Below are positions 1 through 64,000 of a stretch of DNA of 64,000 bases, one piece after another. Made by a program: the position numbers and the translations under genes. Below the pieces are notes generated by a model. That model did no database searches. It had not been told where the DNA came from and saw only the letters and a list, made by a program, of their open reading frames with translations. This stretch comes from Periweissella cryptocerci (lineage in GTDB: Bacteria; Bacillota; Bacilli; Lactobacillales; Lactobacillaceae): positions 1,178,001-1,242,000 of the forward strand of contig NZ_CP037940.1 of NCBI RefSeq assembly GCF_004358325.1. The letters run 5' to 3'. Each line of letters begins with the position of its first letter. The stretch's first letter is position 1.

Positions 1-1616
1 ATCAATGTCCGAATACCAGCGTCTTTAGCTTCTGCTACGGCTTGGGCAACTTCTGGCCGTTCAGGATCAATCATCCCAATCAAACCAGTGAACACTAAGC
101 CGTTTTCAACTTCGTCACTTGTTAATTTGTCAGGCAAATCTTCCACTTCACGGTAAGCAAATGCCAACACCCGTAAGGCTTGCACTGCCATATCGTGATT
201 AGTTTTCAAGATAAGTTCACGTTGTTCTTCAGTCAACATTTGTACTTGACCATCAATCAAAATCCGCGTCACCCGATCCAATAATTGGTCAGGCGCACCC
301 TTAACAGTCACAAAGTGGCGACCTTCATGCGGGTGCACAGTCGTCATCAACTTACGTTCTGAATCAAAAGGAATTTCATTAGTCCGTGGCTTGTCAGTAA
401 ATAACTGTGGTAAGTCACGTTCGTGGTCTTTATTAAATTGAATCAAAGCAGTTTCAGTTGGGTCACCAACAAGCTTGCCATCAATTTCTTTTGTATCGTT
501 ATTTAAAGCCAAAATATCGGCTAAGACAACTGCATCGCCTTCAAGTGGTGTGGCGGCATCAAAGAGTTGGTTATCGACAAAGTATTTTTCAACTGTCATT
601 TTGTTTTGTGTCAAAGTACCAGTTTTATCGGAACCGATAATCTCCGTTGAGCCCAAAGTTTCAACAGCTGGCAACTTACGTACTAAGGCATGACGCTTAG
701 CCATCCGTGTTGTCCCTAAGGCTAACGTAATTGTCACAATGGCTGGTAAACCTTCAGGGATTGCGGCAACTGCCAATGAAATGGCCGTCAACAGCATATC
801 AACCCATGATTCATCACGCCACAGCATCCCAATTACAAAGACGATAACGGCGATAATCAAAATAAGGACCGTTAAAACTTTACCCAATTGACTCAAGTTG
901 GCTTGTAATGGAGTTTCTGTTTGTTCAGCTTGGTCGAGCATATCAGCAATGCGACCAACTTCAGTCTTCATCCCAGTACCAGTAACAACACCAGTCCCAC
1001 GACCGTATGTCACGTTACTGTTCATGTAACCCATGTTTTTACGATCACCAAGTGGTAATTCGTCAGCTTCAATTACTTCATTAATTTTATCAACGGGCAC
1101 TGATTCCCCCGTCAACGCAGCTTCTTCAATCTGTAATGATGATGTTTCAATAAAACGCATGTCGGCTGGAACAATATCACCAGCTTCAAGTAAGACAATA
1201 TCACCAGGAACCAACGCGTCGGCCTTCACCGTTTCAATTTGACCATTCCGGCGCACATTAGCATTCGGTGCTGACATTTCTTTCAGTGCGTTAATTGCGT
1301 CTTCGGCTTTAGCTTCTTGGAATACCCCGAACACCGCATTCAATACAACCACTAACAAAATAATCACCGCATCAACTACTTCACCAGTTGCTGCTGCAAC
1401 CACTGCTGCGACCAACAAAACAATAATCATCAAGTCTTTAAACTGGTTGAAAAACTTTTGGAGCATCGTCGTGCCCTTAGCTTCTTCTAAAGCATTCGGA
1501 CCAAATTCCTCAACTCGCTTAGCTACTTCATCAGCCGTCAAACCATTTGCAGCATTCGTGTGTAAATTATCAAGGATTTCCTCACTTGATTCATTAAACA
1601 AAGCTGGTTTACTCAT
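1..1616 (-). CDS. Cation-transporting P-type ATPase, PacL/SERCA-like, N-terminal part (runs off the left edge)
   Basis: Membrane pump that couples ATP hydrolysis to export of a divalent cation, probably Ca2+ and/or Mn2+. About 538 codons are visible from the ATG at 1616 and the C-terminal third lies outside the window. The start follows a GGAGG ribosome site at about 1626-1631. Visible motifs: an N-terminal cation-ATPase domain, the TGES actuator loop, the PEGLP motif (residues 287-291) in membrane helix 4, typical of type II pumps, and the phosphorylation motif DKTGTLT with Asp330. The gene sits behind a probable yybP-ykoY (Mn2+) riboswitch and terminator. This fits pumps of this family that remove excess Mn or Ca. 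Substrate is inferred from the family and the riboswitch, not proven. Confidence 0.92.
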   Translation of the reverse strand, partial: MSKPALFNESSEEILDNLHTNAANGLTADEVAKRVEEFGPNALEEAKGTTMLQKFFNQFKDLMIIVLLVAAVVAAATGEVVDAVIILLVVVLNAVFGVFQEAKAEDAINALKEMSAPNANVRRNGQIETVKADALVPGDIVLLEAGDIVPADMRFIETSSLQIEEAALTGESVPVDKINEVIEADELPLGDRKNMGYMNSNVTYGRGTGVVTGTGMKTEVGRIADMLDQAEQTETPLQANLSQLGKVLTVLILIIAVIVFVIGMLWRDESWVDMLLTAISLAVAAIPEGLPAIVTITLALGTTRMAKRHALVRKLPAVETLGSTEIIGSDKTGTLTQNKMTVEKYFVDNQLFDAATPLEGDAVVLADILALNNDTKEIDGKLVGDPTETALIQFNKDHERDLPQLFTDKPRTNEIPFDSERKLMTTVHPHEGRHFVTVKGAPDQLLDRVTRILIDGQVQMLTEEQRELILKTNHDMAVQALRVLAFAYREVEDLPDKLTSDEVENGLVFTGLIGMIDPERPEVAQAVAEAKDAGIRTL

Positions 1617-1702
1617 AAAAAACATTCCTCCGTATACTGTCAGTGTGCATTAATTTCACACGCAACTTACCAAATTATGCTTACAACTCGTTGGTATTAA
1701 AC

Positions 1703-1742
1703 AAAAAACGCGCCTACTATCAATTAATGATAGTCTGCGCGT
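1703..1742 (-). terminator. Intrinsic terminator in the leader of the P-type ATPase
   Basis: Read on the minus strand, a GC-rich hairpin (arms starting ACGCGCAGACTATCA, loop near TTAA) is followed by a run of T. It lies between the aptamer-like region and the ATPase start, so it is probably the switch that the riboswitch controls. A second, longer hairpin (catgtatgc arms, about 1771-1804) lies just upstream and could be the alternative fold. Confidence 0.7.
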
Positions 1743-1799
1743 ACTAGTTGTTCAATAAAAATATCCAACTCATGTATGCGCAAATAAAATCGCTAGCAT

Positions 1800-1892
1800 A
1801 CATGAGTCTCACCTTTTAAGGAATCTGCCGGAATTGCTTCTTGTTGACGACAGAGCCGCATGTTGGCATGCAGGTTACTCCCTCACGTAATT
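1800..1892 (-). ncRNA. Probable yybP-ykoY (Mn2+-sensing) riboswitch aptamer
   Basis: On the minus strand the leader contains GAGGGAGTA, then CGTCAACA, CCGGCAG and AAAGGTGAGACTC in order. These are the loop and closing segments expected of yybP-ykoY aptamers. An intrinsic terminator and then a cation P-type ATPase follow, a known gene partner of this class. The family is known to turn genes on in high Mn2+. The match was made by eye and no covariance model was run. Confidence 0.68.
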
Positions 1893-1903
1893 AACTTAAG
1901 CTT

Positions 1904-1933
1904 AGTATATCAGTTGTTACTTATTCTAAGCAA
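1904..1933 (-). promoter_or_regulatory. Promoter for the riboswitch-ATPase transcript
   Basis: TTGCTT (1928-1933) and TATACT (1904-1909) on the minus strand, spaced 18 bp, place a start just before the aptamer. The promoter overlaps the 3' end of the small broken gene at 1910-2223. Confidence 0.5.
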
Positions 1934-2223
1934 CAGAAATTTGTTTTCGGTTACATTACGAAAGTTCGAAGAAAATGTGAATTCATCAAGTAAATCTTCA
2001 ATATAAAACCAGTATTCATTTTCAGCGTATTTCACAAATTCATATTCCGCGCCAGTCCGCCTGCCACGGACAAAAAAGCTACTAAATCTTCGATACTTAT
2101 TACATAAAAAGAGAATCGATCATCAATATTTGTTAAATCAACAATATTGTCATTTCGTTGCTTCAAACTCCATAAGAGTAGTTGTCTTTTATTAGCTTCC
2201 AAAATTTGAACATCCAAAATCAA
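1910..2223 (-). pseudogene. Frameshifted small protein of unknown family
   Basis: The frame starting at 2223 gives 63 codons and stops soon after a run of six A (2072-2077 on the plus strand). Moving one frame at that run, the reading continues for about 50 more residues with convincing protein character (GAEYEFVKYAENEYWFYIED) to a stop at 1910. Joined, the two parts give about 104 residues, acidic and rich in Tyr/Phe. No ribosome site precedes the ATG at 2223 and a stop lies just upstream, so the 5' end may also be lost. I do not recognise the family. The shift in a homopolymer could equally be a sequencing error. Confidence 0.5.
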
Positions 2224-2247
2224 TTAGATACATATTTTATATTTGTT

Positions 2248-2570
2248 TGTTGCTGTTCCTACTACTATGGCCTATGGTTGGTAACTGTTTTCCGCTAGTT
2301 TAAGCATTATCACTAACTAACGGAGTGTCTGGAAATTGCTTGGCGGGCGCAGCCTTTACACCGCGACTGGGGGAATATGTGTGAAGCATGTATTCCTGCT
2401 GAGGATGAGATGAGGAGTCTTGGGGATTCATCTCCTAGAGTCCCAGCTTGTCCGAACCGACCAAGACCGTACTTTGGCTTGGTCGGCTGCTTCCAGCGTG
2501 GTGCGCCAAGTAATTTACCGACACGCAGTGGCCAATTTATTCAATCCCACGTCAGACGAAATAGAACAAA
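2248..2570 (-). repeat. Structured intergenic repeat, copy A (outer end missing)
   Basis: One of ten copies of a large element made of nested hairpins. This copy has the closing arms around GCTTGGCGGGCGCAG and TGCGCCAAGTAATT, three internal hairpins, and the conserved end CCCACGTCAGACGAAATAGA. It lies downstream of the stop codon of the minus-strand gene at 2607. The far end with the other inverted terminus is missing. Short open frames inside it are not genes. Confidence 0.85.
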
Positions 2571-2606
2571 AAAGTCCCTCACACCGTAGCGTGACAGACT
2601 ATCTAA

Positions 2607-2897
2607 TTACGCTTTAATGTACTTACCGATTGGGAAAGCACCACGGAGCTTCATGAGCTTTTCGCCCTTGGTCTTGCGCTTGCCAATCATTGACTTTTCT
2701 TCAGTGCCTTCATAAGCGTGACGAATTAATGGAAATAATTCATCCAATGTTAACGTTTCATCCGCGCTAACATTCTTAAAGTTACTGCCACTTTGCTTTT
2801 CAAAGACGCGGTGATCAAACGTGTTGACGAAAGTCACGTTTGCTGCCACGTCGCCAATTGCCATTTCTTCAGTTGATACATTAATACTACGACCCAT
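2607..2897 (-). CDS. Hypothetical 96-aa protein
   Basis: A complete small gene with a ribosome site (GAAGGAAATT) 7 nt before the ATG. It starts MGRSINVSTEEMAIGD and ends in a basic tail (KGEKLMKL...PIGKYIKA). No signal peptide, membrane segment or known motif is visible. It is separated from the DUF6429 gene upstream by 115 bp and is followed by repeat copy A. I do not recognise the family. Confidence 0.6.
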   Translation of the reverse strand: MGRSINVSTEEMAIGDVAANVTFVNTFDHRVFEKQSGSNFKNVSADETLTLDELFPLIRHAYEGTEEKSMIGKRKTKGEKLMKLRGAFPIGKYIKA

Positions 2898-3012
2898 TTT
2901 TTAATTTCCTTCTTTCGTTACATCCACTATGCAAATCATTTGCTATTTAAACCATGATTCGTGTGGTATATCGCCTAAGCTTAAGGCTTTAGCGTATATA
3001 ATACAAACAATA

Positions 3013-3291
3013 TTATTTATTGTCGTCAGCTTCCCATGGATCAGTCAGGTTATATTCGGCTAGCAACTGCTTAGCTTGTTCAACCCCCGCTGGGCTGATT
3101 GCGGCTGATTTACTACGGCGGCTACCTTGGTCAATTAACGCGGCTGAATCTAAACCATCGAGCACCCCGAATTCGTAACCTTTCCAGCTTTGCATAACTG
3201 CGTCAGTTTCTGTTTGGCGAAAGCGACTGTCATTTTCTTTAAAACCATTCAAGTACATTAACATCAATGTTAATTTTTCTGTATCCTTCAT
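3013..3291 (-). CDS. DUF6429 family protein
   Basis: Small cytoplasmic protein of 92 residues. The pattern LTLMLMYLNGFKE, then SWKGYEFGVLDGL, then RRSKSAAISPAGVEQAKQLL matches DUF6429 proteins as I know them. Their fold resembles a small winged helix, but no function is established. A good ribosome site (GAGGTGAATT) precedes the ATG. It begins 18 bp after the end of a VIT-family transporter gene and is probably cotranscribed with it. Confidence 0.75.
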   Translation of the reverse strand: MKDTEKLTLMLMYLNGFKENDSRFRQTETDAVMQSWKGYEFGVLDGLDSAALIDQGSRRSKSAAISPAGVEQAKQLLAEYNLTDPWEADDNK

Positions 3292-3309
3292 AATTCACCT
3301 CATTATTTC

Positions 3310-3990
3310 CTATTTTAGTAACGTTCCAATCCAATATGTGAATGCCATCGTAATAATCCCTGTCAGCATGTTCCGAGCAATTGCTGGTAGTTTTGGGGCC
3401 TTTCCTGACCAAGCACTTAACCAGCCAGTTAAAAATAATGCCCACAAAGTCGCAATAATTGTCCCCACGACTTTCCATTCTTGTGGCACCAAAATAATTG
3501 CCAATAGCGGCCAGATACCACCAGCAAGCGACGCAAAAAATGATGACCACAATGCATGGATTGGGCTCAAAAATTGATTAACTTCAAAGCCATATTTAAT
3601 CCGCACGTAATTACCTAAGGCATCGCTGTGCATCAAATCAGTAGCTACGCCGCTAGCCAATTCTAATCCAGCCCCTTTAGCTTGATAGTGTGCGGTAATC
3701 ACTTGATGCACTTGTTCGGGGTTCGTCCGTAGCGCTGCTTTAGCTTTGACCACTACGGCACGTTCCGTATCTTTTTGCGTAGACACTGATACAAACTCGC
3801 CCGAAGCCATTGAGAAGGCGACTGCAAACATTTCAGCTAGTCCGGCGACAAAGATAACGGTACTATTAGTGGTTGCCCCGGTGACCCCAAGGATAACACC
3901 GGCACCACCAATGATACCATCATTTGCTCCCAAAACACCGGCACGGACAATATTCAATCGTTCAGTTAAGGTTAATTTCTTTTTTGTCAT
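3310..3990 (-). CDS. VIT1/CCC1 family metal transporter (second of a tandem pair)
   Basis: Integral membrane protein of 226 residues in the VIT1/CCC1 family, whose members move Fe2+ or Mn2+ out of the cytosol. It carries the family hallmarks ANDGIIGGAGVILG near the N-terminus, the ASGEFVSVSTQKDTERA segment after the second helix, a cytoplasmic helical region of about 75 residues, and three C-terminal membrane helices. It starts one base after the stop of its paralogue, so the two are translationally coupled and may form a heteromeric transporter. The metal is not determinable here, though Mn would fit the Mn riboswitch 2 kb away. Confidence 0.88.
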   Translation of the reverse strand: MTKKKLTLTERLNIVRAGVLGANDGIIGGAGVILGVTGATTNSTVIFVAGLAEMFAVAFSMASGEFVSVSTQKDTERAVVVKAKAALRTNPEQVHQVITAHYQAKGAGLELASGVATDLMHSDALGNYVRIKYGFEVNQFLSPIHALWSSFFASLAGGIWPLLAIILVPQEWKVVGTIIATLWALFLTGWLSAWSGKAPKLPAIARNMLTGIITMAFTYWIGTLLK

Positions 3991-3991
3991 C

Positions 3992-4666
3992 TTACATCCC
4001 TACCAATAATCCAACACCGTACGTCACTGCCATCGTGAATAATCCAGCGATTACATTGCGTAAAACGGATTGTTTAGCTGGTGCATCCCCAAATTTTGCT
4101 GAGAAATAACCCGTCAGAATCAACGCAATTACCACAAAAATGATTGTTGCCACTACGCGATAGTGCGCACTAATCACAGTCATACCAACCATCGGTAAAA
4201 TTGCCCCCAGCGGAAATGCAATCATTGAAGCTACGGCCGCTTGCATGGGCGAAATCAAATTATCAGCATCAATCCCATACCGTAAAGCGAGCGTTTCTTT
4301 CAGGGCATCATGTGCCATCACTTCAGTCGCTAATGCTTGTGCCCGCACTGGGGTGATTCCTTCATCAATATAATTTGCCGTTAAAAATGCTTTTTCACCC
4401 GCAAAATCTTCAGCCAACACCCGTTGTTGGTGAACTTTGGCGGCCCGTTCTGAATCAAGTTGTGCATTCACTGAAACGTATTCACCCGTGGCCATTGAAA
4501 AAGTCCCGGCAATCGTTGCCGTTAAACCAGCGATTAAGATTGCCCACGTACTCATTGATGCGCCAAAGACCCCAAAGACTACCCCAGCAATTGAAATTAT
4601 CCCGTCATTAGCACCCATCACGATGGCGCGCAAAATATTTATTTTTCGACTAATATGCATATCCAT
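3992..4666 (-). CDS. VIT1/CCC1 family metal transporter (first of a tandem pair)
   Basis: Paralogue of the next gene, 224 residues, with the same architecture: GANDGIISIAGVVFG at residues 19-33, ATGEYVSVNAQLDSERA, a central cytoplasmic domain (VLAEDFAGEKAF...), then three helices ending in VTYGVGLLVGM. The family exports or sequesters Fe2+/Mn2+. The pair probably arose by tandem duplication, since order and length are the same but the sequences are well diverged. Transcription probably starts just upstream, after the terminator at 4681-4732. Confidence 0.88.
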   Translation of the reverse strand: MDMHISRKINILRAIVMGANDGIISIAGVVFGVFGASMSTWAILIAGLTATIAGTFSMATGEYVSVNAQLDSERAAKVHQQRVLAEDFAGEKAFLTANYIDEGITPVRAQALATEVMAHDALKETLALRYGIDADNLISPMQAAVASMIAFPLGAILPMVGMTVISAHYRVVATIIFVVIALILTGYFSAKFGDAPAKQSVLRNVIAGLFTMAVTYGVGLLVGM

Positions 4667-4680
4667 AATTTAAGGATAGC

Positions 4681-4732
4681 AAAAAAAGTGAGTGAAATCC
4701 TACCTTCTAGCATGATTTCACCCACTTCTTTA
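4681..4732 (-). terminator. Terminator after the rhodanese-like gene
   Basis: The minus strand reads a long hairpin with arms AAGTGGGTGAAATC and GATTTCACTCACTT followed by seven T. It ends the MarR-rhodanese transcript before the VIT pair. Confidence 0.75.
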
Positions 4733-4787
4733 CTTTTCTAATTTATAAGACACAGAATTCTCTGACGATTCAGTCAAATTATCCAGC

Positions 4788-5150
4788 TTAAATTTCTTCG
4801 ATTGGCAAGTTCATGCCTTTCCAACCTTCGAGTGCGCTCGCTAATTCATACGCTTCAAAGCCCGCAGATAACAATTGCAAGAGCGCTACTTTTCCAAGCG
4901 TCGTACCGGCTGTCCAATCGTAAACCACGTATGTTTTACTCTTATCTAATGTCGCAAGCTGTTGTGCTAAATCCTTGGCTGGAATTTCAATTGAACCTTT
5001 AATTTTGTCTTTTTTAACGAAAGCCGGTGCATTCCGTACATCGACCACAACGTACTTTTCATCATTTTCTTGTAACGCCTTCAATACCACATCATGCCCA
5101 ATATAAAGACTGAGATATGTTTCTAACAATTCGATTTTACTTGTATTCAT
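4788..5150 (-). CDS. Rhodanese-like domain protein with Asp in place of the catalytic Cys
   Basis: A single rhodanese domain of 120 residues: VVVDVRNAPAF near residues 34-44, the KGSIEIP strand, and the active-site strand YVVYDWTAGTTLGK. In active rhodaneses the residue after the VVY strand is Cys. Here it is Asp78, so sulfur transfer by the usual persulfide route is not expected. The gene overlaps the 3' end of the MarR gene by 14 bp, so both are coexpressed. A binding or sensing role is possible. Family assignment is firm, function is not. Confidence 0.8.
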   Translation of the reverse strand: MNTSKIELLETYLSLYIGHDVVLKALQENDEKYVVVDVRNAPAFVKKDKIKGSIEIPAKDLAQQLATLDKSKTYVVYDWTAGTTLGKVALLQLLSAGFEAYELASALEGWKGMNLPIEEI

Positions 5151-5679
5151 TACTATTTTTCTCCATTTCGTTTTGCAAATTCAAAGTACCCTGTTTTACT
5201 TTATCCAATAAACTCGCGAGCGTTGCTTGCTCCGATTCATTCAGCGTGGACATTATCATAGTTGCCGCACGGTAATTTGCCGGCAAAAATTTTTGTAATA
5301 AACTTTCACCGTCATCTGTCAGCGCGACGATTACCGCTCGTTTGTCGCGGGCCGATGCCGCTTTAGTGACCCAGCCGTTTCTTTCTAACCCATTAATGAC
5401 TTTGGTGGTTGTCACCCGCGTTGAGCCTAACTTTTGTGCCAAAATTGAGGGCATTAACTGATGAGTTGGTTCATTATGCAAAAACATCAGAATAATAAAC
5501 TTTGTTTCAGTTAAACCAAATCGATCCAATAAGGCATCATATTGCTTTTGCATTGCTCGATAGGTCCATTGCACGTTTAAGAACAGCGTGACATCTGCGC
5601 CGTTTGCTTCAGGAAATTTATCTCTTGTCGCATTAATCCGCTCATTGGTCGGACGATCTACAAAACTATATTCAACCAT
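5137..5679 (-). CDS. MarR family transcriptional regulator
   Basis: DNA-binding protein of 180 residues with the MarR winged helix: helix segment LMPSILAQKLGSTRVTTTKVINGLERNGWV, wing residues DKRAVIVALTDDG, and a C-terminal dimerisation helix. It has an N-terminal extension of about 30 residues before the first long helix. It heads a two-gene transcript with the rhodanese-like gene. A palindrome just downstream of its own -10 box suggests autorepression. The ligand is unknown. Confidence 0.88.
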   Translation of the reverse strand: MVEYSFVDRPTNERINATRDKFPEANGADVTLFLNVQWTYRAMQKQYDALLDRFGLTETKFIILMFLHNEPTHQLMPSILAQKLGSTRVTTTKVINGLERNGWVTKAASARDKRAVIVALTDDGESLLQKFLPANYRAATMIMSTLNESEQATLASLLDKVKQGTLNLQNEMEKNSNEYK

Positions 5680-5704
5680 AACACCACTCCTTTTTGTTAT
5701 TTAG

Positions 5705-5716
5705 TTAGCTAGCTAA
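5705..5716. promoter_or_regulatory. Likely MarR operator
   Basis: Perfect palindrome TTAGCTAGCTAA inside a TTAG/CTAA-rich stretch, placed between the -10 box and the ribosome site of the marR gene. The position fits autorepression. Assignment to this regulator is inferred. Confidence 0.5.
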
Positions 5717-5723
5717 TTAAATT

Positions 5724-5752
5724 AGTTTATGACAATTAGTTAGTATTGTCAA
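5724..5752 (-). promoter_or_regulatory. Promoter of the marR-rhodanese operon
   Basis: TTGACA (5747-5752, minus strand) and TAAACT (5724-5729) are separated by 17 bp, a near-consensus sigma-70 promoter. Related TTAG/ACTAA half sites overlap it. Confidence 0.7.
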
Positions 5753-5760
5753 ACAAAAAT

Positions 5761-6355
5761 GGCTAAAATTTTTCTAGCGTGGAATTTGGATATGCGTCTC
5801 AGATTGATTCCCACTACGAGGCTGGAAACTGTCTGGACACCGTGATGGAAGACAAGCATTTGAAGCCACAGTGCGGTCTTCAAATGTTTGCGAAGCTTGG
5901 TTCGCTAACGCGGTAACCATCTTCACAAATCCATAATCAGTAACGAAACCCGTTACTGATTACGCCATCACGGTGCGAGCTAAAGTCCAGCCTGTTTCCA
6001 GCCTCTTCGTTAGTTTGCGTAGGCATTCTGACTAGTAATATGCCCGCAATCCTTGTCGCTGCAAGTTTAGCGGTAATCAATAATTCCACGCAGTGACATC
6101 ATACATCTCATTACATTTTATGAATTCCACGTCAGACGAAACAGAGCCAACAAAAATAGCCCTCGTCATGGAAACTGACTCGGGCTACGTAATTTCTGTA
6201 CTTTTCAATCATCCAATTACTGAGGTTCTATTGTCAGTGTTGTTTTTCCCGTGCTACTGCAACCTGTAACTGGTACCTGTTTTTCGCTGATTTGAGCATT
6301 ATGCATAACTAACGAAGTGGCCAATTTCATTCAATCCCACGTCAGACGAAATAGG
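5761..6355 (-). repeat. Structured intergenic repeat, copy B (composite)
   Basis: The outer end with TTTTTCTAGCGTGGAATT lies at about 5767 and a conserved inner end CCCACGTCAGACGAAATAG at about 6337-6355, five bases from the nadE stop. Inside, at 5818-6005, is another large hairpin with arms GAGGCTGGAAAC and GTTTCCAGCCTC enclosing smaller ones. A terminator-like hairpin (TAGCCC/GGGCTA followed by T on the minus strand) lies at 6153-6187. The stretch looks like two partial copies joined. No protein gene was seen in it. Confidence 0.7.
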
Positions 6356-6360
6356 AGATA

Positions 6361-7194
6361 TTATTTTTTATACCATTCATCAAAAACTGACACTGGTAAT
6401 TGACGCTTGTGTTCCGTCTTCGTGTACCAGTTTTCAATTTTTTCAGCGGCGTCATCAGAAACCGTCTTACCTTCTAAGTAAGCATCGATTTCAGCATAAC
6501 TCACACCTAAAGCTACTTCATCAGCCAAAGCTGGGCGGTCTTCTTCAAGATCAGCCGTGGGCGTTTTTGTGTACAAGTGCTCAGGGGCACCTAAGAAAGC
6601 TAGCATACTTTGGCCTTGGCCTTTATCCAAACGGTAAAGTGGCGTTACATCCGCTGCGCCATCCCCAAACTTAGTATAGAAACCCGTCAAAGCTTCCGCA
6701 GCATGATCAGTTCCTAGCACGGCACCTTTGTTGGCTCCAGCAATTGCGTATTGAACAATCATCCGTTCACGCGCCTTGATATTTCCCTTGTTGTAGTCGG
6801 AAATTGTCAAGCCGTCGTTTGCTTCAAGTGCACTAACCATTGCATCAGTGGCCGGCTTAATGTTTACTTTGACCGTTTCGTCAGCATTTTGCCATTTGAT
6901 AGCGTCCATGGCGTCCGTTTCGTCAGCCTGTTCACCATATGGTAAGCGGACCGCAATGAATTTGTAAGTTGTATCACCAGTTTCTTGGCGCATTTCTTCA
7001 ATTGCCATTTGGGCTAGTTTACCAGCAAGGGTTGAATCTTGACCACCACTAATGCCTAAAACCAATGACTTCAAGAAAAGGTTGGCTGCGAGGTAATCTT
7101 TTAAAAAATCAACGCTGCGACGAATTTCAGTTTCAGGATCGATAGTTGGTTGCACACCTAACGTTTTAATAATTTCTGCTTGTAATGGGCGCAT
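6361..7194 (-). CDS. nadE: Ammonia-dependent NAD+ synthetase
   Basis: Converts nicotinic acid adenine dinucleotide to NAD+ using ATP and ammonia, the last step of NAD salvage. It has 277 residues, normal for the ammonia-only form without a glutaminase domain. The PP-loop SGGQDS is at residues 49-54, followed by the conserved segments [10 protein letters not shown] and [23 protein letters not shown]. It follows pncB after 21 bp, so both salvage steps are on one transcript. The structured repeat copy B starts five bases after its stop. Confidence 0.96.
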
Positions 7195-7215
7195 ATTCTC
7201 ACTCTTTTCTATAAT

Positions 7216-8691
7216 TTATTTGTTCAAATCTAACTCGTTGACGTACCCGCGCACTTCGTTAATCATGTGCATTTTATTGTCATATGCGTTTTGTGACAAA
7301 TCAACCGGATAATCTTGTGGATTCAAATCACGGCGATATTCTTCCCACAAACTATCAAGACTCATCGCTGAGTATTGCTTAATAGCTACCAATGCTGGTA
7401 AATCATACACTAATTCACCATTTACAAAGATATCTTGTAAGATTGGTTGCGCTGTAAAATCAACGACATCTTTTGAAATGTAGTTATAGTTGGGGTGGAA
7501 CATGTGTAGTGATGCTTCATTCCGGGGATCTTCATTCCATAAGGCAATGTAATCACCCTGTGACTTGCCATCACTATTACGCGTAATGCGCCAAACTTGT
7601 TTTTTACCAGGCGTTGAAACTTTTTCAGCGTTGTTTGATAACTTAATCGTATCAACCATCACACCTTTACTATTTTCAATTGAAACCATCTTGTAGACCG
7701 CACCCAAAGCTGGTTGATCGTAGGCGGTAATCAGCTTTGTGCCGACACCCCAGACATCAATCTTGGCGTGTTGCATCTTCAAGTTCATAATCGTTTTTTC
7801 ATCTAAATCGTTAGACGCATAAATCTTAGCGTCTGGGAATCCAGCCGCATCTAGTTGTTCACGCACCCGTTTTGAAATGTACGCCATATCACCAGAGTCA
7901 ATTCGTACCCCAAGGAAGTTGATTTTATCTCCCATTTCCTTGGCAACCTTAATTGCACTTGGCACACCTGATCGCAAAGTGTCATAGGTATCAACTAAGA
8001 ATACGACATCCTTATGCGTTTCTGCATACGCTTTAAAGGCTTCATAATCATTCCGGTAGGTTTGCACTAATGAGTGGGCGTGCGTTCCCGAAATTTGAAT
8101 GCCAAATAATTTACCGGCGCGAACATTACTAGTTGCATCGAAGCCACCAATATATGCGGCCCGCGTTCCCCAGATAGCAGCGTCCATTTCTTGCGCCCGA
8201 CGCGTCCCGAATTCCAACAAGCCATCATTCCCAACTACCGAACGAATTCGGGCGGCCTTAGTCGCAATCAAAGTCTGATAGTTAACAATGTTCAATAACG
8301 CCGTTTCAACTAATTGGGCATCCGCTAATGAACCTTCGACTTGAATCAACGGTTCATTGGCAAACATCACTTCGCCTTCACGAGCGGCGCGCACTGATGC
8401 CGTGAATTTCCAGTCTTTCAAGTAGGCCAAAAATTCATCAGAATACCAACCGGTTGATTGCAAATACTCCAAGTCACTTGCGGTAAAGTGTAACCCTTGC
8501 AAATAATCGACTACGCGTTCCAAACCAGCAAAGACCGCATAACCATTTTCAAATGGTAGATTGCGGAAGAACACTTCAAAAACGGCTTTCCGATTATGAA
8601 TTCCTTCTTGCCAATATGTTTGCACCATATTGATTTGGTAAGCATCGGTATGCAACATTAAACTGTCATCTGGATAATTAAATCCCATCAT
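7216..8691 (-). CDS. pncB: Nicotinate phosphoribosyltransferase
   Basis: Makes nicotinate mononucleotide from nicotinate and PRPP with ATP, the entry step of NAD salvage, cytoplasmic. About 490 residues, with LHTDAYQINMVQTYW at the N-terminus, the phosphohistidine loop SGTHAHSLVQ, and the PRPP-binding region GVRIDSGDMAYISK. The longer frame starts at 8703, but an AGGG site lies inside it, so the second or third ATG of the Met cluster (8688-8694) is the likelier start. Coexpressed with nadE. Presence of both points to dependence on external nicotinate. Confidence 0.95.
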   Translation of the reverse strand: MMGFNYPDDSLMLHTDAYQINMVQTYWQEGIHNRKAVFEVFFRNLPFENGYAVFAGLERVVDYLQGLHFTASDLEYLQSTGWYSDEFLAYLKDWKFTASVRAAREGEVMFANEPLIQVEGSLADAQLVETALLNIVNYQTLIATKAARIRSVVGNDGLLEFGTRRAQEMDAAIWGTRAAYIGGFDATSNVRAGKLFGIQISGTHAHSLVQTYRNDYEAFKAYAETHKDVVFLVDTYDTLRSGVPSAIKVAKEMGDKINFLGVRIDSGDMAYISKRVREQLDAAGFPDAKIYASNDLDEKTIMNLKMQHAKIDVWGVGTKLITAYDQPALGAVYKMVSIENSKGVMVDTIKLSNNAEKVSTPGKKQVWRITRNSDGKSQGDYIALWNEDPRNEASLHMFHPNYNYISKDVVDFTAQPILQDIFVNGELVYDLPALVAIKQYSAMSLDSLWEEYRRDLNPQDYPVDLSQNAYDNKMHMINEVRGYVNELDLNK

Positions 8692-8703
8692 CATTTCCCT
8701 CAT

Positions 8704-9016
8704 GTTTTATTATAGTGTCTATAGTTAGCAATTTAATCTGCTGACTGGCGCACTAATTTTCTAATTTAATTAGTATTATATCATTTGATGTAACCGCTTG
8801 TATTCATTAACCGACGAATTCCGTGACTTAATGCACAAATGAAACGCGTTTTTATTACGTTTACTACCTGTATTTTAGGATAAAATAGCGTACAATGGTT
8901 TAGTCAGTTTACACACTTAAGCAAAATAGGATTCCTTGAGATCAGCCTTCATAAGAATACAATCTGTGATTGCAAAAGATTCGAGTGCACAACTCAGTCG
9001 CTCAAGTTAATTAAAT
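8704..9016. other. Intergenic region between divergent pncB and yoaK
   Basis: No gene seen. A candidate plus-strand promoter is TTGAGA (8936-8941) with TACAAT (8958-8963), spacing 16 bp, upstream of the YoaK-like gene. A CcpA-like sequence near 8838 does not fit the consensus. Confidence 0.35.
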
Positions 9017-9036
9017 AGGAGCCATCTGGGCATCCT
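9017..9036 (+). repeat. GGAGCC-GGGCATCC mini-hairpin repeat (single copy)
   Basis: AGGAGCCATCTGGGCATCCT forms a small bulged hairpin. The same unit occurs three times in tandem before the gene at 38784 and once before the gene at 62033. Here it lies 34 bp upstream of the yoaK-like start, whose own ribosome site (TTTAGGAGG) is separate. Confidence 0.55.
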
Positions 9037-9069
9037 AAATACAATGAAATTCTTTAGGAGGATTCTTTT

Positions 9070-9768
9070 ATGCATGAACATATTCGGATTCAAGATACAC
9101 TCCGCGTAGCCGTCGCTTTATCCATGGTTGGTGGTTACATGGACTCATATTCATACTCATTTTTAGGTGAACACTTCGCCAGTTTACAGTCTGGGAACTT
9201 AATCATGATGGGAATGCACGTTGCGGATGGTCAATTCCAAGAAGCTGCCACGTACTTAATTCCCGTATTATCATTTGCGTTAGGCGCGGGTTTCAACTTC
9301 TTTGTCAAAAAATTCCTCGCCAATTCAAAAGCATTATTATGGCAAGAAATTAGTTTGTTAATTGAATTGCTCGGTTTTATCCTCGTTGCGACAATCGCCC
9401 CTTGGTTACCTTCAAAAATGATGGTTATCGGTGGGATGGCCTTCTTTGCCGCCCTACAAGCCGATACTTTCACAGTCGTCCACGGCACGCCTTATGCGAC
9501 CCTAATGAGTACTGGGAATGTCAAAACGTTTGGTTCAATGTTAATGCAGTTCATTGTTACCAAAGATAAAATTAAGCTCTACACCGCAGGACGCTTTTTC
9601 GTCATCCTCTTCGGTTTCTTCTCCGGAGCGGTCATCGCCCATATTTTGGGTAATGTAATCGGGGTTAACGCTTTGTACGGCGCAAGTTTCATCATGTTAA
9701 TTACTTTCTTAATGTTACACATTGGATCAATGAATCCCGTCGTACCAAAATCAATTGATCCAAAATAA
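9070..9768 (+). CDS. YoaK/DUF1275 family membrane protein
   Basis: Six-helix membrane protein of 232 residues. VGGYMDSYSYSFLGEHFASLQSGNLIMMG near the N-terminus and the HGTPYATLMSTGNVKTFG segment in the middle are hallmarks of DUF1275 (YoaK). The family is probably a transporter, but its substrate is unknown. It is a single-gene transcript with a strong ribosome site (TTTAGGAGGATT) and is followed by an intrinsic terminator and repeat copy C. Confidence 0.85.
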   Translation: MHEHIRIQDTLRVAVALSMVGGYMDSYSYSFLGEHFASLQSGNLIMMGMHVADGQFQEAATYLIPVLSFALGAGFNFFVKKFLANSKALLWQEISLLIELLGFILVATIAPWLPSKMMVIGGMAFFAALQADTFTVVHGTPYATLMSTGNVKTFGSMLMQFIVTKDKIKLYTAGRFFVILFGFFSGAVIAHILGNVIGVNALYGASFIMLITFLMLHIGSMNPVVPKSIDPK

Positions 9769-9804
9769 TTCTAAAAACTAGTGAGCAAAATACTTTTGTT
9801 TCAT

Positions 9805-9862
9805 GCAAAAAAATCTCGATATCTCCCTTGAACCAGATAAGGAGGCACCGAGATTTTTTAGT
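9805..9862 (+). terminator. Intrinsic terminator after the YoaK-like gene
   Basis: Hairpin with outer arms AAAAATCTCG and CGAGATTTTT enclosing an inner CTCCCTT/AAGGAG pairing, followed by T-rich sequence. It can work in both directions. Confidence 0.7.
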
Positions 9863-9868
9863 TTAAGC

Positions 9869-10250
9869 GGTTCTATTTATTCTAGCGTGGGATTGTCGCT
9901 TCTGTATTTTTCAATCATCGAATTACTGAGGTTCTATTGTCAGTGTTGTTTTCCATACTACTGCGGACAGTGGTTGGCAACTGTTTTCGCTAGTTTGAGA
10001 ATTATTACTAACTAACGGAGTGACGGTGAATTACTTGGCGGTCGCAGACTTTACACCGTAGCTGGGGGAATATGTGTGCAGCACATATTTCCGCTGAGGA
10101 TAAGATGAGGACTCTAAGGAATTTATTCCTTAGAGTTCCAGCTTATCCGAATTTGCCAAGACCGTACTTCGGCTTGGCAATGCGCTTCCAGCGTGGTGCG
10201 CCAAGTAATTTACCGGCACGCAGTGGACAAGTTTATTCAATCCCACGTCA
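9869..10250 (-). repeat. Structured intergenic repeat, copy C
   Basis: Nearly full copy from GGTTCTATTTATTCTAGCG to TTCAATCCCACGTCA. It has the hairpins GAATATGTGTGCAGCACATATT, a perfect ACTCTAAGGAATTTATTCCTTAGAGT type stem, and TTGCCAAG/CTTGGCAA. Its last few bases are missing. It ends 18 bp from the stop codon of the minus-strand dehydrogenase gene. The stretch between 9769 and 10267 holds only the terminator and this repeat. Confidence 0.88.
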
Positions 10251-10267
10251 ACTTAATCGGCTAAAAT

Positions 10268-11218
10268 TTAATACCCTTTATTCAAATCAACCACATTCCG
10301 CACAAAAGTCCCATCAGCCAAGTAACTGGGCAGATTTGCCGCCACAATTTTTAATAACCGGGCGGTGTAGTCGTCGACAAAACCAGTTGTGTGGCTAGTA
10401 ATCAAGACTTCTGGAATATCCCAAAGTGGATTATCAGCTGGTAGTGGTTCTGGGTTGGCGACATCCAATGCCACATAACGAACTTTTTTAGCGGCGACGG
10501 CTTGAATCAATTCTGCATTTGTCACCGAGAAACCACGACCAACATTAATGAACAAGAAAGCATCAGCGACATGGCTGAAGAATTCGGCATTGTAGAAATC
10601 CCGCGTTTCTTCAGTTCCCGGCAAGATATTAACAATGATATCAGCATCGGCGACAGCGGTTTGATATTCCGCTAATGGATAAACTTGATCAAAACCTGCA
10701 ACCGCACGTCCACTGTGGTTAATTCCCGTCACATGAACATGTAAAGCTTGCAAGTTTTGAGCCAATTCAGCCCCAATGTGCCCCGTACCAAAAATTAGCA
10801 CCTTGAACTCACTTAGCACGCGCATGTTATTCCCTTGGTTATTCCAAGTGTGTGTCTGTGTATTTTGAACGTGTGTGTTCAATCCCCGCGTGAAGTACAG
10901 CATATCCCCAAAAACCGATTGCGCAATTGGTTCGGCATGTACCCCGCTCGCATTCGTTACGGTAACGCCCAATGCTGCTAATTTGTCTTTAGGGAAGTAA
11001 TCGACCCCGGCAGAAGTTGATTGAATCCAGCGCAATTGCGAGTTTGACGTATCAATAATCGCGTTACCCAGGCTCGCATCCCAGCCAAACATAACTGTAA
11101 CACTCGCATAATCGGCTGGTAACAAGTCTGCGGCTGCCGTAACTTTTGCCCCCGCCTTTGTTAGCATAGAAGTAACTTCCGGTGATAGATCATAAAATTT
11201 AACAACGTGTTCAGTCAT
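10268..11218 (-). CDS. D-isomer-specific 2-hydroxyacid dehydrogenase family protein
   Basis: NAD(P)-dependent oxidoreductase of 316 residues acting on a 2-keto/2-hydroxy acid. The nucleotide site IFGTGHIGAELAQ is about residues 144-156. The catalytic triad of the family is present: Arg in INVGRGFSV, Glu in DVANPEPLPADNPLW, and His in ITSHTTG. Family length is normal. The specific substrate (lactate, phosphoglycerate, isocaproate type) cannot be told from sequence. Monocistronic, divergent from the ECF S gene. Confidence 0.88.
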   Translation of the reverse strand: MTEHVVKFYDLSPEVTSMLTKAGAKVTAAADLLPADYASVTVMFGWDASLGNAIIDTSNSQLRWIQSTSAGVDYFPKDKLAALGVTVTNASGVHAEPIAQSVFGDMLYFTRGLNTHVQNTQTHTWNNQGNNMRVLSEFKVLIFGTGHIGAELAQNLQALHVHVTGINHSGRAVAGFDQVYPLAEYQTAVADADIIVNILPGTEETRDFYNAEFFSHVADAFLFINVGRGFSVTNAELIQAVAAKKVRYVALDVANPEPLPADNPLWDIPEVLITSHTTGFVDDYTARLLKIVAANLPSYLADGTFVRNVVDLNKGY

Positions 11219-11395
11219 AGTTTTACTTCCTTTTTGTAAGTGGATGGTTTACAATGTAGATGTTATATTATCAACATTATAACCAATTTTTAATCAATTG
11301 GGTTACTAATAGTTTCAATAATTATTGGCCACCTAACTCGCCAATATTCAAATTCAATACTTAATATTAAAGCTATTTTATAGGAGATTTTAATC

Positions 11396-12022
11396 ATGGC
11401 AAAACCAACCAATATGCGGACATTAGTACTTACAGCAGTATTTTTAGCAATTCTGATCATTCAAGTCTTTGTCTTTCCAATCCTAGGTTACTTACCACTT
11501 GGTGCCTTTGTTGTTGGGGCCTCGGTTACGATTATTCAGTTTACCATTGCCATTGGTACTATTGTCATCGGTACTAAACAAGGCATGATTCTAGGTGCTT
11601 TCTGGGGTATTTTCCGTTTAATCCAAGCATGGACTACACAAGGTACACTTGGGTCTTACATGTTCATGAACCCCTTCACTTCAATCGTACCTTCAATAAT
11701 GGTTGCAGTCGTCGTTGGTTTGATCGCCCGTAAAGCCATTAGCAGTAACAAAACTTCTGGCCGTGTGGGTGGTTTCGCACTTGCAGGTGCACTAGCTGCG
11801 TTCACAAACACATTCTTCGTCACCGTTTTCACTTGGATTGGTTTCAACGTAATGCACTTCAACGGTGGCACTTCCGGCTTCAAAATCACCACATTGGGGG
11901 CTGATTTCCTACCTTGGTTCTTAAGCGTAATCGTTGGGTTCAACGGTATCTTTGAAATCATTGCTGGTATCATCATTGTGCCACTGATTACAGTACCAGT
12001 CCTTAAAGCTTTAAAACGTTAA
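11396..12022 (+). CDS. ECF transporter S component, possibly pantothenate-type (PanT-like)
   Basis: Membrane protein of 208 residues with about six helices. It is the substrate-binding unit of a group II ECF vitamin transporter and would share the EcfA1-EcfA2-EcfT module encoded at 51963-54468. The N-terminal region (MRTLVLTAVFLAILIIQ), the GAFVVGASVTIIQF segment and the GAFWGIFRLIQAW region resemble PanT/COG4684 proteins. The vitamin is uncertain. It has an AGGAG ribosome site and its own terminator, so it is monocistronic. Confidence 0.75.
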   Translation: MAKPTNMRTLVLTAVFLAILIIQVFVFPILGYLPLGAFVVGASVTIIQFTIAIGTIVIGTKQGMILGAFWGIFRLIQAWTTQGTLGSYMFMNPFTSIVPSIMVAVVVGLIARKAISSNKTSGRVGGFALAGALAAFTNTFFVTVFTWIGFNVMHFNGGTSGFKITTLGADFLPWFLSVIVGFNGIFEIIAGIIIVPLITVPVLKALKR

Positions 12023-12027
12023 TCAAA

Positions 12028-12066
12028 ATTCAAAAGGCGCATCCAAATTTTCTGGATGCGCCTTTT
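12028..12066. terminator. Bidirectional terminator between the ECF S gene and the permease
   Basis: Perfect hairpin with arms AAAAGGCGCATCCA and TGGATGCGCCTTTT, T-rich in both directions, between two convergent genes. Confidence 0.88.
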
Positions 12067-12073
12067 CTACTTA

Positions 12074-13519
12074 TTATTTAACTTCTTGACCACCATGGCG
12101 GACAATCGAGTGAGTCCGACCGTAAAGGAAGTACCAAACGAGGCCGATAGCTTGCCAGATAACAAACACGTGCCAAGTAATCGCCTTCAATTGGAGCATC
12201 AAGAACACACACATCAAGAACGATAAGATTGGTACTACTGGGTAAAATGGTACTTTGAATCCAGCATCAATATTCTTAAATTGACTTTCGTTACGGAGAA
12301 AGATAACTCCAATTGATACAAGCGCGAAAGCAAAGAGTGTCCCGATGTTAACTAATTCAGCAATTGTTTGTAATGGTACGACACCACCAATTAAGGCGGC
12401 CAAAGTACCAAAAATCAACGTACTGCCGGTTGGAATTTTCTTTTTTAATGAAATTGCGTGAAAAGACTTGGGTAACAGACCGTCACGCGAGATTGCGAAG
12501 AGTAACCGCGTCCCACCAAAGGTCATTACCAAAAGTACTGTGGTCATACCAACTACGGCACCTAATGAAACAATTCCGCCAATCCAATTTTGATGAATCA
12601 TATTCAATGCAAAGGCCACTGGATCACCTTGGTGGGCTGGATTAGAGAGGTCTTTATAGTTAACCACCCCGACCAACACCGCGGAAAGCGCCATATAGAG
12701 CACTGAAGCAACCCCGAGTGACGCAATAATTCCGATTGGCATATTACGCTTGGGGTTTTTAACTTCTTCTGACGCTGTTGAAACAGCATCAAAACCGATA
12801 TACGCATAGAACGCAGTCGCAGCTCCGGCGACAATCCCCGCAAACCCATAGTGATGCACACCGGCTGCATCTGTGAAGCCTTTTGGAATAAATGGTACAT
12901 AATTGTTCGTCTTAATGAAAAATGCACCAACGACAATGAACAGTAGAATTACCGCAATCTTCACAAGCACCATGATTGAGTTAATGCGCGTTGATTCACG
13001 AACACCTACCAATAATAATAGTGTCACTAAGACACAAATAATAATAGCGATAATATCAACGCCGTGCCCATTCGCATGACGTAGAAATTCCGGTAAGTGG
13101 ACACCGAAGCCGCCAATCAAGTTTTGGAAGTAAGCCGACCACGAACTAGCGACCGACGCGACCGCGAATAAATATTCTGAAACTAATGACCATCCAAGAA
13201 TCCAAGCAATCAATTCGCCGAAGACGGCGTACGCATACGTATACGCACTACCGGCCAACGGGATTGTCGATGCAAATTCGGCGTAACAGAGTGCAGCAAG
13301 CGCACAGACAAATGCGGCCAATAAGAACGACAGAATTACCGCCGGCCCGGCATATGTTCCAGCAATAATTCCGGGCGTAATGAAAATCCCGGCGCCGACA
13401 ATCGCACCAATGCCCATCGTTGCTAAGCCAAACGCACTCAACGATCGCTCCAAAACTGGCTTTTTGGCCAAATCAACGGTGACATCTTTTTTGGTAAATA
13501 AATTATGATTAGTTGCCAT
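12074..13519 (-). CDS. APC family amino acid permease (cationic amino acid transporter-like)
   Basis: Proton-coupled amino acid uptake protein of 481 residues with 12 or more membrane helices. GIGAIVGAGIFITPG at about residues 36-50 is the helix 1 motif of the APC superfamily. YAEFASTIPLAGSAYTYAY and FYAYIGFDAVSTASEEVKNPKRNMP match the YfnA/CAT branch. Substrate is probably a broad or cationic amino acid but cannot be fixed. Single gene transcript ending at the shared terminator. Confidence 0.9.
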   Translation of the reverse strand: MATNHNLFTKKDVTVDLAKKPVLERSLSAFGLATMGIGAIVGAGIFITPGIIAGTYAGPAVILSFLLAAFVCALAALCYAEFASTIPLAGSAYTYAYAVFGELIAWILGWSLVSEYLFAVASVASSWSAYFQNLIGGFGVHLPEFLRHANGHGVDIIAIIICVLVTLLLLVGVRESTRINSIMVLVKIAVILLFIVVGAFFIKTNNYVPFIPKGFTDAAGVHHYGFAGIVAGAATAFYAYIGFDAVSTASEEVKNPKRNMPIGIIASLGVASVLYMALSAVLVGVVNYKDLSNPAHQGDPVAFALNMIHQNWIGGIVSLGAVVGMTTVLLVMTFGGTRLLFAISRDGLLPKSFHAISLKKKIPTGSTLIFGTLAALIGGVVPLQTIAELVNIGTLFAFALVSIGVIFLRNESQFKNIDAGFKVPFYPVVPILSFLMCVFLMLQLKAITWHVFVIWQAIGLVWYFLYGRTHSIVRHGGQEVK

Positions 13520-13660
13520 AAAAAATCCCCTCTTCTATTAAATTATGATAATTACCTCATTTTACCGGCTTTCGATAACATACGCAAGCTACAAGATATA
13601 AAAATTAGATATTCCCATAAGTAATATTTTTAAGTGTTTTTATAATACAGCTTTATAATT

Positions 13661-13702
13661 AAAAATTCGACCCACGCCGAAATTACGTGGATCGAATTAT
13701 TT
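13661..13702 (-). terminator. Terminator after the bacteriocin-type ABC operon
   Basis: Hairpin with arms AATTCGATCCACG and CGTGGGTCGAATT read on the minus strand, followed by T-rich sequence, just after the ABC gene ending at 13721. Confidence 0.75.
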
Positions 13703-13720
13703 ACTTCATATCAAATTACT

Positions 13721-14350
13721 TCAATTGCTCCCGTGAAACTGGCTCACATCAATCACGACATCAGCTTGATTAGCGACATAGTCATCATGGGTAGCTACAA
13801 TAACAATTTTATTCGACTGAGCCATTGCTTGGAGGCTTTGTACAACCAATTTCGTATTTCCTTTATCAAGGGCACCCGTTGGTTCATCTGCCAAAATGAT
13901 TGGTGGGTTTTTCAAATATAAACGGGCAAGTGCAACCCGTTGGGCCTCACCACCGGAAAGGCTGTAAACTTTGCGCTTCAGATAACTTGCACTTAAGCCA
14001 AATTTTTCTAATGCCGTTTGCAACTCAATTACCGGATATCGTCGGACTAACCGGAGATTTTGCTGAACCGTATCCTCTTCAATCAAGGCATAATTCTGGA
14101 ATAAGTAACCTAAATATTCGCGAAAGTAAGTAATTACCGACATACCATATAAATCGGTATCATCCACCATAATCTGCCCGCTCGTCAACTCATCTAATTT
14201 TGCTAAGCTGTTCAGAATAGTTGACTTACCAATCCCCGATGGACCAATCAAGGCATACATTTTCCCTGGTTCAAACTTCAGATTCACATTTTGCAATAAT
14301 GCGGGCGTGTTGCCATACTGTTTAGTACCATTAATAATTTGTAGCATCAT
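13721..14350 (-). CDS. ABC transporter ATP-binding protein of a lactococcin 972-type locus
   Basis: Cytoplasmic ATPase of 209 residues. Walker A GPSGIGKS at residues 36-43, signature LSGGEAQRVALAR, Walker B IILADEPTGALD, and H-loop His in VATHDD. It belongs to the LolD/MacB-like branch found next to DUF1430 membrane proteins in lactococcin 972 loci, where the pair is thought to give immunity or export. Its start overlaps the stop of the DUF1430 gene by 4 bp, so they are coupled. Confidence 0.9.
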   Translation of the reverse strand: MMLQIINGTKQYGNTPALLQNVNLKFEPGKMYALIGPSGIGKSTILNSLAKLDELTSGQIMVDDTDLYGMSVITYFREYLGYLFQNYALIEEDTVQQNLRLVRRYPVIELQTALEKFGLSASYLKRKVYSLSGGEAQRVALARLYLKNPPIILADEPTGALDKGNTKLVVQSLQAMAQSNKIVIVATHDDYVANQADVVIDVSQFHGSN

Positions 14351-16332
14351 TTTTCCCCCTTGATTGTTGTTGCAAGCTTCTGCATATCCTTAGTCGCTTG
14401 CCAAGTAAACAAACTCCCAGCTACAGCTAATGATATCCCGCCAAATGAAGCGACAATTGATAATGGGGCCCGTAAAACACCAACCAGTAATACGCCTTCA
14501 AAAATTGTCACACCTAGCCAGAGAAGGATAAAATGGTAGTGAATCCGTAGCAGTGAATTTCCGTGTAAACGCTTGATAGCAGCGCGTTGCCGATTAGTCG
14601 TCAGATACACATTATTTACTAATTGATATTCCAAAAGTAATAGCACGATCAGCAACGCTAAAATTAGCAACAAGAGCTTAATCTTATTGTTAACCTCTTG
14701 GTACACCTTAGCTGCTTCGTCGTTAATATTCACGTACCCGCCAATTTGTGGTGCTAAACCAAATTCCGCGACCTTTTTAGCTAACTGCTTGAAATTTGGA
14801 AATATTAACCCTTGATTCGATAATATTGATTGCCAATTTCCATTAGGGGTGTCACTATCCCCGCCTAACGATTTTGGCGAGACTACTAAAATTACCGGAT
14901 TTGGTAGCTGACTACTGTATTGGCCTAGACTAAAACCATTTGTGTCGTAACTAAATATTTTTTGATTGGCCTTAATGCTGATAGGTTTCATCTGCATTTG
15001 TGGATTTTTGACGTGTAATTCTGCAAAAAATAATTCATACTCATATTTTTTAATTAATTCTTGGGTTCGTCCTTTTAGATTAGCTGGAATCAGTGCATAC
15101 GTAATATTTGAATCTTGTGGTAACTTAATCCGTTGATTATCTACCGTTACGATTTTATTTTGGCGTAAATAATTTGCATTAACTTCAAGGACGTTCCCAT
15201 TTGCGTAGTCGGTATAATTCGATGCATCACCGCCTCCATAAGCCGCTACAATCATTCCATGTTGGTTACCCCAATTCACCAATTTGTAAGTGTCTTTAGG
15301 ACCTTCGTCATGTTGAACGCCCGCAAATGCAGCTAAGGATAACGTATAATAGTTCGGTAAATTATGCCAAGTTGCTAACTCAGTTTTGACCTGATTAGCG
15401 GTCTTCAGATTTCCCATGACTAGTATGACAACTACCACAACTGCGACTTCGGTAAGCGCCTTAAAAAACCAATTAACCGTAAAAACTAACTTACTTTGTT
15501 GTTTACCGTTGATTGCAGCTAAAATCGTTTTCTCATTATGGGACAAAACCTGAATTACAATTGCTAATACGGATATACCCAACTCTAGAATAAGCAAAAG
15601 GCCAGCCAATAACAGCATCGGGTACATACTTCCTAACTGACTTCGGACGAACATACTGCCAATAACTACCAGTAGACTCAGCCCATAGCTCACTAAAAAA
15701 AGCCGTTGATCTTGCATAAATGCTTGCCACGCATCTGCCAATCGTGAAACTCCGTGTAAATGTTTAATATTGGACGCTCGCAAGTATTGAAAATTCGCCA
15801 CCACTAAGACAATAAAAAGCATTAACAACACCAACCCCAGAATAAGGTATAGATAGTTATTTGATAAAAAATCACCAACTAACCACGTGACATCAGTTGA
15901 TTGACGTTCATATGTCAATCCCAAGCGATGCAATTCATGGCCAATTGCTTGCGGGCTCACCTTACCAAAAAAGTATAAAGGATAACGTAAATCACTCGTC
16001 AAAAATTGATTATACGTCGCAAAAGCCTGGCGTGGCACTAAATGTTTACCGACTTGCTTGTCATTACCTAATGTATAAAATTTTTGAACCGGATTACTAC
16101 CAACCGTCGGGACAACAAATTGCTTCACAATCGCCACCTTATGTTCCCGACCAAAATCATCAAGTGCCTGATTAATCACATTTTTACGGCTTACATCATC
16201 AACTTTGGTAATCACATATGGTTTCGCCGTAACCGAAATAATATCTTGGGCATTCTGATTAACAAATAATAACAGCAAGCTAGCATACACCCCAGTAAGA
16301 ATAATTAGGATGGTTTTTCGCATTTTTCGCAT
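14347..16332 (-). CDS. DUF1430 family bacteriocin-associated integral membrane protein
   Basis: Membrane protein of 661 residues, normal for the bacteriocin-associated seven-helix family (DUF1430). One N-terminal helix (ILIILTGVYASLLLLFV), a large outside domain, three central helices (about residues 155-290), another outside domain, and three C-terminal helices, similar to FtsX/MacB permeases. It is the partner of the ATPase downstream and follows a lactococcin 972-like gene by 87 bp, the standard order of such loci. The immunity role is inferred from that context. A ribosome site AAAGGAAC precedes the ATG. Confidence 0.85.
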   Translation of the reverse strand: MRKMRKTILIILTGVYASLLLLFVNQNAQDIISVTAKPYVITKVDDVSRKNVINQALDDFGREHKVAIVKQFVVPTVGSNPVQKFYTLGNDKQVGKHLVPRQAFATYNQFLTSDLRYPLYFFGKVSPQAIGHELHRLGLTYERQSTDVTWLVGDFLSNNYLYLILGLVLLMLFIVLVVANFQYLRASNIKHLHGVSRLADAWQAFMQDQRLFLVSYGLSLLVVIGSMFVRSQLGSMYPMLLLAGLLLILELGISVLAIVIQVLSHNEKTILAAINGKQQSKLVFTVNWFFKALTEVAVVVVVILVMGNLKTANQVKTELATWHNLPNYYTLSLAAFAGVQHDEGPKDTYKLVNWGNQHGMIVAAYGGGDASNYTDYANGNVLEVNANYLRQNKIVTVDNQRIKLPQDSNITYALIPANLKGRTQELIKKYEYELFFAELHVKNPQMQMKPISIKANQKIFSYDTNGFSLGQYSSQLPNPVILVVSPKSLGGDSDTPNGNWQSILSNQGLIFPNFKQLAKKVAEFGLAPQIGGYVNINDEAAKVYQEVNNKIKLLLLILALLIVLLLLEYQLVNNVYLTTNRQRAAIKRLHGNSLLRIHYHFILLWLGVTIFEGVLLVGVLRAPLSIVASFGGISLAVAGSLFTWQATKDMQKLATTIKGEK

Positions 16333-16419
16333 AATTAAGTTCCTTTATGAAATGAAAAACGTATTTCCCAACAAGTTCTGGAAAACACGTCGTGATATCA
16401 ATACCTAGAAATATGCGAC

Positions 16420-16672
16420 TTACGCTTTTTTATAATCGTAATGTGTTGCATTTCCACTTGAAGCACGATTAACAGTTGCAGTCGAACCCTCATTATTTTT
16501 GACCCACCTGCCTACATGTCGTTTTTTCCCAACCGCAATCGCTTGCGATTGATATGCTGGAATCGTCGTATCTGTTTCAGCAATTACTTTTTTACTCGTC
16601 ATCGTTGAGTAGAAATATCCCCATGTGTAGTGCCCCACTAACTAAAATCCGTTTCCGTAAAATACTAGTCAT
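16420..16672 (-). pseudogene. Broken lactococcin 972-family bacteriocin gene
   Basis: A strong ribosome site (GGAGG at 16681-16685) is followed by the ATG at 16672 and MTSILRKRILVSGAL, the start of a signal peptide. That frame stops after 26 codons. The mature part is in the +1 frame from about 16638 (GHYTWGYFYSTMTSKKV ... GRWVKNNEG ... GNATHYDYKKA), with a stop codon in that frame just before it. The hydrophobic core and cleavage site are missing, so a small deletion plus frameshift has removed them. The mature part fits the lactococcin 972 pattern (N-terminal Trp/Tyr, GKxxxxGRW, GNAxxYD near the end), as does its placing before DUF1430 and an ABC ATPase. Confidence 0.68.
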
Positions 16673-16704
16673 TAAACAATTCCTCCAAAGATTTATTATG
16701 ATAC

Positions 16705-16847
16705 TTCTTAACAACGACGATTATAAGTCTTTTCTTAACATTTGGTTCATTTTTTCTTAAGAGGCCTTTTTTGGTGCTTAAGCGTGTTTTTTCCAATTCT
16801 TAAAAGGGGGTAAATTCTTCTTAAGAACGATTTACCCCCTTTTAAGA
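16705..16847 (-). promoter_or_regulatory. Phased TTCTTAA array and activator-type promoter of the bacteriocin locus
   Basis: TTCTTAA or a one-base variant occurs at 16705, 16732, 16754, 16775, 16797, 16818 and 16840 (plus strand coordinates). From 16732 on the spacing is 22, 21, 22, 21 and 22 bp, two helix turns, so all sites face one side of the DNA. A -10 box TATAAT lies at 16720-16725 on the minus strand with no good -35, so the site at 16732-16738 takes its place. This layout suggests cooperative binding of an activator or repressor. The binding protein is not identified. Confidence 0.6.
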
Positions 16848-16850
16848 ATT
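16795..16850. terminator. Long perfect hairpin, possible terminator
   Basis: Twenty-base arms (ATTCTTAAAAGGGGGTAAAT and its complement) enclose a 14-base loop. It overlaps the last sites of the TTCTTAA array. It lacks a clean T run on the plus strand, so it may be an operator or the far end of the array rather than a true terminator. Confidence 0.45.
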
Positions 16851-16854
16851 AATG

Positions 16855-16880
16855 GCTCCATTTATTCTAGTGTGGAATTA
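16855..16880 (-). repeat. Solo end of the structured intergenic repeat
   Basis: GGCTCCATTTATTCTAGTGT matches the outer terminus of the repeat family but no body follows. It lies 67 bp from the stop codon of dus, in the same relative orientation as the full copies. Confidence 0.55.
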
Positions 16881-16946
16881 ATTACCATTTGCTTAACTTT
16901 TTAACAAAAAAAGCCCATTCCGTAGAATAGACTTAGACATCAATAT

Positions 16947-17996
16947 TTAATTAGCTAGTGTTTGTAACTCTGGATCAAGGACTGCGTTCCCTTGAACCGC
17001 TTCAACTTCATCAATAATCGCCCGGACTTCATCGGTTGTCTTAGCGTCCATCAAACGTTGACGAACTTCTGACGCGCCACGTAAACCACGCACGTAAATC
17101 TTGAAGAAGCGCTTCAAAGCCACGAAACGGCGTGAGCCAAAACGGGCAACGAAATCATCGAACAAGTCCAATTGGTAACGGAGCAAGTCGAAAGTTTCAC
17201 TCAACGTGTGTTCTTGTGGATCCATTTCAAAAGCAAATGGGTTTGCGAATACCCCACGGCCAATCATCAAACCATCAATACCAGGGTGTGCTTCGGCCAA
17301 AGCCATTGCATCAACGGCTGAATTGATGTCCCCGTTGAATTGAATCAATGTATCAGGGGCGATTTCATCACGCATCTTCAAAATTTCATCAATTAAATCA
17401 TAGTGGGCTGGCACTTTACTCATTTCATTACGCGTCCGCAAGTGAACCGTCAACACGCGCACGTTTTGTTGCAAAATAAATGGCAACCAGTCGTACATTT
17501 CATCCTTCTTATCAAAACCAATCCGGGTCTTCACACTGACTGGCAAGCCGCTTTCCTTGGCAGCAGCAATAATTCCAGCAGCCCGGTCAAAGTGCCGAAT
17601 CAGGTCACTCCCACCACCGTTTTTGATAACGGTAGCATCAGGACAACCCATGTTTAAGTCGATTGCTTGGTAACCCATGCGCTTAACTTCTTGCACCGTC
17701 GCTTCAAAATCAACTGGATTATCACCCCAAAGCTGAGCAACTGGTGATGCTTCAGCCGGATCAACATACAAACGACCTTGGACTGAGAACTTCCCCTTTG
17801 GATGTGTTACTGACTTAGCATGCGTAAATTCAGTATAAAAAACATCTGGTGCCGCTGCCTTGGCAACAACTTGTCGGAATACCGTATCAGTTACGGCTTC
17901 CATTGGTGCCAAGCTCAAAAATGGCCGCTTGCTACCATCTGCGTTCGTTACATTACAGACAACGTTATCCCAAAAATCATTCGTCTTTTCTGTCAT
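16947..17996 (-). CDS. dus: tRNA-dihydrouridine synthase
   Basis: FMN-dependent enzyme that reduces uridine to dihydrouridine in the D-loop of tRNA. 349 residues, TIM barrel N-terminal part with LAPMEAVTDTVFR (FMN site), the catalytic Cys118 in LNMGCPD, VKTRIGFD and NGDINS segments, MIGRGVFANPF, then the helical tRNA-binding domain. Which position (dusB/C type) is unclear. Monocistronic as far as seen. The region 17997-18256 upstream holds no gene. Confidence 0.93.
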   Translation of the reverse strand: MTEKTNDFWDNVVCNVTNADGSKRPFLSLAPMEAVTDTVFRQVVAKAAAPDVFYTEFTHAKSVTHPKGKFSVQGRLYVDPAEASPVAQLWGDNPVDFEATVQEVKRMGYQAIDLNMGCPDATVIKNGGGSDLIRHFDRAAGIIAAAKESGLPVSVKTRIGFDKKDEMYDWLPFILQQNVRVLTVHLRTRNEMSKVPAHYDLIDEILKMRDEIAPDTLIQFNGDINSAVDAMALAEAHPGIDGLMIGRGVFANPFAFEMDPQEHTLSETFDLLRYQLDLFDDFVARFGSRRFVALKRFFKIYVRGLRGASEVRQRLMDAKTTDEVRAIIDEVEAVQGNAVLDPELQTLAN

Positions 17997-18256
17997 CTTT
18001 TCCCTATTCCTTTTACTTTGATAAATCCAGCTTGTGCGCCGATTTCGCTATTCTATCAAACACCACCTACCTGGCTGGTATACATTGCGTTTGATTCCTA
18101 GACTTCCCTAAATAATTAATCCCGTACTACTAAATAACGGATATTGTAACCACTCAAACACTCTGTTCAAATGATTTCCCAAGTTTCAACTTACCTATTA
18201 TAAGTGCAATCTACTTACTTTTCAAGTTTATCGGCTTCGGACCACAGTGAAATCAC

Positions 18257-18892
18257 GGTTCTATTTATTTTAGCGTGGGATTCTCATTTATGTACTTTTG
18301 TTTAAGAATACTCGCATGCCACGGAATATACCATAGGCACTAGTTTGAGCACATTACAAAATCAGCGATAACTGATTTGATTGAATCTACAACCTAACGA
18401 ATTATCTTTCAACCACAGACAATTTACCGTGTTGAAGACGCAGTTAGCAAAGAAAATCAACACGCTATGTCAATAACATATCGATTTCACGAACCACTTT
18501 CGATTAGTACTGTTCTACATATTATTATTTCTGAACTACCGATTACTTACACCTGCGTATTATTTCGACTGCTTAGTTGGGGTTCCATGCATTTCGGCCC
18601 ATACCGACTATTTTTTGTTAGTTTGAGAATTATTACTAACTAACGCAGTGGCTGGAAATTGCTTGGCGGGCGCAGCCTTTACACAGCGACTGGGGGAATA
18701 TGTGTGAAACACGTATTTCCGCTGAGGATAAGATGAGGACTCTTAGGAATTTATTCCTTAGAGTCCCAGCTTATCCGAACCTCACAAGACCGCATTTTGG
18801 CTTGTGAGGTTGCTTCCAGCGCAGTGCGCCAAGTAATTTCCAGACGCAAAGTGGCCAATTTTATTCAATTCCACGTTAGACGAAATAGAGCC
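18257..18892 (-). repeat. Structured intergenic repeat, copy D (extended)
   Basis: Full ends GGTTCTATTTATTTTAGCG and CCACGTTAGACGAAATAGAGCC bound a 636-bp copy, longer than the others because of about 240 extra bases (18300-18600) next to the outer end. The three hairpins are intact, for example CCTCACAAG/CTTGTGAGG, which pairs with different bases from copies A and C. It ends 62 bp from the stop of the minus-strand repeat-protein gene. The gene-free stretch 18000-18953 holds nothing else recognisable. Confidence 0.82.
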
Positions 18893-18953
18893 GAAATTAC
18901 CAATTAAGTTGCATAAAAAAAGAACGCCCCATAATTAGGACATCCTTAATGTA

Positions 18954-19400
18954 TTATGCATCGAGCTTTTGATTCCAAGCTTTTTCCCAGTCTGATTCTT
19001 CACCATCTTTATGGTTAGACTTGTAGTGGTGATTGGCCCCCGCAGCAGTTGCTGATTCTTTCCAGGCGTTTTCCCACTTAGCTTCGTCACCCTTGGCTTT
19101 GATCACTTCATCGGATGGCTTGTTATTCCATTCTTGTTGCCACGCAGCATCTTCATCATCTTTATGATTGGTTTTGTAATGGTGATTGGCTGGTTCAGCA
19201 GTTGAAGCGTTTTGCCAAGCATTTTCCCATTCGGCTTCGGCACTGTTAGCTTTGATGGCTTCATCGGATGGCTTATTGTTCCATTCTTGTTGCCAAGTTG
19301 AATCTTCATCATCCTTACGATTGGCTTTATAGTGGTGTTCGCCTTCAAATGAAGTAGCTGCTTCCCACGTTTTAGTCCATTCGGTTTTTTCGTTTTTCAT
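18954..19400 (-). CDS. Tandem-repeat, Trp- and Asp-rich cytoplasmic protein
   Basis: 148 residues from the ATG at 19400, chosen because a GTGAGGG ribosome site sits just before it. An upstream ATG at 19421 has none. The protein is two full and one partial copies of a unit of about 51 residues: W..aW, then HHYK.N.KDDED..W, then QQEWNNKPSDE.IKA. No signal peptide or membrane segment, strongly hydrophilic. His, Tyr, Trp and acidic positions are nearly invariant between copies, as expected for a binding or scaffold repeat. I do not recognise the family. It is monocistronic, with repeat copy D behind it. Confidence 0.75.
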   Translation of the reverse strand: MKNEKTEWTKTWEAATSFEGEHHYKANRKDDEDSTWQQEWNNKPSDEAIKANSAEAEWENAWQNASTAEPANHHYKTNHKDDEDAAWQQEWNNKPSDEVIKAKGDEAKWENAWKESATAAGANHHYKSNHKDGEESDWEKAWNQKLDA

Positions 19401-19550
19401 TATGTGTCCCTCACTTTTCATAGTTAAGTAGTAAAAACTGATTCGTTATACCTACTATTCTCCTAAATGAATGTGAAGATTTATTAGATGGACACTTGGA
19501 ATACAAAAATACGCATTCCATTTACCTATTAATTTCAACGCTTCCAAAGT

Positions 19551-20452
19551 CTACACAATCAAACCAACAATCATCCCCACAATGAACAACACCATAATCA
19601 ATACGGTATTTTTAATTGTTAGTAAAAATGAACCGCGTTTCGTACGATCATGCCAGAAGAATTTGAAACTTTTGATGATAACTGGCCAAGCTAGCAGCGC
19701 TAATAATACTGTCCATGGTAAAATCCCCAGCACAACTGTCGTAATCAAGGTTAGATAACCGGCAATGTATAAGCTCAAGTAGACTATCAGCGCTTTCGAT
19801 TGACCCAAGTAATATACTAACGTGTGACGTTCTTCGGCTAAATCTTCGATGTAATCACCAATATTATTCGCCAACATGATATTAGCAATACTGAAAACTC
19901 CCATCCCCGATACTAGTAGCGTTTGCCATGCCCAGTGCCACGTCATGACACCGATGTTCAAATACACGACCATCAACAAAATGACATAACCCATTGTTAC
20001 CCCAGAAAACAGCTCACCAAGCGGAGTCCGCGAAATCGGTTTAGGACCACCAGCATAAAAAAAGCCAACAAAATAACTGATAAACGCCAGCAATGGCCAG
20101 AGCCAACCACCAACTTGCAGCCAGAGATACACACCCAAAATCGTCGCAATCCCCACCAATACGGCAAGCACCATGCCAACTTGTTGCTTAGTAACTGCCT
20201 CACGCCCCACCACATTGTTCACACCCTGTTTGAATGTTTCGTGTTTAGCATTCAGGAAATCCTGAAAATTATCCCAGACATTGGTCGCCAAGTGAAAGGC
20301 CAGCATCGCCACGAATAAAATACGATTGACTGCCACGCAATTGTTGTGTGCGTATATGCCACGTATAGTAACCCGACGATAAATGGTAAGACACTAGCGA
20401 TTGCGGATTTGATTTCGACTAGTTCTAATAAGACTTTTGGCTTCATTTTCAT
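19551..20452 (-). pseudogene. UbiA-family (MenA-like) prenyltransferase, frameshifted
   Basis: The first 37 residues are read from the ATG at 20452 (KPKVLLELVEIKSAIASVLP...YTHTTIAW). Near 20335 the frame must move by one base, after which 260 residues follow (VNRILFVAMLAFH, then the first Asp motif NVWDNFQDFLNAKHE and the second NNIGDYIEDLAEERHTLVYYLG). Joined, it would be a complete 1,4-dihydroxy-2-naphthoate polyprenyltransferase-type membrane enzyme of about 300 residues. The break is not in a homopolymer. A second, intact UbiA gene at 54757 could cover the function. Sequencing error is possible. Confidence 0.75.
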
Positions 20453-20549
20453 GCATCCCCTGCTTAATTTATTAATCTCATTGTACTAAAAAACGATGAA
20501 AACATGGGCTTTCATCGTCATTTTTTTATTTTTTTAAGCCCGCACTAAC

Positions 20550-20969
20550 TCATTGGTGGGTATTATTCAGCACTTCCTGCAAATACCGCTCATGAACCAC
20601 GCTTAATTCAGGGTTCCCGAAAAGCTCCAACCTATTAATCGCCGTTTGTGCAGTACGTTGCCCCAGTTCAATCTCACCGGTTAATATTTTAAAAATTCCC
20701 GTGAAATAATGATACCGTCCTCTAAGCAAATAATTGTCCGTATGCTGATAGAAATGTTTAAAATTTTCCAAGCTAACTTTAGCATTTTTCATATCCTGAA
20801 CTTCCAGCTGACTATCAATAATATTCAACAATGCGGTTCCCAGCGCGACCGTATTTTGCTTAATGACCAATTTATCCGTTAATTTCCGAACCAACTGATC
20901 ATTCATCGTCGCTTGAAATTCAGTTGGTAACTTGGCAACGACATTCGCAAAAATTGTCAATTCATATTG
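20550..20969 (-). pseudogene. C-terminal remnant of an Rgg-type regulator
   Basis: The frame reads WTQYELTIFANVVAKLP and about 130 further residues to the stop, matching the TPR-like C-terminal part of the Rgg protein at 44877 (there WNQYELTLFTNTVRVLP). A stop lies two codons before the first Trp and no helix-turn-helix part remains, so only the peptide-binding half is left. It may still be expressed from the ATG at 20960, but the DNA-binding role is lost. Confidence 0.7.
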
Positions 20970-21054
20970 TGTCCATTTTTAAAAATTAATCGCATTTTTA
21001 TGGACGACATTAACGCGGCGATTAAAAGCCTCTCAATTTAAGGAAATCATAACT

Positions 21055-21276
21055 ATGTCAAAAAGGTGTAAATACATGCTTTTACTCGTCTTTACACCTT
21101 TCATCACGTTGTTACTTTATGCATTAGCTACTGGAATCTTTAACGGGCTGCATTTATATGCAGTCTCATTCTTACGCTTCCCGTGGCCGGACAAAGTTAG
21201 CGCCACAGTCGCTAACTCACTGGCGGTGTTCTTATATGCCATTTATGATTTATTTGGCAAAAAGGTTAATTCCTAA
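21055..21276 (+). CDS. Small membrane protein, unknown
   Basis: 73 residues with a ribosome site (TTAAGGAAATC) before the ATG. One clear helix (MLLLVFTPFITLLLYALATGIF) and a weaker second hydrophobic stretch (ANSLAVFLYAIYDLFG). It is divergent from the Rgg remnant and is followed by a strong terminator, so it was probably the target of that regulator. Family not recognised. Confidence 0.6.
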   Translation: MSKRCKYMLLLVFTPFITLLLYALATGIFNGLHLYAVSFLRFPWPDKVSATVANSLAVFLYAIYDLFGKKVNS

Positions 21277-21282
21277 CCAAAT

Positions 21283-21332
21283 TAAAATGCGTACCAAAGC
21301 TGACTGCAATCAGTCGCTTTGATACGCATTTT
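21283..21332 (+). terminator. Intrinsic terminator after the 73-aa membrane protein
   Basis: Arms AAATGCGTACCAAAGC and GCTTTGATACGCATTT with an inner GACTGCAATCAGTC hairpin, followed by T. Confidence 0.82.
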
Positions 21333-21333
21333 T

Positions 21334-21836
21334 GGCTATATTTTTCTAGCGTGGGGTTGTCGTTTCTGTACTTCTTAATCATTGAATTACTGAGGTTCTG
21401 TTGATTTTCAGTGTTTTTTCCACGCTACCGCAGCCTGTGATTGGTAACCATTTTTCACTAGTTTGAGCAATATTCCTAACTAACGGAGTGGCGGTAAATT
21501 ACTTGGCGGGCGCAGCCTTTACACCGCGACTGGGGTGAGATGTATGAAATACATGTCGCCGCTGAGGATAAGATGAGGACTCTAAGGAATTTATTCCTTA
21601 GAGTCCCAGCTTGTCCGAACCTCCCACGACAGACATCCAGCCTGCAAGGCTAATCTAATCGCGTTAGGATTAGATTCAGTATTTTGTGAAACAAAATGCT
21701 GGGATGTTTTGCGTTGTCGGTTCGCAGGCATAAGCACAGACTGGCTTGGGAGGTTGCTTCCAGCGTGGTGCGCCAAGTAATTTACTGGCACGTAGTGGTC
21801 AATTTTATTCAATCCCACGTCAGACGAAATAGAGCC
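21334..21836 (-). repeat. Structured intergenic repeat, copy E (with nested insert)
   Basis: Full copy bounded by GGCTATATTTTTCTAGCG and CAGACGAAATAGAGCC. The third hairpin carries an extra segment of about 105 bp (21625-21745) that itself holds two hairpins (ATCTAATC/GATTAGAT and AGCATTTTGT/ACAAAATGCT types). The same insert is in copy G at the same place. It ends 11 bp from the pbuX stop. Confidence 0.87.
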
Positions 21837-21846
21837 GCATTTTTGA

Positions 21847-23121
21847 TTATGCTTTAACTTTAGGTTTGTAACCGTTAAAAATTAAATTTAAAATAATCGC
21901 CGTGATTGAACTCATCACAATTCCGTTTGAGATAAACATTTGGACATTTGCAGGTAAATTCTTGAATGTATCCGGCGCGCCGTTAAACCCAATCCCAACG
22001 GCAATCGCCACCCCAGCAATCAATAAGTTATGGTCATTGGTAAAATCAACCCGACTCAACATCCGAATCCCTTGCACCGCGACCATCCCAAACATGATCA
22101 TCATCCCACCACCTAAAACTGGTGCGGGAATCATTTGGGCCATTGCGCCAGCTTTTGGCAGTATTCCTAGTAGTACTAAGAATCCAGCGGCAAAGAAAAT
22201 TGGGCGCCGTGACTTAATACCCGACAGTTGGACTAAGCCGACGTTTTGTGAGAACCCAGTATATGGGAATGTGTTGAACACCCCACCTAACATCACTGCT
22301 AAACCTTCAGCGCGGTAACCCTTTTTCAATTTATCCGCAGTTAACTCTTTGCCAGTGATATCTGACAAGGCGAGATATACACCCGTTGATTCAACCATCG
22401 ATACCATGGCGATGATAATCATCATAATAATTGAAGGAATATCAAACGTTGGCCACCCAAAGTAGAATGGAGTTGGTAGGTGCACCCATGGCGCTTGCGC
22501 CACGACTGATGAATCAACCATGCCCATCGTTGCTGCAATCGCTGTCCCGGCTACTAAGCCAATCAAGACGGCAATTGAACGCAGGAAACCTTTGGCGAAG
22601 AAATTTAACGCCAGAATTATTAACATTGTTATACCTGCCAATAATAAGTCTTGCGCTGAAGCCACCCCTTTATTATCTGAGATGTTGCCCATGGCGACTG
22701 GAATCAAAGTCAAACCAATGGTCGTAATCACCGAACCAGTTACCAAAGGTGGAAAAAGATTTTTAACTTTAGAAAAGAATCCACTAATCAAAATCACGAA
22801 CAGTCCGGACACGATAATCGAACCAAAGATGGCACTCGGACCATGCTTTTGTCCAATGATAATTAATGGCGCAACTGACTGGAAGGCGACGCCCAAGACA
22901 ACTGGTAAACCAATTCCGAAGAACTTGTTCATTTGGACTTGGAGGAACGTTGCTACCCCTGCCATGAAAATGTCCGTAGCAATCAAGTATGTCATCTGTT
23001 CTGGGGTATACTTCAACGCCGCCCCAATCATGATTGGTACTAAGATACTTCCCGAATACATTGCTAACAAGTGTTGTAATCCTAAAACCGCTGCTTGACC
23101 ATTCTTATTTTGACTCGCCAT
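21847..23121 (-). CDS. pbuX: Xanthine permease, NCS2 family
   Basis: Nucleobase:cation symporter with about 14 helices, 424 residues from the likely start MASQNKNGQ at 23121, two bases from the xpt stop. An earlier ATG at 23172 lies inside xpt. GLQHLLAMYSGSI, the SVAPLIIIG substrate region, and TGVYLALSDITGKEL with NTFPYTGFSQNVGLVQLSG are typical of the PbuX/UapA branch. It imports xanthine or guanine for the phosphoribosyltransferase encoded just before it. The guanine riboswitch upstream controls both. Confidence 0.92.
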   Translation of the reverse strand: MASQNKNGQAAVLGLQHLLAMYSGSILVPIMIGAALKYTPEQMTYLIATDIFMAGVATFLQVQMNKFFGIGLPVVLGVAFQSVAPLIIIGQKHGPSAIFGSIIVSGLFVILISGFFSKVKNLFPPLVTGSVITTIGLTLIPVAMGNISDNKGVASAQDLLLAGITMLIILALNFFAKGFLRSIAVLIGLVAGTAIAATMGMVDSSVVAQAPWVHLPTPFYFGWPTFDIPSIIMMIIIAMVSMVESTGVYLALSDITGKELTADKLKKGYRAEGLAVMLGGVFNTFPYTGFSQNVGLVQLSGIKSRRPIFFAAGFLVLLGILPKAGAMAQMIPAPVLGGGMMIMFGMVAVQGIRMLSRVDFTNDHNLLIAGVAIAVGIGFNGAPDTFKNLPANVQMFISNGIVMSSITAIILNLIFNGYKPKVKA

Positions 23122-23122
23122 T

Positions 23123-23704
23123 CTACGCATCAGCCTCCGCAAATTCAACTTTGCCATCAACAAAATCAGCAATCCGTGCTAATGAAACAACCTTAGTACC
23201 ACGTTCTTCCATTAACTTCCGTCCTGGCTGGAAGACTTTTTCAATCACAATACCCAGTCCCGCAATTTTAGCACCGGCTTTTTCAACAATATCTAGCAAT
23301 CCGCTTCCGGCTTGTCCATTTGCCAAGAAATCATCAACGACTAACACCGTATCGGCACTCGTCAAAAATTTCTTCGAGATTGAAACGTGATTTGTCACTT
23401 GCTTAGTGAATGAGAATACATCTGACGTAATCAATTCTTCATCCATCGTAATACTCTTAGATTTACGCGCAAACACCATTGGCACGTGGAGTGCATATGC
23501 CGCAAAGACCGCGGGCGCAATCCCACTTGCTTCAATCGACACAACTTTAGTAATGCCAGCATCTTTAAACACTTCGGCAAATCGTTGTCCCATTGCCGCC
23601 ATCAAGTCTGGATCAACTTGGTGTGTTAAAAAACTATCGACCTTCAATACTTCTTCCCCTAAGACACGGCCATCTTGTTTAATGCGTTCTTCTAATTCTT
23701 TCAC
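23123..23704 (-). CDS. xpt: Xanthine phosphoribosyltransferase
   Basis: Converts xanthine plus PRPP to XMP in purine salvage. 193 residues, usual length. The PRPP loop [17 protein letters not shown] and the N-terminal [13 protein letters not shown] segment are diagnostic of Xpt. It heads an operon with the permease pbuX and lies about 140 bp behind a guanine-type purine riboswitch with terminator, the classic arrangement in Firmicutes. Product feeds the guaB-dependent GMP branch whose gene is at 62602, also riboswitch-controlled. Confidence 0.96.
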
Positions 23705-23782
23705 GTTTTGACTCCCTCTACGATTTAAGATTTTTAGCGAAGAAGCCGTTGCATCCCCAAAGTTCGATTGCTTTTGTGGACC

Positions 23783-23822
23783 AAAAAGGCTTCTCCTGCT
23801 TATAAAAAAACAGAAAAAGCCT
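23783..23822 (-). terminator. Riboswitch-controlled terminator upstream of xpt
   Basis: Minus strand AGGCTTTTTCTG and CAGGAGAAGCCT pair, followed by five T. Sequence after the aptamer can form the competing antiterminator. Confidence 0.8.
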
Positions 23823-23840
23823 AGTATCTGACTATTTTCT

Positions 23841-23905
23841 GCTTATAGTCCAGCATTTAAGGTGCTAGGTAGAAACTGTCGGCCATATTCCGACGATATA
23901 TAAGC
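23841..23905 (-). ncRNA. Purine riboswitch aptamer, guanine type
   Basis: Minus strand shows P1 ends GCTTATATATCG and ACTATAAGC, the core GTTTCTACC, and the loops ATATGG and CCTTAAAT. The specificity base in GGACTATA is C, which selects guanine (U would select adenine). It precedes the terminator and xpt-pbuX, so guanine shuts the operon off. Confidence 0.93.
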
Positions 23906-23920
23906 GATATATTGTTACCT

Positions 23921-23949
23921 ATTTTACCGTAATGTTCGGGATTTCTCAA
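23921..23949 (-). promoter_or_regulatory. Promoter of the xpt-pbuX operon
   Basis: TTGAGA (23944-23949) and TAAAAT (23921-23926) on the minus strand with 17-bp spacing, just upstream of the riboswitch. Confidence 0.65.
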
Positions 23950-23983
23950 CCTTTTTAGGATTAGAGGGTAGTTTTATTGCTGT

Positions 23984-24652
23984 TTAATCCTGTAATTCAT
24001 TTCCAGCAGCATCCAAATGCCATTTTGTTCCTGGTTTACTTGCAAGAATCATAACACCTTCAACCAAGCCCCAAATTGACACTACACTTGGTACAACAAT
24101 TGTCCAACAAAGAACAATTGATAAAACCAATTTAATTACCCCAGCTTGTGTCTGACCTAGGTAGAAATTATGAATGCCTAATGAGCCAAGAAATATTCCC
24201 AACAGCCCAGCTGCAATTTTACTCTTAGCTCCAACTTGACCAGTTGGCTGAATAACACCGGCTACCGCTTGACTAGTACTTTGCACTCCCGCATGGACAT
24301 CTTCCTTTTTAGAAATAATCTGTCCATCAGGCTTTTGAAACATTTCAACTAAATCGCCAATTTGTGGTTGAAAAACAAAGTCATTCTTATCAATTTCAAG
24401 TAAGGTACCATCAGATTTACCAATCAACACCTTATTATCTTCTAACCACAACACTTTCAAATCATTACCACGAGCGATTTGATTTTGCTCTGATATTAAC
24501 ACCGCAACAGTACGGCCTGAATTTTTATAGTATTTAACTACATCACCTACTACGGGCGGGAAAAGTGCATCGGTTTTACTTAATTCGGTTAATGCACCAG
24601 TTTCTTCGCCAATCATAACTTTATCATCTGTAACTTGAATAATTTTTGACAT
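23984..24652 (-). CDS. TM2 domain protein with duplicated N-terminal module
   Basis: 222 residues. The C-terminal half is a TM2 domain: KSKIAAGLLGIFLGSLGIHNFYLGQTQAGVIKL, then a second helix IVLCWTIVVPSVVSIWGLVEGV. The N-terminal half holds two similar units of about 40 residues, V..D.KVMIGEETGALTEL...FPPVVGDVV and V.EDNKVLIGKSDGTLLEI...FQPQIGDLV, which look like small beta barrels. TM2 proteins occur widely, with no fixed function. It is last in a run with DUF2752 and DUF4190 genes. Confidence 0.82.
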   Translation of the reverse strand: MSKIIQVTDDKVMIGEETGALTELSKTDALFPPVVGDVVKYYKNSGRTVAVLISEQNQIARGNDLKVLWLEDNKVLIGKSDGTLLEIDKNDFVFQPQIGDLVEMFQKPDGQIISKKEDVHAGVQSTSQAVAGVIQPTGQVGAKSKIAAGLLGIFLGSLGIHNFYLGQTQAGVIKLVLSIVLCWTIVVPSVVSIWGLVEGVMILASKPGTKWHLDAAGNELQD

Positions 24653-24718
24653 AATATTTCTCCTCTAATAATATTTCTACATTTTACAAAACACATTCCT
24701 GTAAGTTTTATCATGTTC

Positions 24719-25033
24719 TTATGAAAATAAATTAGCTAAAATTGCGTGCTTGTTAAAAGCCAGCGGTGTTGTACTTGGAAAATACATGAACATTCTTACC
24801 ACGTACACAACCGCAAATAGACTCATTGTCCAATAAAAGCCCTTTAAGCTAAGCAAGAATTGCGATATTGCAATGCGTCTGAATATAATTGCAAACAAGA
24901 ATAAAATCGCCACCCAAAATAATGGATGAAAATAAAACGCACCAACAACATCGCCATGTACTAGGTGTTCAAATGCTCTTGTCATCCCACAACCAGGACA
25001 CGGAATCCCAAAAACCGCTCTATATATACACAT
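24719..25033 (-). CDS. DUF2752 family membrane protein
   Basis: Small membrane protein, 104 residues from the ATG at 25033. A frame opening at 25069 overlaps the previous gene and lacks a ribosome site. The signature FGIPCPGCGMTRAFEHLVHGDVVGAFYFHPLF is typical of DUF2752, followed by two more helices. Function unknown. It starts a few bases after the DUF4190 stop, so they are coupled. DUF2752, DUF4190 and TM2 proteins often occur together. Confidence 0.82.
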   Translation of the reverse strand: MCIYRAVFGIPCPGCGMTRAFEHLVHGDVVGAFYFHPLFWVAILFLFAIIFRRIAISQFLLSLKGFYWTMSLFAVVYVVRMFMYFPSTTPLAFNKHAILANLFS

Positions 25034-25037
25034 AGCA

Positions 25038-25448
25038 TTATGAGCTAAGCATTGCGGCCCCGACTGCAACTAACCAAATAAGCCAGCCAACAAGACCAAT
25101 CGCGCCAGTAACGATACCCGTAATTGCTAAACCGGCTGAAGCACCAGCTTGTTTGTCTTTATTCATTCCGACAATGCCAAAAATAAAGCCCAGGATTGAA
25201 GGTATTCCAAAACAGAACAAGCCAACAATACCTAATACCATCCCAGCAATTGATAATCCTGATGACTTTGGTCCCTGTGGATTTTGCACGTTAACCGTAA
25301 CCTGTTGCGGTTGAGCTTGGTTCTGTGATTCTGCCACTGGTTTTTCGGAACTTAATTGTGATTCTATTGATTGCACATTTTCTGTGTTAGCTACTTCTGG
25401 TTGTACGTCTACGTCTGATTCAACTGAATTTAATGGGTCTTTGTCCAC
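25038..25448 (-). CDS. DUF4190 domain membrane protein
   Basis: 136 residues. An acidic, Gln-rich cytoplasmic N-terminus (about 60 residues, low complexity) precedes the DUF4190 domain: SGLSIAGMVLGIVGLFCFGIPS, LGFIFGIVGMNKDKQAGAS and a final helix GIVTGAIGLVGWLIWLVAVG. Function of the domain is unknown. It leads the run DUF4190-DUF2752-TM2 on the minus strand. Confidence 0.8.
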   Translation of the reverse strand: MDKDPLNSVESDVDVQPEVANTENVQSIESQLSSEKPVAESQNQAQPQQVTVNVQNPQGPKSSGLSIAGMVLGIVGLFCFGIPSILGFIFGIVGMNKDKQAGASAGLAITGIVTGAIGLVGWLIWLVAVGAAMLSS

Positions 25449-25595
25449 GATAGATTCCTCATTTCTTTAAATTTTATATACCATTACGCATATATGTAAT
25501 TACAAATCCATAAGTTAATTCTATCTAATATATTATTAGCTGCCTACTAATAGCTCTTACATTCACATAATCTTCTAACTCCAATTCTCTTGCTC

Positions 25596-25640
25596 ATGAA
25601 AAAAGCTTTTCCTACTAATAAATAATAGAAAAAGCCTAAT
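25596..25640 (-). terminator. Terminator after the DUF4430 gene
   Basis: Minus strand GGCTTTTTCTA and TAGGAAAAGCT pair and a T run follows. It marks the end of the diol dehydratase transcript or of the DUF4430 gene alone. Confidence 0.65.
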
Positions 25641-25687
25641 ATATGATTGTTTTTTTGATTATACTCCGCTTACATTTTGTTGCATCC

Positions 25688-26080
25688 TTAGAATTTAACC
25701 ATTTCAAAAGTTATTTTTTGAGCTGGTTTTAAAATAACTGTCTTTGCCGCTGCCGTGGCTGATTTACCATCAAGTTTATATGTCCAATATAATCCCTTAA
25801 CTTTATTTTGTTTAATGTTGGCAACTGAAGTTACAAAACCTTTTTCAATCTTTGCATTTAATTTGTCAGTTATTAATTCAGCTAAATTCGTGCCCTTCGC
25901 TACTGTATATTTTTTCGTGACGGCCGTTTTTTCATATGGTTTATATGTCAATTCAACTGTAACATCATCCCTAGCTTGCTTTGGCTTAGCGTTCTGCTTG
26001 CTTGAACATCCCCCAAGTACTACAAGTACTGCCAATAAAATAGTACCTACCGTAACAATCGTTTTTACATTTTTCTTCAT
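25688..26080 (-). CDS. DUF4430 (transcobalamin C-terminal-like) lipoprotein
   Basis: 130 residues with a lipoprotein signal: basic start MKKNVK, hydrophobic core, and the lipobox LGGC, so it is anchored outside the membrane. The rest matches DUF4430, a fold shared with the C-terminal domain of transcobalamin: KGTNLAELI, VKGLYWTYKLDGKSA and LKPAQKITFEMVKF. It follows the B12-dependent dehydratase genes on the same strand. A role in capturing cobalamin outside the cell for the ECF S component at 35303 is a reasonable inference, not shown. Confidence 0.75.
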   Translation of the reverse strand: MKKNVKTIVTVGTILLAVLVVLGGCSSKQNAKPKQARDDVTVELTYKPYEKTAVTKKYTVAKGTNLAELITDKLNAKIEKGFVTSVANIKQNKVKGLYWTYKLDGKSATAAAKTVILKPAQKITFEMVKF

Positions 26081-26171
26081 AAAACTAAGTCTCCCGATAA
26101 ATTATTTGCACATCAAAAAGCAAGCAAATTAGAACAAAAGCCCCATCAGCTTGCTAACTAACATTTACAAA

Positions 26172-27341
26172 TTAAACTTGATCATATGCTTCTTGGAAAA
26201 GTTGGACAATTTCGGCTTTCGTCGCCTTACGAGGATTGGAAAATGCATTTCCATCCTTCAAGGCATTTTCGGCCATCAGTTCAAAGTCTTCAGGTTTGGC
26301 ACCAATATCCTTGATTGAACGTGGGATACCAACATCAATCGACATTTGGCGCATCGCTTTGATTGCTACTTCCGCTGCATCGCGAGTTGACAAGCCATCA
26401 ATATTTTCACCCATGGCAACAGCTAATTCGGCAAAGCGTTCTGGCGCAGCGATGATGTTAAATTTTTCAACAATTGGCAACAGCAATGCACAACATACAC
26501 CATGTGGCGCATCGTATTGACCACCTAATTGATGGGCCATTGCGTGTACATAACCCAAATCAGCATTATTGAAGGCCATTCCGGCTAACATTTCAGCTTC
26601 GACCATTTTCGTCCGCGCTTCCAGATTATGTCCATTGGCAACTGCTTCCCGCAAACTTTCCTCAATTAATTTAATTGCTTGTAAACATTGACCATCTGTA
26701 ATTGCATTACGATTAGTTGATACGTAAGGTTCAATTGCTTGCACAAATGCATCCATCCCAGTTGCAGCAGTTAAACCTTGTGGTACGTCCAGCATCAGCA
26801 TGGGGTCATTAAATGAGACCAATGGAATATTACGCCATGAAACAACGACGAACTTCAAATGCGTTTCTTCATTGGTAATTACAGCGTGCCGGGTCAATTC
26901 GGAACCAGTACCGGCAGTGGTATTGATAGCAATCAATGGAGGTAAAGCATTCGCCAAAGTCTCAATTCCAGCAAGAACTGTAATATCATCACCATTGGTC
27001 AAAATAATACCCAGACCTTTACCCGTATCATGGGCAGATCCACCCCCAACTGTGATAATACTGTCACAATTTTCAGCCAAATATTGAGTCTTAGCAGCCT
27101 CAATATTACGGACTTTGGGATTAGGTTCAACCCCATTAAAGATTGAAAAATCGACGCCAGCCTCTTTAAGTGATGCAACAGCCTGTTCAACAGCGCCATC
27201 AGGCAATGTTTCTAAGAATGAATCGGTCACAATCAAGGGCTTTTTCATGCCAAGCATTTTGGCACGATCCCCAACTTTTGCAACAACCCCTGGTCCAAAA
27301 AAGTTAACACTAGGCATTAAAAAATCAAAATTTGTTTTCAT
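26172..27341 (-). CDS. dhaT: 1,3-propanediol dehydrogenase, iron-containing alcohol dehydrogenase
   Basis: Reduces 3-hydroxypropanal to 1,3-propanediol with NADH, or propanal to propanol if the dehydratase uses 1,2-propanediol. 389 residues, usual for type III Fe-dependent alcohol dehydrogenases. The NAD site GGGSAHDTGK is at residues 99-108, and the metal ligands lie in AMAHQLGGQYDAPHG with further His near LLLP. Cotranscribed with the glycerol facilitator and dehydratase genes, which fits NADH disposal during heterofermentation. Confidence 0.9.
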   Translation of the reverse strand: MKTNFDFLMPSVNFFGPGVVAKVGDRAKMLGMKKPLIVTDSFLETLPDGAVEQAVASLKEAGVDFSIFNGVEPNPKVRNIEAAKTQYLAENCDSIITVGGGSAHDTGKGLGIILTNGDDITVLAGIETLANALPPLIAINTTAGTGSELTRHAVITNEETHLKFVVVSWRNIPLVSFNDPMLMLDVPQGLTAATGMDAFVQAIEPYVSTNRNAITDGQCLQAIKLIEESLREAVANGHNLEARTKMVEAEMLAGMAFNNADLGYVHAMAHQLGGQYDAPHGVCCALLLPIVEKFNIIAAPERFAELAVAMGENIDGLSTRDAAEVAIKAMRQMSIDVGIPRSIKDIGAKPEDFELMAENALKDGNAFSNPRKATKAEIVQLFQEAYDQV

Positions 27342-27386
27342 TATTTCTCCCTTTTTCTGATAAAAGTTAATTATTATTTAAATCAC

Positions 27387-28094
27387 TCATACTATTTTGA
27401 ATAAACCAGCCGCTAAAATACCACCCACAATTGGGCCAACCATTGGAATCCAAGCATATGCCCAATTCGTTGCGCCTCGGTGTGGTACTGGTAGTATTGT
27501 ATAAGCTAGTCGTGGACCCCAGTCACGGGCAGGATTAATCGCATACCCTGTCGTTGTGCCTAAGCTCATCCCAATTGCTAAAATCACAAAGCCAACTACT
27601 AGTGGCTTTAATCCCGCCGCAAAATCGCCTAGACTGAGCAACACAAAGATAAACGTAAATGTCGCTATCACTTCACTTAAGAAGTTAAAAAGCGTATTTT
27701 TAATTGCCGGTCCAGTTGCAAAAATCCCGACTGAGTTACCATCTGCTTCATTTTTACTTACTTTGAAGTGTGGATAAAATTGAACAATGACCAAGCCAGC
27801 TCCCACAAATGCACCGAAAAATTGGCCAATGAGATATGGCAATACTTGATTCCACGGAAACATTCCAAATAGCGCAAACGAAATTGTCACCGCTGGGTTA
27901 AGGTGTGCATTCGAGCCAAGATGACCAGCGACGTACACACCCATGGTTACCGCCATCCCCCAGCCAAACGAAATTAGGAGCCAATCGCCATTGTTATTTG
28001 CAAATGTTCCTTTTAATTTAACCCCGGCATTAATGCCTGCCCCTAAGATAATCAATATCATTGTTCCTAGAAATTCGCCTAAAAAACTTTCCAT
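27387..28094 (-). CDS. pduF: Glycerol facilitator, MIP/aquaporin family
   Basis: Channel for glycerol or 1,2-propanediol, 235 residues, six helices. The two NPA boxes are present: HLNPAVT at residues 64-70 and GYAINPARDWGPR in the second half. The Asp after the second box is typical of glycerol channels rather than water channels. The start at 28094 follows GGAGGAAGCG. A TTG at 28106 is too early. Set between the dehydratase operon and dhaT, so it supplies substrate to the pathway. Symbol by analogy with pdu loci. Confidence 0.88.
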   Translation of the reverse strand: MESFLGEFLGTMILIILGAGINAGVKLKGTFANNNGDWLLISFGWGMAVTMGVYVAGHLGSNAHLNPAVTISFALFGMFPWNQVLPYLIGQFFGAFVGAGLVIVQFYPHFKVSKNEADGNSVGIFATGPAIKNTLFNFLSEVIATFTFIFVLLSLGDFAAGLKPLVVGFVILAIGMSLGTTTGYAINPARDWGPRLAYTILPVPHRGATNWAYAWIPMVGPIVGGILAAGLFKIV

Positions 28095-28189
28095 CGCTTC
28101 CTCCAATGATTGAGTTATTCACAAATGTTTTGAAGCACAAGTAAACTCCCCATTATCAGTGCTATCTTATCCGCTAATTTAATCGCTAA

Positions 28190-28609
28190 TTATTCAAGCA
28201 ATGCCGCAACCGCTTCTGAAATAGCTTGATCCTCTGATACGGCCCCACCACTAACTCCAACTGCACCAAATATGCGACCATCCATTCTCAGTGGAATCCC
28301 GCCAGCAAATGAAACTAACTTACCATCAAGCATCGTTTCCATTTGATATAAATCCTTCCCTGGTTGGATTAAGTTGCTGATTTCCTTGGTTTGTGATTTC
28401 ATAGCAATTGCTGACCACGCTTTTTTCTCAGCAAGTGTTGAACTGACCAAATTTGCTTCTGGCATATGGTACAGCATTTGCGTAGTTGCAGCCGCATCAA
28501 CAATCGAAATTGTCACTGCCGTACCTAATTTATTGGCCTTAGCAACACCCGCGTGAATTGCTTTTTCTAAATTATTAATTTCAAAATATTTTTCAAAATC
28601 CAAGTTCAT
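28190..28609 (-). CDS. GlcG/HbpS family protein (PduO C-terminal domain-like)
   Basis: 139 residues of the heme-binding HbpS/GlcG/DUF336 fold: ITISIVDAAATTQMLYHM, AWSAIAMKSQTKE, SFAGGIPLRMDGRIFGAVGVSGG. In Salmonella this domain is the C-terminal half of PduO. Here it is a separate gene whose ATG overlaps the stop of the adenosyltransferase gene, so the two domains are made together but not fused. Its role in the pathway is not settled. Heme binding is known for relatives. Confidence 0.87.
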   Translation of the reverse strand: MNLDFEKYFEINNLEKAIHAGVAKANKLGTAVTISIVDAAATTQMLYHMPEANLVSSTLAEKKAWSAIAMKSQTKEISNLIQPGKDLYQMETMLDGKLVSFAGGIPLRMDGRIFGAVGVSGGAVSEDQAISEAVAALLE

Positions 28610-29193
28610 TATTCTTCCCCATTTCCAATTGCATCATTATATTGTTTTACGATTTGATCAACTTCATCATCATCAACTTGATAGTTGTCCTCTGATCGTG
28701 CCAAAATATAGAGAAAATCAGACAGTCGATTGGCATAGCGTAATAATTCTGGACGGACTTTTGCTTCGTTTGAAAATCGGACTAGTCCACGTTCGGCTCG
28801 CCGACACACGGTTCTAGCTACATGCAGTTGAGCACCCGCAAGTGTGACTCCAGGGAGAATGAAGCTATGAATTTCGGGTAACATTGCCGTATATTCATCA
28901 ATAATTGACTCCAATTCAGTAGTATCCATTTCGCTAATCACTTGGCTTGCCGCATAAAATTTTGTGGGGTCTTCCGTTGCAATTTCCCCACCAACTAAAA
29001 ACAGCTTGTTTTGAATTTTTTTCAACAGGTCCTTATTTCTAGGCACTTTACAAAATTTTTCAGCAAAACTAATTTGCGCGTTACATTCATCAAACGTCCC
29101 ATATGTTTCGACACGTTCTGAATATTTTGCAACCCGCCCACCATCAAACAACCCGGTCGTCCCTTTATCACCCGTCTTAGTGTAAATACTCAT
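28609..29193 (-). CDS. pduO: Cob(I)alamin adenosyltransferase, PduO type
   Basis: Transfers the adenosyl group of ATP to cob(I)alamin, making the coenzyme B12 needed by the dehydratase. 194 residues. ATP site KTGDKGTTGLFDGGRV near the N-terminus, VETYGTFDECNAQI, and the C-terminal RTVCRRAERGLVRF with RYANRLSDFLYILAR are typical. It begins one base after the reactivase small subunit ends, in a tight operon. Confidence 0.93.
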   Translation of the reverse strand: MSIYTKTGDKGTTGLFDGGRVAKYSERVETYGTFDECNAQISFAEKFCKVPRNKDLLKKIQNKLFLVGGEIATEDPTKFYAASQVISEMDTTELESIIDEYTAMLPEIHSFILPGVTLAGAQLHVARTVCRRAERGLVRFSNEAKVRPELLRYANRLSDFLYILARSEDNYQVDDDEVDQIVKQYNDAIGNGEE

Positions 29194-29547
29194 TCAAAGA
29201 TCACCTCCCTTTTTCAAATTTTTAAAAGGAATACCTTTCACTAGTCGTGCCGCATTAATCCCTAAATTCATTAAACTTTCATTATCATCCACACTAACAA
29301 TAAACAATGGTTCATTTTCCGGAAATCCTTTAAAATGGAGAATTGCGTGTTTTTCATCAAATGCAATTCCGACACCAAAATGGGAACTAATTGCCGCCTG
29401 ATATGCACTAGCTATGGTATTTTCACGCACAGTCGGTTCAACTTTAAATGCGACTTGTTCTTCTTCAATACCAAATAATATTTGATTCAAAACTTGCCCT
29501 TTGGAATCCGTCGCAACTACAATAACCGGTTTCGCTACCATACTCAT
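29194..29547 (-). CDS. pduH: Diol/glycerol dehydratase reactivase, small subunit
   Basis: 117 residues, the small subunit of the chaperone that swaps damaged cobalamin out of the dehydratase. KPVIVVATDSKGQ, FGVGIAFDEKHAILHFKG and NLGINAARLVKGIPFK fit the DdrB/PduH family, which resembles the beta subunit of the dehydratase. Start and stop overlap or touch the neighbours on both sides (ATGA overlap with the large subunit). Confidence 0.9.
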   Translation of the reverse strand: MSMVAKPVIVVATDSKGQVLNQILFGIEEEQVAFKVEPTVRENTIASAYQAAISSHFGVGIAFDEKHAILHFKGFPENEPLFIVSVDDNESLMNLGINAARLVKGIPFKNLKKGGDL

Positions 29548-31373
29548 ACCTCCCGAAATTCGTTGGCATAAGCAATAATTAAGCCCGTTGCAACCGCATT
29601 TCGTGGTCCTTTAATTGCCTGGATATTGCCGCTACCAGCTACTAAATTATATTTAGCCAATTCATCAGTAACTAACTGCGGAATTTCAAAATCTAATGCT
29701 GAGCCCCCAACGATAACAACAAATGGAATATCACGAATGTTTCCAGTTGGACTAACGTGTTTCAAAGCACGCAAGGCATTGCTAACAAAAACTCGCTTTT
29801 TAGCACTTTCACGCACAAATTTAATTTTCTCAATACTCAGTTCACCCGGTACTGGTACGTAACCATCTGGTTTAACAACTACTGTACTAGCAAAAATAGT
29901 TGCTGGTAATGCTTTTTCAAAGAATTCGACCGATCCATCTTCATGCCGAATATGAAAAAAGCTTTCAACTTTGGCCAACGGATACTTTTTGATATTTTCT
30001 GCTAAATATAAATCATCGAGACCAAGTTCCGAATTAATGATCATTGTGACCATATCTCCGGCACCAGCCAAGTGAATTGCCGCAATTTTGCCACCTTTAT
30101 TAATTATTGAAGCATCTGTTGAACCCGCACCTAAATCTAAAATAGCCATTGGGGCGGTCGTTCCGGGTGTCGTTAACGCCCCTAAAATAGCGGCTTCGGC
30201 TTCGGCACCACCAATTTGAACGGGTACTTTAAACTCAGACTCAATCGCATTTGCAATAATCGACATTTGTAGCCGGTCTGATTTGACCATTGAAGCAATC
30301 CCAACTGCTTGTTCCATTGAAAATTCACCGGCTAAGCCACCACGTACACTAATTGGAATTGATATATTAATCGCAAGTAAATCTTGAATGAAAATGTCGA
30401 CGATTTTCTTGTCGGTCAATTCAGCCATCGTTTGGCGCACCGATTCAAGCATACCGCCAATATTAGTTCCTGCTTCACCAGTTACATTATCAATTCTTGA
30501 AAAAGTTGCAATTTCCTGCATTATCTTTTCGGCACCCGCGGAAATACCAATGCGTGAAGTCCGATTATCACCATGAATTTCGAGTGTACCTGCTGGGATT
30601 ACCCGCGCTTTTACATCGCCTTGGGGTGTCTTAATAACCACTGCCGAGCGATTTCCAATTAGTGCTCGTGCGACGGGCACAACATTTTTTGTTTCCTTAG
30701 GACTTAAATTAAAGACCGTCGCAATCCCATAAGGATTTGACAGCTGAACGATCAACCGACCTTTCGCGGCTACTTCAACAGCCGCCAACATATCAACCGG
30801 TACTTTATCTAGAAAAGCGACCTCATCAACAATCGGAATTTTTTGATTGATACGGTTAAACAAAAGCACCCCATCATCACCTTGCATGATTGCAGCAGTA
30901 ATCTTATATCCTTCATCTACTAACGTATTAACTTTTTTCGCCGCTACAGCAAAATCGATCGTTTTGGCTATTAAAACAATATAATCACGTTGTTTATCGG
31001 GATAACTTTCCAATTTATTAAGCTCAACTGTATAACCAATGCCTGTACCAATCCCGCCAGGCGTTCGGGGATTGTGACCAATCATTGTTGATTCAGTAAT
31101 AATCGTCTCCGTGATTGTTTCCATTGCAACATCACCAATAACAGGGGTTGCTTCATTAATTCTGATACTATCAATTGTTGCGATATCAACGTTGGCTTGC
31201 TCCAGCACTCTATTGATTGCTTCACGAACCCCGATTACATTTTTGCGGGTCCCTTTAATACCCGTAGTTGGTGCAATTCCAGTATCAATAAAATGAATGT
31301 CCCCGTTTGTTTCTATTTCTGCTAATGCAACTTCTGTGGAAGAATTTCCAATATCAACACCAATCACTCTCAT
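29544..31373 (-). CDS. pduG: Diol/glycerol dehydratase reactivase, large ATPase subunit
   Basis: 609 residues, normal for DdrA/GdrA/PduG. Actin-like ATPase: GVDIGNSSTEVAL at the N-terminus (phosphate 1), ILDLGAGSTDASI (phosphate 2) near residue 415, and VVIVGGSALDFEIP toward the end. It works with the small subunit encoded after it to release inactive cobalamin from the dehydratase. Located directly after the small dehydratase subunit gene, 14 bp apart, as in other dha/pdu operons. Confidence 0.95.
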   Translation of the reverse strand: MRVIGVDIGNSSTEVALAEIETNGDIHFIDTGIAPTTGIKGTRKNVIGVREAINRVLEQANVDIATIDSIRINEATPVIGDVAMETITETIITESTMIGHNPRTPGGIGTGIGYTVELNKLESYPDKQRDYIVLIAKTIDFAVAAKKVNTLVDEGYKITAAIMQGDDGVLLFNRINQKIPIVDEVAFLDKVPVDMLAAVEVAAKGRLIVQLSNPYGIATVFNLSPKETKNVVPVARALIGNRSAVVIKTPQGDVKARVIPAGTLEIHGDNRTSRIGISAGAEKIMQEIATFSRIDNVTGEAGTNIGGMLESVRQTMAELTDKKIVDIFIQDLLAINISIPISVRGGLAGEFSMEQAVGIASMVKSDRLQMSIIANAIESEFKVPVQIGGAEAEAAILGALTTPGTTAPMAILDLGAGSTDASIINKGGKIAAIHLAGAGDMVTMIINSELGLDDLYLAENIKKYPLAKVESFFHIRHEDGSVEFFEKALPATIFASTVVVKPDGYVPVPGELSIEKIKFVRESAKKRVFVSNALRALKHVSPTGNIRDIPFVVIVGGSALDFEIPQLVTDELAKYNLVAGSGNIQAIKGPRNAVATGLIIAYANEFREV

Positions 31374-31387
31374 TTGGAAACCTCCGA

Positions 31388-31813
31388 TTAGTTATCACCC
31401 TTGAGCTTTTTACGCTCTTTATAGAATGCCGCACCTTCACGAACAAAATCTGCCGTGATTGTTGCACCATATTGATTTTCTAGTTCATCGGCCATATCTA
31501 AAAGTTCTTGTAAGGTTGAACGATATGGCCGCAATGAACCATACATTGCCAGCAAACGTTCATCTGGAATAACGGTCAATTCTGCTGCCCGTTCCAGATT
31601 ACTTTGAATGGCTGGGCGGCCAGCATTCTTCGCAATTTCTCCTTGGTTTTTCAAAGTTTCTTTAGTAATCCGTAAATCTTCTGGTTTAATTTTGTCGTTC
31701 AAGACATTTTCAAGATTAATTTCATCAAGCGATTTGCCAGTTGGTGATTTAATCAATTCTGGGTGCTTTGAAAACAGAGGGTAATCTTCACGCCCCAATT
31801 CATTTACTGTCAT
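31388..31813 (-). CDS. pduE: Glycerol/diol dehydratase small subunit
   Basis: 141 residues, gamma subunit of the B12-dependent dehydratase. DYPLFSKHPELIKSPTGKSL at the N-terminus and RPYRSTLQELLDMADELENQYGA at the C-terminus are conserved in PduE/DhaB3. It lacks the long N-terminal extension that directs some PduE to microcompartments. Lies between the medium subunit and the reactivase genes. Confidence 0.94.
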   Translation of the reverse strand: MTVNELGREDYPLFSKHPELIKSPTGKSLDEINLENVLNDKIKPEDLRITKETLKNQGEIAKNAGRPAIQSNLERAAELTVIPDERLLAMYGSLRPYRSTLQELLDMADELENQYGATITADFVREGAAFYKERKKLKGDN

Positions 31814-31833
31814 TATTTGTTCCTTTCTTATCC

Positions 31834-32448
31834 CTAATCAAAATCAACTAGAATTTCTTCGGCTGGTTTACCAGCGACAACATACTTAGTTTCTTTGATG
31901 TGCATCAATGTCGAAAGTGCTTGATATTGCACCCGTGCCATTTGATCATTCACCGTTGGAACTGGTTCTGGTGATTCTCCTCGGGCATATTTAGCCGCAT
32001 TATGACCAATTGCACGGTAAGTTTCCACCGTAATGACTGGCGCTTGAGGAAACAACTCTAAATTAGATAACGGCTCAAGATCTTTTTGGTGAATAATAGT
32101 TGTTCCTTTTGATTGAATATCCACTGAAATACCAGACCCTGAAAGCTTATTGGCTTCAACACCTACAAATGAAACATCTGCAGTGCGGTAAACCTTAACT
32201 ACCCGTGCCTTTAAGCCCTCTTCTTCAATCCCTGCGATTACTTGGCGCAAAATTTCTTTATGCGGAATTTTAGTGATATTGGCAGTCATGTGTTCTGCAA
32301 ACCCTGGCGCAATACCAATAACAACTTCATCAACCGATTTTCCTGGTTGTGCAACCCCTGCATGCTTAAACCAATCCAAGACCAAGGGTTTATCCTCTCC
32401 AACCTTTGGCCGATTTTCAGTTACACTTGTTACTTTAGTGTCTACCAT
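31834..32448 (-). CDS. pduD: Glycerol/diol dehydratase medium subunit
   Basis: 204 residues, beta subunit that binds adenosylcobalamin together with the large subunit. Markers: [68 protein letters not shown]. Many microcompartment-targeted PduD proteins have a short N-terminal encapsulation helix. Here only about 20 hydrophilic residues precede the core, in keeping with the absence of shell genes. Confidence 0.94.
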
Positions 32449-32486
32449 AATTACTCAATTCCTTTCAGCTCATCGTTTTTATTGGC

Positions 32487-34151
32487 TTAAATATCACGTG
32501 GATCAATTGCCATTGGAATATCTTTAATCCGTTCCCATTCTTCACCATCTAAACGATAGCCAGTTCCTGGTCCCATGTAATCGTTACTATCATTAATTGC
32601 CGAAATAACGTGCCAGTTTTCGTCAAAGATGGCCGAAGTTTGTAAAAAGTCCCCAGTGATACGTTGTTGTAATAAACTCAATACAGCTTGAGCGACATCT
32701 TTGAAGCCACCATTATTCAAAACTTTAATAATGTCCAAACCGGTAATGTTACGATCTAAAACTTCTTGTGCCGCTTTTAAATCTTCAACCATGTTCCGTT
32801 CTGGCATGTCTTTAGAGGTATTCGCGTAAGTTGCTGCTTCGACTTCTTCATCTGTAATTTTTGGCAATCCCAGTCCTGCGAAGACCGCTTGAATTGCTCG
32901 CGCAGCTTTATCCCGAACTTTAATAACAGCTTCTTCGGTTACTGGATGAATCCCACCGTTAACTTTTAAATCACGTTGCATGACGTAGTAATCATCGTAA
33001 TCCATTGCGTCTGTATTTGATCCAGCAAAAGTATTGTCATAATTAGGTGTTGATGAATATCCTGAAGAGACATAATCAGTCCCAGCTAAGAATTGTCCGA
33101 GTAAACGTTCAGTTCGACGCATATCTGAGTGTGAAAACGCTTGGTCATTAGCTGATGCACATTCCAAATCAAGCATCATACAAATCAAATTTTCGCCTAA
33201 AACGGAACGGATTCCTGAAGGTACTGATCCTGGGATACCAATACAACTAACCCCACCGTTTTGTAAACCTTGGACCCCTGAAGCTTTGGTTATGAAAATA
33301 CAACGTGATTCCAGATAAAGCATTGATTTTCCTTCAGCATATCCCATCATCACTTCTGAACCAGAGCCTGAAGTAAAGCGCATCTTCAAGCCACGTGAGG
33401 CATAACAGGCAGCTAAGAATCCTTTTGACCAAGGTGTATCATCACCATCAGTAAATACTTGTTCAGTTCCATAAACCGAAATTGTTTCAGCATATGCGGT
33501 AAAACCACGCATCCCAAGACTAAGTTCCAGTGCTTCTTCAACTGAACATTGAGTAATAACACCTGGACGACCAGTTTGTGCCCCAACCATGATTGAAATA
33601 GCATTTAATGGCGCATAGCGGGCAACTGCTGTCGTTGTTTCTTGTTCTGGAAATCCGCGCAGAGCAGCGTCGGCGGCATCGGCGGCTAATTGCACGGGAT
33701 TATCACGAATGTTAGTCACGTGGGCTTGAGTTGCTGGTGTCCGACGAGGTCGCATTTTTTGTGTAGCCATCATCATTTCAACAAAGTTCATTTGGCTAAC
33801 AACTTGAACAGCTTTTGCAGGAGTCATTGAGGTTGTTAACTTACTAATTTCTTCCCGTGAAACATTTGGATCACATAACATATTTGCGATTTTAGTTGAA
33901 TCCATCGCGATTACCACTTCAGCATTTTCCAGTTGAATACCATGCTTTGCGATATAATGATCAATTAAATCAAAATCTGCAATTGCCTTACCATCTAATT
34001 CGGTAACGACACCATTTTCAATTTTGATACTTGGTTTCGGATCAATTGGACCATCAAGTGCAATGAACCCTTCCTCAGGCCACTCTTTAACAAATCCATC
34101 TAAGTGAATTGGTCGTTTCTCTAATTCCTCAAATCTTTTTTGGCGTTTCAT
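32487..34151 (-). CDS. pduC: Glycerol/diol dehydratase large subunit
   Basis: Catalytic alpha subunit, 555 residues from the ATG at 34151, the usual size for PduC/DhaB1. That ATG has a ribosome site (AGAAAGGAAG). The open frame extends 43 codons further up without one. Conserved segments: PIHLDGFVKEWPEEGFIAL, the QIMVGAQTGRPG-like MVGAQTGRPGVITQCS, SGSGSEVMMGYAEGKSMLYLESRC, and the C-terminal MGPGTGYRLDGEEW. With B12 it dehydrates glycerol to 3-hydroxypropanal or 1,2-propanediol to propanal. Which is preferred cannot be read from sequence. Confidence 0.96.
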   Translation of the reverse strand: MKRQKRFEELEKRPIHLDGFVKEWPEEGFIALDGPIDPKPSIKIENGVVTELDGKAIADFDLIDHYIAKHGIQLENAEVVIAMDSTKIANMLCDPNVSREEISKLTTSMTPAKAVQVVSQMNFVEMMMATQKMRPRRTPATQAHVTNIRDNPVQLAADAADAALRGFPEQETTTAVARYAPLNAISIMVGAQTGRPGVITQCSVEEALELSLGMRGFTAYAETISVYGTEQVFTDGDDTPWSKGFLAACYASRGLKMRFTSGSGSEVMMGYAEGKSMLYLESRCIFITKASGVQGLQNGGVSCIGIPGSVPSGIRSVLGENLICMMLDLECASANDQAFSHSDMRRTERLLGQFLAGTDYVSSGYSSTPNYDNTFAGSNTDAMDYDDYYVMQRDLKVNGGIHPVTEEAVIKVRDKAARAIQAVFAGLGLPKITDEEVEAATYANTSKDMPERNMVEDLKAAQEVLDRNITGLDIIKVLNNGGFKDVAQAVLSLLQQRITGDFLQTSAIFDENWHVISAINDSNDYMGPGTGYRLDGEEWERIKDIPMAIDPRDI

Positions 34152-34230
34152 TAAAATAAACTTCCTTTCTGACTTTAGTATTAAATATCGCTTAACAATT
34201 GATAACTCTATTACTCCCTTACACTTGTGT

Positions 34231-34277
34231 AGTATAGAACAAACTAATGTAATTGTTTTGTCGTGTAAGCGTTTCCT
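34231..34277 (-). promoter_or_regulatory. Promoter region of the pdu operon with CcpA site
   Basis: A -10 box TATACT lies at 34231-34236 (minus strand) without a good -35, as expected for an activated promoter. At 34264-34277 the sequence TGTAAGCGTTTCCT fits the cre consensus at every position, so repression by CcpA on preferred sugars is likely. The regulator gene is divergent on the other side. Confidence 0.65.
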
Positions 34278-34437
34278 CAAAGTATGAATATTGTGTCATC
34301 TAGCTTATAACACCACAATAAATTGATATATTTTTCACAAGAGTTGCGTTTACATAATATATTCATTAAGGTAGACTTACGTTGAGAACACTTTAATGTT
34401 TTTTACAGCACTATTTTATGTAATGGGGGAATTTAAT

Positions 34438-35270
34438 ATGACTTTTTCAGCAAGTGTCGCCAGTTATCGTCTGTCACTCAACGCGATTATTGAGGATTTC
34501 TCAATTGCGACAGGCTTAGTCGCTGAAGTATTAGATGCTGGGGGGCATCCACTTTCAACCTATCTGCCAATCCAATTTTTGACAGATCAATTGCACCATC
34601 CTTGTACCACAGAAGAAAATAGTCATAATAATATCGAAAAAAATCATATTGTTACTAATGATGTCATTTACAAAACTGAAATTCGTTCCAAAAGTTGTCC
34701 AATTTATAACCAATCAAGCTTAGTGGGTTATATCATCGTCAGTACTAGTGATGATGATATAACAACGAAATTAAATTAGAATCAGCATTTACGCTCTTAA
34801 AAAATTCAATGGAACTCTTTTTCCAATCAATTGGCGCATTTGATTCTGCCGAAGCATCTTCAAACAACACGCCTAATCAGAATGCCACCAAGGTAGCTAA
34901 CAAAAATGAGTTTGAATACTCCGCTGTAAGCGAAATTCACCCTTCAATCCAAAGTGCGATTGATTACGTTGCCGAGCATATTACGGAATCGATTACGCTA
35001 GATGAAGTTTCGCAACACGTTTTTCTTTCTAATTATTATTTTAGTAAGCTATTTAAAAAAGAAATGTTTACCACGTTTACCGTCTATGTTAATGATAAAA
35101 AGATGCAGCGTGCTAAAGAAATGCTAGTCAATCCTGAAATACCCATTCAACAAATCTCACAACATCTCGGATTTGCTCAAACGAGTTATTTTAGTAAAGT
35201 ATTTAAGCAACACGCTGAAATGACCCCTTCGGAATTTCGCCAGCATTCATTAGAAGAAAATAGTAATTAG
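34438..35270 (+). pseudogene. PocR-like AraC family regulator, frameshifted
   Basis: The first part (ATG at 34438, ribosome site GGGGGAA) reads a PocR-type sensory domain: YRLSLNAIIEDFSIATGLVAEV ... CPIYNQSSLVGYIIVS, stopping at 34779. One base out of frame near 34765 the reading goes on (EIKLESAFTLLKNSMELFF) into a linker and a full AraC domain: AIDYVAEHITESITLDEVSQ, NYYFSKLFKKEM, and QISQHLGFAQTSYFSKVFK. Joined length is about 277 residues. Divergent from pduC, so it is the expected activator of the operon. Either the gene is dead or the sequence has an error. Confidence 0.78.
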
Positions 35271-35302
35271 TCGCACTTTGTTACTACTTATGGAGTCCAA
35301 AC

Positions 35303-35851
35303 ATGCATAACTTACAAAATAAAGATTCAGAACATCATTCTTTTTTAACTATGAAACAACTGACTTTCTTAACTTTTGTAATTGGTATTTGTGAAGTTGG
35401 GCGGTTGATTTTTCAGTTCATCCCTAACGTCCAGCCAGTTACTGATATTATTATTCTTACAACTTTAATATTTGGCCTAAGTAACGGCTTGCTCGTTGGT
35501 GTGCTTTCAATTGTCGTTTCTAATATTATTTTAGGTATGGGAGTTTGGACTTTAGCACAAATTGGCGCGTATATTTTAATTGTCCTACTTACGTACTTCT
35601 TAGCTAAGCCTTGGTTTTTTAAAGCACCAATAATTGTGCGTGCATGCTTTTGTGCAGCCATGGGCTTCTTTTATGGCTTTGTAATTTCAATAATCCAGGC
35701 ACCAATTTTGGGTATCAATAATTTTTTACCGTATTATATTGCTGGCTTACCGTTTGACTTAATGCACGCGCTTGGTAATGCGGGCTTTTGTCTCATTCTT
35801 TCACCAACATTGGTACCTTTACTAAAAAAAATCCACGCACAACTTTTTTAA
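35303..35851 (+). CDS. ECF transporter S component, candidate cobalamin importer
   Basis: 182 residues, five or six membrane helices after a short polar N-terminus. TFLTFVIGICEVGRLIF, the substrate-side region TDIIILTTLIFGLSNGLLVGVLSIVVSN and LPYYIAGLPFDLMHALGNAGF have the look of group II ECF S components. It follows pocR by 33 bp on the same strand and lies beside the only B12-dependent pathway in view, so vitamin B12 (CbrT-like) is the best guess for substrate. It would use the shared EcfA1A2T module at 51963-54468. Substrate unproven. Confidence 0.7.
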   Translation: MHNLQNKDSEHHSFLTMKQLTFLTFVIGICEVGRLIFQFIPNVQPVTDIIILTTLIFGLSNGLLVGVLSIVVSNIILGMGVWTLAQIGAYILIVLLTYFLAKPWFFKAPIIVRACFCAAMGFFYGFVISIIQAPILGINNFLPYYIAGLPFDLMHALGNAGFCLILSPTLVPLLKKIHAQLF

Positions 35852-35865
35852 ATTTAACGCACAAA

Positions 35866-35906
35866 AATAGGAGTAGGTCATCGCAATGCCCTACTCCTAT
35901 TTTTAT
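35866..35906. terminator. Bidirectional terminator
   Basis: Arms AAAAATAGGAGTAGG and CCTACTCCTATTTTT between the convergent S-component gene and the MFS gene. Confidence 0.88.
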
Positions 35907-35914
35907 ATTATTGA

Positions 35915-37231
35915 TTACTTACCACTCACTTCATCAGGCGATACTGTCAAACTACCAGCTTCCCGTTCAATGTGGGAAGTTTTCATTGATTCATTCATCC
36001 GCCAATAAACCAGCAAACTAATAAACACGGCACCCGAAACATAATAGAAGAATATATTTTCTAGGTGTGCTTGTTTCAAGAACAAGGCAACATATTCAAC
36101 CGTCCCACCAAAAATTGCGACAGTCAGTCCATAGGGTAAGCCAACTCCCAGTGCGCGAATTTCCGCCGGGAACAATTCAGCTTTGACAATCGCGTTAATT
36201 GAAGTGTAACCCGTAACAATGACTAAGCCCACCATCATCAACAAGAAAGCAATCAGTGGTGACTTGGTGTGTTGCAAGCCAATAAAAATTACTGGTGTCA
36301 GTATGGTACCAAGAATACCAAATGTATATAGTAACGGCTTCCGCCCGATGCGATCCGATAGTGCCCCACCTAGTGGTTGCAAGAACAAAAAGATGAGTAA
36401 GGCCGCAAAATTAATCGTCGTCACAAGCTGCGGCTTTAGCCCCATTGAGTTAATCATGAATTTTTGCATATACGTTGTGTAGGTATAAAATGCAATCGTG
36501 CCACCTAAAGTCATCCCGATGACCGTCAATACTTGGCGCGGATAGCGCAACAATGCTTTAATCGTACCAGCATCTTTTTTCTGATCGGCATCTAAATTTT
36601 CAAACGTCGTTGACTCATCCATCGACAACCGTAACCGTAACACGACAAATGCTCCGAGTGCCCCGATTACGAAGGGGATTCGCCAACCATACGCCAACAT
36701 TTCAGCCTGCGTCAGTAAATTTTGTAATACGATTTGTACTGCTAAAGCAATTAATTGACCACCAACGAGCGTCACATATTGGAAGCTTGAATAAAATCCG
36801 CGTTTACCTGCACTAGCCATTTCTGACAAATATGTCGCACTCGTACCATATTCACCACCCAAAGATAACCCTTGGATCAGCCGAGCAATCACCAAAATAA
36901 TCGGTGCTGCGACGCCAATAGTTTGATAGTTTGGCGTAACCGCAATAATCAATGAGCCACCAGCCATAATGGTAACTGACAAGGTTAATGCATACCGGCG
37001 CCCTTTCTTGTCAGCAATGCGTCCCATAATCCAGCTACCCAAAGGTCGCATCAAGAAACCAACTGCAAATACGGCCGCCGTTGCTAGCAGTTGTGAGGTC
37101 TGATTTTCACTTGGAAAAAATTGCGTTGAAAAGTAAATAGCGAACGCAGCATACACATACCAGTCATACCACTCAATTAAATTGCCTAGTGAACCTTTAA
37201 TAATATTTGCCGCAACACGCTTTTGTGACAT
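35915..37231 (-). CDS. MFS transporter, metabolite:H+ symporter (MHS) family
   Basis: About 438 residues, 12 helices. GSLGNLIEWYDWYVYAAFA at the N-terminus, the loop 2-3 motif GRIADKKGRRYALT, LIQGLSLGGEYGTSATYLSE and the loop 8-9 motif GALSDRIGRKPLL are typical of MHS carriers of organic acids or betaines (alpha-ketoglutarate, citrate, proline types). The exact substrate is not evident. Start taken at the second Met (37231). Single gene between two terminators. Confidence 0.9.
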   Translation of the reverse strand: MSQKRVAANIIKGSLGNLIEWYDWYVYAAFAIYFSTQFFPSENQTSQLLATAAVFAVGFLMRPLGSWIMGRIADKKGRRYALTLSVTIMAGGSLIIAVTPNYQTIGVAAPIILVIARLIQGLSLGGEYGTSATYLSEMASAGKRGFYSSFQYVTLVGGQLIALAVQIVLQNLLTQAEMLAYGWRIPFVIGALGAFVVLRLRLSMDESTTFENLDADQKKDAGTIKALLRYPRQVLTVIGMTLGGTIAFYTYTTYMQKFMINSMGLKPQLVTTINFAALLIFLFLQPLGGALSDRIGRKPLLYTFGILGTILTPVIFIGLQHTKSPLIAFLLMMVGLVIVTGYTSINAIVKAELFPAEIRALGVGLPYGLTVAIFGGTVEYVALFLKQAHLENIFFYYVSGAVFISLLVYWRMNESMKTSHIEREAGSLTVSPDEVSGK

Positions 37232-37390
37232 CATATGTTTCTTCCCCCAAATAGATAAAATTAGATTTCTCTCATGATACCTACTGGGGCGAAATTTGGA
37301 TATACTTTGTGTCAGTAAAGCTCACATCGCGTCTGTAAATTGTTGGTAAAACGTAGGCTGCCCGTGATGCATTAACGCAATTTCGGTAAC

Positions 37391-37422
37391 AAAAAAATCC
37401 CACATTATTTTAATGTGAGACC
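37391..37422 (-). terminator. Terminator of the sugar isomerase operon
   Basis: Minus strand TCTCACATTA and TAATGTGGGA pair around TTT, followed by seven T. It lies beyond repeat copy F, so the transcript from 38784 probably runs through that copy. Confidence 0.72.
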
Positions 37423-37441
37423 ATTCAGAAGTACGTATTTT

Positions 37442-37839
37442 GGCTATATTTTTTCTAGTGCGGAATTGTCATTTCTGTATTTTTCAAGTATCGAATTACT
37501 GAGGTTCTATTGTCAGTGTTGGTTTTACATGCTACTACGACCCATGGTTGATAACTATTTTTGCTAGTTTGAGCATTATTCCTAACTAGCGGAGTGACGG
37601 TAAATTACTTGGCGGGCGCAGCCTTTACACCGCGACTGGGGTGATATGTGTGCAACACATGTCGCCGCTGAGGATGAGCTGAGGAGTCTAGGGAATTTAT
37701 TCCCATAGAGTCCCAGCTTATCTGAACCTCACAAGACCGCACTTTGGCTTGGGAGGTTGCTTCCAGCGTGGTGCGCCAAGTAATTTACTGGCACGTAGTG
37801 GCCAATTTTACTCAATCCCACGTCAGACGAAATTGAGCC
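37442..37839 (-). repeat. Structured intergenic repeat, copy F (full length)
   Basis: A clean 398-bp copy. Its ends GGCTATATTTTTTCTAGTG and (complement of the other end) GGCTCAATTTCGTCTGACG form an imperfect terminal inverted repeat of about 28 bp. The inner hairpin ATGTGTGCAACACAT corresponds to ATGTATGAAATACAT in copy E, a compensatory change. It ends 7 bp from the stop of the minus-strand isomerase gene. Confidence 0.9.
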
Positions 37840-37845
37840 CGTATT

Positions 37846-38784
37846 TTACTTAAAATCAGTGATAATTGGGTTCAAGTAGTTAAATGAGTATTCAAGTCCT
37901 TGCTTAACCAACTCATTTGTTTCAGAGAAACGACGGTCTTCATGTTCAATACTGAAGTCACCCTTGTAATCAATTTCTTTCATCACTTGATAGAAAGTGC
38001 TCCAGTTGATATCGCCTAAACCAGGAATAACTGGTGTCCAAAAGCCCAAATCTTCTTCGTGTTCACGGTTCAATTTCTTACCGAAAATACCGTATTTGTA
38101 AAATTGACTCTTATCAACAATTACGTCCTTGGCGTCGATGTGGAAAATACGGTCTTTGTAATCACGCATTGCTCGCAAAGGATCAATTCCTAACCAAGTC
38201 AAGTGTGATGGGTCAAAATTCAAACCAAATGACTTGCTTGGAACGCGGCGGAACATTTCATCCCATAATTCTGGTGAATATGAAATCGTTCCTGGCAAAC
38301 CATCTTCTTGCCAACCTGGCATTGGGCAGTTTTCAATCATCAATTTAACGTTGTTCTTTTCAGCAATTGCAACTAACTTAGAAAAAATCGCTTCAAATTC
38401 ATCAAAGTTTTCGACTAATGATTCGTTATGATTTTTACCGATAAAGCACCCAACTAATGGCGTACCTAATTTACCGGCGGCTTCAATAACCGCTACCAAA
38501 TGGTCAAAATAAGCTTGGCGCGTTGCTTCATCAGGATCAAGCATATTGTCATAGTAAGCTAAACTTGCAAACGTGATTTGGTACTTTTCTTGGTCTGCCT
38601 TAATTTTTGCGATGTCGCTATCCGTTAAGTTTTCAACATCAATATCGCTACCAGAATAATCACGCGCATTGTTCCGTGGCCAACATGAAACGTCTAACGT
38701 TGTGAAACCAACTTCATGTGCGTAAGCCATTTTTTCTTCTAAGGTCATGTTTTGTAAACAACCTGATAAAAATCCAAATTTCAT
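37846..38784 (-). CDS. Sugar phosphate isomerase/epimerase (xylose isomerase-like TIM barrel)
   Basis: 312 residues from the ATG at 38784, which follows GAGGAGAAATAAA. The frame stays open another 33 codons upstream only because tandem repeats translate to MKYEEPDGHP. Metal-binding residues of the AP-endonuclease-2 fold are visible: Glu in LMIENCPMPG, Asp/His in NFDPSHLTWLG, His/Asp in HIDAKD, and Glu in FSIEHEDRRF. Likely isomerises or epimerises a sugar or inositol derivative together with the oxidoreductase in the same operon. Confidence 0.85.
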   Translation of the reverse strand: MKFGFLSGCLQNMTLEEKMAYAHEVGFTTLDVSCWPRNNARDYSGSDIDVENLTDSDIAKIKADQEKYQITFASLAYYDNMLDPDEATRQAYFDHLVAVIEAAGKLGTPLVGCFIGKNHNESLVENFDEFEAIFSKLVAIAEKNNVKLMIENCPMPGWQEDGLPGTISYSPELWDEMFRRVPSKSFGLNFDPSHLTWLGIDPLRAMRDYKDRIFHIDAKDVIVDKSQFYKYGIFGKKLNREHEEDLGFWTPVIPGLGDINWSTFYQVMKEIDYKGDFSIEHEDRRFSETNELVKQGLEYSFNYLNPIITDFK

Positions 38785-38790
38785 TTTATT

Positions 38791-38901
38791 TCTCCTCGTA
38801 TTCCATAGACTCGGATGCCCGTCCGGCTCCTCGTATTTCATAAACTTCGGATGCCCATCTGGCTCCTTATATTTCATTAACACGGATGCCCAATGGGCTC
38901 C
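38791..38901 (-). repeat. Three tandem GGAGCC-GGGCATCC mini-hairpins before the isomerase gene
   Basis: Minus-strand units GGAGCC(N3-4)GGGCATCCG end at 38812, 38848 and 38883 and are spaced about 36 bp, each followed by an AAATAYGAGGAG or similar stretch. Each unit therefore carries a Shine-Dalgarno-like GAGGAG and an ATG. The last GAGGAG is the real ribosome site of the gene at 38784. The tract may adjust translation or be simple expansion of the leader. Confidence 0.65.
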
Positions 38902-38914
38902 AATTTTAATCTAC

Positions 38915-39874
38915 CTAAAACATGTTCGCTAACGTGTTCAGGTTTGTCATCAATACCGCACCAACTACGGCGATTAGCGTTCCAAGTGAAACTAATACCA
39001 TTTGATACTTGGTTTTGCGTTCGTGCAGGATAAAGACCCCACCAAATGCCCCCATAATGAATCCTAATGAACTCAAAGTAGCTGCGGTTGCTTGCCCCAG
39101 ATTAGGGTTAGCAATTGAGATGAACAAGGCAATATTACCAATTGCCCAAACTAAACCAGTAATTGCGTTAACAAAAGTAACTTTCGTAACCAATTTTTTC
39201 GTTTCACGGGTAATAAACAATACGAACAGCAAGCCACCGATTACCATCCCGATTGATTGTGGGAAAATAATTGTGATCATGTATTGAACACCGTGATCTG
39301 CGTTAATAATTTGTGCTGGAATGTGCATCCAGTTTTGCAAGAGTTTTGGTGCAATGAAGTAACCCATAAATCCAAGCGTTGAAAGTGCTAATGGCACCAT
39401 CCCACTAACTGAGCTACCAGTGCCGCTAACTTGGTTTTGCTTTTCAGCTTTGTCCTTAGTTTGAATCCAGACAGCACCCAACACGATTAAGGCAATCGCA
39501 ATCAAGCCAATAACCCATTGTTGTACCGCAGTCCATTCACCCAACACGGCTGCCCCAAGTAAGGCGTTACCCACGATTTGGCTTGTCATTGATAATGGCA
39601 CCGCCCGTGAAACACCCATTGACTTGATCGCCACGAATTGGAATCCTTGACCAACTGTCCATAAAATACCTGAAACCAAACCAATGATGACAATTTGACT
39701 GTTCATCGTGTAACCATGTGGCAAGACCCAGAGCAAGTACGTTAATACCCCAAACAATAGTCCACCAAATGTTAGACCTAAAGTTTGTTGTGATGAGTTA
39801 CCACCAAATTTTGCTGATAAGAGTCCAATTGATCCCCAACATAATGATGGAATCAGTGCAATTAAAATGTCCAT
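38915..39874 (-). CDS. GRP-family sugar transporter (GlcU/RbsU-like)
   Basis: Ten-helix membrane protein of 319 residues of the glucose/ribose porter family common in lactobacilli. MDILIALIPSLCWGSIGLL, VSGILWTVGQGFQFVAIKSMGVSRAVPLSM and GAFGGVFILHERKTKYQ are typical of the family. It takes up a free sugar or polyol by proton symport, with the substrate here unknown. It is the middle gene of an operon with an oxidoreductase and an isomerase, all probably under the divergent LacI regulator. Confidence 0.88.
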   Translation of the reverse strand: MDILIALIPSLCWGSIGLLSAKFGGNSSQQTLGLTFGGLLFGVLTYLLWVLPHGYTMNSQIVIIGLVSGILWTVGQGFQFVAIKSMGVSRAVPLSMTSQIVGNALLGAAVLGEWTAVQQWVIGLIAIALIVLGAVWIQTKDKAEKQNQVSGTGSSVSGMVPLALSTLGFMGYFIAPKLLQNWMHIPAQIINADHGVQYMITIIFPQSIGMVIGGLLFVLFITRETKKLVTKVTFVNAITGLVWAIGNIALFISIANPNLGQATAATLSSLGFIMGAFGGVFILHERKTKYQMVLVSLGTLIAVVGAVLMTNLNTLANMF

Positions 39875-39906
39875 TATTTCTATTCCTCACTTAAATGACT
39901 GTGTTT

Positions 39907-40953
39907 TTAGTTAACTTGAATTTTTTGACCTTTTTCATTTGAATCAATGCCGGCAAAAATGGCTTTCATTGAATTCAAAACTGATGCCCCATCGGCAATT
40001 GAAGCGCGGTTATTAAGTACTGAATCAACAAATTCATCAATCATGCCTGAACTAGTTTGATTATCATTAGTTTGAATGCGGTCAATTTCGTAATTGATGA
40101 CTTCGCCACTATTTAAGATAACCTTGAGTGAATATTGCGGATCATCGTAAATCTTCATGATTCCTTTTGAACCATAGATAATTGTGGCATTGTCTTCTTC
40201 ACCGTAGTAAGTCCAACTAGCCGTTACTGTACCAAGTACACCAGAGTTAAATTCATAGATGCTGATGGCATTATCGTCAACACCAATCAAGTCACCATTG
40301 CTATCGCGCTTATCCAGCGTCGTTAACCATGAGAATGCGCTGGTAACTTTGCCACCCAACAAGTAGAGCATCAAGTCCAATTTGTGGACACCTAAGTCAA
40401 AGATGGCACCATATTTAGATTTATTTTTATCAAAAAACCAAGTGTTGGCACCAGGATCCACACTCCACGTTTCTGGACCACCATGTCCAAATGTCGTTTT
40501 AAATGTCAGGACGTTACCAATTTCATCGCGATCTAACAATTGTTTTGCCACAACGTGTGACTTAGCCAAACGTTGGTTTTGATCAATCATCAACTTCGCA
40601 TTATTTTTTTCTGCCGCTGCAACCATCCGTTCAGCATCAGCTAAGCTTGTCGCCATTGGCTTTTCACAGAGGACGTCTTTGCCTGCGTTCAACGCTTGAA
40701 TCGTAATATCAGCGTGTGCATCGTTGGCAACGCAGACACTCACTGCATCAATTTCAGTATTAGCTAGCATTGCCTCAACTGAATTAAACACTTCACCACC
40801 AAATTGGGCTGCCATTTCAGCAGAGCGTTCGGCAACAAAATCAAAGTAACCAATGATGTTTACGTTCTTATTTTGTGCGTATTCTGGAATATGCCGAGTT
40901 TGTGAAATCTTCCCACAACCAATAATCCCAACATTCAATTTTTTATCTGTCAT
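39907..40953 (-). CDS. Gfo/Idh/MocA family NAD(P)-dependent oxidoreductase
   Basis: 348 residues from the ATG at 40953, preceded by GGAGGATTTAGG. An ATG at 40968 is too close to that site. The Rossmann motif VGIIGCGKISQTRHIPEY lies at the N-terminus, the catalytic Lys is in CEKPMATS, and FDLGVHKLDLMLYLLGG carries the usual Asp-His pair. The family oxidises sugars, sugar acids or inositols. First gene of the operon, so with the GRP carrier and isomerase it forms a small catabolic pathway. Confidence 0.9.
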   Translation of the reverse strand: MTDKKLNVGIIGCGKISQTRHIPEYAQNKNVNIIGYFDFVAERSAEMAAQFGGEVFNSVEAMLANTEIDAVSVCVANDAHADITIQALNAGKDVLCEKPMATSLADAERMVAAAEKNNAKLMIDQNQRLAKSHVVAKQLLDRDEIGNVLTFKTTFGHGGPETWSVDPGANTWFFDKNKSKYGAIFDLGVHKLDLMLYLLGGKVTSAFSWLTTLDKRDSNGDLIGVDDNAISIYEFNSGVLGTVTASWTYYGEEDNATIIYGSKGIMKIYDDPQYSLKVILNSGEVINYEIDRIQTNDNQTSSGMIDEFVDSVLNNRASIADGASVLNSMKAIFAGIDSNEKGQKIQVN

Positions 40954-41057
40954 TCCTAAATCCTCCATGATGTGGTTTCAACTATTAATTCTCAAAGCGT
41001 TAATATGTAGTTGAAGCACACTGCTTTTATTTATCTACTCTTATGTTGTATAATAAA

Positions 41058-41072
41058 ACCGCTTACATTTCA
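41058..41072 (-). promoter_or_regulatory. Possible CcpA (cre) site
   Basis: ATGTAAGCGGTTTT on the minus strand matches the cre consensus with one mismatch, in front of the oxidoreductase-GRP-isomerase operon. Confidence 0.4.
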
Positions 41073-41086
41073 ATTGTCGTTTCATC

Positions 41087-41104
41087 CACTGAAATATTTC
41101 AGTG
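41087..41104. promoter_or_regulatory. LacI-family operator 1
   Basis: Perfect palindrome CACTGAAATATTTCAGTG between the divergent lacI-type gene and the sugar operon. Confidence 0.72.
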
Positions 41105-41174
41105 ATAAAAATCCGCTTAACAGTACATAATTATCAGTATCTGCGGTAGTATTACTGTATGTCCTAAAATAAAA

Positions 41175-41188
41175 CTGAAATATTTCAT
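41175..41188. promoter_or_regulatory. LacI-family operator 2
   Basis: CTGAAATATTTCAT repeats the core of operator 1, 88 bp away and 30 bp before the regulator's start. Two such sites suggest looping and autoregulation. Confidence 0.68.
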
Positions 41189-41217
41189 GCTCATAAATTC
41201 ACAGGAGAATTGTCACG

Positions 41218-42186
41218 ATGCCGAAAAAACTAAACGCCTATGATATTGCTAAAGTTGCCCACGTATCCCCCGCAACAGTTTCACGCGTGCTCAATCACAA
41301 AAATAATGTCAATTTGGTAACCGCCCAAAAGGTTGAAGAAGCAGTTGCCCAACTCGGCTTTGAACGTGAAAAAGATAAATACGCAACTAAAATAATCATG
41401 GTCAACATTCCGAATATTTCGAACATTTTCTATGCCAACATTATTGAAGGCATTAACGCCGCAGCCAACGCCAACAACTACCAAGTCATTATCAATCAAA
41501 CTCAGCTAAGTGATGACAATATTCAAAACTTTTTAGAGTTAGTCAAAAATTTACACGTTTACGGTTTAGTTACGTTGACCGCACTCCCTAATTACGTGCT
41601 AAATAAGCTATTAAATATCATCAGAGTTGTGCAATGTAACGAATTTAACCCAGACGTTGACTTGCCCTACGTTTCGATTGATGATTACGCGGCGGCAAAA
41701 AACGCCACTAACCAACTAATTAAATCTGGTAAAAAGAACCTATGTATTATTAATGGGCCCAAATCATTTCGCTATTCACGCGAGCGTGAACGGGGCTTCA
41801 TTGATGCTCTAAAAGAAAATGATTTACCAATCAACCCCGACTGGCTGACTTCAATTCCAGCCGTAAAATATGAAATCGCTTTACCCATTGTTTCTCAACT
41901 ATTAAGCTCACAAAAGCACCCTGATGCTTTCTTCTGCGCTTCAGACACAATTGGCGCTGCGGTAATCAATTCTACGCACAAATATCATTTGCGCATCCCT
42001 GAAGACATCGCGGTCGTTGGCTTTGATAATACTGTCATTTCACAGATATTAACGCCCTCACTGACGACCGTAAGCCAACCCCAATTCCAAATCGGCTATT
42101 CCGCTGTTGAAATGCTCAAAACATCTCACCAAGAATCCCCCCACTTGTTGTTGGATACCGAATTTGTTGTTCGGGAATCGATTTAG
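41218..42186 (+). CDS. LacI family transcriptional regulator
   Basis: 322 residues. N-terminal helix-turn-helix AYDIAKVAHVSPATVSRVLNHK at residues 7-28, then a periplasmic-binding-protein-like sensor with NIPNISNIFYANIIEGINAAA, CASDTIGAAVIN and FDNTVISQILTPSLTTVSQPQ. Divergent from the sugar oxidoreductase operon, with two matching palindromes between, so it almost certainly controls that operon and itself. Ribosome site CAGGAGAA. Inducer unknown. Confidence 0.9.
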   Translation: MPKKLNAYDIAKVAHVSPATVSRVLNHKNNVNLVTAQKVEEAVAQLGFEREKDKYATKIIMVNIPNISNIFYANIIEGINAAANANNYQVIINQTQLSDDNIQNFLELVKNLHVYGLVTLTALPNYVLNKLLNIIRVVQCNEFNPDVDLPYVSIDDYAAAKNATNQLIKSGKKNLCIINGPKSFRYSRERERGFIDALKENDLPINPDWLTSIPAVKYEIALPIVSQLLSSQKHPDAFFCASDTIGAAVINSTHKYHLRIPEDIAVVGFDNTVISQILTPSLTTVSQPQFQIGYSAVEMLKTSHQESPHLLLDTEFVVRESI

Positions 42187-42200
42187 ATTAGGCATACGCG

Positions 42201-42247
42201 AAAAACGTTATCCACTTCCTTGTTGGGAAATTTGGATAACGTTTTTT
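42201..42247 (+). terminator. Terminator after the lacI-type gene
   Basis: AAAAACGTTATCCA and TGGATAACGTTTTTT arms with an inner hairpin and T run. Confidence 0.85.
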
Positions 42248-42267
42248 GGTGTAACTTGAAATTATGC

Positions 42268-42304
42268 AAAAAAAGAGGTTCGGCACAAGTGCCAAACCTC
42301 TTTC
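42268..42304 (-). terminator. Terminator of the rplM-rpsI operon
   Basis: Minus strand AGAGGTTTGGCAC and GTGCCGAACCTCT arms followed by seven T. Confidence 0.85.
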
Positions 42305-42327
42305 CCAATTCGAATTTGTTAAGAATA

Positions 42328-42720
42328 TTAACGCTTTGAGAATTGTGATGCCTTACGGGCCTTTTTAAGACCTGGCTTCTTACGTTCCTTGATACGTGAG
42401 TCACGAGTCAAGAGACCCGCACGCTTCAACGCACCACGGAAGTCAGGATCAACTGTAAGCAATGCACGGGCAATACCGTGACGAGTTGCGCCAGCTTGAC
42501 CTGAGAAACCACCACCATTAACGTTAACAAGAACGTCATAGTTACCTGAAGTTTCAGTTACTGCAAAAGGTTGCAATACTACTTCACGTAAGTTAGCGAA
42601 TGGGATGTAATCAGTAATATCTTTACCATTCATAGTGATCTTACCAGTACCGGGTACCAAACGTACACGAGCAACTGAGTTTTTACGACGACCAGTACCG
42701 CTGTATTGAACTGTAGCCAT
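42328..42720 (-). CDS. rpsI: 30S ribosomal protein S9
   Basis: 130 residues from the ATG at 42720, which follows AGGAGGAGAATGGAA. The frame opens two codons earlier. [19 protein letters not shown] at the N-terminus, [20 protein letters not shown] in the middle and the basic C-terminal [17 protein letters not shown] with final Lys-Arg are invariant features of S9. The tail reaches the P site of the ribosome. Second gene of the rplM-rpsI pair. Confidence 0.98.
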
Positions 42721-42734
42721 TTCCATTCTCCTCC

Positions 42735-43178
42735 TTAGATTAAGTTAGTAATATCCAAAACTTCTGGGTTTTGTGCTTCGTGCTTGTGGTTCGCGTCAGC
42801 ATAAACGTGAAGCTTCAAACCTTGCTTACGTCCCAAAGAACCCTTTGGTAACATACCGTGAACAGATAATTCAAGTAACTTTTCAGGGTTGTTAGTACGT
42901 AATTCGCCGGCTTGACGTGACTTAAGACCACCAGGGTGATTTGAGTGGTGGTAGTAGATCTTGTCAGTAGCTTTCTTACCAGTCAACTTAACTGCTGAGG
43001 CGTTGATGATGATAACGTTATCACCAGTATCAACGTTAGGTGTGAAAGTAGGCTTGTTCTTACCGCGTAAAATTGAAGCAACAACTGATGAAAGACGACC
43101 TAATGAAATATCAGTAGCGTCGACGATGTACCATTTGCGTTCGATTTCGCCTGGTTTTGCCATAAATGTAGTGCGCAT
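42735..43178 (-). CDS. rplM: 50S ribosomal protein L13
   Basis: 147 residues, usual length. [42 protein letters not shown] and the C-terminal [30 protein letters not shown] are diagnostic. Early assembly protein of the large subunit. In most Lactobacillales it follows truA directly, but here truA is 7.5 kb away. Confidence 0.98.
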
Positions 43179-43303
43179 GGGAAAATCCTCCGTTTTTGTC
43201 TGTTTACAATCAAAATTTTTTAAAAATCTTACCGGGACTTTTTTAAATGTGGATGGTAAACAATACCGTTGTCTACTATACTGTCATACCGGCTTAAAGT
43301 CAA
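43179..43303 (-). promoter_or_regulatory. Promoter and probable L13 leader of rplM-rpsI
   Basis: TTGACT (43298-43303) and TATAGT (43275-43280) on the minus strand, 17 bp apart, give a leader of about 90 nt with a stem around GGTATTGTTTACCATCC. Firmicute rplM genes often have an autoregulatory L13 leader. That identity was judged by position and this stem only. The ribosome site is GGAGG near 43191. Confidence 0.6.
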
Positions 43304-43394
43304 TGATTTTCCCTCAAAAGATTGCATGAAATTTGCGAATCGTTTTAATATTTCGGGATTTGTTTTTAGAACTAGATCTGCTAATTTTTAGATA

Positions 43395-44738
43395 TTAACT
43401 TTGCTCTTCATTATCACTCATAATTTCAAAAAGAATTGGGTAGTCATCAACACGGCCACCAAGGTATGAACGAACGCCCACCTCATCAGTTCGATCTTCG
43501 ACAATCAAGACGCCTTCTTGAGTCACCCAACTTAGTAAAGTGGTGTCTTCTTTGATTTTCATGTGATAAATTTGGCCTTCCACGGTATCATCAAAGTCCA
43601 TCAACCCGTGCGATTCTTCGCCTTCATCTTGACCAATTTTAATAAATTGTTCGCCATCCCAGATAATCCAAAAACCGGCGCGCATGTGCTTGAGGTAGTG
43701 GCTTTTCATATGATACTTAAATTCACTTTGCAACGTGATATTGGTGACAATTTCGGCATCGTGATACTTAGTACCAGTGGTTTGGTGGATATTAATTAGT
43801 TCCAACTTTTTCAAATCAACCACGATTGACCAAACTGTTTGTCCAGCGCCTTGCTTCAAAGTTCGGACTAATTGAATTTGGCCTTTTTGGGGTGCGTAGG
43901 TTACGACTAATTGATCTCCATCCCCATATAACAAGGTCGAATCACCGGCCTGGATTGTGGCTTGTATTAATTGCTCACGCCGCCCAGTCCGTAACTGGAT
44001 TCCGTCATCATTAAATAATAACTGAAAACCGACGTCACCATCGAACAGATAGAACATTTCTGTAATTGTCTTATGAAGCAACGTTTTTTTGAGCTTGAAT
44101 GCCACAATTGAACCATCGCCTAACATAATTAAGCGATTATCATCATTTTGGGTGAACTGCCATGGAAATTCTATCGCTACCCGCATTTGCCCAGTCGCTT
44201 CATCAATATACGTTTCTGGGCTTCCCGCTGGAACACCTGAGTAATAATCAATACCGTCAATATTATTACGTACAATGTCAAACGTTACGGGTAATATTGC
44301 TCGCTGATTACTGTCATTTGTGCCACTGATAATCCACTGTTTTTGATGATTATATTGGTTAGTGACTAGCGCTGCCGTTAATTCAGCGCTGGGCACATTG
44401 ATAGTTTCCAACTCACCACTTTCCGTTGTGACCATAAACATCATCTCTTGATAGTGGGCTTCATTTTGCAAGTATGCGACTAATAAATCACTATTGCTGG
44501 GTGTGTCATCGGCAAACAAGTACTCGCCTTCAATCATGTCGGTTGTACTAACAATGTATTTTGCGCCGCGTAAGCTTTCAGGAATGCTCGTCAAGCTCGC
44601 TTGATCGACGAGCTCAATTTCTAAATCGCTCGCTCCATCCCGTTGGATATCGGCTAATGTTTGCATCGTACCATCTGCTTGGACATATCCCGTTGCAAGT
44701 GGTTGATCTGCGCCTATGTAATAGTAGTTGTTTGCCAT
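43395..44738 (-). CDS. Hypothetical 447-aa protein, unknown family
   Basis: Long soluble protein, acidic, no signal peptide or membrane segment. Ribosome site CAGGAG 8 nt before MANNYYYIGADQPLATGY. Composition and repeating turn-strand patterns (GDGSIVAFKLKK, GDVGFQLLFNDDG, YGDGDQLVVTYAPQKG, FKYHMKSHYLKH, GFWIIWDGEQFI) suggest a mostly beta, propeller- or jellyroll-like fold. It is the first gene after rplM in an island that separates truA from rplM. I do not recognise the family and no function can be given. Confidence 0.7.
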   Translation of the reverse strand: MANNYYYIGADQPLATGYVQADGTMQTLADIQRDGASDLEIELVDQASLTSIPESLRGAKYIVSTTDMIEGEYLFADDTPSNSDLLVAYLQNEAHYQEMMFMVTTESGELETINVPSAELTAALVTNQYNHQKQWIISGTNDSNQRAILPVTFDIVRNNIDGIDYYSGVPAGSPETYIDEATGQMRVAIEFPWQFTQNDDNRLIMLGDGSIVAFKLKKTLLHKTITEMFYLFDGDVGFQLLFNDDGIQLRTGRREQLIQATIQAGDSTLLYGDGDQLVVTYAPQKGQIQLVRTLKQGAGQTVWSIVVDLKKLELINIHQTTGTKYHDAEIVTNITLQSEFKYHMKSHYLKHMRAGFWIIWDGEQFIKIGQDEGEESHGLMDFDDTVEGQIYHMKIKEDTTLLSWVTQEGVLIVEDRTDEVGVRSYLGGRVDDYPILFEIMSDNEEQS

Positions 44739-44760
44739 TAATTTAACTCCTGTCCCGGTA

Positions 44761-44803
44761 AAAAAATAAAAAATAGACTGATGTTATATTACCACCAATC
44801 TAG
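44761..44803 (-). terminator. Terminator after the rgg-type gene
   Basis: Minus strand TAGATTGGTG pairs (with wobble) to CATCAGTCTA, followed by six T and then more T. Confidence 0.55.
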
Positions 44804-44876
44804 ATAAAATGTTGTGTTTACATGCAAATTTTATACTGATGCCACTTAAACTGGGGTACCTCGGCAATGCCACCAA

Positions 44877-45746
44877 CTATTTTAGTTTCATTATTTCTAA
44901 AAATCGAGCATACTCGCTCGCAATTCCGGTTTGCTTAGCAACTTGAATCGCCGCAACAGCTGCCTCTGCGCTAGCAAATCCGACCGTATAATTACTCGTT
45001 TTCATCTGAATAATTCCGTTTAGAAAAGCGGTCTTAATGTTATGTTCCCATGTCATCTCAGGTGCGATGTGTTGCAACCCTCGTAACAATTTACGTGCTT
45101 GAGCGTATTTTTCTGCACGGACTTGATTAGTAATAATGTTAAGCATTGCTTCAATCCCTAATTTAACATGCTCGTTTAACCGTTGCCCACTCGCTAAGTG
45201 TGCGAGTACTTCACCGCCAAACGCTAATTGAACTTTTTCGGGTAATACCCGCACAGTATTCGTGAATAACGTTAGTTCATATTGATTCCATGTTTGCACA
45301 TCAAACAAATAATCAACCACACTCTGCGCTAATGTACTTGGAAAATGATTTGTGTTTTCCTTAGCCACTAATGCTACTTGGGCAATGATTGCCAAATGTT
45401 GGTGGTAGAGCTTGCCACCAGCGTCCCAATACGCCAGTTCTTGCTCACTAATGCGTTCTAATATACTGACATTTAATGTTGTCAATGTCGCCGCTAATTC
45501 ACTAATTTTATCGACAAATGTATAAAAATAATTATTAGCTGGTATCCCCGCCAACGCTGCAAATTCGTCAAATTTAACATTGATGTGTTCGAGCAATGGT
45601 AACAGCAATTCAATCGAAATACTGGATTGACCCCGTTCAAATTTTGATAAAAATGACTCCGAGGTGACCCCTTCGGCAATTTGTGCCATCGTGAAACCTT
45701 TTTCTTGCCGTAATTCACGAAAATATGATCCATAATTTTTGAGCAT
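44877..45746 (-). CDS. Rgg/GadR/MutR family regulator
   Basis: 289 residues, the usual length for Rgg proteins. N-terminal XRE helix-turn-helix (YGSYFRELRQEKGFTMAQIAEG, SESFLSKFERGQSSIS) and a C-terminal TPR-like domain of about 220 residues that in relatives binds a short signal peptide. It is divergent from an ABC/secreted-peptide operon and its start is 15 bp from a motif, AATAGTCATATTGGAA, that recurs before a second operon gene at 49436. It is therefore the likely regulator of this island. Confidence 0.87.
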   Translation of the reverse strand: MLKNYGSYFRELRQEKGFTMAQIAEGVTSESFLSKFERGQSSISIELLLPLLEHINVKFDEFAALAGIPANNYFYTFVDKISELAATLTTLNVSILERISEQELAYWDAGGKLYHQHLAIIAQVALVAKENTNHFPSTLAQSVVDYLFDVQTWNQYELTLFTNTVRVLPEKVQLAFGGEVLAHLASGQRLNEHVKLGIEAMLNIITNQVRAEKYAQARKLLRGLQHIAPEMTWEHNIKTAFLNGIIQMKTSNYTVGFASAEAAVAAIQVAKQTGIASEYARFLEIMKLK

Positions 45747-45760
45747 AAACTAGCCCCCCT

Positions 45761-45809
45761 AATAGTCATATTGGAATATTTTGTAACCATGCCACGTGCT
45801 TACTATAAC
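45761..45809 (+). promoter_or_regulatory. Candidate Rgg box and promoter of the ABC operon
   Basis: Box AATAGTCATATTGGAA (45761-45776) lies just upstream of TTGTAA (45781-45786) and TATAAC (45804-45809), 17 bp apart. The same box and a similar TGCTTACTA -10 region recur at 49351, so one activator probably controls both. Confidence 0.62.
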
Positions 45810-45965
45810 ATAGTCGCTAACAAGAAAGGGGGACGGTTCCAACGTACTGACAATCCATACTCTAGCCATCCCCAGAATGTTAAAATTTCAACTAACATTT
45901 TGGCAGTATTTTAGCGATAAACAACTCGCATAAATTGATTGTCATCGTGCGTGGAACCAAAATCT

Positions 45966-46622
45966 ATGGACAATGCACTTCAACTCAGGAATATCGCCAA
46001 ATCATTTGCCGGTAATACCTTATTCGAAAATGTCAATTTAACTGTTACAACCGGCGAGATTGTCGCTTTAGTTGGTCCCAATGGCGTTGGTAAATCAGTT
46101 TTATTAAAAATAATTGCTGGTTTCATTGCTCCAGATAAAGGCGACCTAACAGTTTTAGACAAAGAACGGAACATTCATGCGAAGCAATTTGACGCTGAAA
46201 TTGGTATTGTGATTGATAAGCCGGCTTTTAATCCGGCGAAAACTGGTTTTGATAACTTACATGACTTAGCCAGTATCAACAACATCATCACATCTGACAA
46301 AATCGCCACTGTGATGACGACCATGGGCTTAGATCGTCACAATCACACTAAAGTTAAAAATTATTCGCTTGGTATGAAAAAAAAACTGGCAATTTCACAG
46401 GCCTTCATGGAAAATCAGCGGTTAATTCTCCTCGATGAACCATTCAACGGTTTAGATGCCCAGAGTATCCTTAACTTGCGCCAACTAATGCTGGAGCTAA
46501 AAGCTGAAGGTAAAACGATTATTTTCACCAGCCACATTCAAGCTGATATTGATTTTTTGGCGGATGAAATTTATGAATTCAACAACCAAACAATTTTGAA
46601 AAAGGAGCTTCAGCATGAATAA
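45966..46622 (+). CDS. ABC transporter ATP-binding protein
   Basis: 218 residues from the ATG at 45966. A TTG at 45939 has no ribosome site either. Walker A GPNGVGKS, signature YSLGMKKKLAISQAF, Walker B RLILLDEPFNGLD, H-loop IIFTSHIQAD. This is the CcmA/BcrA-type branch, used in export of lipid-targeting or lantibiotic peptides and in self-immunity. Its last codons overlap the start of the secreted-peptide gene. Permeases follow. Weak ribosome site GTGGAA. Confidence 0.88.
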   Translation: MDNALQLRNIAKSFAGNTLFENVNLTVTTGEIVALVGPNGVGKSVLLKIIAGFIAPDKGDLTVLDKERNIHAKQFDAEIGIVIDKPAFNPAKTGFDNLHDLASINNIITSDKIATVMTTMGLDRHNHTKVKNYSLGMKKKLAISQAFMENQRLILLDEPFNGLDAQSILNLRQLMLELKAEGKTIIFTSHIQADIDFLADEIYEFNNQTILKKELQHE

Positions 46623-46995
46623 AAAAGTAGCCGTATCAATTGCGGCAGGATTGATTGTCTTGTCATCATCAGCTTTGTCTGTTTTTGCTGGTACATCCTA
46701 CGCAAAATTTAATATCACGGTTGCCCCAGTCAATGGTTCATCAAACACCTCTAACCAAACGAAATCGACTAGCGCTAAATCCGGCCGCTTGAAAATCAAC
46801 TCGCTTGGAAAAGCAATCGATGTTCGTGAAGCATCTAGCTCTGCCGGTACTGGTCGCTGGATTCGGGTAAATAAAACTGGGACATTCACCCTTCCCAATG
46901 GAATCAGCAAAGGAACGAAAGCCCATGCTGGCTTAAGTACGGATGTCACAACACTAGTACATGTTCTTGTAAAAGGAAGCTTCCGAAGTAACTAG
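46615..46995 (+). CDS. Secreted small protein, DUF2712-like
   Basis: 126 residues with a clear Sec signal (MNKKVAVSIAAGLIVLSSSA, cleavage after AFA or FAG) and a mature part of about 100 residues: YAKFNITVAPVNGSSNTSNQ, Lys/Ser/Thr-rich, no Cys. The FNITVAPxxGSSxTxxQTKS start resembles DUF2712, a family of small secreted proteins encoded within ABC operons. It overlaps the ATPase gene by 8 bp and has a ribosome site AAAAAGGAG. It may be a bacteriocin-like product or an export cargo. The function is not known. Confidence 0.62.
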   Translation: MNKKVAVSIAAGLIVLSSSALSVFAGTSYAKFNITVAPVNGSSNTSNQTKSTSAKSGRLKINSLGKAIDVREASSSAGTGRWIRVNKTGTFTLPNGISKGTKAHAGLSTDVTTLVHVLVKGSFRSN

Positions 46996-47009
46996 ACATT
47001 TGCCATTGA

Positions 47010-47045
47010 AAGCACTAGAGAATATCACTCTAGCGCTTTTTTATA
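47010..47045 (+). terminator. Internal (attenuating) terminator after the secreted-peptide gene
   Basis: AGCACTAGAG and CTCTAGCGCT arms followed by six T. Placed between the peptide and permease genes, it would make the peptide mRNA more abundant than the permease mRNA. Confidence 0.65.
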
Positions 47046-47067
47046 ACTAGAAAGTAGGTTCTTAGGT

Positions 47068-47832
47068 ATGATTTCCGAAATCAACAAATTATTAAATTTA
47101 AAAAATATCTTAATAACGATTGCCCTCATTTTGATTATGCCAGTCATCAATTTAATCATTCTCACGCCAAAGAACGCTTACACCAATTATTATCAATTTT
47201 TCTTGGATGTCACCGGTAACGTTGTCGCGTTATCCTTTCCGCTAATTATTACCGTCGTGTATGCCGTCAAGATGACCAATGAAAAGCGTAATTCCTATCT
47301 TGCGTACGTTCAAATGCGCACTGAACTGAAAAAATACTACCTCACGAAACTTAAAGTTGCGGCTTTAATTGGTTTTGGTGCGGGTTTTCTATATGTTTTC
47401 ATCCCCACCATATTCACTTTGTACCTTGCACCACAAATGGGGCTCGTATACATTGATCACCTCAATCCGCAAATGACAATTTTTGAGCCATTTAATACAA
47501 TTGTTAACCTCGGTAAATTTCCCTTTATTTTCATTTACTCACTGTGGCTAGGAATAAATGGGGTTGCATATTCTGTCTTGGCACAGTTACTTGTATTAAG
47601 AATTAGCAATATCTTTGTGGCCTTTTTTAGCACCACCATACTATATGTCCTCTTTGAACTCCTAACACAAGCAATCCCATTCTTAAATGCATATTCACCC
47701 ATCAACACGCTATTTCCTTATAGTAGCACCGTCAATATTGCATGGTGGGTATTATTAGTACCTCTATTATTAATAATTTTATCATCAACAATTCTCAGCA
47801 GAGGTATTCTCAATGCAAAAATTGAAATATAG
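47068..47832 (+). CDS. ABC transporter permease, 254 aa (first of two paralogues)
   Basis: Six-helix membrane protein starting MISEINKLLNLKNILIT, ribosome site AAGTAGG weak. It resembles ABC-2 or BcrB-like permeases. NEKRNSYLAYVQMRTELKKYY after the second helix is a coupling region shared with the paralogue at 49436 (NERKNSYLAYVHIRIDLKTYY). Same length, 254 residues, so they are products of duplication. It overlaps the 468-aa permease gene by 20 bp. Works with the ATPase at 45966. Confidence 0.78.
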   Translation: MISEINKLLNLKNILITIALILIMPVINLIILTPKNAYTNYYQFFLDVTGNVVALSFPLIITVVYAVKMTNEKRNSYLAYVQMRTELKKYYLTKLKVAALIGFGAGFLYVFIPTIFTLYLAPQMGLVYIDHLNPQMTIFEPFNTIVNLGKFPFIFIYSLWLGINGVAYSVLAQLLVLRISNIFVAFFSTTILYVLFELLTQAIPFLNAYSPINTLFPYSSTVNIAWWVLLVPLLLIILSSTILSRGILNAKIEI

Positions 47833-49219
47833 CCTTAGTAAGTTTCTGACCATTCGTATCCTATTACTTTTCATAATTACGTATTTGTGGGCATTTTCAC
47901 TTCGTTTAGCAACAATTGCCGCTGGTGTTCCAGACTTGACTAGCACGGTATTATCAATTGGTTGGCTCCAAATTCCACAAACATTTATGTTTCTAATCTT
48001 GCCGTTAATTGTTTTTACTATTTATATCACCATTAAAAATAATTACTCGCTGTATACCTTGTTGCGCTATCAGCAACCACATAAATATCTGTGGGTATTA
48101 TATAAAGGTTTTATTATTGATTTTGGCATTTACCTCACAACTATCGTGCTTGCTTTAGGCGTTGCTGGTTTGGGTTTACGTTTTGGAACTTCATGGCAGC
48201 CAAGAAGTTCTTCGGGTGATTTACAGCAACTATTTCCGACCACTTTAGCACTTCTCGGAACTATTATTTTGGCTACCCTGATTACGAGTACCTTATTATT
48301 TATTTTCTACTTTTATTTACAGGTCATAACCAATAATCTCACCCACTTAATGTACGCGCTCATTGTTTTACTTTTGTACAGCATCGTCCTAAACCGATTT
48401 GACGCAAATGTTCCTAGCCTGATTAGCCCCGTCACTTACACTCATTTTGCGAACCTTAGTGGCAAATTGCATTTACTTGGCTGGCTCGTTGGCATCGTCA
48501 CTTTGTTTGCAGTCAATATCGAAGCTGGCTTCAATTATCGCAAAAACATGTTTCGCTTAATCCTCCCTGCAGGAGGATTAGCTTTGGTTTTGTATTTTGC
48601 CAATCTAACTAAACATACAGGAATCACTGCATTTTTCCGGTTAGTATTTGGCGGCGTTAATGGCACAAATTTACTCACCGTGCCGAGTTTAGCAGTATAT
48701 CTGTTATTCAATTTGCCACTCGTTTTATGGCTATTTAGTCGCCTGAATAGTACTTCGCAAAACACTTATGTTCTTATGCGTATTCGGAATTTTTCACAGT
48801 ATTTAGGCAAAAATTTAGTTAAACTCTGGACATTTGCTTTGATATATTGGCTACTCATAATTCTACTGGTCGGCTTTATTGGCACCAGCGTTGTACCTAG
48901 TTATGTCGCCACAATTGCATTAGGCAAAACTTTACTACTTTTCGGTTTAAGTGGCGCCGTGCAGGCAATATTGTATACGTTAATCATTCGCATAATTAGC
49001 AATGTAACGCGTTCATATCTTAACGGCTTGTTCGTTTTCTGGCTGATTTTAGCAGTGCCCTTAATCATTCACCCCAAAGCACTTAATTACTTCGCTTACA
49101 TGAACAGTTTTGATCAAATCAGCCACATTTCATTTCCAGTAATTGCTGTCAAATTACTTGTTATCACAGGTGTGGTTATTACCTACTTATTACTTGAACG
49201 GCGCAAAGACCTCGCATAA
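47813..49219 (+). CDS. Large polytopic membrane protein, ABC permease-like
   Basis: 468 residues with about twelve helices. It starts inside the end of the preceding permease gene, so translation is coupled. Hydrophobic segments run from LTIRILLLFIITYLWAF to VIAVKLLVITGVVITYLLLERRK with short loops and no recognised motif. Its size equals two fused six-helix permease units. It is probably the second permease of the same transporter. Confidence 0.7.
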   Translation: MQKLKYSLSKFLTIRILLLFIITYLWAFSLRLATIAAGVPDLTSTVLSIGWLQIPQTFMFLILPLIVFTIYITIKNNYSLYTLLRYQQPHKYLWVLYKGFIIDFGIYLTTIVLALGVAGLGLRFGTSWQPRSSSGDLQQLFPTTLALLGTIILATLITSTLLFIFYFYLQVITNNLTHLMYALIVLLLYSIVLNRFDANVPSLISPVTYTHFANLSGKLHLLGWLVGIVTLFAVNIEAGFNYRKNMFRLILPAGGLALVLYFANLTKHTGITAFFRLVFGGVNGTNLLTVPSLAVYLLFNLPLVLWLFSRLNSTSQNTYVLMRIRNFSQYLGKNLVKLWTFALIYWLLIILLVGFIGTSVVPSYVATIALGKTLLLFGLSGAVQAILYTLIIRIISNVTRSYLNGLFVFWLILAVPLIIHPKALNYFAYMNSFDQISHISFPVIAVKLLVITGVVITYLLLERRKDLA

Positions 49220-49251
49220 TAATTTGCTTGGTTACCATATCTATGAATAAA

Positions 49252-49290
49252 CACCACTCCGTTAGCCAACTAATGGAGTGGTGTTTTACT
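49252..49290 (+). terminator. Terminator of the first ABC operon
   Basis: AAACACCACTCC and GGAGTGGTGTTT arms around TTAGCCAACTAAT, followed by T. Confidence 0.85.
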
Positions 49291-49350
49291 TTGGTAATAA
49301 CGCAAAAATCACATGCTTTACAACTCCAATGCAGTTCACATCCTACCAAT

Positions 49351-49401
49351 AATAGTCATATTGGAAAGTTATTCCGACTTCATTGCTTACTAAAGTATAG
49401 T
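49351..49401 (+). promoter_or_regulatory. Second candidate Rgg box and promoter
   Basis: AATAGTCATATTGGAA (49351-49366) is identical to the box at 45761. CCAATA just before it and TATTGG within it form an inverted repeat. A TGCTTACTAAAGTATAG -10 region follows at nearly the same distance. Confidence 0.62.
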
Positions 49402-49435
49402 AAAAAGATAACTATCAACTTAAGGGAGACGCAGC

Positions 49436-50200
49436 ATGATTTCAGAACTCAAAAAACTTTTAACTTGGCAGAATGCACTTGCAACTTTTTTACCACTAAT
49501 CTTAATGCCGCTCATGGGCCTTTTTATTGTCACCCGCCAGGCCAGCTTTACGGATTACTATCAACTGTTCTTTCAGGTTACTAGCAACACGCCGGCATTC
49601 GCATTCCCTTTTATTTTTACGGCAATGTACGCAGCAAAAATGAATAACGAACGCAAAAATTCCTACTTAGCGTACGTTCACATCAGAATTGATTTAAAAA
49701 CATATTACCGCGCTAAAATTAAAGTTGCCGCACTTGTGGGCTTACTTGCTGGTTTTCTATTTGTCGCCATTCCAGCGCTTTTCACTTTATACATCGCACC
49801 CCGCACTGGATTAATTTCCATCAATCCAATCAGCGGACCGGCACCAGCAATCGAGTATTTTAAGTCTATTATCGAGTTGGGACCACTCAAGTTTACGTTA
49901 CTTTACTCACTCTGGATTGGTATCAACGGCGCCGCCTATTCAGCATTCGCCCAATTAATTGTAATCAAGGTAAAACATACTGTCCTGGCGCTTTTTGGCA
50001 CTACAATTTTTTACCTGAGTCTTGAACTATTAACTAGATTAGTTGCCCCATTACGTATCTATTCGCCCATGCACACTTTATTCCCCTTTGGTACCACCGT
50101 CAGCATCCCCAACTGGGCACTATTAGTCCCACTAGCGTTGGTTATTACCATTTCTACCATCATTGGTAGTCGCATACTTAACAAGCCAGTTGAAGTTTAG
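49436..50200 (+). CDS. ABC transporter permease, 254 aa (second paralogue)
   Basis: Six-helix protein of 254 residues, paralogue of the permease at 47068: MISELKKLLTWQNALAT, NERKNSYLAYVHIRIDLKTYY, LLYSLWIGINGAAYSAFAQL, YSPMHTLFPFGTTVSIPNWALL line up along the whole length. It has its own candidate Rgg box, promoter and ribosome site (AAGGGAGACGCAGC), so it can be made apart from the first operon, perhaps to alter the transporter or to give immunity. Function is inferred from the family. Confidence 0.75.
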   Translation: MISELKKLLTWQNALATFLPLILMPLMGLFIVTRQASFTDYYQLFFQVTSNTPAFAFPFIFTAMYAAKMNNERKNSYLAYVHIRIDLKTYYRAKIKVAALVGLLAGFLFVAIPALFTLYIAPRTGLISINPISGPAPAIEYFKSIIELGPLKFTLLYSLWIGINGAAYSAFAQLIVIKVKHTVLALFGTTIFYLSLELLTRLVAPLRIYSPMHTLFPFGTTVSIPNWALLVPLALVITISTIIGSRILNKPVEV

Positions 50201-50374
50201 AACTGTTCTGCTAGTCTTATACGCTACCACTATGTATCTGCGAATCGCTTGCAAAACCACACCGGAAACACATTCCAAGTCAAAGTGCATTTTTGACAAA
50301 TTACCAATGTAAAGTCTACGCCAGCAAAAATGCTTACAGCCATCCTAGTAAGCGCGTGGCAATGCTCAAACTAA

Positions 50375-50592
50375 CGAAGTGCCTAAGGAAACTGCTTTTT
50401 GGCGCAGCGAACACCGTGAATGGGCAGTGATTTATCACTTCGCTCAAGGGAAAGGAAATGAGGAGAGTTAGCGCTTTAGCGATTACTCTCCCAGTTCTCG
50501 CCGACTTTCTAAGACTACAGGCTTAGAAAGCTTGCTTCCATCACGGTGCAAAAAGCAGTTTCCGTGGCACGCAGTGGCAAGTACGAACAGAT
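50375..50592 (-). repeat. Structured intergenic repeat, copy I (diverged)
   Basis: Same layout as the other copies but with largely different bases: outer arms GGAAACTGCTTTTTGGCGC and TGCAAAAAGCAGTTTCC, the middle stem GAGAGTTAGCGCTTTAGCGA, and TTTCTAAG/CTTAGAAA. The folding pattern is kept although sequence is not. It lies downstream of the truA stop. Nothing else was seen in 50201-50661 apart from the terminator. Confidence 0.75.
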
Positions 50593-50619
50593 AACAGATA
50601 ACAACGTTAAACACGTATA

Positions 50620-50658
50620 CACAAAAGGACATCGCCTAACTCGCGATGTCCTTTTTGC
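50620..50658 (-). terminator. Terminator of truA
   Basis: AAAAGGACATCGC and GCGATGTCCTTTTT arms just after the truA stop. Confidence 0.85.
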
Positions 50659-50661
50659 TAT

Positions 50662-51414
50662 TTATTCATAAAATACTTTTTCAAGATACAAGCCATGCGC
50701 TGGCGCCGTCAATGGTGCTTGCAAGCGATCTTTAACTTCATATAACCGCAAAATATCATGCACTGGTCGGCGACCTGAGCCAATTTCCAGTAAAACCGCT
50801 GTCATGATGCGGACTTGATTGTATAAAAATCCTTTTCCTCGAAAAATAAAGTGAATTTCATCAAGTTCGGGGTGCTCCTCTAATTGAACATCGAAAATTT
50901 CACGAACAAAGTCTTTCGATTGATTACCCGATGCCACAAAACTTGAAAAGTCGTGCATCCCAATTAAATCTGGCATCGCCGCTTTAATTAAAGCCAAATC
51001 TAAATTGAATTTGAAATTATACGTATAGAACCGTTTGAACGGATCGATGAAATCTTTGCGGGAAATCTTGTACCGATATTGTTTACCAACATTCGTGAAC
51101 CGCGAGTGAAACTCTGCGTCAACCGTTTCAACTTCGATGGCCACTAAGTCGAGCGGAAACATCGAGTTCAACCCGCGCCGCACGCCTTCAGCCGGAATAT
51201 TAAATGGTAAGTCAAAGTGCACGACTTGCCCCATCGCATGAACGCCAGCATCGGTCCGACCCGACCCGTAAACTTTAATTGTACCATCGAGCGTTTTGGC
51301 CATTTTATTCACAGCCGTTGTTAGGACTGATTCGACCGTTCGTTGATCCGGTTGGCGTTGAAAGCCGGCAAATTTAGTGCCATCGTACGCAATTGTAACT
51401 TTATAACGTTGCAT
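50662..51414 (-). CDS. truA: tRNA pseudouridine(38-40) synthase
   Basis: Isomerises uridines 38-40 in the anticodon arm. 250 residues. The catalytic Asp55 is in GSGRTDAGVHA, with AYDGTKFAGFQRQP at the N-terminus and FLYNQVRIMTAVLLEIGSGRR near the C-terminus. It normally ends the ecfA1-ecfA2-ecfT-truA operon. Here repeat copy G lies between ecfT and truA, and the next genes rplM-rpsI are displaced. Confidence 0.96.
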   Translation of the reverse strand: MQRYKVTIAYDGTKFAGFQRQPDQRTVESVLTTAVNKMAKTLDGTIKVYGSGRTDAGVHAMGQVVHFDLPFNIPAEGVRRGLNSMFPLDLVAIEVETVDAEFHSRFTNVGKQYRYKISRKDFIDPFKRFYTYNFKFNLDLALIKAAMPDLIGMHDFSSFVASGNQSKDFVREIFDVQLEEHPELDEIHFIFRGKGFLYNQVRIMTAVLLEIGSGRRPVHDILRLYEVKDRLQAPLTAPAHGLYLEKVFYE

Positions 51415-51502
51415 TGTATCAAATCCCTTTCTAATTCTGTAGATTCTATGTAAAAGGAGCTGAAGCGTTTTACTTCAACTCCCATTAATCACTTTATTAA
51501 AT

Positions 51503-51963
51503 GTTCTATTTATTCTAGCGTGGAATTGTCGTTTCTATACTCTTGTTTACGAATACCCACGTACCACGGAATATACCTTAAGCGCTAGTTGGAGCATTAT
51601 ACCTAACTAACGTAGTGACTGGAAATTGCTTGGCGGGCGCAGTCTTTACACCGCGACTGGGGGAATATGTGTACAGCACATATTTCCGCTGAGGATAAGA
51701 TGAGGACTTTTAGGAATTTATTCCTTAGAGTCTCAGCTTATCCGAACCTCCCAAGACAGACATTCAGCCTGCAAGGCTAATCTAATCACGTTAGGATTAG
51801 ATTCAGTATTTTGTGCAACAAAATGCCGGGATGTTTTGCGTTGCCGGTTCGCAGGCATAAGCACCGACTGGCTTGAACATGTGCTTCCAGCACAGTGCAC
51901 CAAGTAATTTCCAGACACGAACTGGCCAAGTTTATTCAATCCCAAGCCAGACCGAATAGAGCC
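51503..51963 (-). repeat. Structured intergenic repeat, copy G (with nested insert)
   Basis: Copy from GTTCTATTTATTCTAGCG to the complement end GGCTCTATTCGGTCTGG, touching the ecfT stop codon. It carries the same 105-bp insert in its third hairpin as copy E (here 51755-51870). It separates ecfT from truA. Nothing else was seen in 51415-51962. Confidence 0.87.
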
Positions 51964-52778
51964 TAAATACCAACTGGTAAGTAGTATTTTAAACCAATCA
52001 AGACGACAACTAGTACAACATAAGCGACTACCGCCCATGTATCGCGCATGTGCCACTTGAGAATCCGGTACTTCGTGCGACCTTCGCCACCACGATAACC
52101 ACGGGCTTCCATCGCATCCCCTAATTCAATCGCCCGCTTCATTGAGCTTGTGAATAATGGAATCAGCAATGGTACGACGGCCTTCATCCGTTGGAACACG
52201 TTCCCATTGGCAAAGTCGACCCCACGAGCGCGTTGGGCGTTCATGATTTTTTCGGTTTCATCCATCAAAGTTGGGACAAAACGTAATGCAATTGAAAGCA
52301 TCAATGCAATTTCGTACACTGGAAATTTAACTTTTCGCAGTGGCATTAACAGATATTCGATTGCATCCGCCACGGCCAATGGTTGTGTGGTTAATGTTAA
52401 AATCGTCGACATCATGATGATGAGGACAAAACGAATGAATACGTATGCCCCGTTAACGACCCCATCGTTAGTGATGTTAATTGGTCCTAAGTGGAACCAC
52501 ACTACACCAGTAGTCGAAAACAACATCTGCAAAACCACAGTAAAGGAAATCAACCAAATCAATGGTTTTACCCCTTTGATGTAGACCTTCAACGGGATAT
52601 TCGTTAAGTGAATCACACCAATCGTGAAAATCGCCATCACGAGATAGCCTTCCCAATTACCTGCCAAGAAAATAATCGCGATATACGCAATACTTAATAA
52701 CAACTTGGCGCGGGCATCCATCCGGTGGACATATGAATCACGGGGAATATATCGCCCTAAAATTAATTTATCAATCAT
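51963..52778 (-). CDS. ecfT: ECF transporter transmembrane protein EcfT
   Basis: Membrane coupling protein of 271 residues shared by all group II S components of the cell. Five helices, then the two coupling helices with the Ala-Arg-Gly motifs in NAQRARGVDF and DAMEARGYRGG. The start overlaps the ecfA2 stop by one base. The module would energise the S components at 11396 and 35303. Confidence 0.95.
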   Translation of the reverse strand: MIDKLILGRYIPRDSYVHRMDARAKLLLSIAYIAIIFLAGNWEGYLVMAIFTIGVIHLTNIPLKVYIKGVKPLIWLISFTVVLQMLFSTTGVVWFHLGPINITNDGVVNGAYVFIRFVLIIMMSTILTLTTQPLAVADAIEYLLMPLRKVKFPVYEIALMLSIALRFVPTLMDETEKIMNAQRARGVDFANGNVFQRMKAVVPLLIPLFTSSMKRAIELGDAMEARGYRGGEGRTKYRILKWHMRDTWAVVAYVVLVVVLIGLKYYLPVGI

Positions 52779-53650
52779 TAATTTTGGCCACCTTTCCCAG
52801 GAATCAATTGTTGCGCTAATTCTTTTGCTAAATCAGCCACGGTATAAGGCAATTCTGTGAAGTTAAAACCTTGTGCCACCAATTGATTGGCAAATAGCGT
52901 TGTCATTGGAACATCTAGTCGTTTTTCTTCGAGCCATGCCACATCGTGAAAGACTTCTTGGGGTGTGCCTTGCTTCACCACAGTCCCATTTTCCATCACA
53001 ACAACATTATCAGCAAAATTAGCCACGTCTTCCATTTGGTGGGTGACTAACACAACTGTTAAATTACTTTTTTTATATAAATCATAGAACATCCCCATGA
53101 TTTCACGCCGACCTAATGGATCAAGTCCCGCCGTTGGTTCATCCAACACTAAGATTTCAGGTTGCATCGCCAAGACCCCAGCGATGGCGACCCGGCGCAT
53201 TTGACCACCCGATAGATCAAATGGTGAATTTTCCCAGAGGTGTTCAGGCAGGCCAACTAAGCGAAGTGCTTCTTCAGCCATTGTCTTCGCTTCGGCTTCG
53301 GACTTCCCAAAATTAATTGGTCCAAACATCACATCCTTAACTACGGTCTGTTCAAATAATTGATTTTCAGGAAATTGGAACACAATCCCAACATGCGACC
53401 GTAACTTGGCGAGTTCTTTTTGTGAAGTCGCGCTCGTAATCGTCATGTCATCAATAACTACAGTCCCTTCAGTTGGCTTTAATAGCCCATCGAGATGTTG
53501 GAGCATCGTTGATTTACCAGACCCGGTGTGCCCAATCACTGCGGTGAATGAACCTGTTGGAATCGTAAAATTCACATCCTTCAATGCCGAAGTTGCGAAT
53601 GGTGAATTTGGTTGGTAGATAAAGTCTACTTGTTGAAACTCGATTGCCAT
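52778..53650 (-). CDS. ecfA2: ECF transporter ATPase EcfA2
   Basis: ATPase of the vitamin-transport energising module, about 290 residues. Walker A GHTGSGKS, signature LSGGQMRRVAIAG, Walker B ILVLDEPTAGLD, H-loop VLVTHQMED. Start placed at MAIEFQQVDF (53650). The frame opens two codons earlier. It overlaps ecfA1 by 25 bp and is followed by ecfT, the standard order. Confidence 0.95.
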   Translation of the reverse strand: MAIEFQQVDFIYQPNSPFATSALKDVNFTIPTGSFTAVIGHTGSGKSTMLQHLDGLLKPTEGTVVIDDMTITSATSQKELAKLRSHVGIVFQFPENQLFEQTVVKDVMFGPINFGKSEAEAKTMAEEALRLVGLPEHLWENSPFDLSGGQMRRVAIAGVLAMQPEILVLDEPTAGLDPLGRREIMGMFYDLYKKSNLTVVLVTHQMEDVANFADNVVVMENGTVVKQGTPQEVFHDVAWLEEKRLDVPMTTLFANQLVAQGFNFTELPYTVADLAKELAQQLIPGKGGQN

Positions 53651-54468
53651 AACCACTTAACCATCCCTTCTTCATCCAAATATTCTGCTGGTACACTCAC
53701 ACCCAATTGGCGGAGTTCAGCTTTCAATTGTTCGGCAAATGGTACATCCAAACCTAATTTAATTAATTCCGGTCCATTACCAAAAACTTCAGCTGGTGTG
53801 CCCTTTTCGACGATTTGACCGTCATTAATCACCAGAATATGGTCGGCACTAGCTGCTTCATCAATGTCGTGCGTAATTGACAACACCGTCAAAGCATCGC
53901 CCATCCGCGCTTTTAAATCACGAATTACTTTAATTACTTCACGCCGACCTTGTGGATCCAGCATTGAAGTTGCTTCATCTAAAATTAAAATTTCTGGCGT
54001 AACTGCGATAACACCCGCAATTGCGACCCGTTGCTTTTGACCACCCGATAAGCGCACTGGTTCGCGATCAGCAAATTCACTCATCTGTACTTCAGCCAAG
54101 GCGTCATCGACACGTTTAATCATACTTTCACGTTCAACGCCCCGATTTTCCATTCCAAAAGCGACGTCATCAGCGACGGTCGCCCCAACAAATTGGTTAT
54201 CCGGATTTTGGAAAACCATCCCAACTTTTTCACGAATGTCCCATGTGTTTTCATCGTTCACTGCTAAACCAGCAACCGTCATATCGCCGGTATCCGTGAC
54301 CAATAAACGGTTTAATAACTTTGCTAATGTTGATTTACCTGAACCATTATGACCAATGATTGCCACCCATTCACCAGCTTCAACACTAAAAGAAATGTCG
54401 TCTAGCGCTTTGACATCACTGCTAGGATATTGAAATGATAAATGTTGTACATCAATTATCTTGCTCAC
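53626..54468 (-). CDS. ecfA1: ECF transporter ATPase EcfA1
   Basis: 280 residues. Walker A GHNGSGKS (residues 39-46), signature LSGGQKQRVAIAG, Walker B ILILDEATSMLD, H-loop SITHDIDEA. Forms a heterodimer with EcfA2 on EcfT. First gene of the module. In most Lactobacillales rplQ lies just upstream, whereas here a prenyltransferase gene is divergent. No other feature was found in 54469-54756 apart from the start region of that gene. Confidence 0.95.
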   Translation of the reverse strand: MSKIIDVQHLSFQYPSSDVKALDDISFSVEAGEWVAIIGHNGSGKSTLAKLLNRLLVTDTGDMTVAGLAVNDENTWDIREKVGMVFQNPDNQFVGATVADDVAFGMENRGVERESMIKRVDDALAEVQMSEFADREPVRLSGGQKQRVAIAGVIAVTPEILILDEATSMLDPQGRREVIKVIRDLKARMGDALTVLSITHDIDEAASADHILVINDGQIVEKGTPAEVFGNGPELIKLGLDVPFAEQLKAELRQLGVSVPAEYLDEEGMVKWLWQSSFNK

Positions 54469-54756
54469 TACTCTACCCTCGTCACGACAAATTCCGTCGC
54501 TTTTCGTCTACTTACCTATAATACGTAAAATTTTATCACAAATCATGCCTGACAACTAGCGCCAATCCTTATGAGCTATCACTTATAAACTTTGACTAAT
54601 ACCTTCCCTATTCACATCTCTAGCTATCTTTGCTATTGTTGTCATTAATAATAGTTGTTAGTTTTATGTGTTTACGTCAAACCACCAGCGTGTCAGATCG
54701 CACTCCACACATAGAAAAAGCGGCCACAAAATTAATTTTAGGGAGTTAATGCCATT

Positions 54757-55725
54757 ATGTTTGAAACACCAACTTACAATCGTTTGACCCCAAAGTTGTT
54801 TCTTGAATTTATTCGGATTCAAGCCAAAACCGCTAGTATGGTTCCTGTTATCACGGGAACTGCATGGGCGGCTTACTACTTTGGGCACTTTAATTTGGTA
54901 AATACCATTATGTACTTCGTCGCTCAATTGATGATCGCGATGTTTGTCACCGGCTTTAATAATGTCCAAGATTACAAACTTGCCGTTGATTTACATTATC
55001 GTGATACCTATAACATGGTCGGCGTAAATCATTTGAACCCCAAAAAACTTTATCACTTAGTTTTCTGGTTCATCGGCATTGCGGCAATCTTAGGTTTAGC
55101 CCTCGTTTTCTTGACCAACATCTTCATTATGTTTGTTGGTGGGGCTGCAATGTTAGTCAGCATTCTCTATACTTATGGTCCAATTCCATTCTCCCGTTAT
55201 CCCTTAGGTGAAGTACTCTCCGGGGGCGTTGAAGGAATGGGCGCTTTCTTCATTGCGGTGTACGTTAATGTTCCAACGACTGAAACTGCCCGTTTTGTTT
55301 TGAATTGGCCAAGTTTAGACTTGAACATGCAATTTGCTAATTTATTAGCCTTTGTCTTGGCTGCATTTCCACTCTTTGCTTATGTTGGTAACATCATGTT
55401 CGCCGATAACATGTCAGACGTGGTCCAAGACGTGAAAAATAAGCGCTATACCTTGCCATACTACTTAGGACAAAAAAACGCTTTAACACTTTACGGTATC
55501 GTCGCCATTTTGCCATTTGTTACGACAATCGCCGCTGTCAGCTTACACATTTTGCCAATTTGGGACTTGATTGTAATTTTAGCTTTACCAATTGTAATCA
55601 AAAACATTAAAACGTTCCGTCGTGAACAAGTGAAAGAGACGACTTTCCTCACTGCAATTCAAAATTTGATTATCTTTCAAGCCTTGACAGTCGTCGGTTT
55701 GCTCGTTGGCATCATCTTAAAGTAG
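54757..55725 (+). CDS. UbiA-family prenyltransferase (MenA/DmkA-like)
   Basis: Attaches a polyprenyl chain to 1,4-dihydroxy-2-naphthoate, giving demethylmenaquinone. 322 residues, eight or nine helices. First Asp-rich motif NNVQDYKLAVD and second DNMSDVVQDVKNKRYTLPYYLG are both intact, unlike the broken homologue at 19551. Followed by NDH-2, an EetB-like protein and a polyprenyl diphosphate synthase on the same strand, as in EET/DMK loci of Listeria and Lactiplantibacillus. Ribosome site AGGGAG. Confidence 0.88.
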   Translation: MFETPTYNRLTPKLFLEFIRIQAKTASMVPVITGTAWAAYYFGHFNLVNTIMYFVAQLMIAMFVTGFNNVQDYKLAVDLHYRDTYNMVGVNHLNPKKLYHLVFWFIGIAAILGLALVFLTNIFIMFVGGAAMLVSILYTYGPIPFSRYPLGEVLSGGVEGMGAFFIAVYVNVPTTETARFVLNWPSLDLNMQFANLLAFVLAAFPLFAYVGNIMFADNMSDVVQDVKNKRYTLPYYLGQKNALTLYGIVAILPFVTTIAAVSLHILPIWDLIVILALPIVIKNIKTFRREQVKETTFLTAIQNLIIFQALTVVGLLVGIILK

Positions 55726-55751
55726 TTTGTGAAACTTTGTGATATAGTTCA

Positions 55752-55780
55752 TTTACTTTTTGTAGGTGAAATGCTATACT
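55752..55780 (+). promoter_or_regulatory. Promoter of the NDH-2 gene
   Basis: TTTACT (55752-55757) and TATACT (55775-55780) with 17-bp spacing. Confidence 0.6.
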
Positions 55781-55852
55781 TTTTCTGTTGTAAGGAAACA
55801 AGCAATTTTTATTTTATTCTTTTATTAATAATAACATTCTAAGGAGTACAAC

Positions 55853-57760
55853 ATGGCTAAGAAAAATATCGTCGTGGTTGGTGCCGGATTTGCCGGTGTC
55901 TTCGCTGCGAAACACCTTGCCAAGGGTTTAAAGAAGAATGACGATTACCAAATCATTTTGGTTGACCGTCACTCATACTTTACTTACATGACTGAATTGC
56001 ACGAAGTTGCAACTAAGCGTGTGGAACCAAAGCATATTCAATATGATTTACAACACCTCTTTGGTCGTCGTAAGAACGTTTCATTGGTAACAGCTGATGT
56101 TACTAAGATCGACAAGGAAAACAAGACTATCAGTACAACTGCTGGTGAAATTTCATTTGAAAAGCTTGTTTTAACTGTCGGTGGTGAATCAAACGACTTC
56201 GGTACTCCAGGTGTTAAAGAATTTGGTCACGAAATGTGGTCAATGGAACAAGCTCTTGATCTCCGTCACCACATCGAAGCAATTGTTGCTGAAGGTGCTG
56301 GCTCACTTGACCCTAAGGTTCGTGAAGCTAAGTTGACTTTCGCCGTTGTTGGTTCAGGTTTCACTGGTGTTGAATTGATGGGTGAACTCATCGAACAACG
56401 TAAGGTTTTAGCCCAAGCTAACAAGTTGCGTGAAGACGAAATCAAGTTGGTCTTGCTTGAAGCAGCCCCAACAATCTTGAACATGTTAGATCGTCAAGGT
56501 GCTGACAAGGCCCTTGCCTACATGAAGAAGAAGGGTGTTGATGTTCGCCTCAACGCCAAGGTTACTGAAGTGCGCGAAAGTGAAGTTGTTTTCGCTGATG
56601 GCACTACTTTGCCTACTGAATCATTGGTATGGACTGCTGGTGTTAAAGCCAAGGAAACTTCATCTAAATGGGGTCTCGAAACTGGTAAGGGTGGCCGTTT
56701 CCAAGCTGACGATCACATGCGTGCCGTTGGTGAAAAGGATATCTACCTTGCCGGTGATTCAACAACTTACCAAGAACCAGCCCGTAAGGATCAACCTGGT
56801 GCTGGCTTCATTCCACAAACTGTTGAAGGTGCTGAATCAGCCGTTAACACTTTGGTTCCTAACATTGTCGCTGAAGTTAACGGCAACGAAGGTACTAAGA
56901 TTTTCAAGGGTGTTTACCAAGGTTACGCCGTTTCAATCGGTACCCACTACACTGTAGCTACTTTGTATGAAAAGTACCGGATGGCTGGCTTCTTCGCCAA
57001 CATCATGAAGCACATCATCAACTTGCGCTTCTTCATCCAAATCTACTCTGCATACCACATTTTCCACTACATGATGAACGAATTCTTCCGCACACCAAAC
57101 GAACGTACGATGTTCTACGGTTGGACTTCACGTCTTGGAAATGTTCTCTGGTCAGTGCCATTGCGTATTTTCTACGGTGCAATGTGGCTTGTCGATGTCT
57201 GGTACAAGTTACCAGGTCACACCGACGACTGGTTCAGTAAGGACTTACGTTTGCAAACATTCACTTGGTTGCAAAAAGCGACTGAAACTTCTGGTGCTTC
57301 TGCCGGTGGTGCCGATGCTGCTGCAGCAACGGCTGCGCCAGTTGCTGACCCAACTTTCACTTTGTCATACACATTTGGTAAGACTCCAATGCCTATCTTC
57401 GATCACCTTCCAAAGTGGTACGAAGCTGTTACTAAGGTAATGATTCCTAACGAAGCTACTGCATTGTTAATGCAAAAAGTAATGACAGTTGTTGAATTGT
57501 TGTTGGCACTTGCAATCCTTGCTGGTTTGTTCACTTGGTTGGCTTCAGCTGTAACTATTGGTTTGGTTGTTGTCTTCTCACTTTCAGGCATGTTCTACTG
57601 GACTAACATGTGGATGCCATTCGCCGCTCTTGCTATCATGAACGGTTCTGGTCGTGCATTTGGTCTTGATTACTGGGCAGTGCCTTGGTTACAAAAACAC
57701 TTGGGTAAGTGGTGGTATCGTGGATACGAAGCCTCAACTTATAACCAATTGGCTAAGTAA
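55853..57760 (+). CDS. ndh2: Type II NADH dehydrogenase with C-terminal membrane extension
   Basis: FAD protein that passes electrons from NADH to (demethyl)menaquinone. 635 residues, about 230 more than plain NDH-2. FAD site VVVGAGFAGVFAAK at the N-terminus, NADH site FAVVGSGFTGVELMGE near 165-180, DIYLAGDSTTYQEPA for FAD. After residue 400 come membrane-associated segments, an Ala-rich linker (SGASAGGADAAAATAAP) and a DoxX-like four-helix end (MTVVELLLALAILAGLF). This form occurs in EET loci. Codon usage (frequent AAG, GGT, ACT) suggests high expression. Ribosome site AAGGAG. Confidence 0.93.
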   Translation: MAKKNIVVVGAGFAGVFAAKHLAKGLKKNDDYQIILVDRHSYFTYMTELHEVATKRVEPKHIQYDLQHLFGRRKNVSLVTADVTKIDKENKTISTTAGEISFEKLVLTVGGESNDFGTPGVKEFGHEMWSMEQALDLRHHIEAIVAEGAGSLDPKVREAKLTFAVVGSGFTGVELMGELIEQRKVLAQANKLREDEIKLVLLEAAPTILNMLDRQGADKALAYMKKKGVDVRLNAKVTEVRESEVVFADGTTLPTESLVWTAGVKAKETSSKWGLETGKGGRFQADDHMRAVGEKDIYLAGDSTTYQEPARKDQPGAGFIPQTVEGAESAVNTLVPNIVAEVNGNEGTKIFKGVYQGYAVSIGTHYTVATLYEKYRMAGFFANIMKHIINLRFFIQIYSAYHIFHYMMNEFFRTPNERTMFYGWTSRLGNVLWSVPLRIFYGAMWLVDVWYKLPGHTDDWFSKDLRLQTFTWLQKATETSGASAGGADAAAATAAPVADPTFTLSYTFGKTPMPIFDHLPKWYEAVTKVMIPNEATALLMQKVMTVVELLLALAILAGLFTWLASAVTIGLVVVFSLSGMFYWTNMWMPFAALAIMNGSGRAFGLDYWAVPWLQKHLGKWWYRGYEASTYNQLAK

Positions 57761-57784
57761 TCTTTAATCACATAAAATAATCAT

Positions 57785-57822
57785 GTAAAAGGTTCGTGGG
57801 CCGCGGTCCGTGAACCTTTTAC
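57785..57822 (+). terminator. Terminator after NDH-2
   Basis: AAAAGGTTCGTGG and CCGTGAACCTTTT arms around GCCGCGGT. Confidence 0.82.
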
Positions 57823-57861
57823 TATTACATAAGCATTTTGGGTATATTGACCTTAAGTGTG

Positions 57862-58090
57862 TTATTGCCACTGCGTGCCTGGAAATTGCTTGGCGCACCA
57901 CGCTGGAAGCTCATTGCTAAGCCAAAAAGCGGTCTTAGCAAACTCGGATAAGCTGGGACTCTACGGGAATAAATTCCCAAAACTCCTCATCTTTTCCTCA
58001 GCGACGATATGTGTTTCACACATATCGTCCCAGTCGCGGTGTAAAGACTGCGCCCGCCAAGCAATTTCCAGACACTCCGTTATTTTGAAC
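57862..58090 (+). repeat. Structured intergenic repeat, copy H (plus orientation, core only)
   Basis: Core of the element on the opposite strand to most copies: CTGCGTGCCTGGAAATTGC to GCAATTTCCAGACACTCCG, with the hairpins CGATATGTGTTTCACACATATCG and TTGCTAAG/CTTAGCAA. It follows the NDH-2 gene and terminator, again downstream of a stop codon in the sense direction. It occupies the place where eetA stands in complete EET loci. Confidence 0.83.
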
Positions 58091-58200
58091 TATCCTTACA
58101 CTTATACTTACGAAATGACATCGCAAATTAAAATCCTACCGCTAACTATATTAGGATTGAACAACGTAACGTTTTTAACATTAGAAAACTGGAGAAATTT

Positions 58201-58770
58201 ATGCGTGATGATGCACTAAAAAAATACATCTATATTGCCCTACTTGTTGCTCAAGGTGTGATTATTGGGTTACTGGAACGGATGATTCCCTTCCCATTTG
58301 CCTTCGCGCCTGGTGCTAAGCTCGGTTTAGCTAATTTAATTACGATTGTGGCTATTTTCACCCTGGACTTTAAGGACGCATTTACCCTTACTTGGATGCG
58401 CTTAATCATCACAATGCTCCTTGGTGGCACGGTTTCTACATTTATGTATAGTTTAGGTGGGGCAATGCTCTCATTTTTTGGTATGATATTAATAAAGCAA
58501 CTCGGCGAAAAGCGCGTTTCCATTATCGGAATTTCGGCAGCTGGTGGTGTTTTACATAATGTCGGTCAATTAGTCATCGCAAGTTTAATCGCACACTCTT
58601 GGAGCGTCTTGCTCTACTTACCAATATTGTCCTGGATTGGACTAGCGGCGGGGATTGCGATTGGGATTGCTGCCAACTACTTATTCCAGCACGTTGATGT
58701 CTTGAATAAACTCAAACTAAGCTTCAAAACCGAGCAAATTAAAAAACGTAAATTAAAACATGCACGATAA
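58201..58770 (+). CDS. Gx transporter / EetB-like membrane protein (heptaprenyl diphosphate synthase component I type)
   Basis: 189 residues, five helices, S-component-like fold: LVAQGVIIGLLERMIPFPFAFAPGAKLGLANLITIVA is the signature of this family, often annotated as heptaprenyl diphosphate synthase component I. In EET loci it is EetB. The role is unclear and it may help export or import a precursor. It is 20 bp before the polyprenyl synthase gene. Start at 58201 follows GGAGAAATTT. Confidence 0.85.
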   Translation: MRDDALKKYIYIALLVAQGVIIGLLERMIPFPFAFAPGAKLGLANLITIVAIFTLDFKDAFTLTWMRLIITMLLGGTVSTFMYSLGGAMLSFFGMILIKQLGEKRVSIIGISAAGGVLHNVGQLVIASLIAHSWSVLLYLPILSWIGLAAGIAIGIAANYLFQHVDVLNKLKLSFKTEQIKKRKLKHAR

Positions 58771-58790
58771 CATTTAAAGGACGTGAACAC

Positions 58791-59777
58791 ATGGCGCAAA
58801 CGCAACTTCACCCAATCTGGGATACTTATCCCGAAGTAAAAACAGAATTATTAGCCGTCGTCGATTTGATGGAAGCCAATATTAATTTAGCTGATTCAGA
58901 TGTAAAGACCGCTATCATTGATATGATTAAGCATGGCGGTAAAATGCTCCGACCAGCCTACACATTATTGATGTCAGCCTTTCACGAAACCGACCGTAAG
59001 AAAATGATTGCCCTCGCGGCAGCCATTGAAACTTTACACACAGCGTCACTAGTACACGACGATATTATTGATGATGCTCCCACTCGACGTCACCAACAAT
59101 CAATCCAACACCAATTTGGTAAGGATGTGGCAGTTTATGCCGGTGACTACTTATTCGTCGTCGTTTTCCGGATGCTCAGTACTTATCATAACGATTTGAA
59201 GTCAGTCCAAGTTGATACTGGTTATCTTGACCGGATTCTTGGTGGCGAACTTCAACAAAAAAGTTCACGCTACAACTACGAAATGACAATTGACACTTAT
59301 TTGAAGCAAATCAACGGTAAAACCGCTGAACTATTTGGTTTGGCAACTACAGTTGGTGCCATGGAATCCGGTGCCTCTACCGCCTTCACGAGTCTTGCTA
59401 AGTCAATTGGCGTTAACATTGGGATGGCCTTCCAAATTATGGACGACATTTTGGACTATGATGAATCTAGTGTTCAAATTGGTAAGCCAACGATGGAAGA
59501 CCTCCGTCAAGGTGTCTACTCAGCACCGTTGATCTATGCGATGACTGTTAGTCCAACCGAAATTTTACCATTATTGAAGCAAGAAGCCGCCATGACGGAT
59601 GCCCAAGCGCAACAGGTTGATGAACTCGTTAAAACCGCTGGTGGTGTCATGAGCGCCAAAGCTTTAGCCCAAAAATACACTGATGACGCGCTCCGGGGCA
59701 TCGCACAATTACCAACGCACCCCGCTAAAGACGTTTTGTTGGAATTAACGACTAAGTTGCTTGACCGCCGCGACTAA
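58791..59777 (+). CDS. Polyprenyl diphosphate synthase (DmkB/HepT-like)
   Basis: Builds the isoprenoid chain for demethylmenaquinone from IPP and a shorter allylic diphosphate. 328 residues. First Asp motif DDIID at residues 90-94 with following ArgArg, and second motif FQIMDDILDYD. The AVYAGDYLFV and INGKTAELFGLA segments fit long-chain trans prenyltransferases. Ribosome site AAAGGACG. Cotranscribed with the EetB-like gene. Confidence 0.92.
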   Translation: MAQTQLHPIWDTYPEVKTELLAVVDLMEANINLADSDVKTAIIDMIKHGGKMLRPAYTLLMSAFHETDRKKMIALAAAIETLHTASLVHDDIIDDAPTRRHQQSIQHQFGKDVAVYAGDYLFVVVFRMLSTYHNDLKSVQVDTGYLDRILGGELQQKSSRYNYEMTIDTYLKQINGKTAELFGLATTVGAMESGASTAFTSLAKSIGVNIGMAFQIMDDILDYDESSVQIGKPTMEDLRQGVYSAPLIYAMTVSPTEILPLLKQEAAMTDAQAQQVDELVKTAGGVMSAKALAQKYTDDALRGIAQLPTHPAKDVLLELTTKLLDRRD

Positions 59778-59828
59778 AATTATCGTGGGTAGTATTATCC
59801 ACATCATGAATAGCAATTTTATCAATCA

Positions 59829-59857
59829 AAGGAGTGACATTTGTTGCTCCTTTTTTG
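59829..59857 (+). terminator. Terminator after the polyprenyl synthase gene
   Basis: AAAGGAG and CTCCTTT arms followed by T run. Confidence 0.6.
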
Positions 59858-59877
59858 GTGTCTACTACATTTATTTG

Positions 59878-60045
59878 GACTGTTTCGTCTGACTTGAGAT
59901 TGAATAAAATTGGTAACTGCGTGCCAGCAAATTACCGGCACTCCGTTAGTTAGGTATAATTCTCCAACTAGCCAAAAAGTTACCACCCACAGGCAGCAAT
60001 ATCATTGAAACAACAACACTAACAATAGAACCACTGTTTCTATCA
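59878..60045 (+). repeat. Structured intergenic repeat, copy J (central hairpins deleted)
   Basis: Begins TTTCGTCTGACTTGAGATTGA, keeps TGCGTGCC and CTCCGTTAGTTAGG arms and then the complement of the outer region (CAACACTAACAATAGAACC), but the three inner hairpins are gone. Plus orientation, downstream of the polyprenyl synthase stop. No other feature in 59858-60216 except the leader of the protease gene. Confidence 0.72.
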
Positions 60046-60216
60046 GTTACCCTACACACACGTTATCTAATAAAATGTGTACAAAACCGTAATCTTGGTC
60101 GCCAATAATGGTGTTCTAGCTTGCAAGACGGTAAACTTAAAGTGTATCGTCACAGCTACTATCTTAAAACAACTCAATTTTCTAGTAACGCCCACCCGAC
60201 TATTTTGGAGGAGAAG

Positions 60217-60990
60217 ATGAAAAAATTAATACTTTGTTTTACGACTTTCATCTTGTTGTTAGTTGGTGAAGGTTTAATTTCAGCTAAATTATTACCAATT
60301 TTAAATGCGTATTCGCTTTACTATGGTTTTATCCTTGTCCTTTATGCAATTTTGACCTTTTTTATTGTCAAATATCTCCTCAGAAAATTTTTCAAACACA
60401 ACATGACATTACGTTTCATTAATTTCAAAATTCTTCGTACGGATTTAGTCTTATTTTTCATCATCGGACTGATTGCTATCATTGTCGCCATTATGGATTT
60501 TATGCATCCTAGTAACCCGCAATTCAATTTACTCGTTATCATCAATGCGCTGACGGCTGGAATTTTTGAAGAAGTTATTTTTCGCGGTGGTGTTCTCTAC
60601 ATCTTACTAAAAGCATTCCGTTGGTTAACTAACCCACCGCTATGCGCCGCCCTAGTCAGTTCGCTGATTTTCGGTTGTGCTCACCTAGAAAATTTATTTT
60701 TCACGACCCAATCACTAACCGCCACGCTGCAACAAGTTTTCTCAGCCGCCATTCTCGGCTTAGTCTGTGCCATTATCTATCTACGGACTGGCTCGCTAAT
60801 TTATCCAATGATTTTACATTTTCTCAATGACTTCGTTTCATTCTTGAGTACCAATGATTTAAATAATACCAGTGTTAGTTGGTTCTTGGTAATCATTAGC
60901 GTTGGTATCTTACTAGTTCTCTTGATTGGCGTTTACCTCAGTAAAACTAATCACAGTAAAAACACCGTGTTGCTCCTCCAAGATTTTTGA
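60217..60990 (+). CDS. CPBP family intramembrane metalloprotease
   Basis: 257 residues from the ATG at 60217, which follows TTTGGAGGAGAAG. The open frame starts earlier without a ribosome site. Eight helices and the CPBP motifs: EEVIFR (residues 118-123), FGCAHLENLFF, and HFLNDFVSF. Related to Rce1-type proteases. In lactic acid bacteria such proteins often accompany bacteriocin loci as immunity proteins, but none is adjacent here. Confidence 0.87.
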   Translation: MKKLILCFTTFILLLVGEGLISAKLLPILNAYSLYYGFILVLYAILTFFIVKYLLRKFFKHNMTLRFINFKILRTDLVLFFIIGLIAIIVAIMDFMHPSNPQFNLLVIINALTAGIFEEVIFRGGVLYILLKAFRWLTNPPLCAALVSSLIFGCAHLENLFFTTQSLTATLQQVFSAAILGLVCAIIYLRTGSLIYPMILHFLNDFVSFLSTNDLNNTSVSWFLVIISVGILLVLLIGVYLSKTNHSKNTVLLLQDF

Positions 60991-61043
60991 GAAACCACGG
61001 TAAAAATGAATCTAGAGTGGTGAATGGTAATCCTATTCAACTA

Positions 61044-61079
61044 AAAAATCGCATTACTCAACTGAGCAGTGCGATTTTC
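61044..61079. terminator. Bidirectional terminator
   Basis: AAAATCGCATTACTCA and TGAGCAGTGCGATTTT arms between convergent genes. Confidence 0.82.
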
Positions 61080-61081
61080 GC

Positions 61082-61744
61082 TTATAGATAATCTTTTTTA
61101 ATAATGTTCAGATGCTCATCGAACTGGTAGTGGATTGGGGCACCGTTATCAACTTCAACACCATCAATATCGGCATCACTAATTTGATCGAGATATTTAA
61201 TCAATGCGCGTAACGTACTACCATGGGCAACCACTAGTTGATTTTTGCCCAGCATTAATTCTGGCGCAATTTCATCTTGCCAGTATGGTAATAACCGATC
61301 ATACGCCATTGCTAAACTTTCACCACATGGTTCAATTCCGGCTGGATATTGCCGCGTTGGGGCTACTTTTGGCAGTAGTGGTGGCACACTCGAATAACTA
61401 CGGCGCCACTCCTGTACCCGGTCGGCGCCATAGCTTTTGCGGGCGTCACTTTTATTCAATCCACGCAGTGCGCCGTAATGCCGTTCATTCAAACGCCATG
61501 ATTTTTGCATCGGAATCCACAACTGATTGCTAGCTTCTAATACGATGTTGGCGGTATGAATTGCCCGTTTCAAATACGATGTGTGCACCTTTGCGAATTG
61601 AAAACCCGATGTTTTAAGCGCTTCACCGGCTTCAATTGCTTGTTGTTCACCAAGATCCGTTAATTCGACATCGCTCCAACCAGTAAATAAATTGTCCCGA
61701 TTAGCCGTACTTTGACCATGCCGCATAATTACTAAATCGCTCAT
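61082..61744 (-). CDS. gpmA: 2,3-bisphosphoglycerate-dependent phosphoglycerate mutase
   Basis: Interconverts 3- and 2-phosphoglycerate in glycolysis. 220 residues from [12 protein letters not shown] (61744). [16 protein letters not shown] carries the phosphohistidine, [16 protein letters not shown] the substrate loop, [11 protein letters not shown] and [15 protein letters not shown] the second His. Slightly shorter than the usual 228-250. Single gene. Confidence 0.92.
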
Positions 61745-61857
61745 CAACCCACCTCCAATTTCGCTAGTTTTACCACATTTTTTATGTATTCACAATTACG
61801 CACCTCTTTTAAGGTGGAAAGTCTGTATCTCATAATTTTACCGCATTTTTCGGTAAA

Positions 61858-61892
61858 ATAAAAAGGCTAGTTTCGTATTACTAAGCCTTTCT
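61858..61892 (-). terminator. Terminator after the 42-aa membrane protein gene
   Basis: Minus strand AAAGGCTTAGTA and TAGCCTTTTTA arms, T-rich end, 13 bp after the stop. Confidence 0.65.
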
Positions 61893-61904
61893 ACAATTAT
61901 TAAT

Positions 61905-62033
61905 TTATGCAAAAATGTGCACTGCTGTGGTACCTAAAATTACTAAAATACCAAATCCCGCAACAAATAAATTTTTACGAGCCTCATTCACGCGTGCCAC
62001 ACTTTTTGTCCGTTGTTCCAGTAATTCATGCAT
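61905..62033 (-). CDS. Small single-pass membrane protein, 42 aa
   Basis: Begins MHELLEQRTKSVARVNEARK, a charged helix, then one membrane segment (LFVAGFGILVILGTTAVHIF) and stops. A good ribosome site GAGGAG lies at 62042-62047 and a terminator follows the stop, so it is a real transcription unit. The mini-hairpin repeat lies upstream. The family is not recognised. Confidence 0.6.
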   Translation of the reverse strand: MHELLEQRTKSVARVNEARKNLFVAGFGILVILGTTAVHIFA

Positions 62034-62040
62034 TATTTCA

Positions 62041-62100
62041 TCTCCTCATATTCCGTTAATATACTACATGTATGAAGTTGCCCGAATGGCTCCTCATATT
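62041..62100 (-). repeat. GAGGAG mini-hairpin repeat unit
   Basis: Minus strand ATATGAGGAGCCATTCGGGC and, 40 bp further, GGAATATGAGGAG: the same leader unit as at 38791-38901 and 9017. Confidence 0.45.
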
Positions 62101-62344
62101 TAAAAATCAAATTTCCGAACGATTTCGCATACTTCACGTATTTGAATAGCCGAACATTTTCGGTTATCGTTCTATTAACCCCAACCATATTTTAGCGACC
62201 AAATTAGAACATTATATGAATACGGCGCGAAGATAGTTGTAAGTTCCACTCCCAATTAACCGTCATTATTACTGTGACGGCGGGGTTAAATCACTGGATT
62301 TTACTCACTTAGCAAAGGAATTTGCGCTTTTACAAATCTATGGG

Positions 62345-62373
62345 TTGTTAAAACACGAACATTAGAGTACAAT
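62345..62373 (+). promoter_or_regulatory. Promoter of guaB
   Basis: TTGTTA (62345-62350) and TACAAT (62368-62373), 17 bp apart, upstream of the riboswitch. The stretch 62104-62344 holds no recognisable feature. Confidence 0.6.
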
Positions 62374-62383
62374 ATTTCCAATA

Positions 62384-62446
62384 GCTTATATATCGTCGTA
62401 ATAGGTCGACAGTTTCTACCCAGCACCGTAATGCTGGACTATAAGC
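62384..62446 (+). ncRNA. Purine riboswitch aptamer, guanine type, upstream of guaB
   Basis: P1 ends GCTTATATATCG and ACTATAAGC, core GTTTCTACC, loops TAATAGG and CCGTAAT. The specificity base is C (GGACTATA), so guanine is the ligand. It is nearly the same as the aptamer before xpt. Confidence 0.93.
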
Positions 62447-62461
62447 AGAAAACAGTCGAAT

Positions 62462-62503
62462 TCTAGGCTTTTTCTGCTTTTGATAAGTAGGAGAAGCCTT
62501 TTT
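62462..62503 (+). terminator. Riboswitch-controlled terminator before guaB
   Basis: AGGCTTTTTCTGC and AGGAGAAGCCT arms followed by six T. Almost identical to the terminator before xpt. Confidence 0.82.
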
Positions 62504-62514
62504 TGTATACATAA

Positions 62515-64000
<1,486 letters not shown>

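What the first reader, a model, noticed from the sequence alone, without database searches (positions are those of the whole stretch)
2248..60045. Family of large structured intergenic repeats with compensatory changes
At least ten copies (2248, 5761, 9869, 18257, 21334, 37442, 50375, 51503, 57862, 59878) and one solo end (16855). Each full copy has imperfect terminal inverted repeats (GGCTCTATTT...CTAGCGTGGG type), a closing stem (TTACTTGGCG/CGCCAAGTAA) and three hairpins. The hairpins change sequence but keep pairing: TGTGT/ACACA in one copy is TGTAT/ATACA in another. The last stem is GACCAAG/CTTGGTC, TTGCCAAG/CTTGGCAA, CTCACAAG/CTTGTGAG or TTTCTAAG/CTTAGAAA. Copy I keeps the shape with little sequence identity. 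This covariation means selection acts on the folded form, as RNA or as single-stranded DNA during mobility.
Basis: seen in the sequence. Interest (0 to 1): 0.75.

Follow-up and report, generated by a model that had tools for sequence, protein, structure and literature searches.

The report
Structured RNA cores in tiny transposons
This lactobacillus genome carries several hundred copies of a small repeat whose inner part is an elaborately folding RNA-like module, mostly inside tiny transposons, and related modules turn up as repeats in other lactic acid bacteria and resemble a small RNA known from streptococci.

Summary
The window has nine copies of a ~210-nt core (long closing stem, multi-branch loop, three hairpins), seven of them inside miniature transposons whose ends nearly match a resident ISL3-family insertion sequence, with 8-bp target duplications. 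Sampling 800 kb elsewhere gives about 330 cores per 3.02 Mb. Covariation is strong in two MAFFT alignments (0 of 500 shuffles reach the score). G-U exceeds A-C on one strand, so that strand's fold is selected; RNA is favoured. No Rfam family matches the window copies. Covariance models find relatives in Levilactobacillus, Lactiplantibacillus, Secundilactobacillus and at least two further Lactobacillales families, in high copy in several genomes; some loci match Rfam SSRC8_2, a streptococcal sRNA seen on Northern blots (paper passages), below its cut-off. In other lactobacilli close neighbours are mostly outward-facing pairs (19 of 22). The closest known kind is the MITE, above all pneumococcal BOX repeats, whose boxA motif is enriched at the 3' end of Levilactobacillus-type cores; but the models do not significantly detect a real BOX element, so membership is not claimed. 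Function is inferred, and transcription here was not testable. Verdict: new variant of a known kind, unusually widespread.

The parts
2249..2567 (+). MITE-A, 5' end missing; core 2315-2532
   Evidence: nhmmer arms and core
5761..6148 (+). TIR-bounded MITE of the B type holding one core of family C on the minus strand (5810-6015)
   Evidence: flanks ACAAAAAT / AACAAAAA, not an exact duplication
6189..6354 (+). MITE-A without a core (junction ACGAAGTGGCC), left end missing
9870..10256 (+). MITE-A with core 10010-10227; right end degenerate, no target duplication seen
16854..16876 (+). solo left terminal repeat
   Evidence: seen in sequence and BLAST
18257..18892 (+). MITE with core 18638-18855 and a longer left part; flanks GAAATCAC / GAAATTAC (7 of 8)
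21334..21836 (+). MITE-A with core 21478-21799, nested module in hairpin 3; GCATTTTT on both sides
37442..37839 (+). Complete MITE-A, core 37584-37802; CGTATTTT on both sides
50369..50578 (+). Solo core of family I, no terminal repeats
51503..51963 (+). MITE with short left arm; core 51605-51926 with nested module; no clear target duplication
57867..58085 (-). Solo core of family A, no terminal repeats
59880..60037 (-). MITE-A arms without a core (remnant GCCGGTAATTTGCTGGC)

Best explanation
A family of non-autonomous miniature transposons (MITEs) built around a conserved, strand-specific RNA-type fold. In this genome the outer element is most likely moved in trans by a resident ISL3-family transposase through ~23-bp ends (ends and 8-bp duplications shown; transposition itself inferred). 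The inner core is a separate module: it also occurs solo here, inside a MITE with other ends in another species, commonly as two cores facing outward, and as repeats in other Lactobacillales. Fold selection on one strand is shown statistically. Most likely mechanism (inferred): the core acts as RNA when transcription crosses it on that strand, giving a compact, nuclease-resistant or protein-bound domain that shields the element or the host from the effects of the insertion; active lineages keep the fold while old copies decay. Coreless copies arise by deletion at the base of the fold (inferred from their junctions).
For: MITE: 22 ISL3-transposase matches, fragments included; 5 of the 10 loci fetched are bounded by GGCTGTATTTTTTTTAGCGTGGG / GGCTCTATTCCGTCTGACGTGGG, nearly the MITE's two ends, with identical 8-bp flanks, while the other 5 have different ends; 49 of 102 MITE end pairs have 7-8 of 8 flanking bases alike against 1.2 expected. 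Copy number: 88 merged cores in 800 kb on a rough grid, about 332 per genome. Fold: A1 and A4 (30 of 49 pairs changed on both sides, score 0.509 against 0.184, 0 of 500). Strand: G-U/A-C 46/2 forward but 5/22 when the reverse complement is folded (A4), 31/8 and 12/7 in A1; 224/45 in 48 copies of this genome. Module: R2, whose rows come from other genomes (but were fitted to R1's structure), finds this genome's copies at 4.5e-23; R3, from three sequences of another family (first found with R2), matches many Levilactobacillus cores at the places and strand of R1, best 4.4e-11, and R2 matches R3's loci. Outward pairs 19 of 22 close neighbours, none inward. Other ends in Lactiplantibacillus songbeiensis, ACGCTTGGTGCTAGTT: 226 sites against 10 for the reversed pattern. 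Transcription of a relative: SSRC8_2 matches L334 over 1-281/281, E 1.6e-12 but 52.9 of 72 bits; SSRC8 gave Northern signals in S. pyogenes (PMC3675131, passages).
Against: In copy 37442 no terminator and no promoter-like site on the folded strand was found (2 sites, both on the other strand; 0.9 expected). MITE-A lies antisense to neighbours in 50 of 56 leading-strand tandem gaps, so read-through would usually make the other strand. No expression data for this genome. 22 left arms, some partial, lack a core, so the core is not needed for the ends to be kept. In A1 the strand asymmetry is weak: the reverse fold also has more G-U (12) than A-C (7). The outward geometry would also fit single-stranded DNA. 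R3 finds nothing in the window at E<=1; the link runs through R2.
Confidence: 0.6

Rival explanations
1. No selection on the fold: arms of hairpins are kept complementary by template switching during DNA replication (quasi-palindrome correction), which changes both arms in one event.
For: Hairpin 3 changes as whole-stem alleles shared among copies, e.g. CCTCCCAAG/CTTGGGAGG versus TTTGCCAAG/CTTGGCAA; inverted arms favour such events (recalled knowledge).
Against: Correction makes Watson-Crick arms and treats both strands alike, yet in A4 G-U is 46 against 2 A-C on one strand and 5 against 22 on the other. In A4 the loop and bulge letters AGACCGC..TT.GGCT of hairpin 3 are invariant while its stem changes.
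Confidence: 0.12
2. The fold is selected as single-stranded DNA on the strand that carries the transposon's 3' ends, as a substrate or signal in transposition.
For: In paired elements the folded strand at each end runs outward, so it carries the 3' end at both ends (geometry). Variable stems with fixed bulges also suit structure-specific DNA recognition.
Against: G-T wobbles are only a modest gain in DNA (recalled), whereas G-U makes up 46 of the 70 non-Watson-Crick cells in A4. No Y1 (HUH) transposase in this genome (0 matches). ISL3 transposases are thought to act on double-stranded ends (recalled).
Confidence: 0.2
3. The core is a host-useful regulatory RNA, some copies recruited as leaders or sRNAs.
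For: A relative is a transcribed streptococcal sRNA; BOX repeats are thought likely to affect co-transcribed genes (PMC3049150, abstract and section 10).
Against: Hundreds of copies; four sister species gave no match; no shared flanking proteins among 12 loci of other families (1.2 kb each, E<=1e-5); MITE-A was found in no gap between divergent genes (0 of 75 against 79 of 527 gaps, with my own gene calls).
Confidence: 0.08

Closest known systems
BOX repeats of Streptococcus pneumoniae, S. mitis, S. suis (PMC3049150)
   Same: High-copy, modular, MITE-like intergenic repeats in Lactobacillales, tightly folded, transcribed in some places (paper). The boxA motif CGGCAAGGCGAC (part of primer BOXA1R, PMC7291552) is enriched downstream of hairpin 3 in other-genera cores: at least 9 of 12 letters in 40 of 104 against 4.4 expected; TAGCCGCAGG, read in a real BOX element (L332), at least 9 of 10 letters upstream in 12 of 102 against 0.9 (copies of one species are not independent).
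   Different: Inner part is a multi-branch loop with bulged-A hairpins (AGACC..GGCT); boxB was not tested. On a real BOX element R2's best match lies on the element and the right strand but at E 0.08, and R3's best (0.038) lies elsewhere, so no significant detection.
Rfam RF02616 SSRC8_2, Streptococcus sRNA 8
   Same: Shares hairpins and closing stem; full-length match in L334, E 1.6e-12. R3, which finds those loci, matches 63 genomes of one other genus (f4/g24).
   Different: Below the gathering score of 72 bits in all 7 loci that matched (27.1-52.9); catalogued as an sRNA gene; no match to the window copies.
ISL3-family MITEs
   Same: Ends, 8-bp duplications, resident transposase.
   Different: Related cores occur in elements with other ends; likeness to the ISL3 parent beyond the ends was not tested.

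Membership tests
ISL3-type MITE (outer element) | Terminal repeats shared with a resident autonomous element | tested here: met
   Both ends nearly match those of ISL3 copies L070, L072, L073, L075, L078, 5 of 10 loci fetched
ISL3-type MITE (outer element) | Target duplication of the family's length (8 bp) | tested here: met
   49 of 102 end pairs at 7-8 of 8 against 1.2; the 102 include spurious and doubly counted pairs
ISL3-type MITE (outer element) | No transposase gene inside; short | tested here: inconclusive
   Commonest length 380-400 bp (30 of 102); inner ORFs were not analysed beyond the mechanical list
BOX repeat (core) | boxA/boxC motif at the base of the fold | tested here: inconclusive
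   Enriched in cores of other genera; not tested for this genome's own copies
BOX repeat (core) | boxB modules between boxA and boxC | not tested
   No boxB model at hand
BOX repeat (core) | Significant homology with a real BOX element | tested here: not met
   R2 and R3 on MK448497 12400-12875: best E 0.08 (on the element) and 0.038 (elsewhere)
SSRC8_2 (RF02616) | Gathering score 72 | tested here: not met
   Best 52.9 in L334; none in the window
IS200/IS605- or RAYT-mobilised palindromes | Y1 transposase available | tested here: not met
   PF01797: 0 matches in this genome
Any Rfam 15 family | Match to the window copies | tested here: not met
   Only two purine riboswitches in the window at gathering scores; nothing at E<=1 for 18550-18930

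The most novel reading that the evidence does not exclude
An ancient, mobile, ornate RNA that spreads across Lactobacillales by riding different transposons, with the RNA itself needed for spread (as a trans-acting or protein-bound partner of transposition), so that an sRNA already catalogued in streptococci is one captured member of a selfish RNA superfamily.
Probability: 0.2. Interest if true: 0.88.

Novelty: new variant of a known kind. Interest (0 to 1): 0.63.

Why it matters
Repeats of this size are often set aside as palindromic junk. Here one conserved fold, with strand-specific selection, links high-copy repeats in several lactobacillus genera, loci that resemble a streptococcal sRNA family, and possibly BOX repeats; no Rfam 15 family matched the copies of this genome. 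If the fold is needed for spread it would be a selfish RNA module shared by unrelated transposons; if not, it is a ready test bed, in harmless food bacteria, for what structured repeats do to transcripts.

Tried and rejected
Rfam: no match for the window copies; twelve loci of relatives gave only a T-box next to one core and one weak sRNA match, both below cut-off. Plasmids: no match for a window copy or for an L. brevis core. Viral contigs: one motif hit, L153, where the model gives E 0.89 on 20 bases and no core-like fold was seen. Single-strand (Y1) transposition in this genome: no such transposase. A second outer stem beyond the terminal motif looked real in some solo copies, but flank pairing is not clearly above mismatched flanks (mean -12.1 against -11.1 kcal/mol; 3 of 31 below the control's 5th percentile; some rows have a misplaced left motif), so it is not claimed. 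Orientation: copies follow the replichore in 123 of 150 listed, but coreless MITEs (tandem gaps: 14 of 15 antisense) and MITE-B, which has cores both ways, are biased too, so I read it as a trait of the ISL3 ends or of selection on neighbours, not of the core; 75 listed L. brevis copies show no evident strand pattern (40 plus, 35 minus; origin not located, no test). Conserved neighbours of the single-looking copies in other families: none among 12 loci; R3 then showed high copy number in two of those genomes. Not in print, as far as listings show: searches listed no paper whose title or shown abstract describes these repeats in lactobacilli; I did not open most of them, and the library holds only open-licence papers.
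Full report
What is there. The window (G000:C1:1178001-1242000) holds nine copies of a ~210-nt core, seven inside transposon-like elements and two solo, plus two elements with arms but no core and one solo end. The outer element MITE-A is ~395 bp: left end GGYTCTATTTNTTCTAGCGTGGG, ~140 bp arm, core bounded by AACTAACGNAGTG and CACGNAGTGGC, and a right end reading GGCTCTATTTCGTCTGACGTGGG from outside. A larger type, MITE-B (~720 bp), holds two cores, one on each strand, both facing outward.

How many. One blastn query scored 40 of 316 candidates; model R1 matched all 150 that were scored of 674. For an estimate not led by hits I took 40 stretches of 20 kb on a rough grid: after merging fragments, 88 cores in these 800 kb, about 332 per genome (roughly 263-402), and 97 in 864 kb with the window, by type A 52, C 23, B 19, I 3.

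How the outer element moves. The genome has 22 ISL3-transposase (PF01610) matches, fragments included. Of ten loci fetched, five have nearly the MITE's two ends around the gene, ~1.53 kb apart, with identical 8-bp flanks; the other five belong to an element with different ends. Among MITE end pairs 49 of 102 have 7 or 8 of 8 flanking bases alike against 1.2 in shuffles; the 102 include spurious and double pairings. In the window the clear cases are 37442-37839 (CGTATTTT), 21334-21836 (GCATTTTT) and 18257-18892 (7 of 8). Movement itself is inferred.

The core. In nine diverse copies (A1, MAFFT) 34 of 62 pairs change on both sides; covariation score 0.447 against 0.178 (0 of 500), 0.069-0.091 when slid. 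In sixteen Levilactobacillus-type cores (A4, MAFFT) 30 of 49 pairs change on both sides; 0.509 against 0.184 (0 of 500), 0.055-0.148 when slid. The structures came from the same alignments, so the slides lean in their favour, and related sequences can exceed shuffles; but the size of the effect in two sets makes chance hard to hold. Fixed features while stems change: the AGACCGC.CTTTGGCT apex of hairpin 3 with its bulged A (A4) and the CTTCCA/GTTCC stretch after it.

Which strand. On A4 the predicted pairs contain 46 G-U and 2 A-C cells; folding the reverse complement gives 5 G-U and 22 A-C. On A1 31/8 and, reversed, 12/7, so A1 alone is not clear-cut. In 48 family-A copies of this genome 224/45, or 109/45 counting only pairs whose commonest form is Watson-Crick. 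The + strand of the core is therefore the one kept. RNA is the natural reading; single-stranded DNA is not excluded.

Loss of the core. Of 22 left arms without a core, some partial, 9 join ACGNAGTG (one ATGGAGTG) straight to GCC, 5 keep a short palindrome from the closing stem and 3 variants of it, and 5 end otherwise. Among the nine the variable letter is G or A, usual for the left copy, in 5 and C or T, usual for the right copy, in 4. That looks like repeated deletion at the base of the hairpin rather than sites never filled (inference; the left copy is not always G or A). Nested modules: a ~105-nt structured piece sits in hairpin 3 of several A and B cores and, reversed, replaces the inside of one core.

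Spread. blastn finds the core in 1 of 41 genomes, its own; none of four sister species gave an R1 match. R1 finds 14 of 301 genomes of the family. R2, from 53 R1 matches in other genera, finds 24 of 395 genomes of the order and only the own genome among 299 of the class. L. brevis CD0817 (G317, same coordinates as G249): all 150 scored of 841 candidates match. R3, from three sequences of family f5, finds 61 and 132 matches (150 scored each) in two of seven genomes of that genus, and 68 of 395 genomes of the order, 63 of them in one further genus (f4/g24). R3 matches many Levilactobacillus cores at the places and strand of R1 and R2 matches R3 loci, so I treat these as one superfamily. The models were made in a chain (R1 to R2 to R3), so they are not independent. 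R3 did not match the window; R2 joins the two.

Arrangement. Among 129 R1 matches (E<=1) in other lactobacilli, 22 neighbours lie within 700 bp: 19 minus-then-plus (outward), 3 same-strand, none inward. In L. songbeiensis 226 end sites ACGCTTGGTGCTAGTT (10 for the reversed pattern) mark MITEs; 16 were fetched, 248-406 bp long, with exact duplications of 7-9 bp in 6 of 16 and no control run; in the two printed in full, by eye, a core stands on each strand facing outward. These ends differ from the ISL3 ends, so related cores travel in more than one kind of outer element. In L. brevis the flanks of the core are also repeated; ends were not worked out.

Known kinds. Croucher et al. 2011 (PMC3049150; outline, abstract, passages, sections 5, 7 and 10) describe 125 BOX elements in one pneumococcus, related ones in S. 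mitis and S. suis, folds drawn from alignments, and transcription of some. The boxA primer motif is enriched downstream of hairpin 3 and TAGCCGCAGG upstream in cores of other genera, but neither model significantly recognises a real BOX element; R2's weak best match (E 0.08) does lie on it. I call the core BOX-like and do not file it as BOX. SSRC8_2 matches four loci of f4/g24 and three of f5, all below its cut-off; the S. pyogenes RNA gave Northern signals (PMC3675131, passages). That is the only evidence for transcription, and it is for a relative. The MITE review PMC10969869 (passages) mentions BOX but had no occurrence of 'Lactobacill' or 'ISL3'.

What it does. Shown: ends and duplications of a mobile outer element, strand-specific fold selection, cores apart from that outer element, wide spread. 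Inferred: the core works as RNA and pays its way for the element, by shielding or by binding a protein. In copy 37442 no promoter-like site was found on the folded strand, and most MITE-A copies in leading-strand tandem gaps lie antisense to neighbours (50 of 56), so the source of the RNA is the weakest link.

Noticed in passing
window 23826-23923 (-) and 62366-62461 (+): Two purine riboswitch aptamers above the Rfam gathering score.
   Followed up: no
window 29544-31373 (-): Diol dehydratase reactivase (PduG) in a run of same-strand genes, perhaps a pdu cluster; its neighbours were not searched.
   Followed up: no
window 14347-16332 (-): Protein like the bacteriocin-associated membrane protein TIGR01654, just under its cut-off (173.2 of 189.35 bits).
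   Followed up: no
window 18965-19314: 153-bp direct repeats inside a minus-strand ORF.
   Followed up: no
window 16795-16850: 28-bp inverted repeat without spacer right next to the solo end.
   Followed up: no
G000, 992 kb of fetched DNA: MITE-A lies in no gap between divergent genes (0 of 75; background 79 of 527 gaps) and is antisense in 50 of 56 leading-strand tandem gaps (gene calls by my own script).
   Followed up: partly
L129, between the cores at 1002-1158 and 1501-1615: A short frame followed by a terminator-like hairpin that by eye resembles a Fst-like type I toxin (not searched).
   Followed up: no
G590:C1:1229364-1229875 and 1267256-1268000: Same-strand arrays of the R3-type element about 180 bp apart.
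   Followed up: no
L137 1760-1943: T-box leader match below its cut-off close to a core; [quoted passage not shown]
   Followed up: no
L090 14136-14316 (-): A core whose whole interior is replaced by the nested module in reverse.
   Followed up: no
L069, L071, L074, L076, L077: A second ISL3-family element with different ends (GGCTCTGTGTC / GGCTCTATACT) and 8-bp duplications.
   Followed up: no
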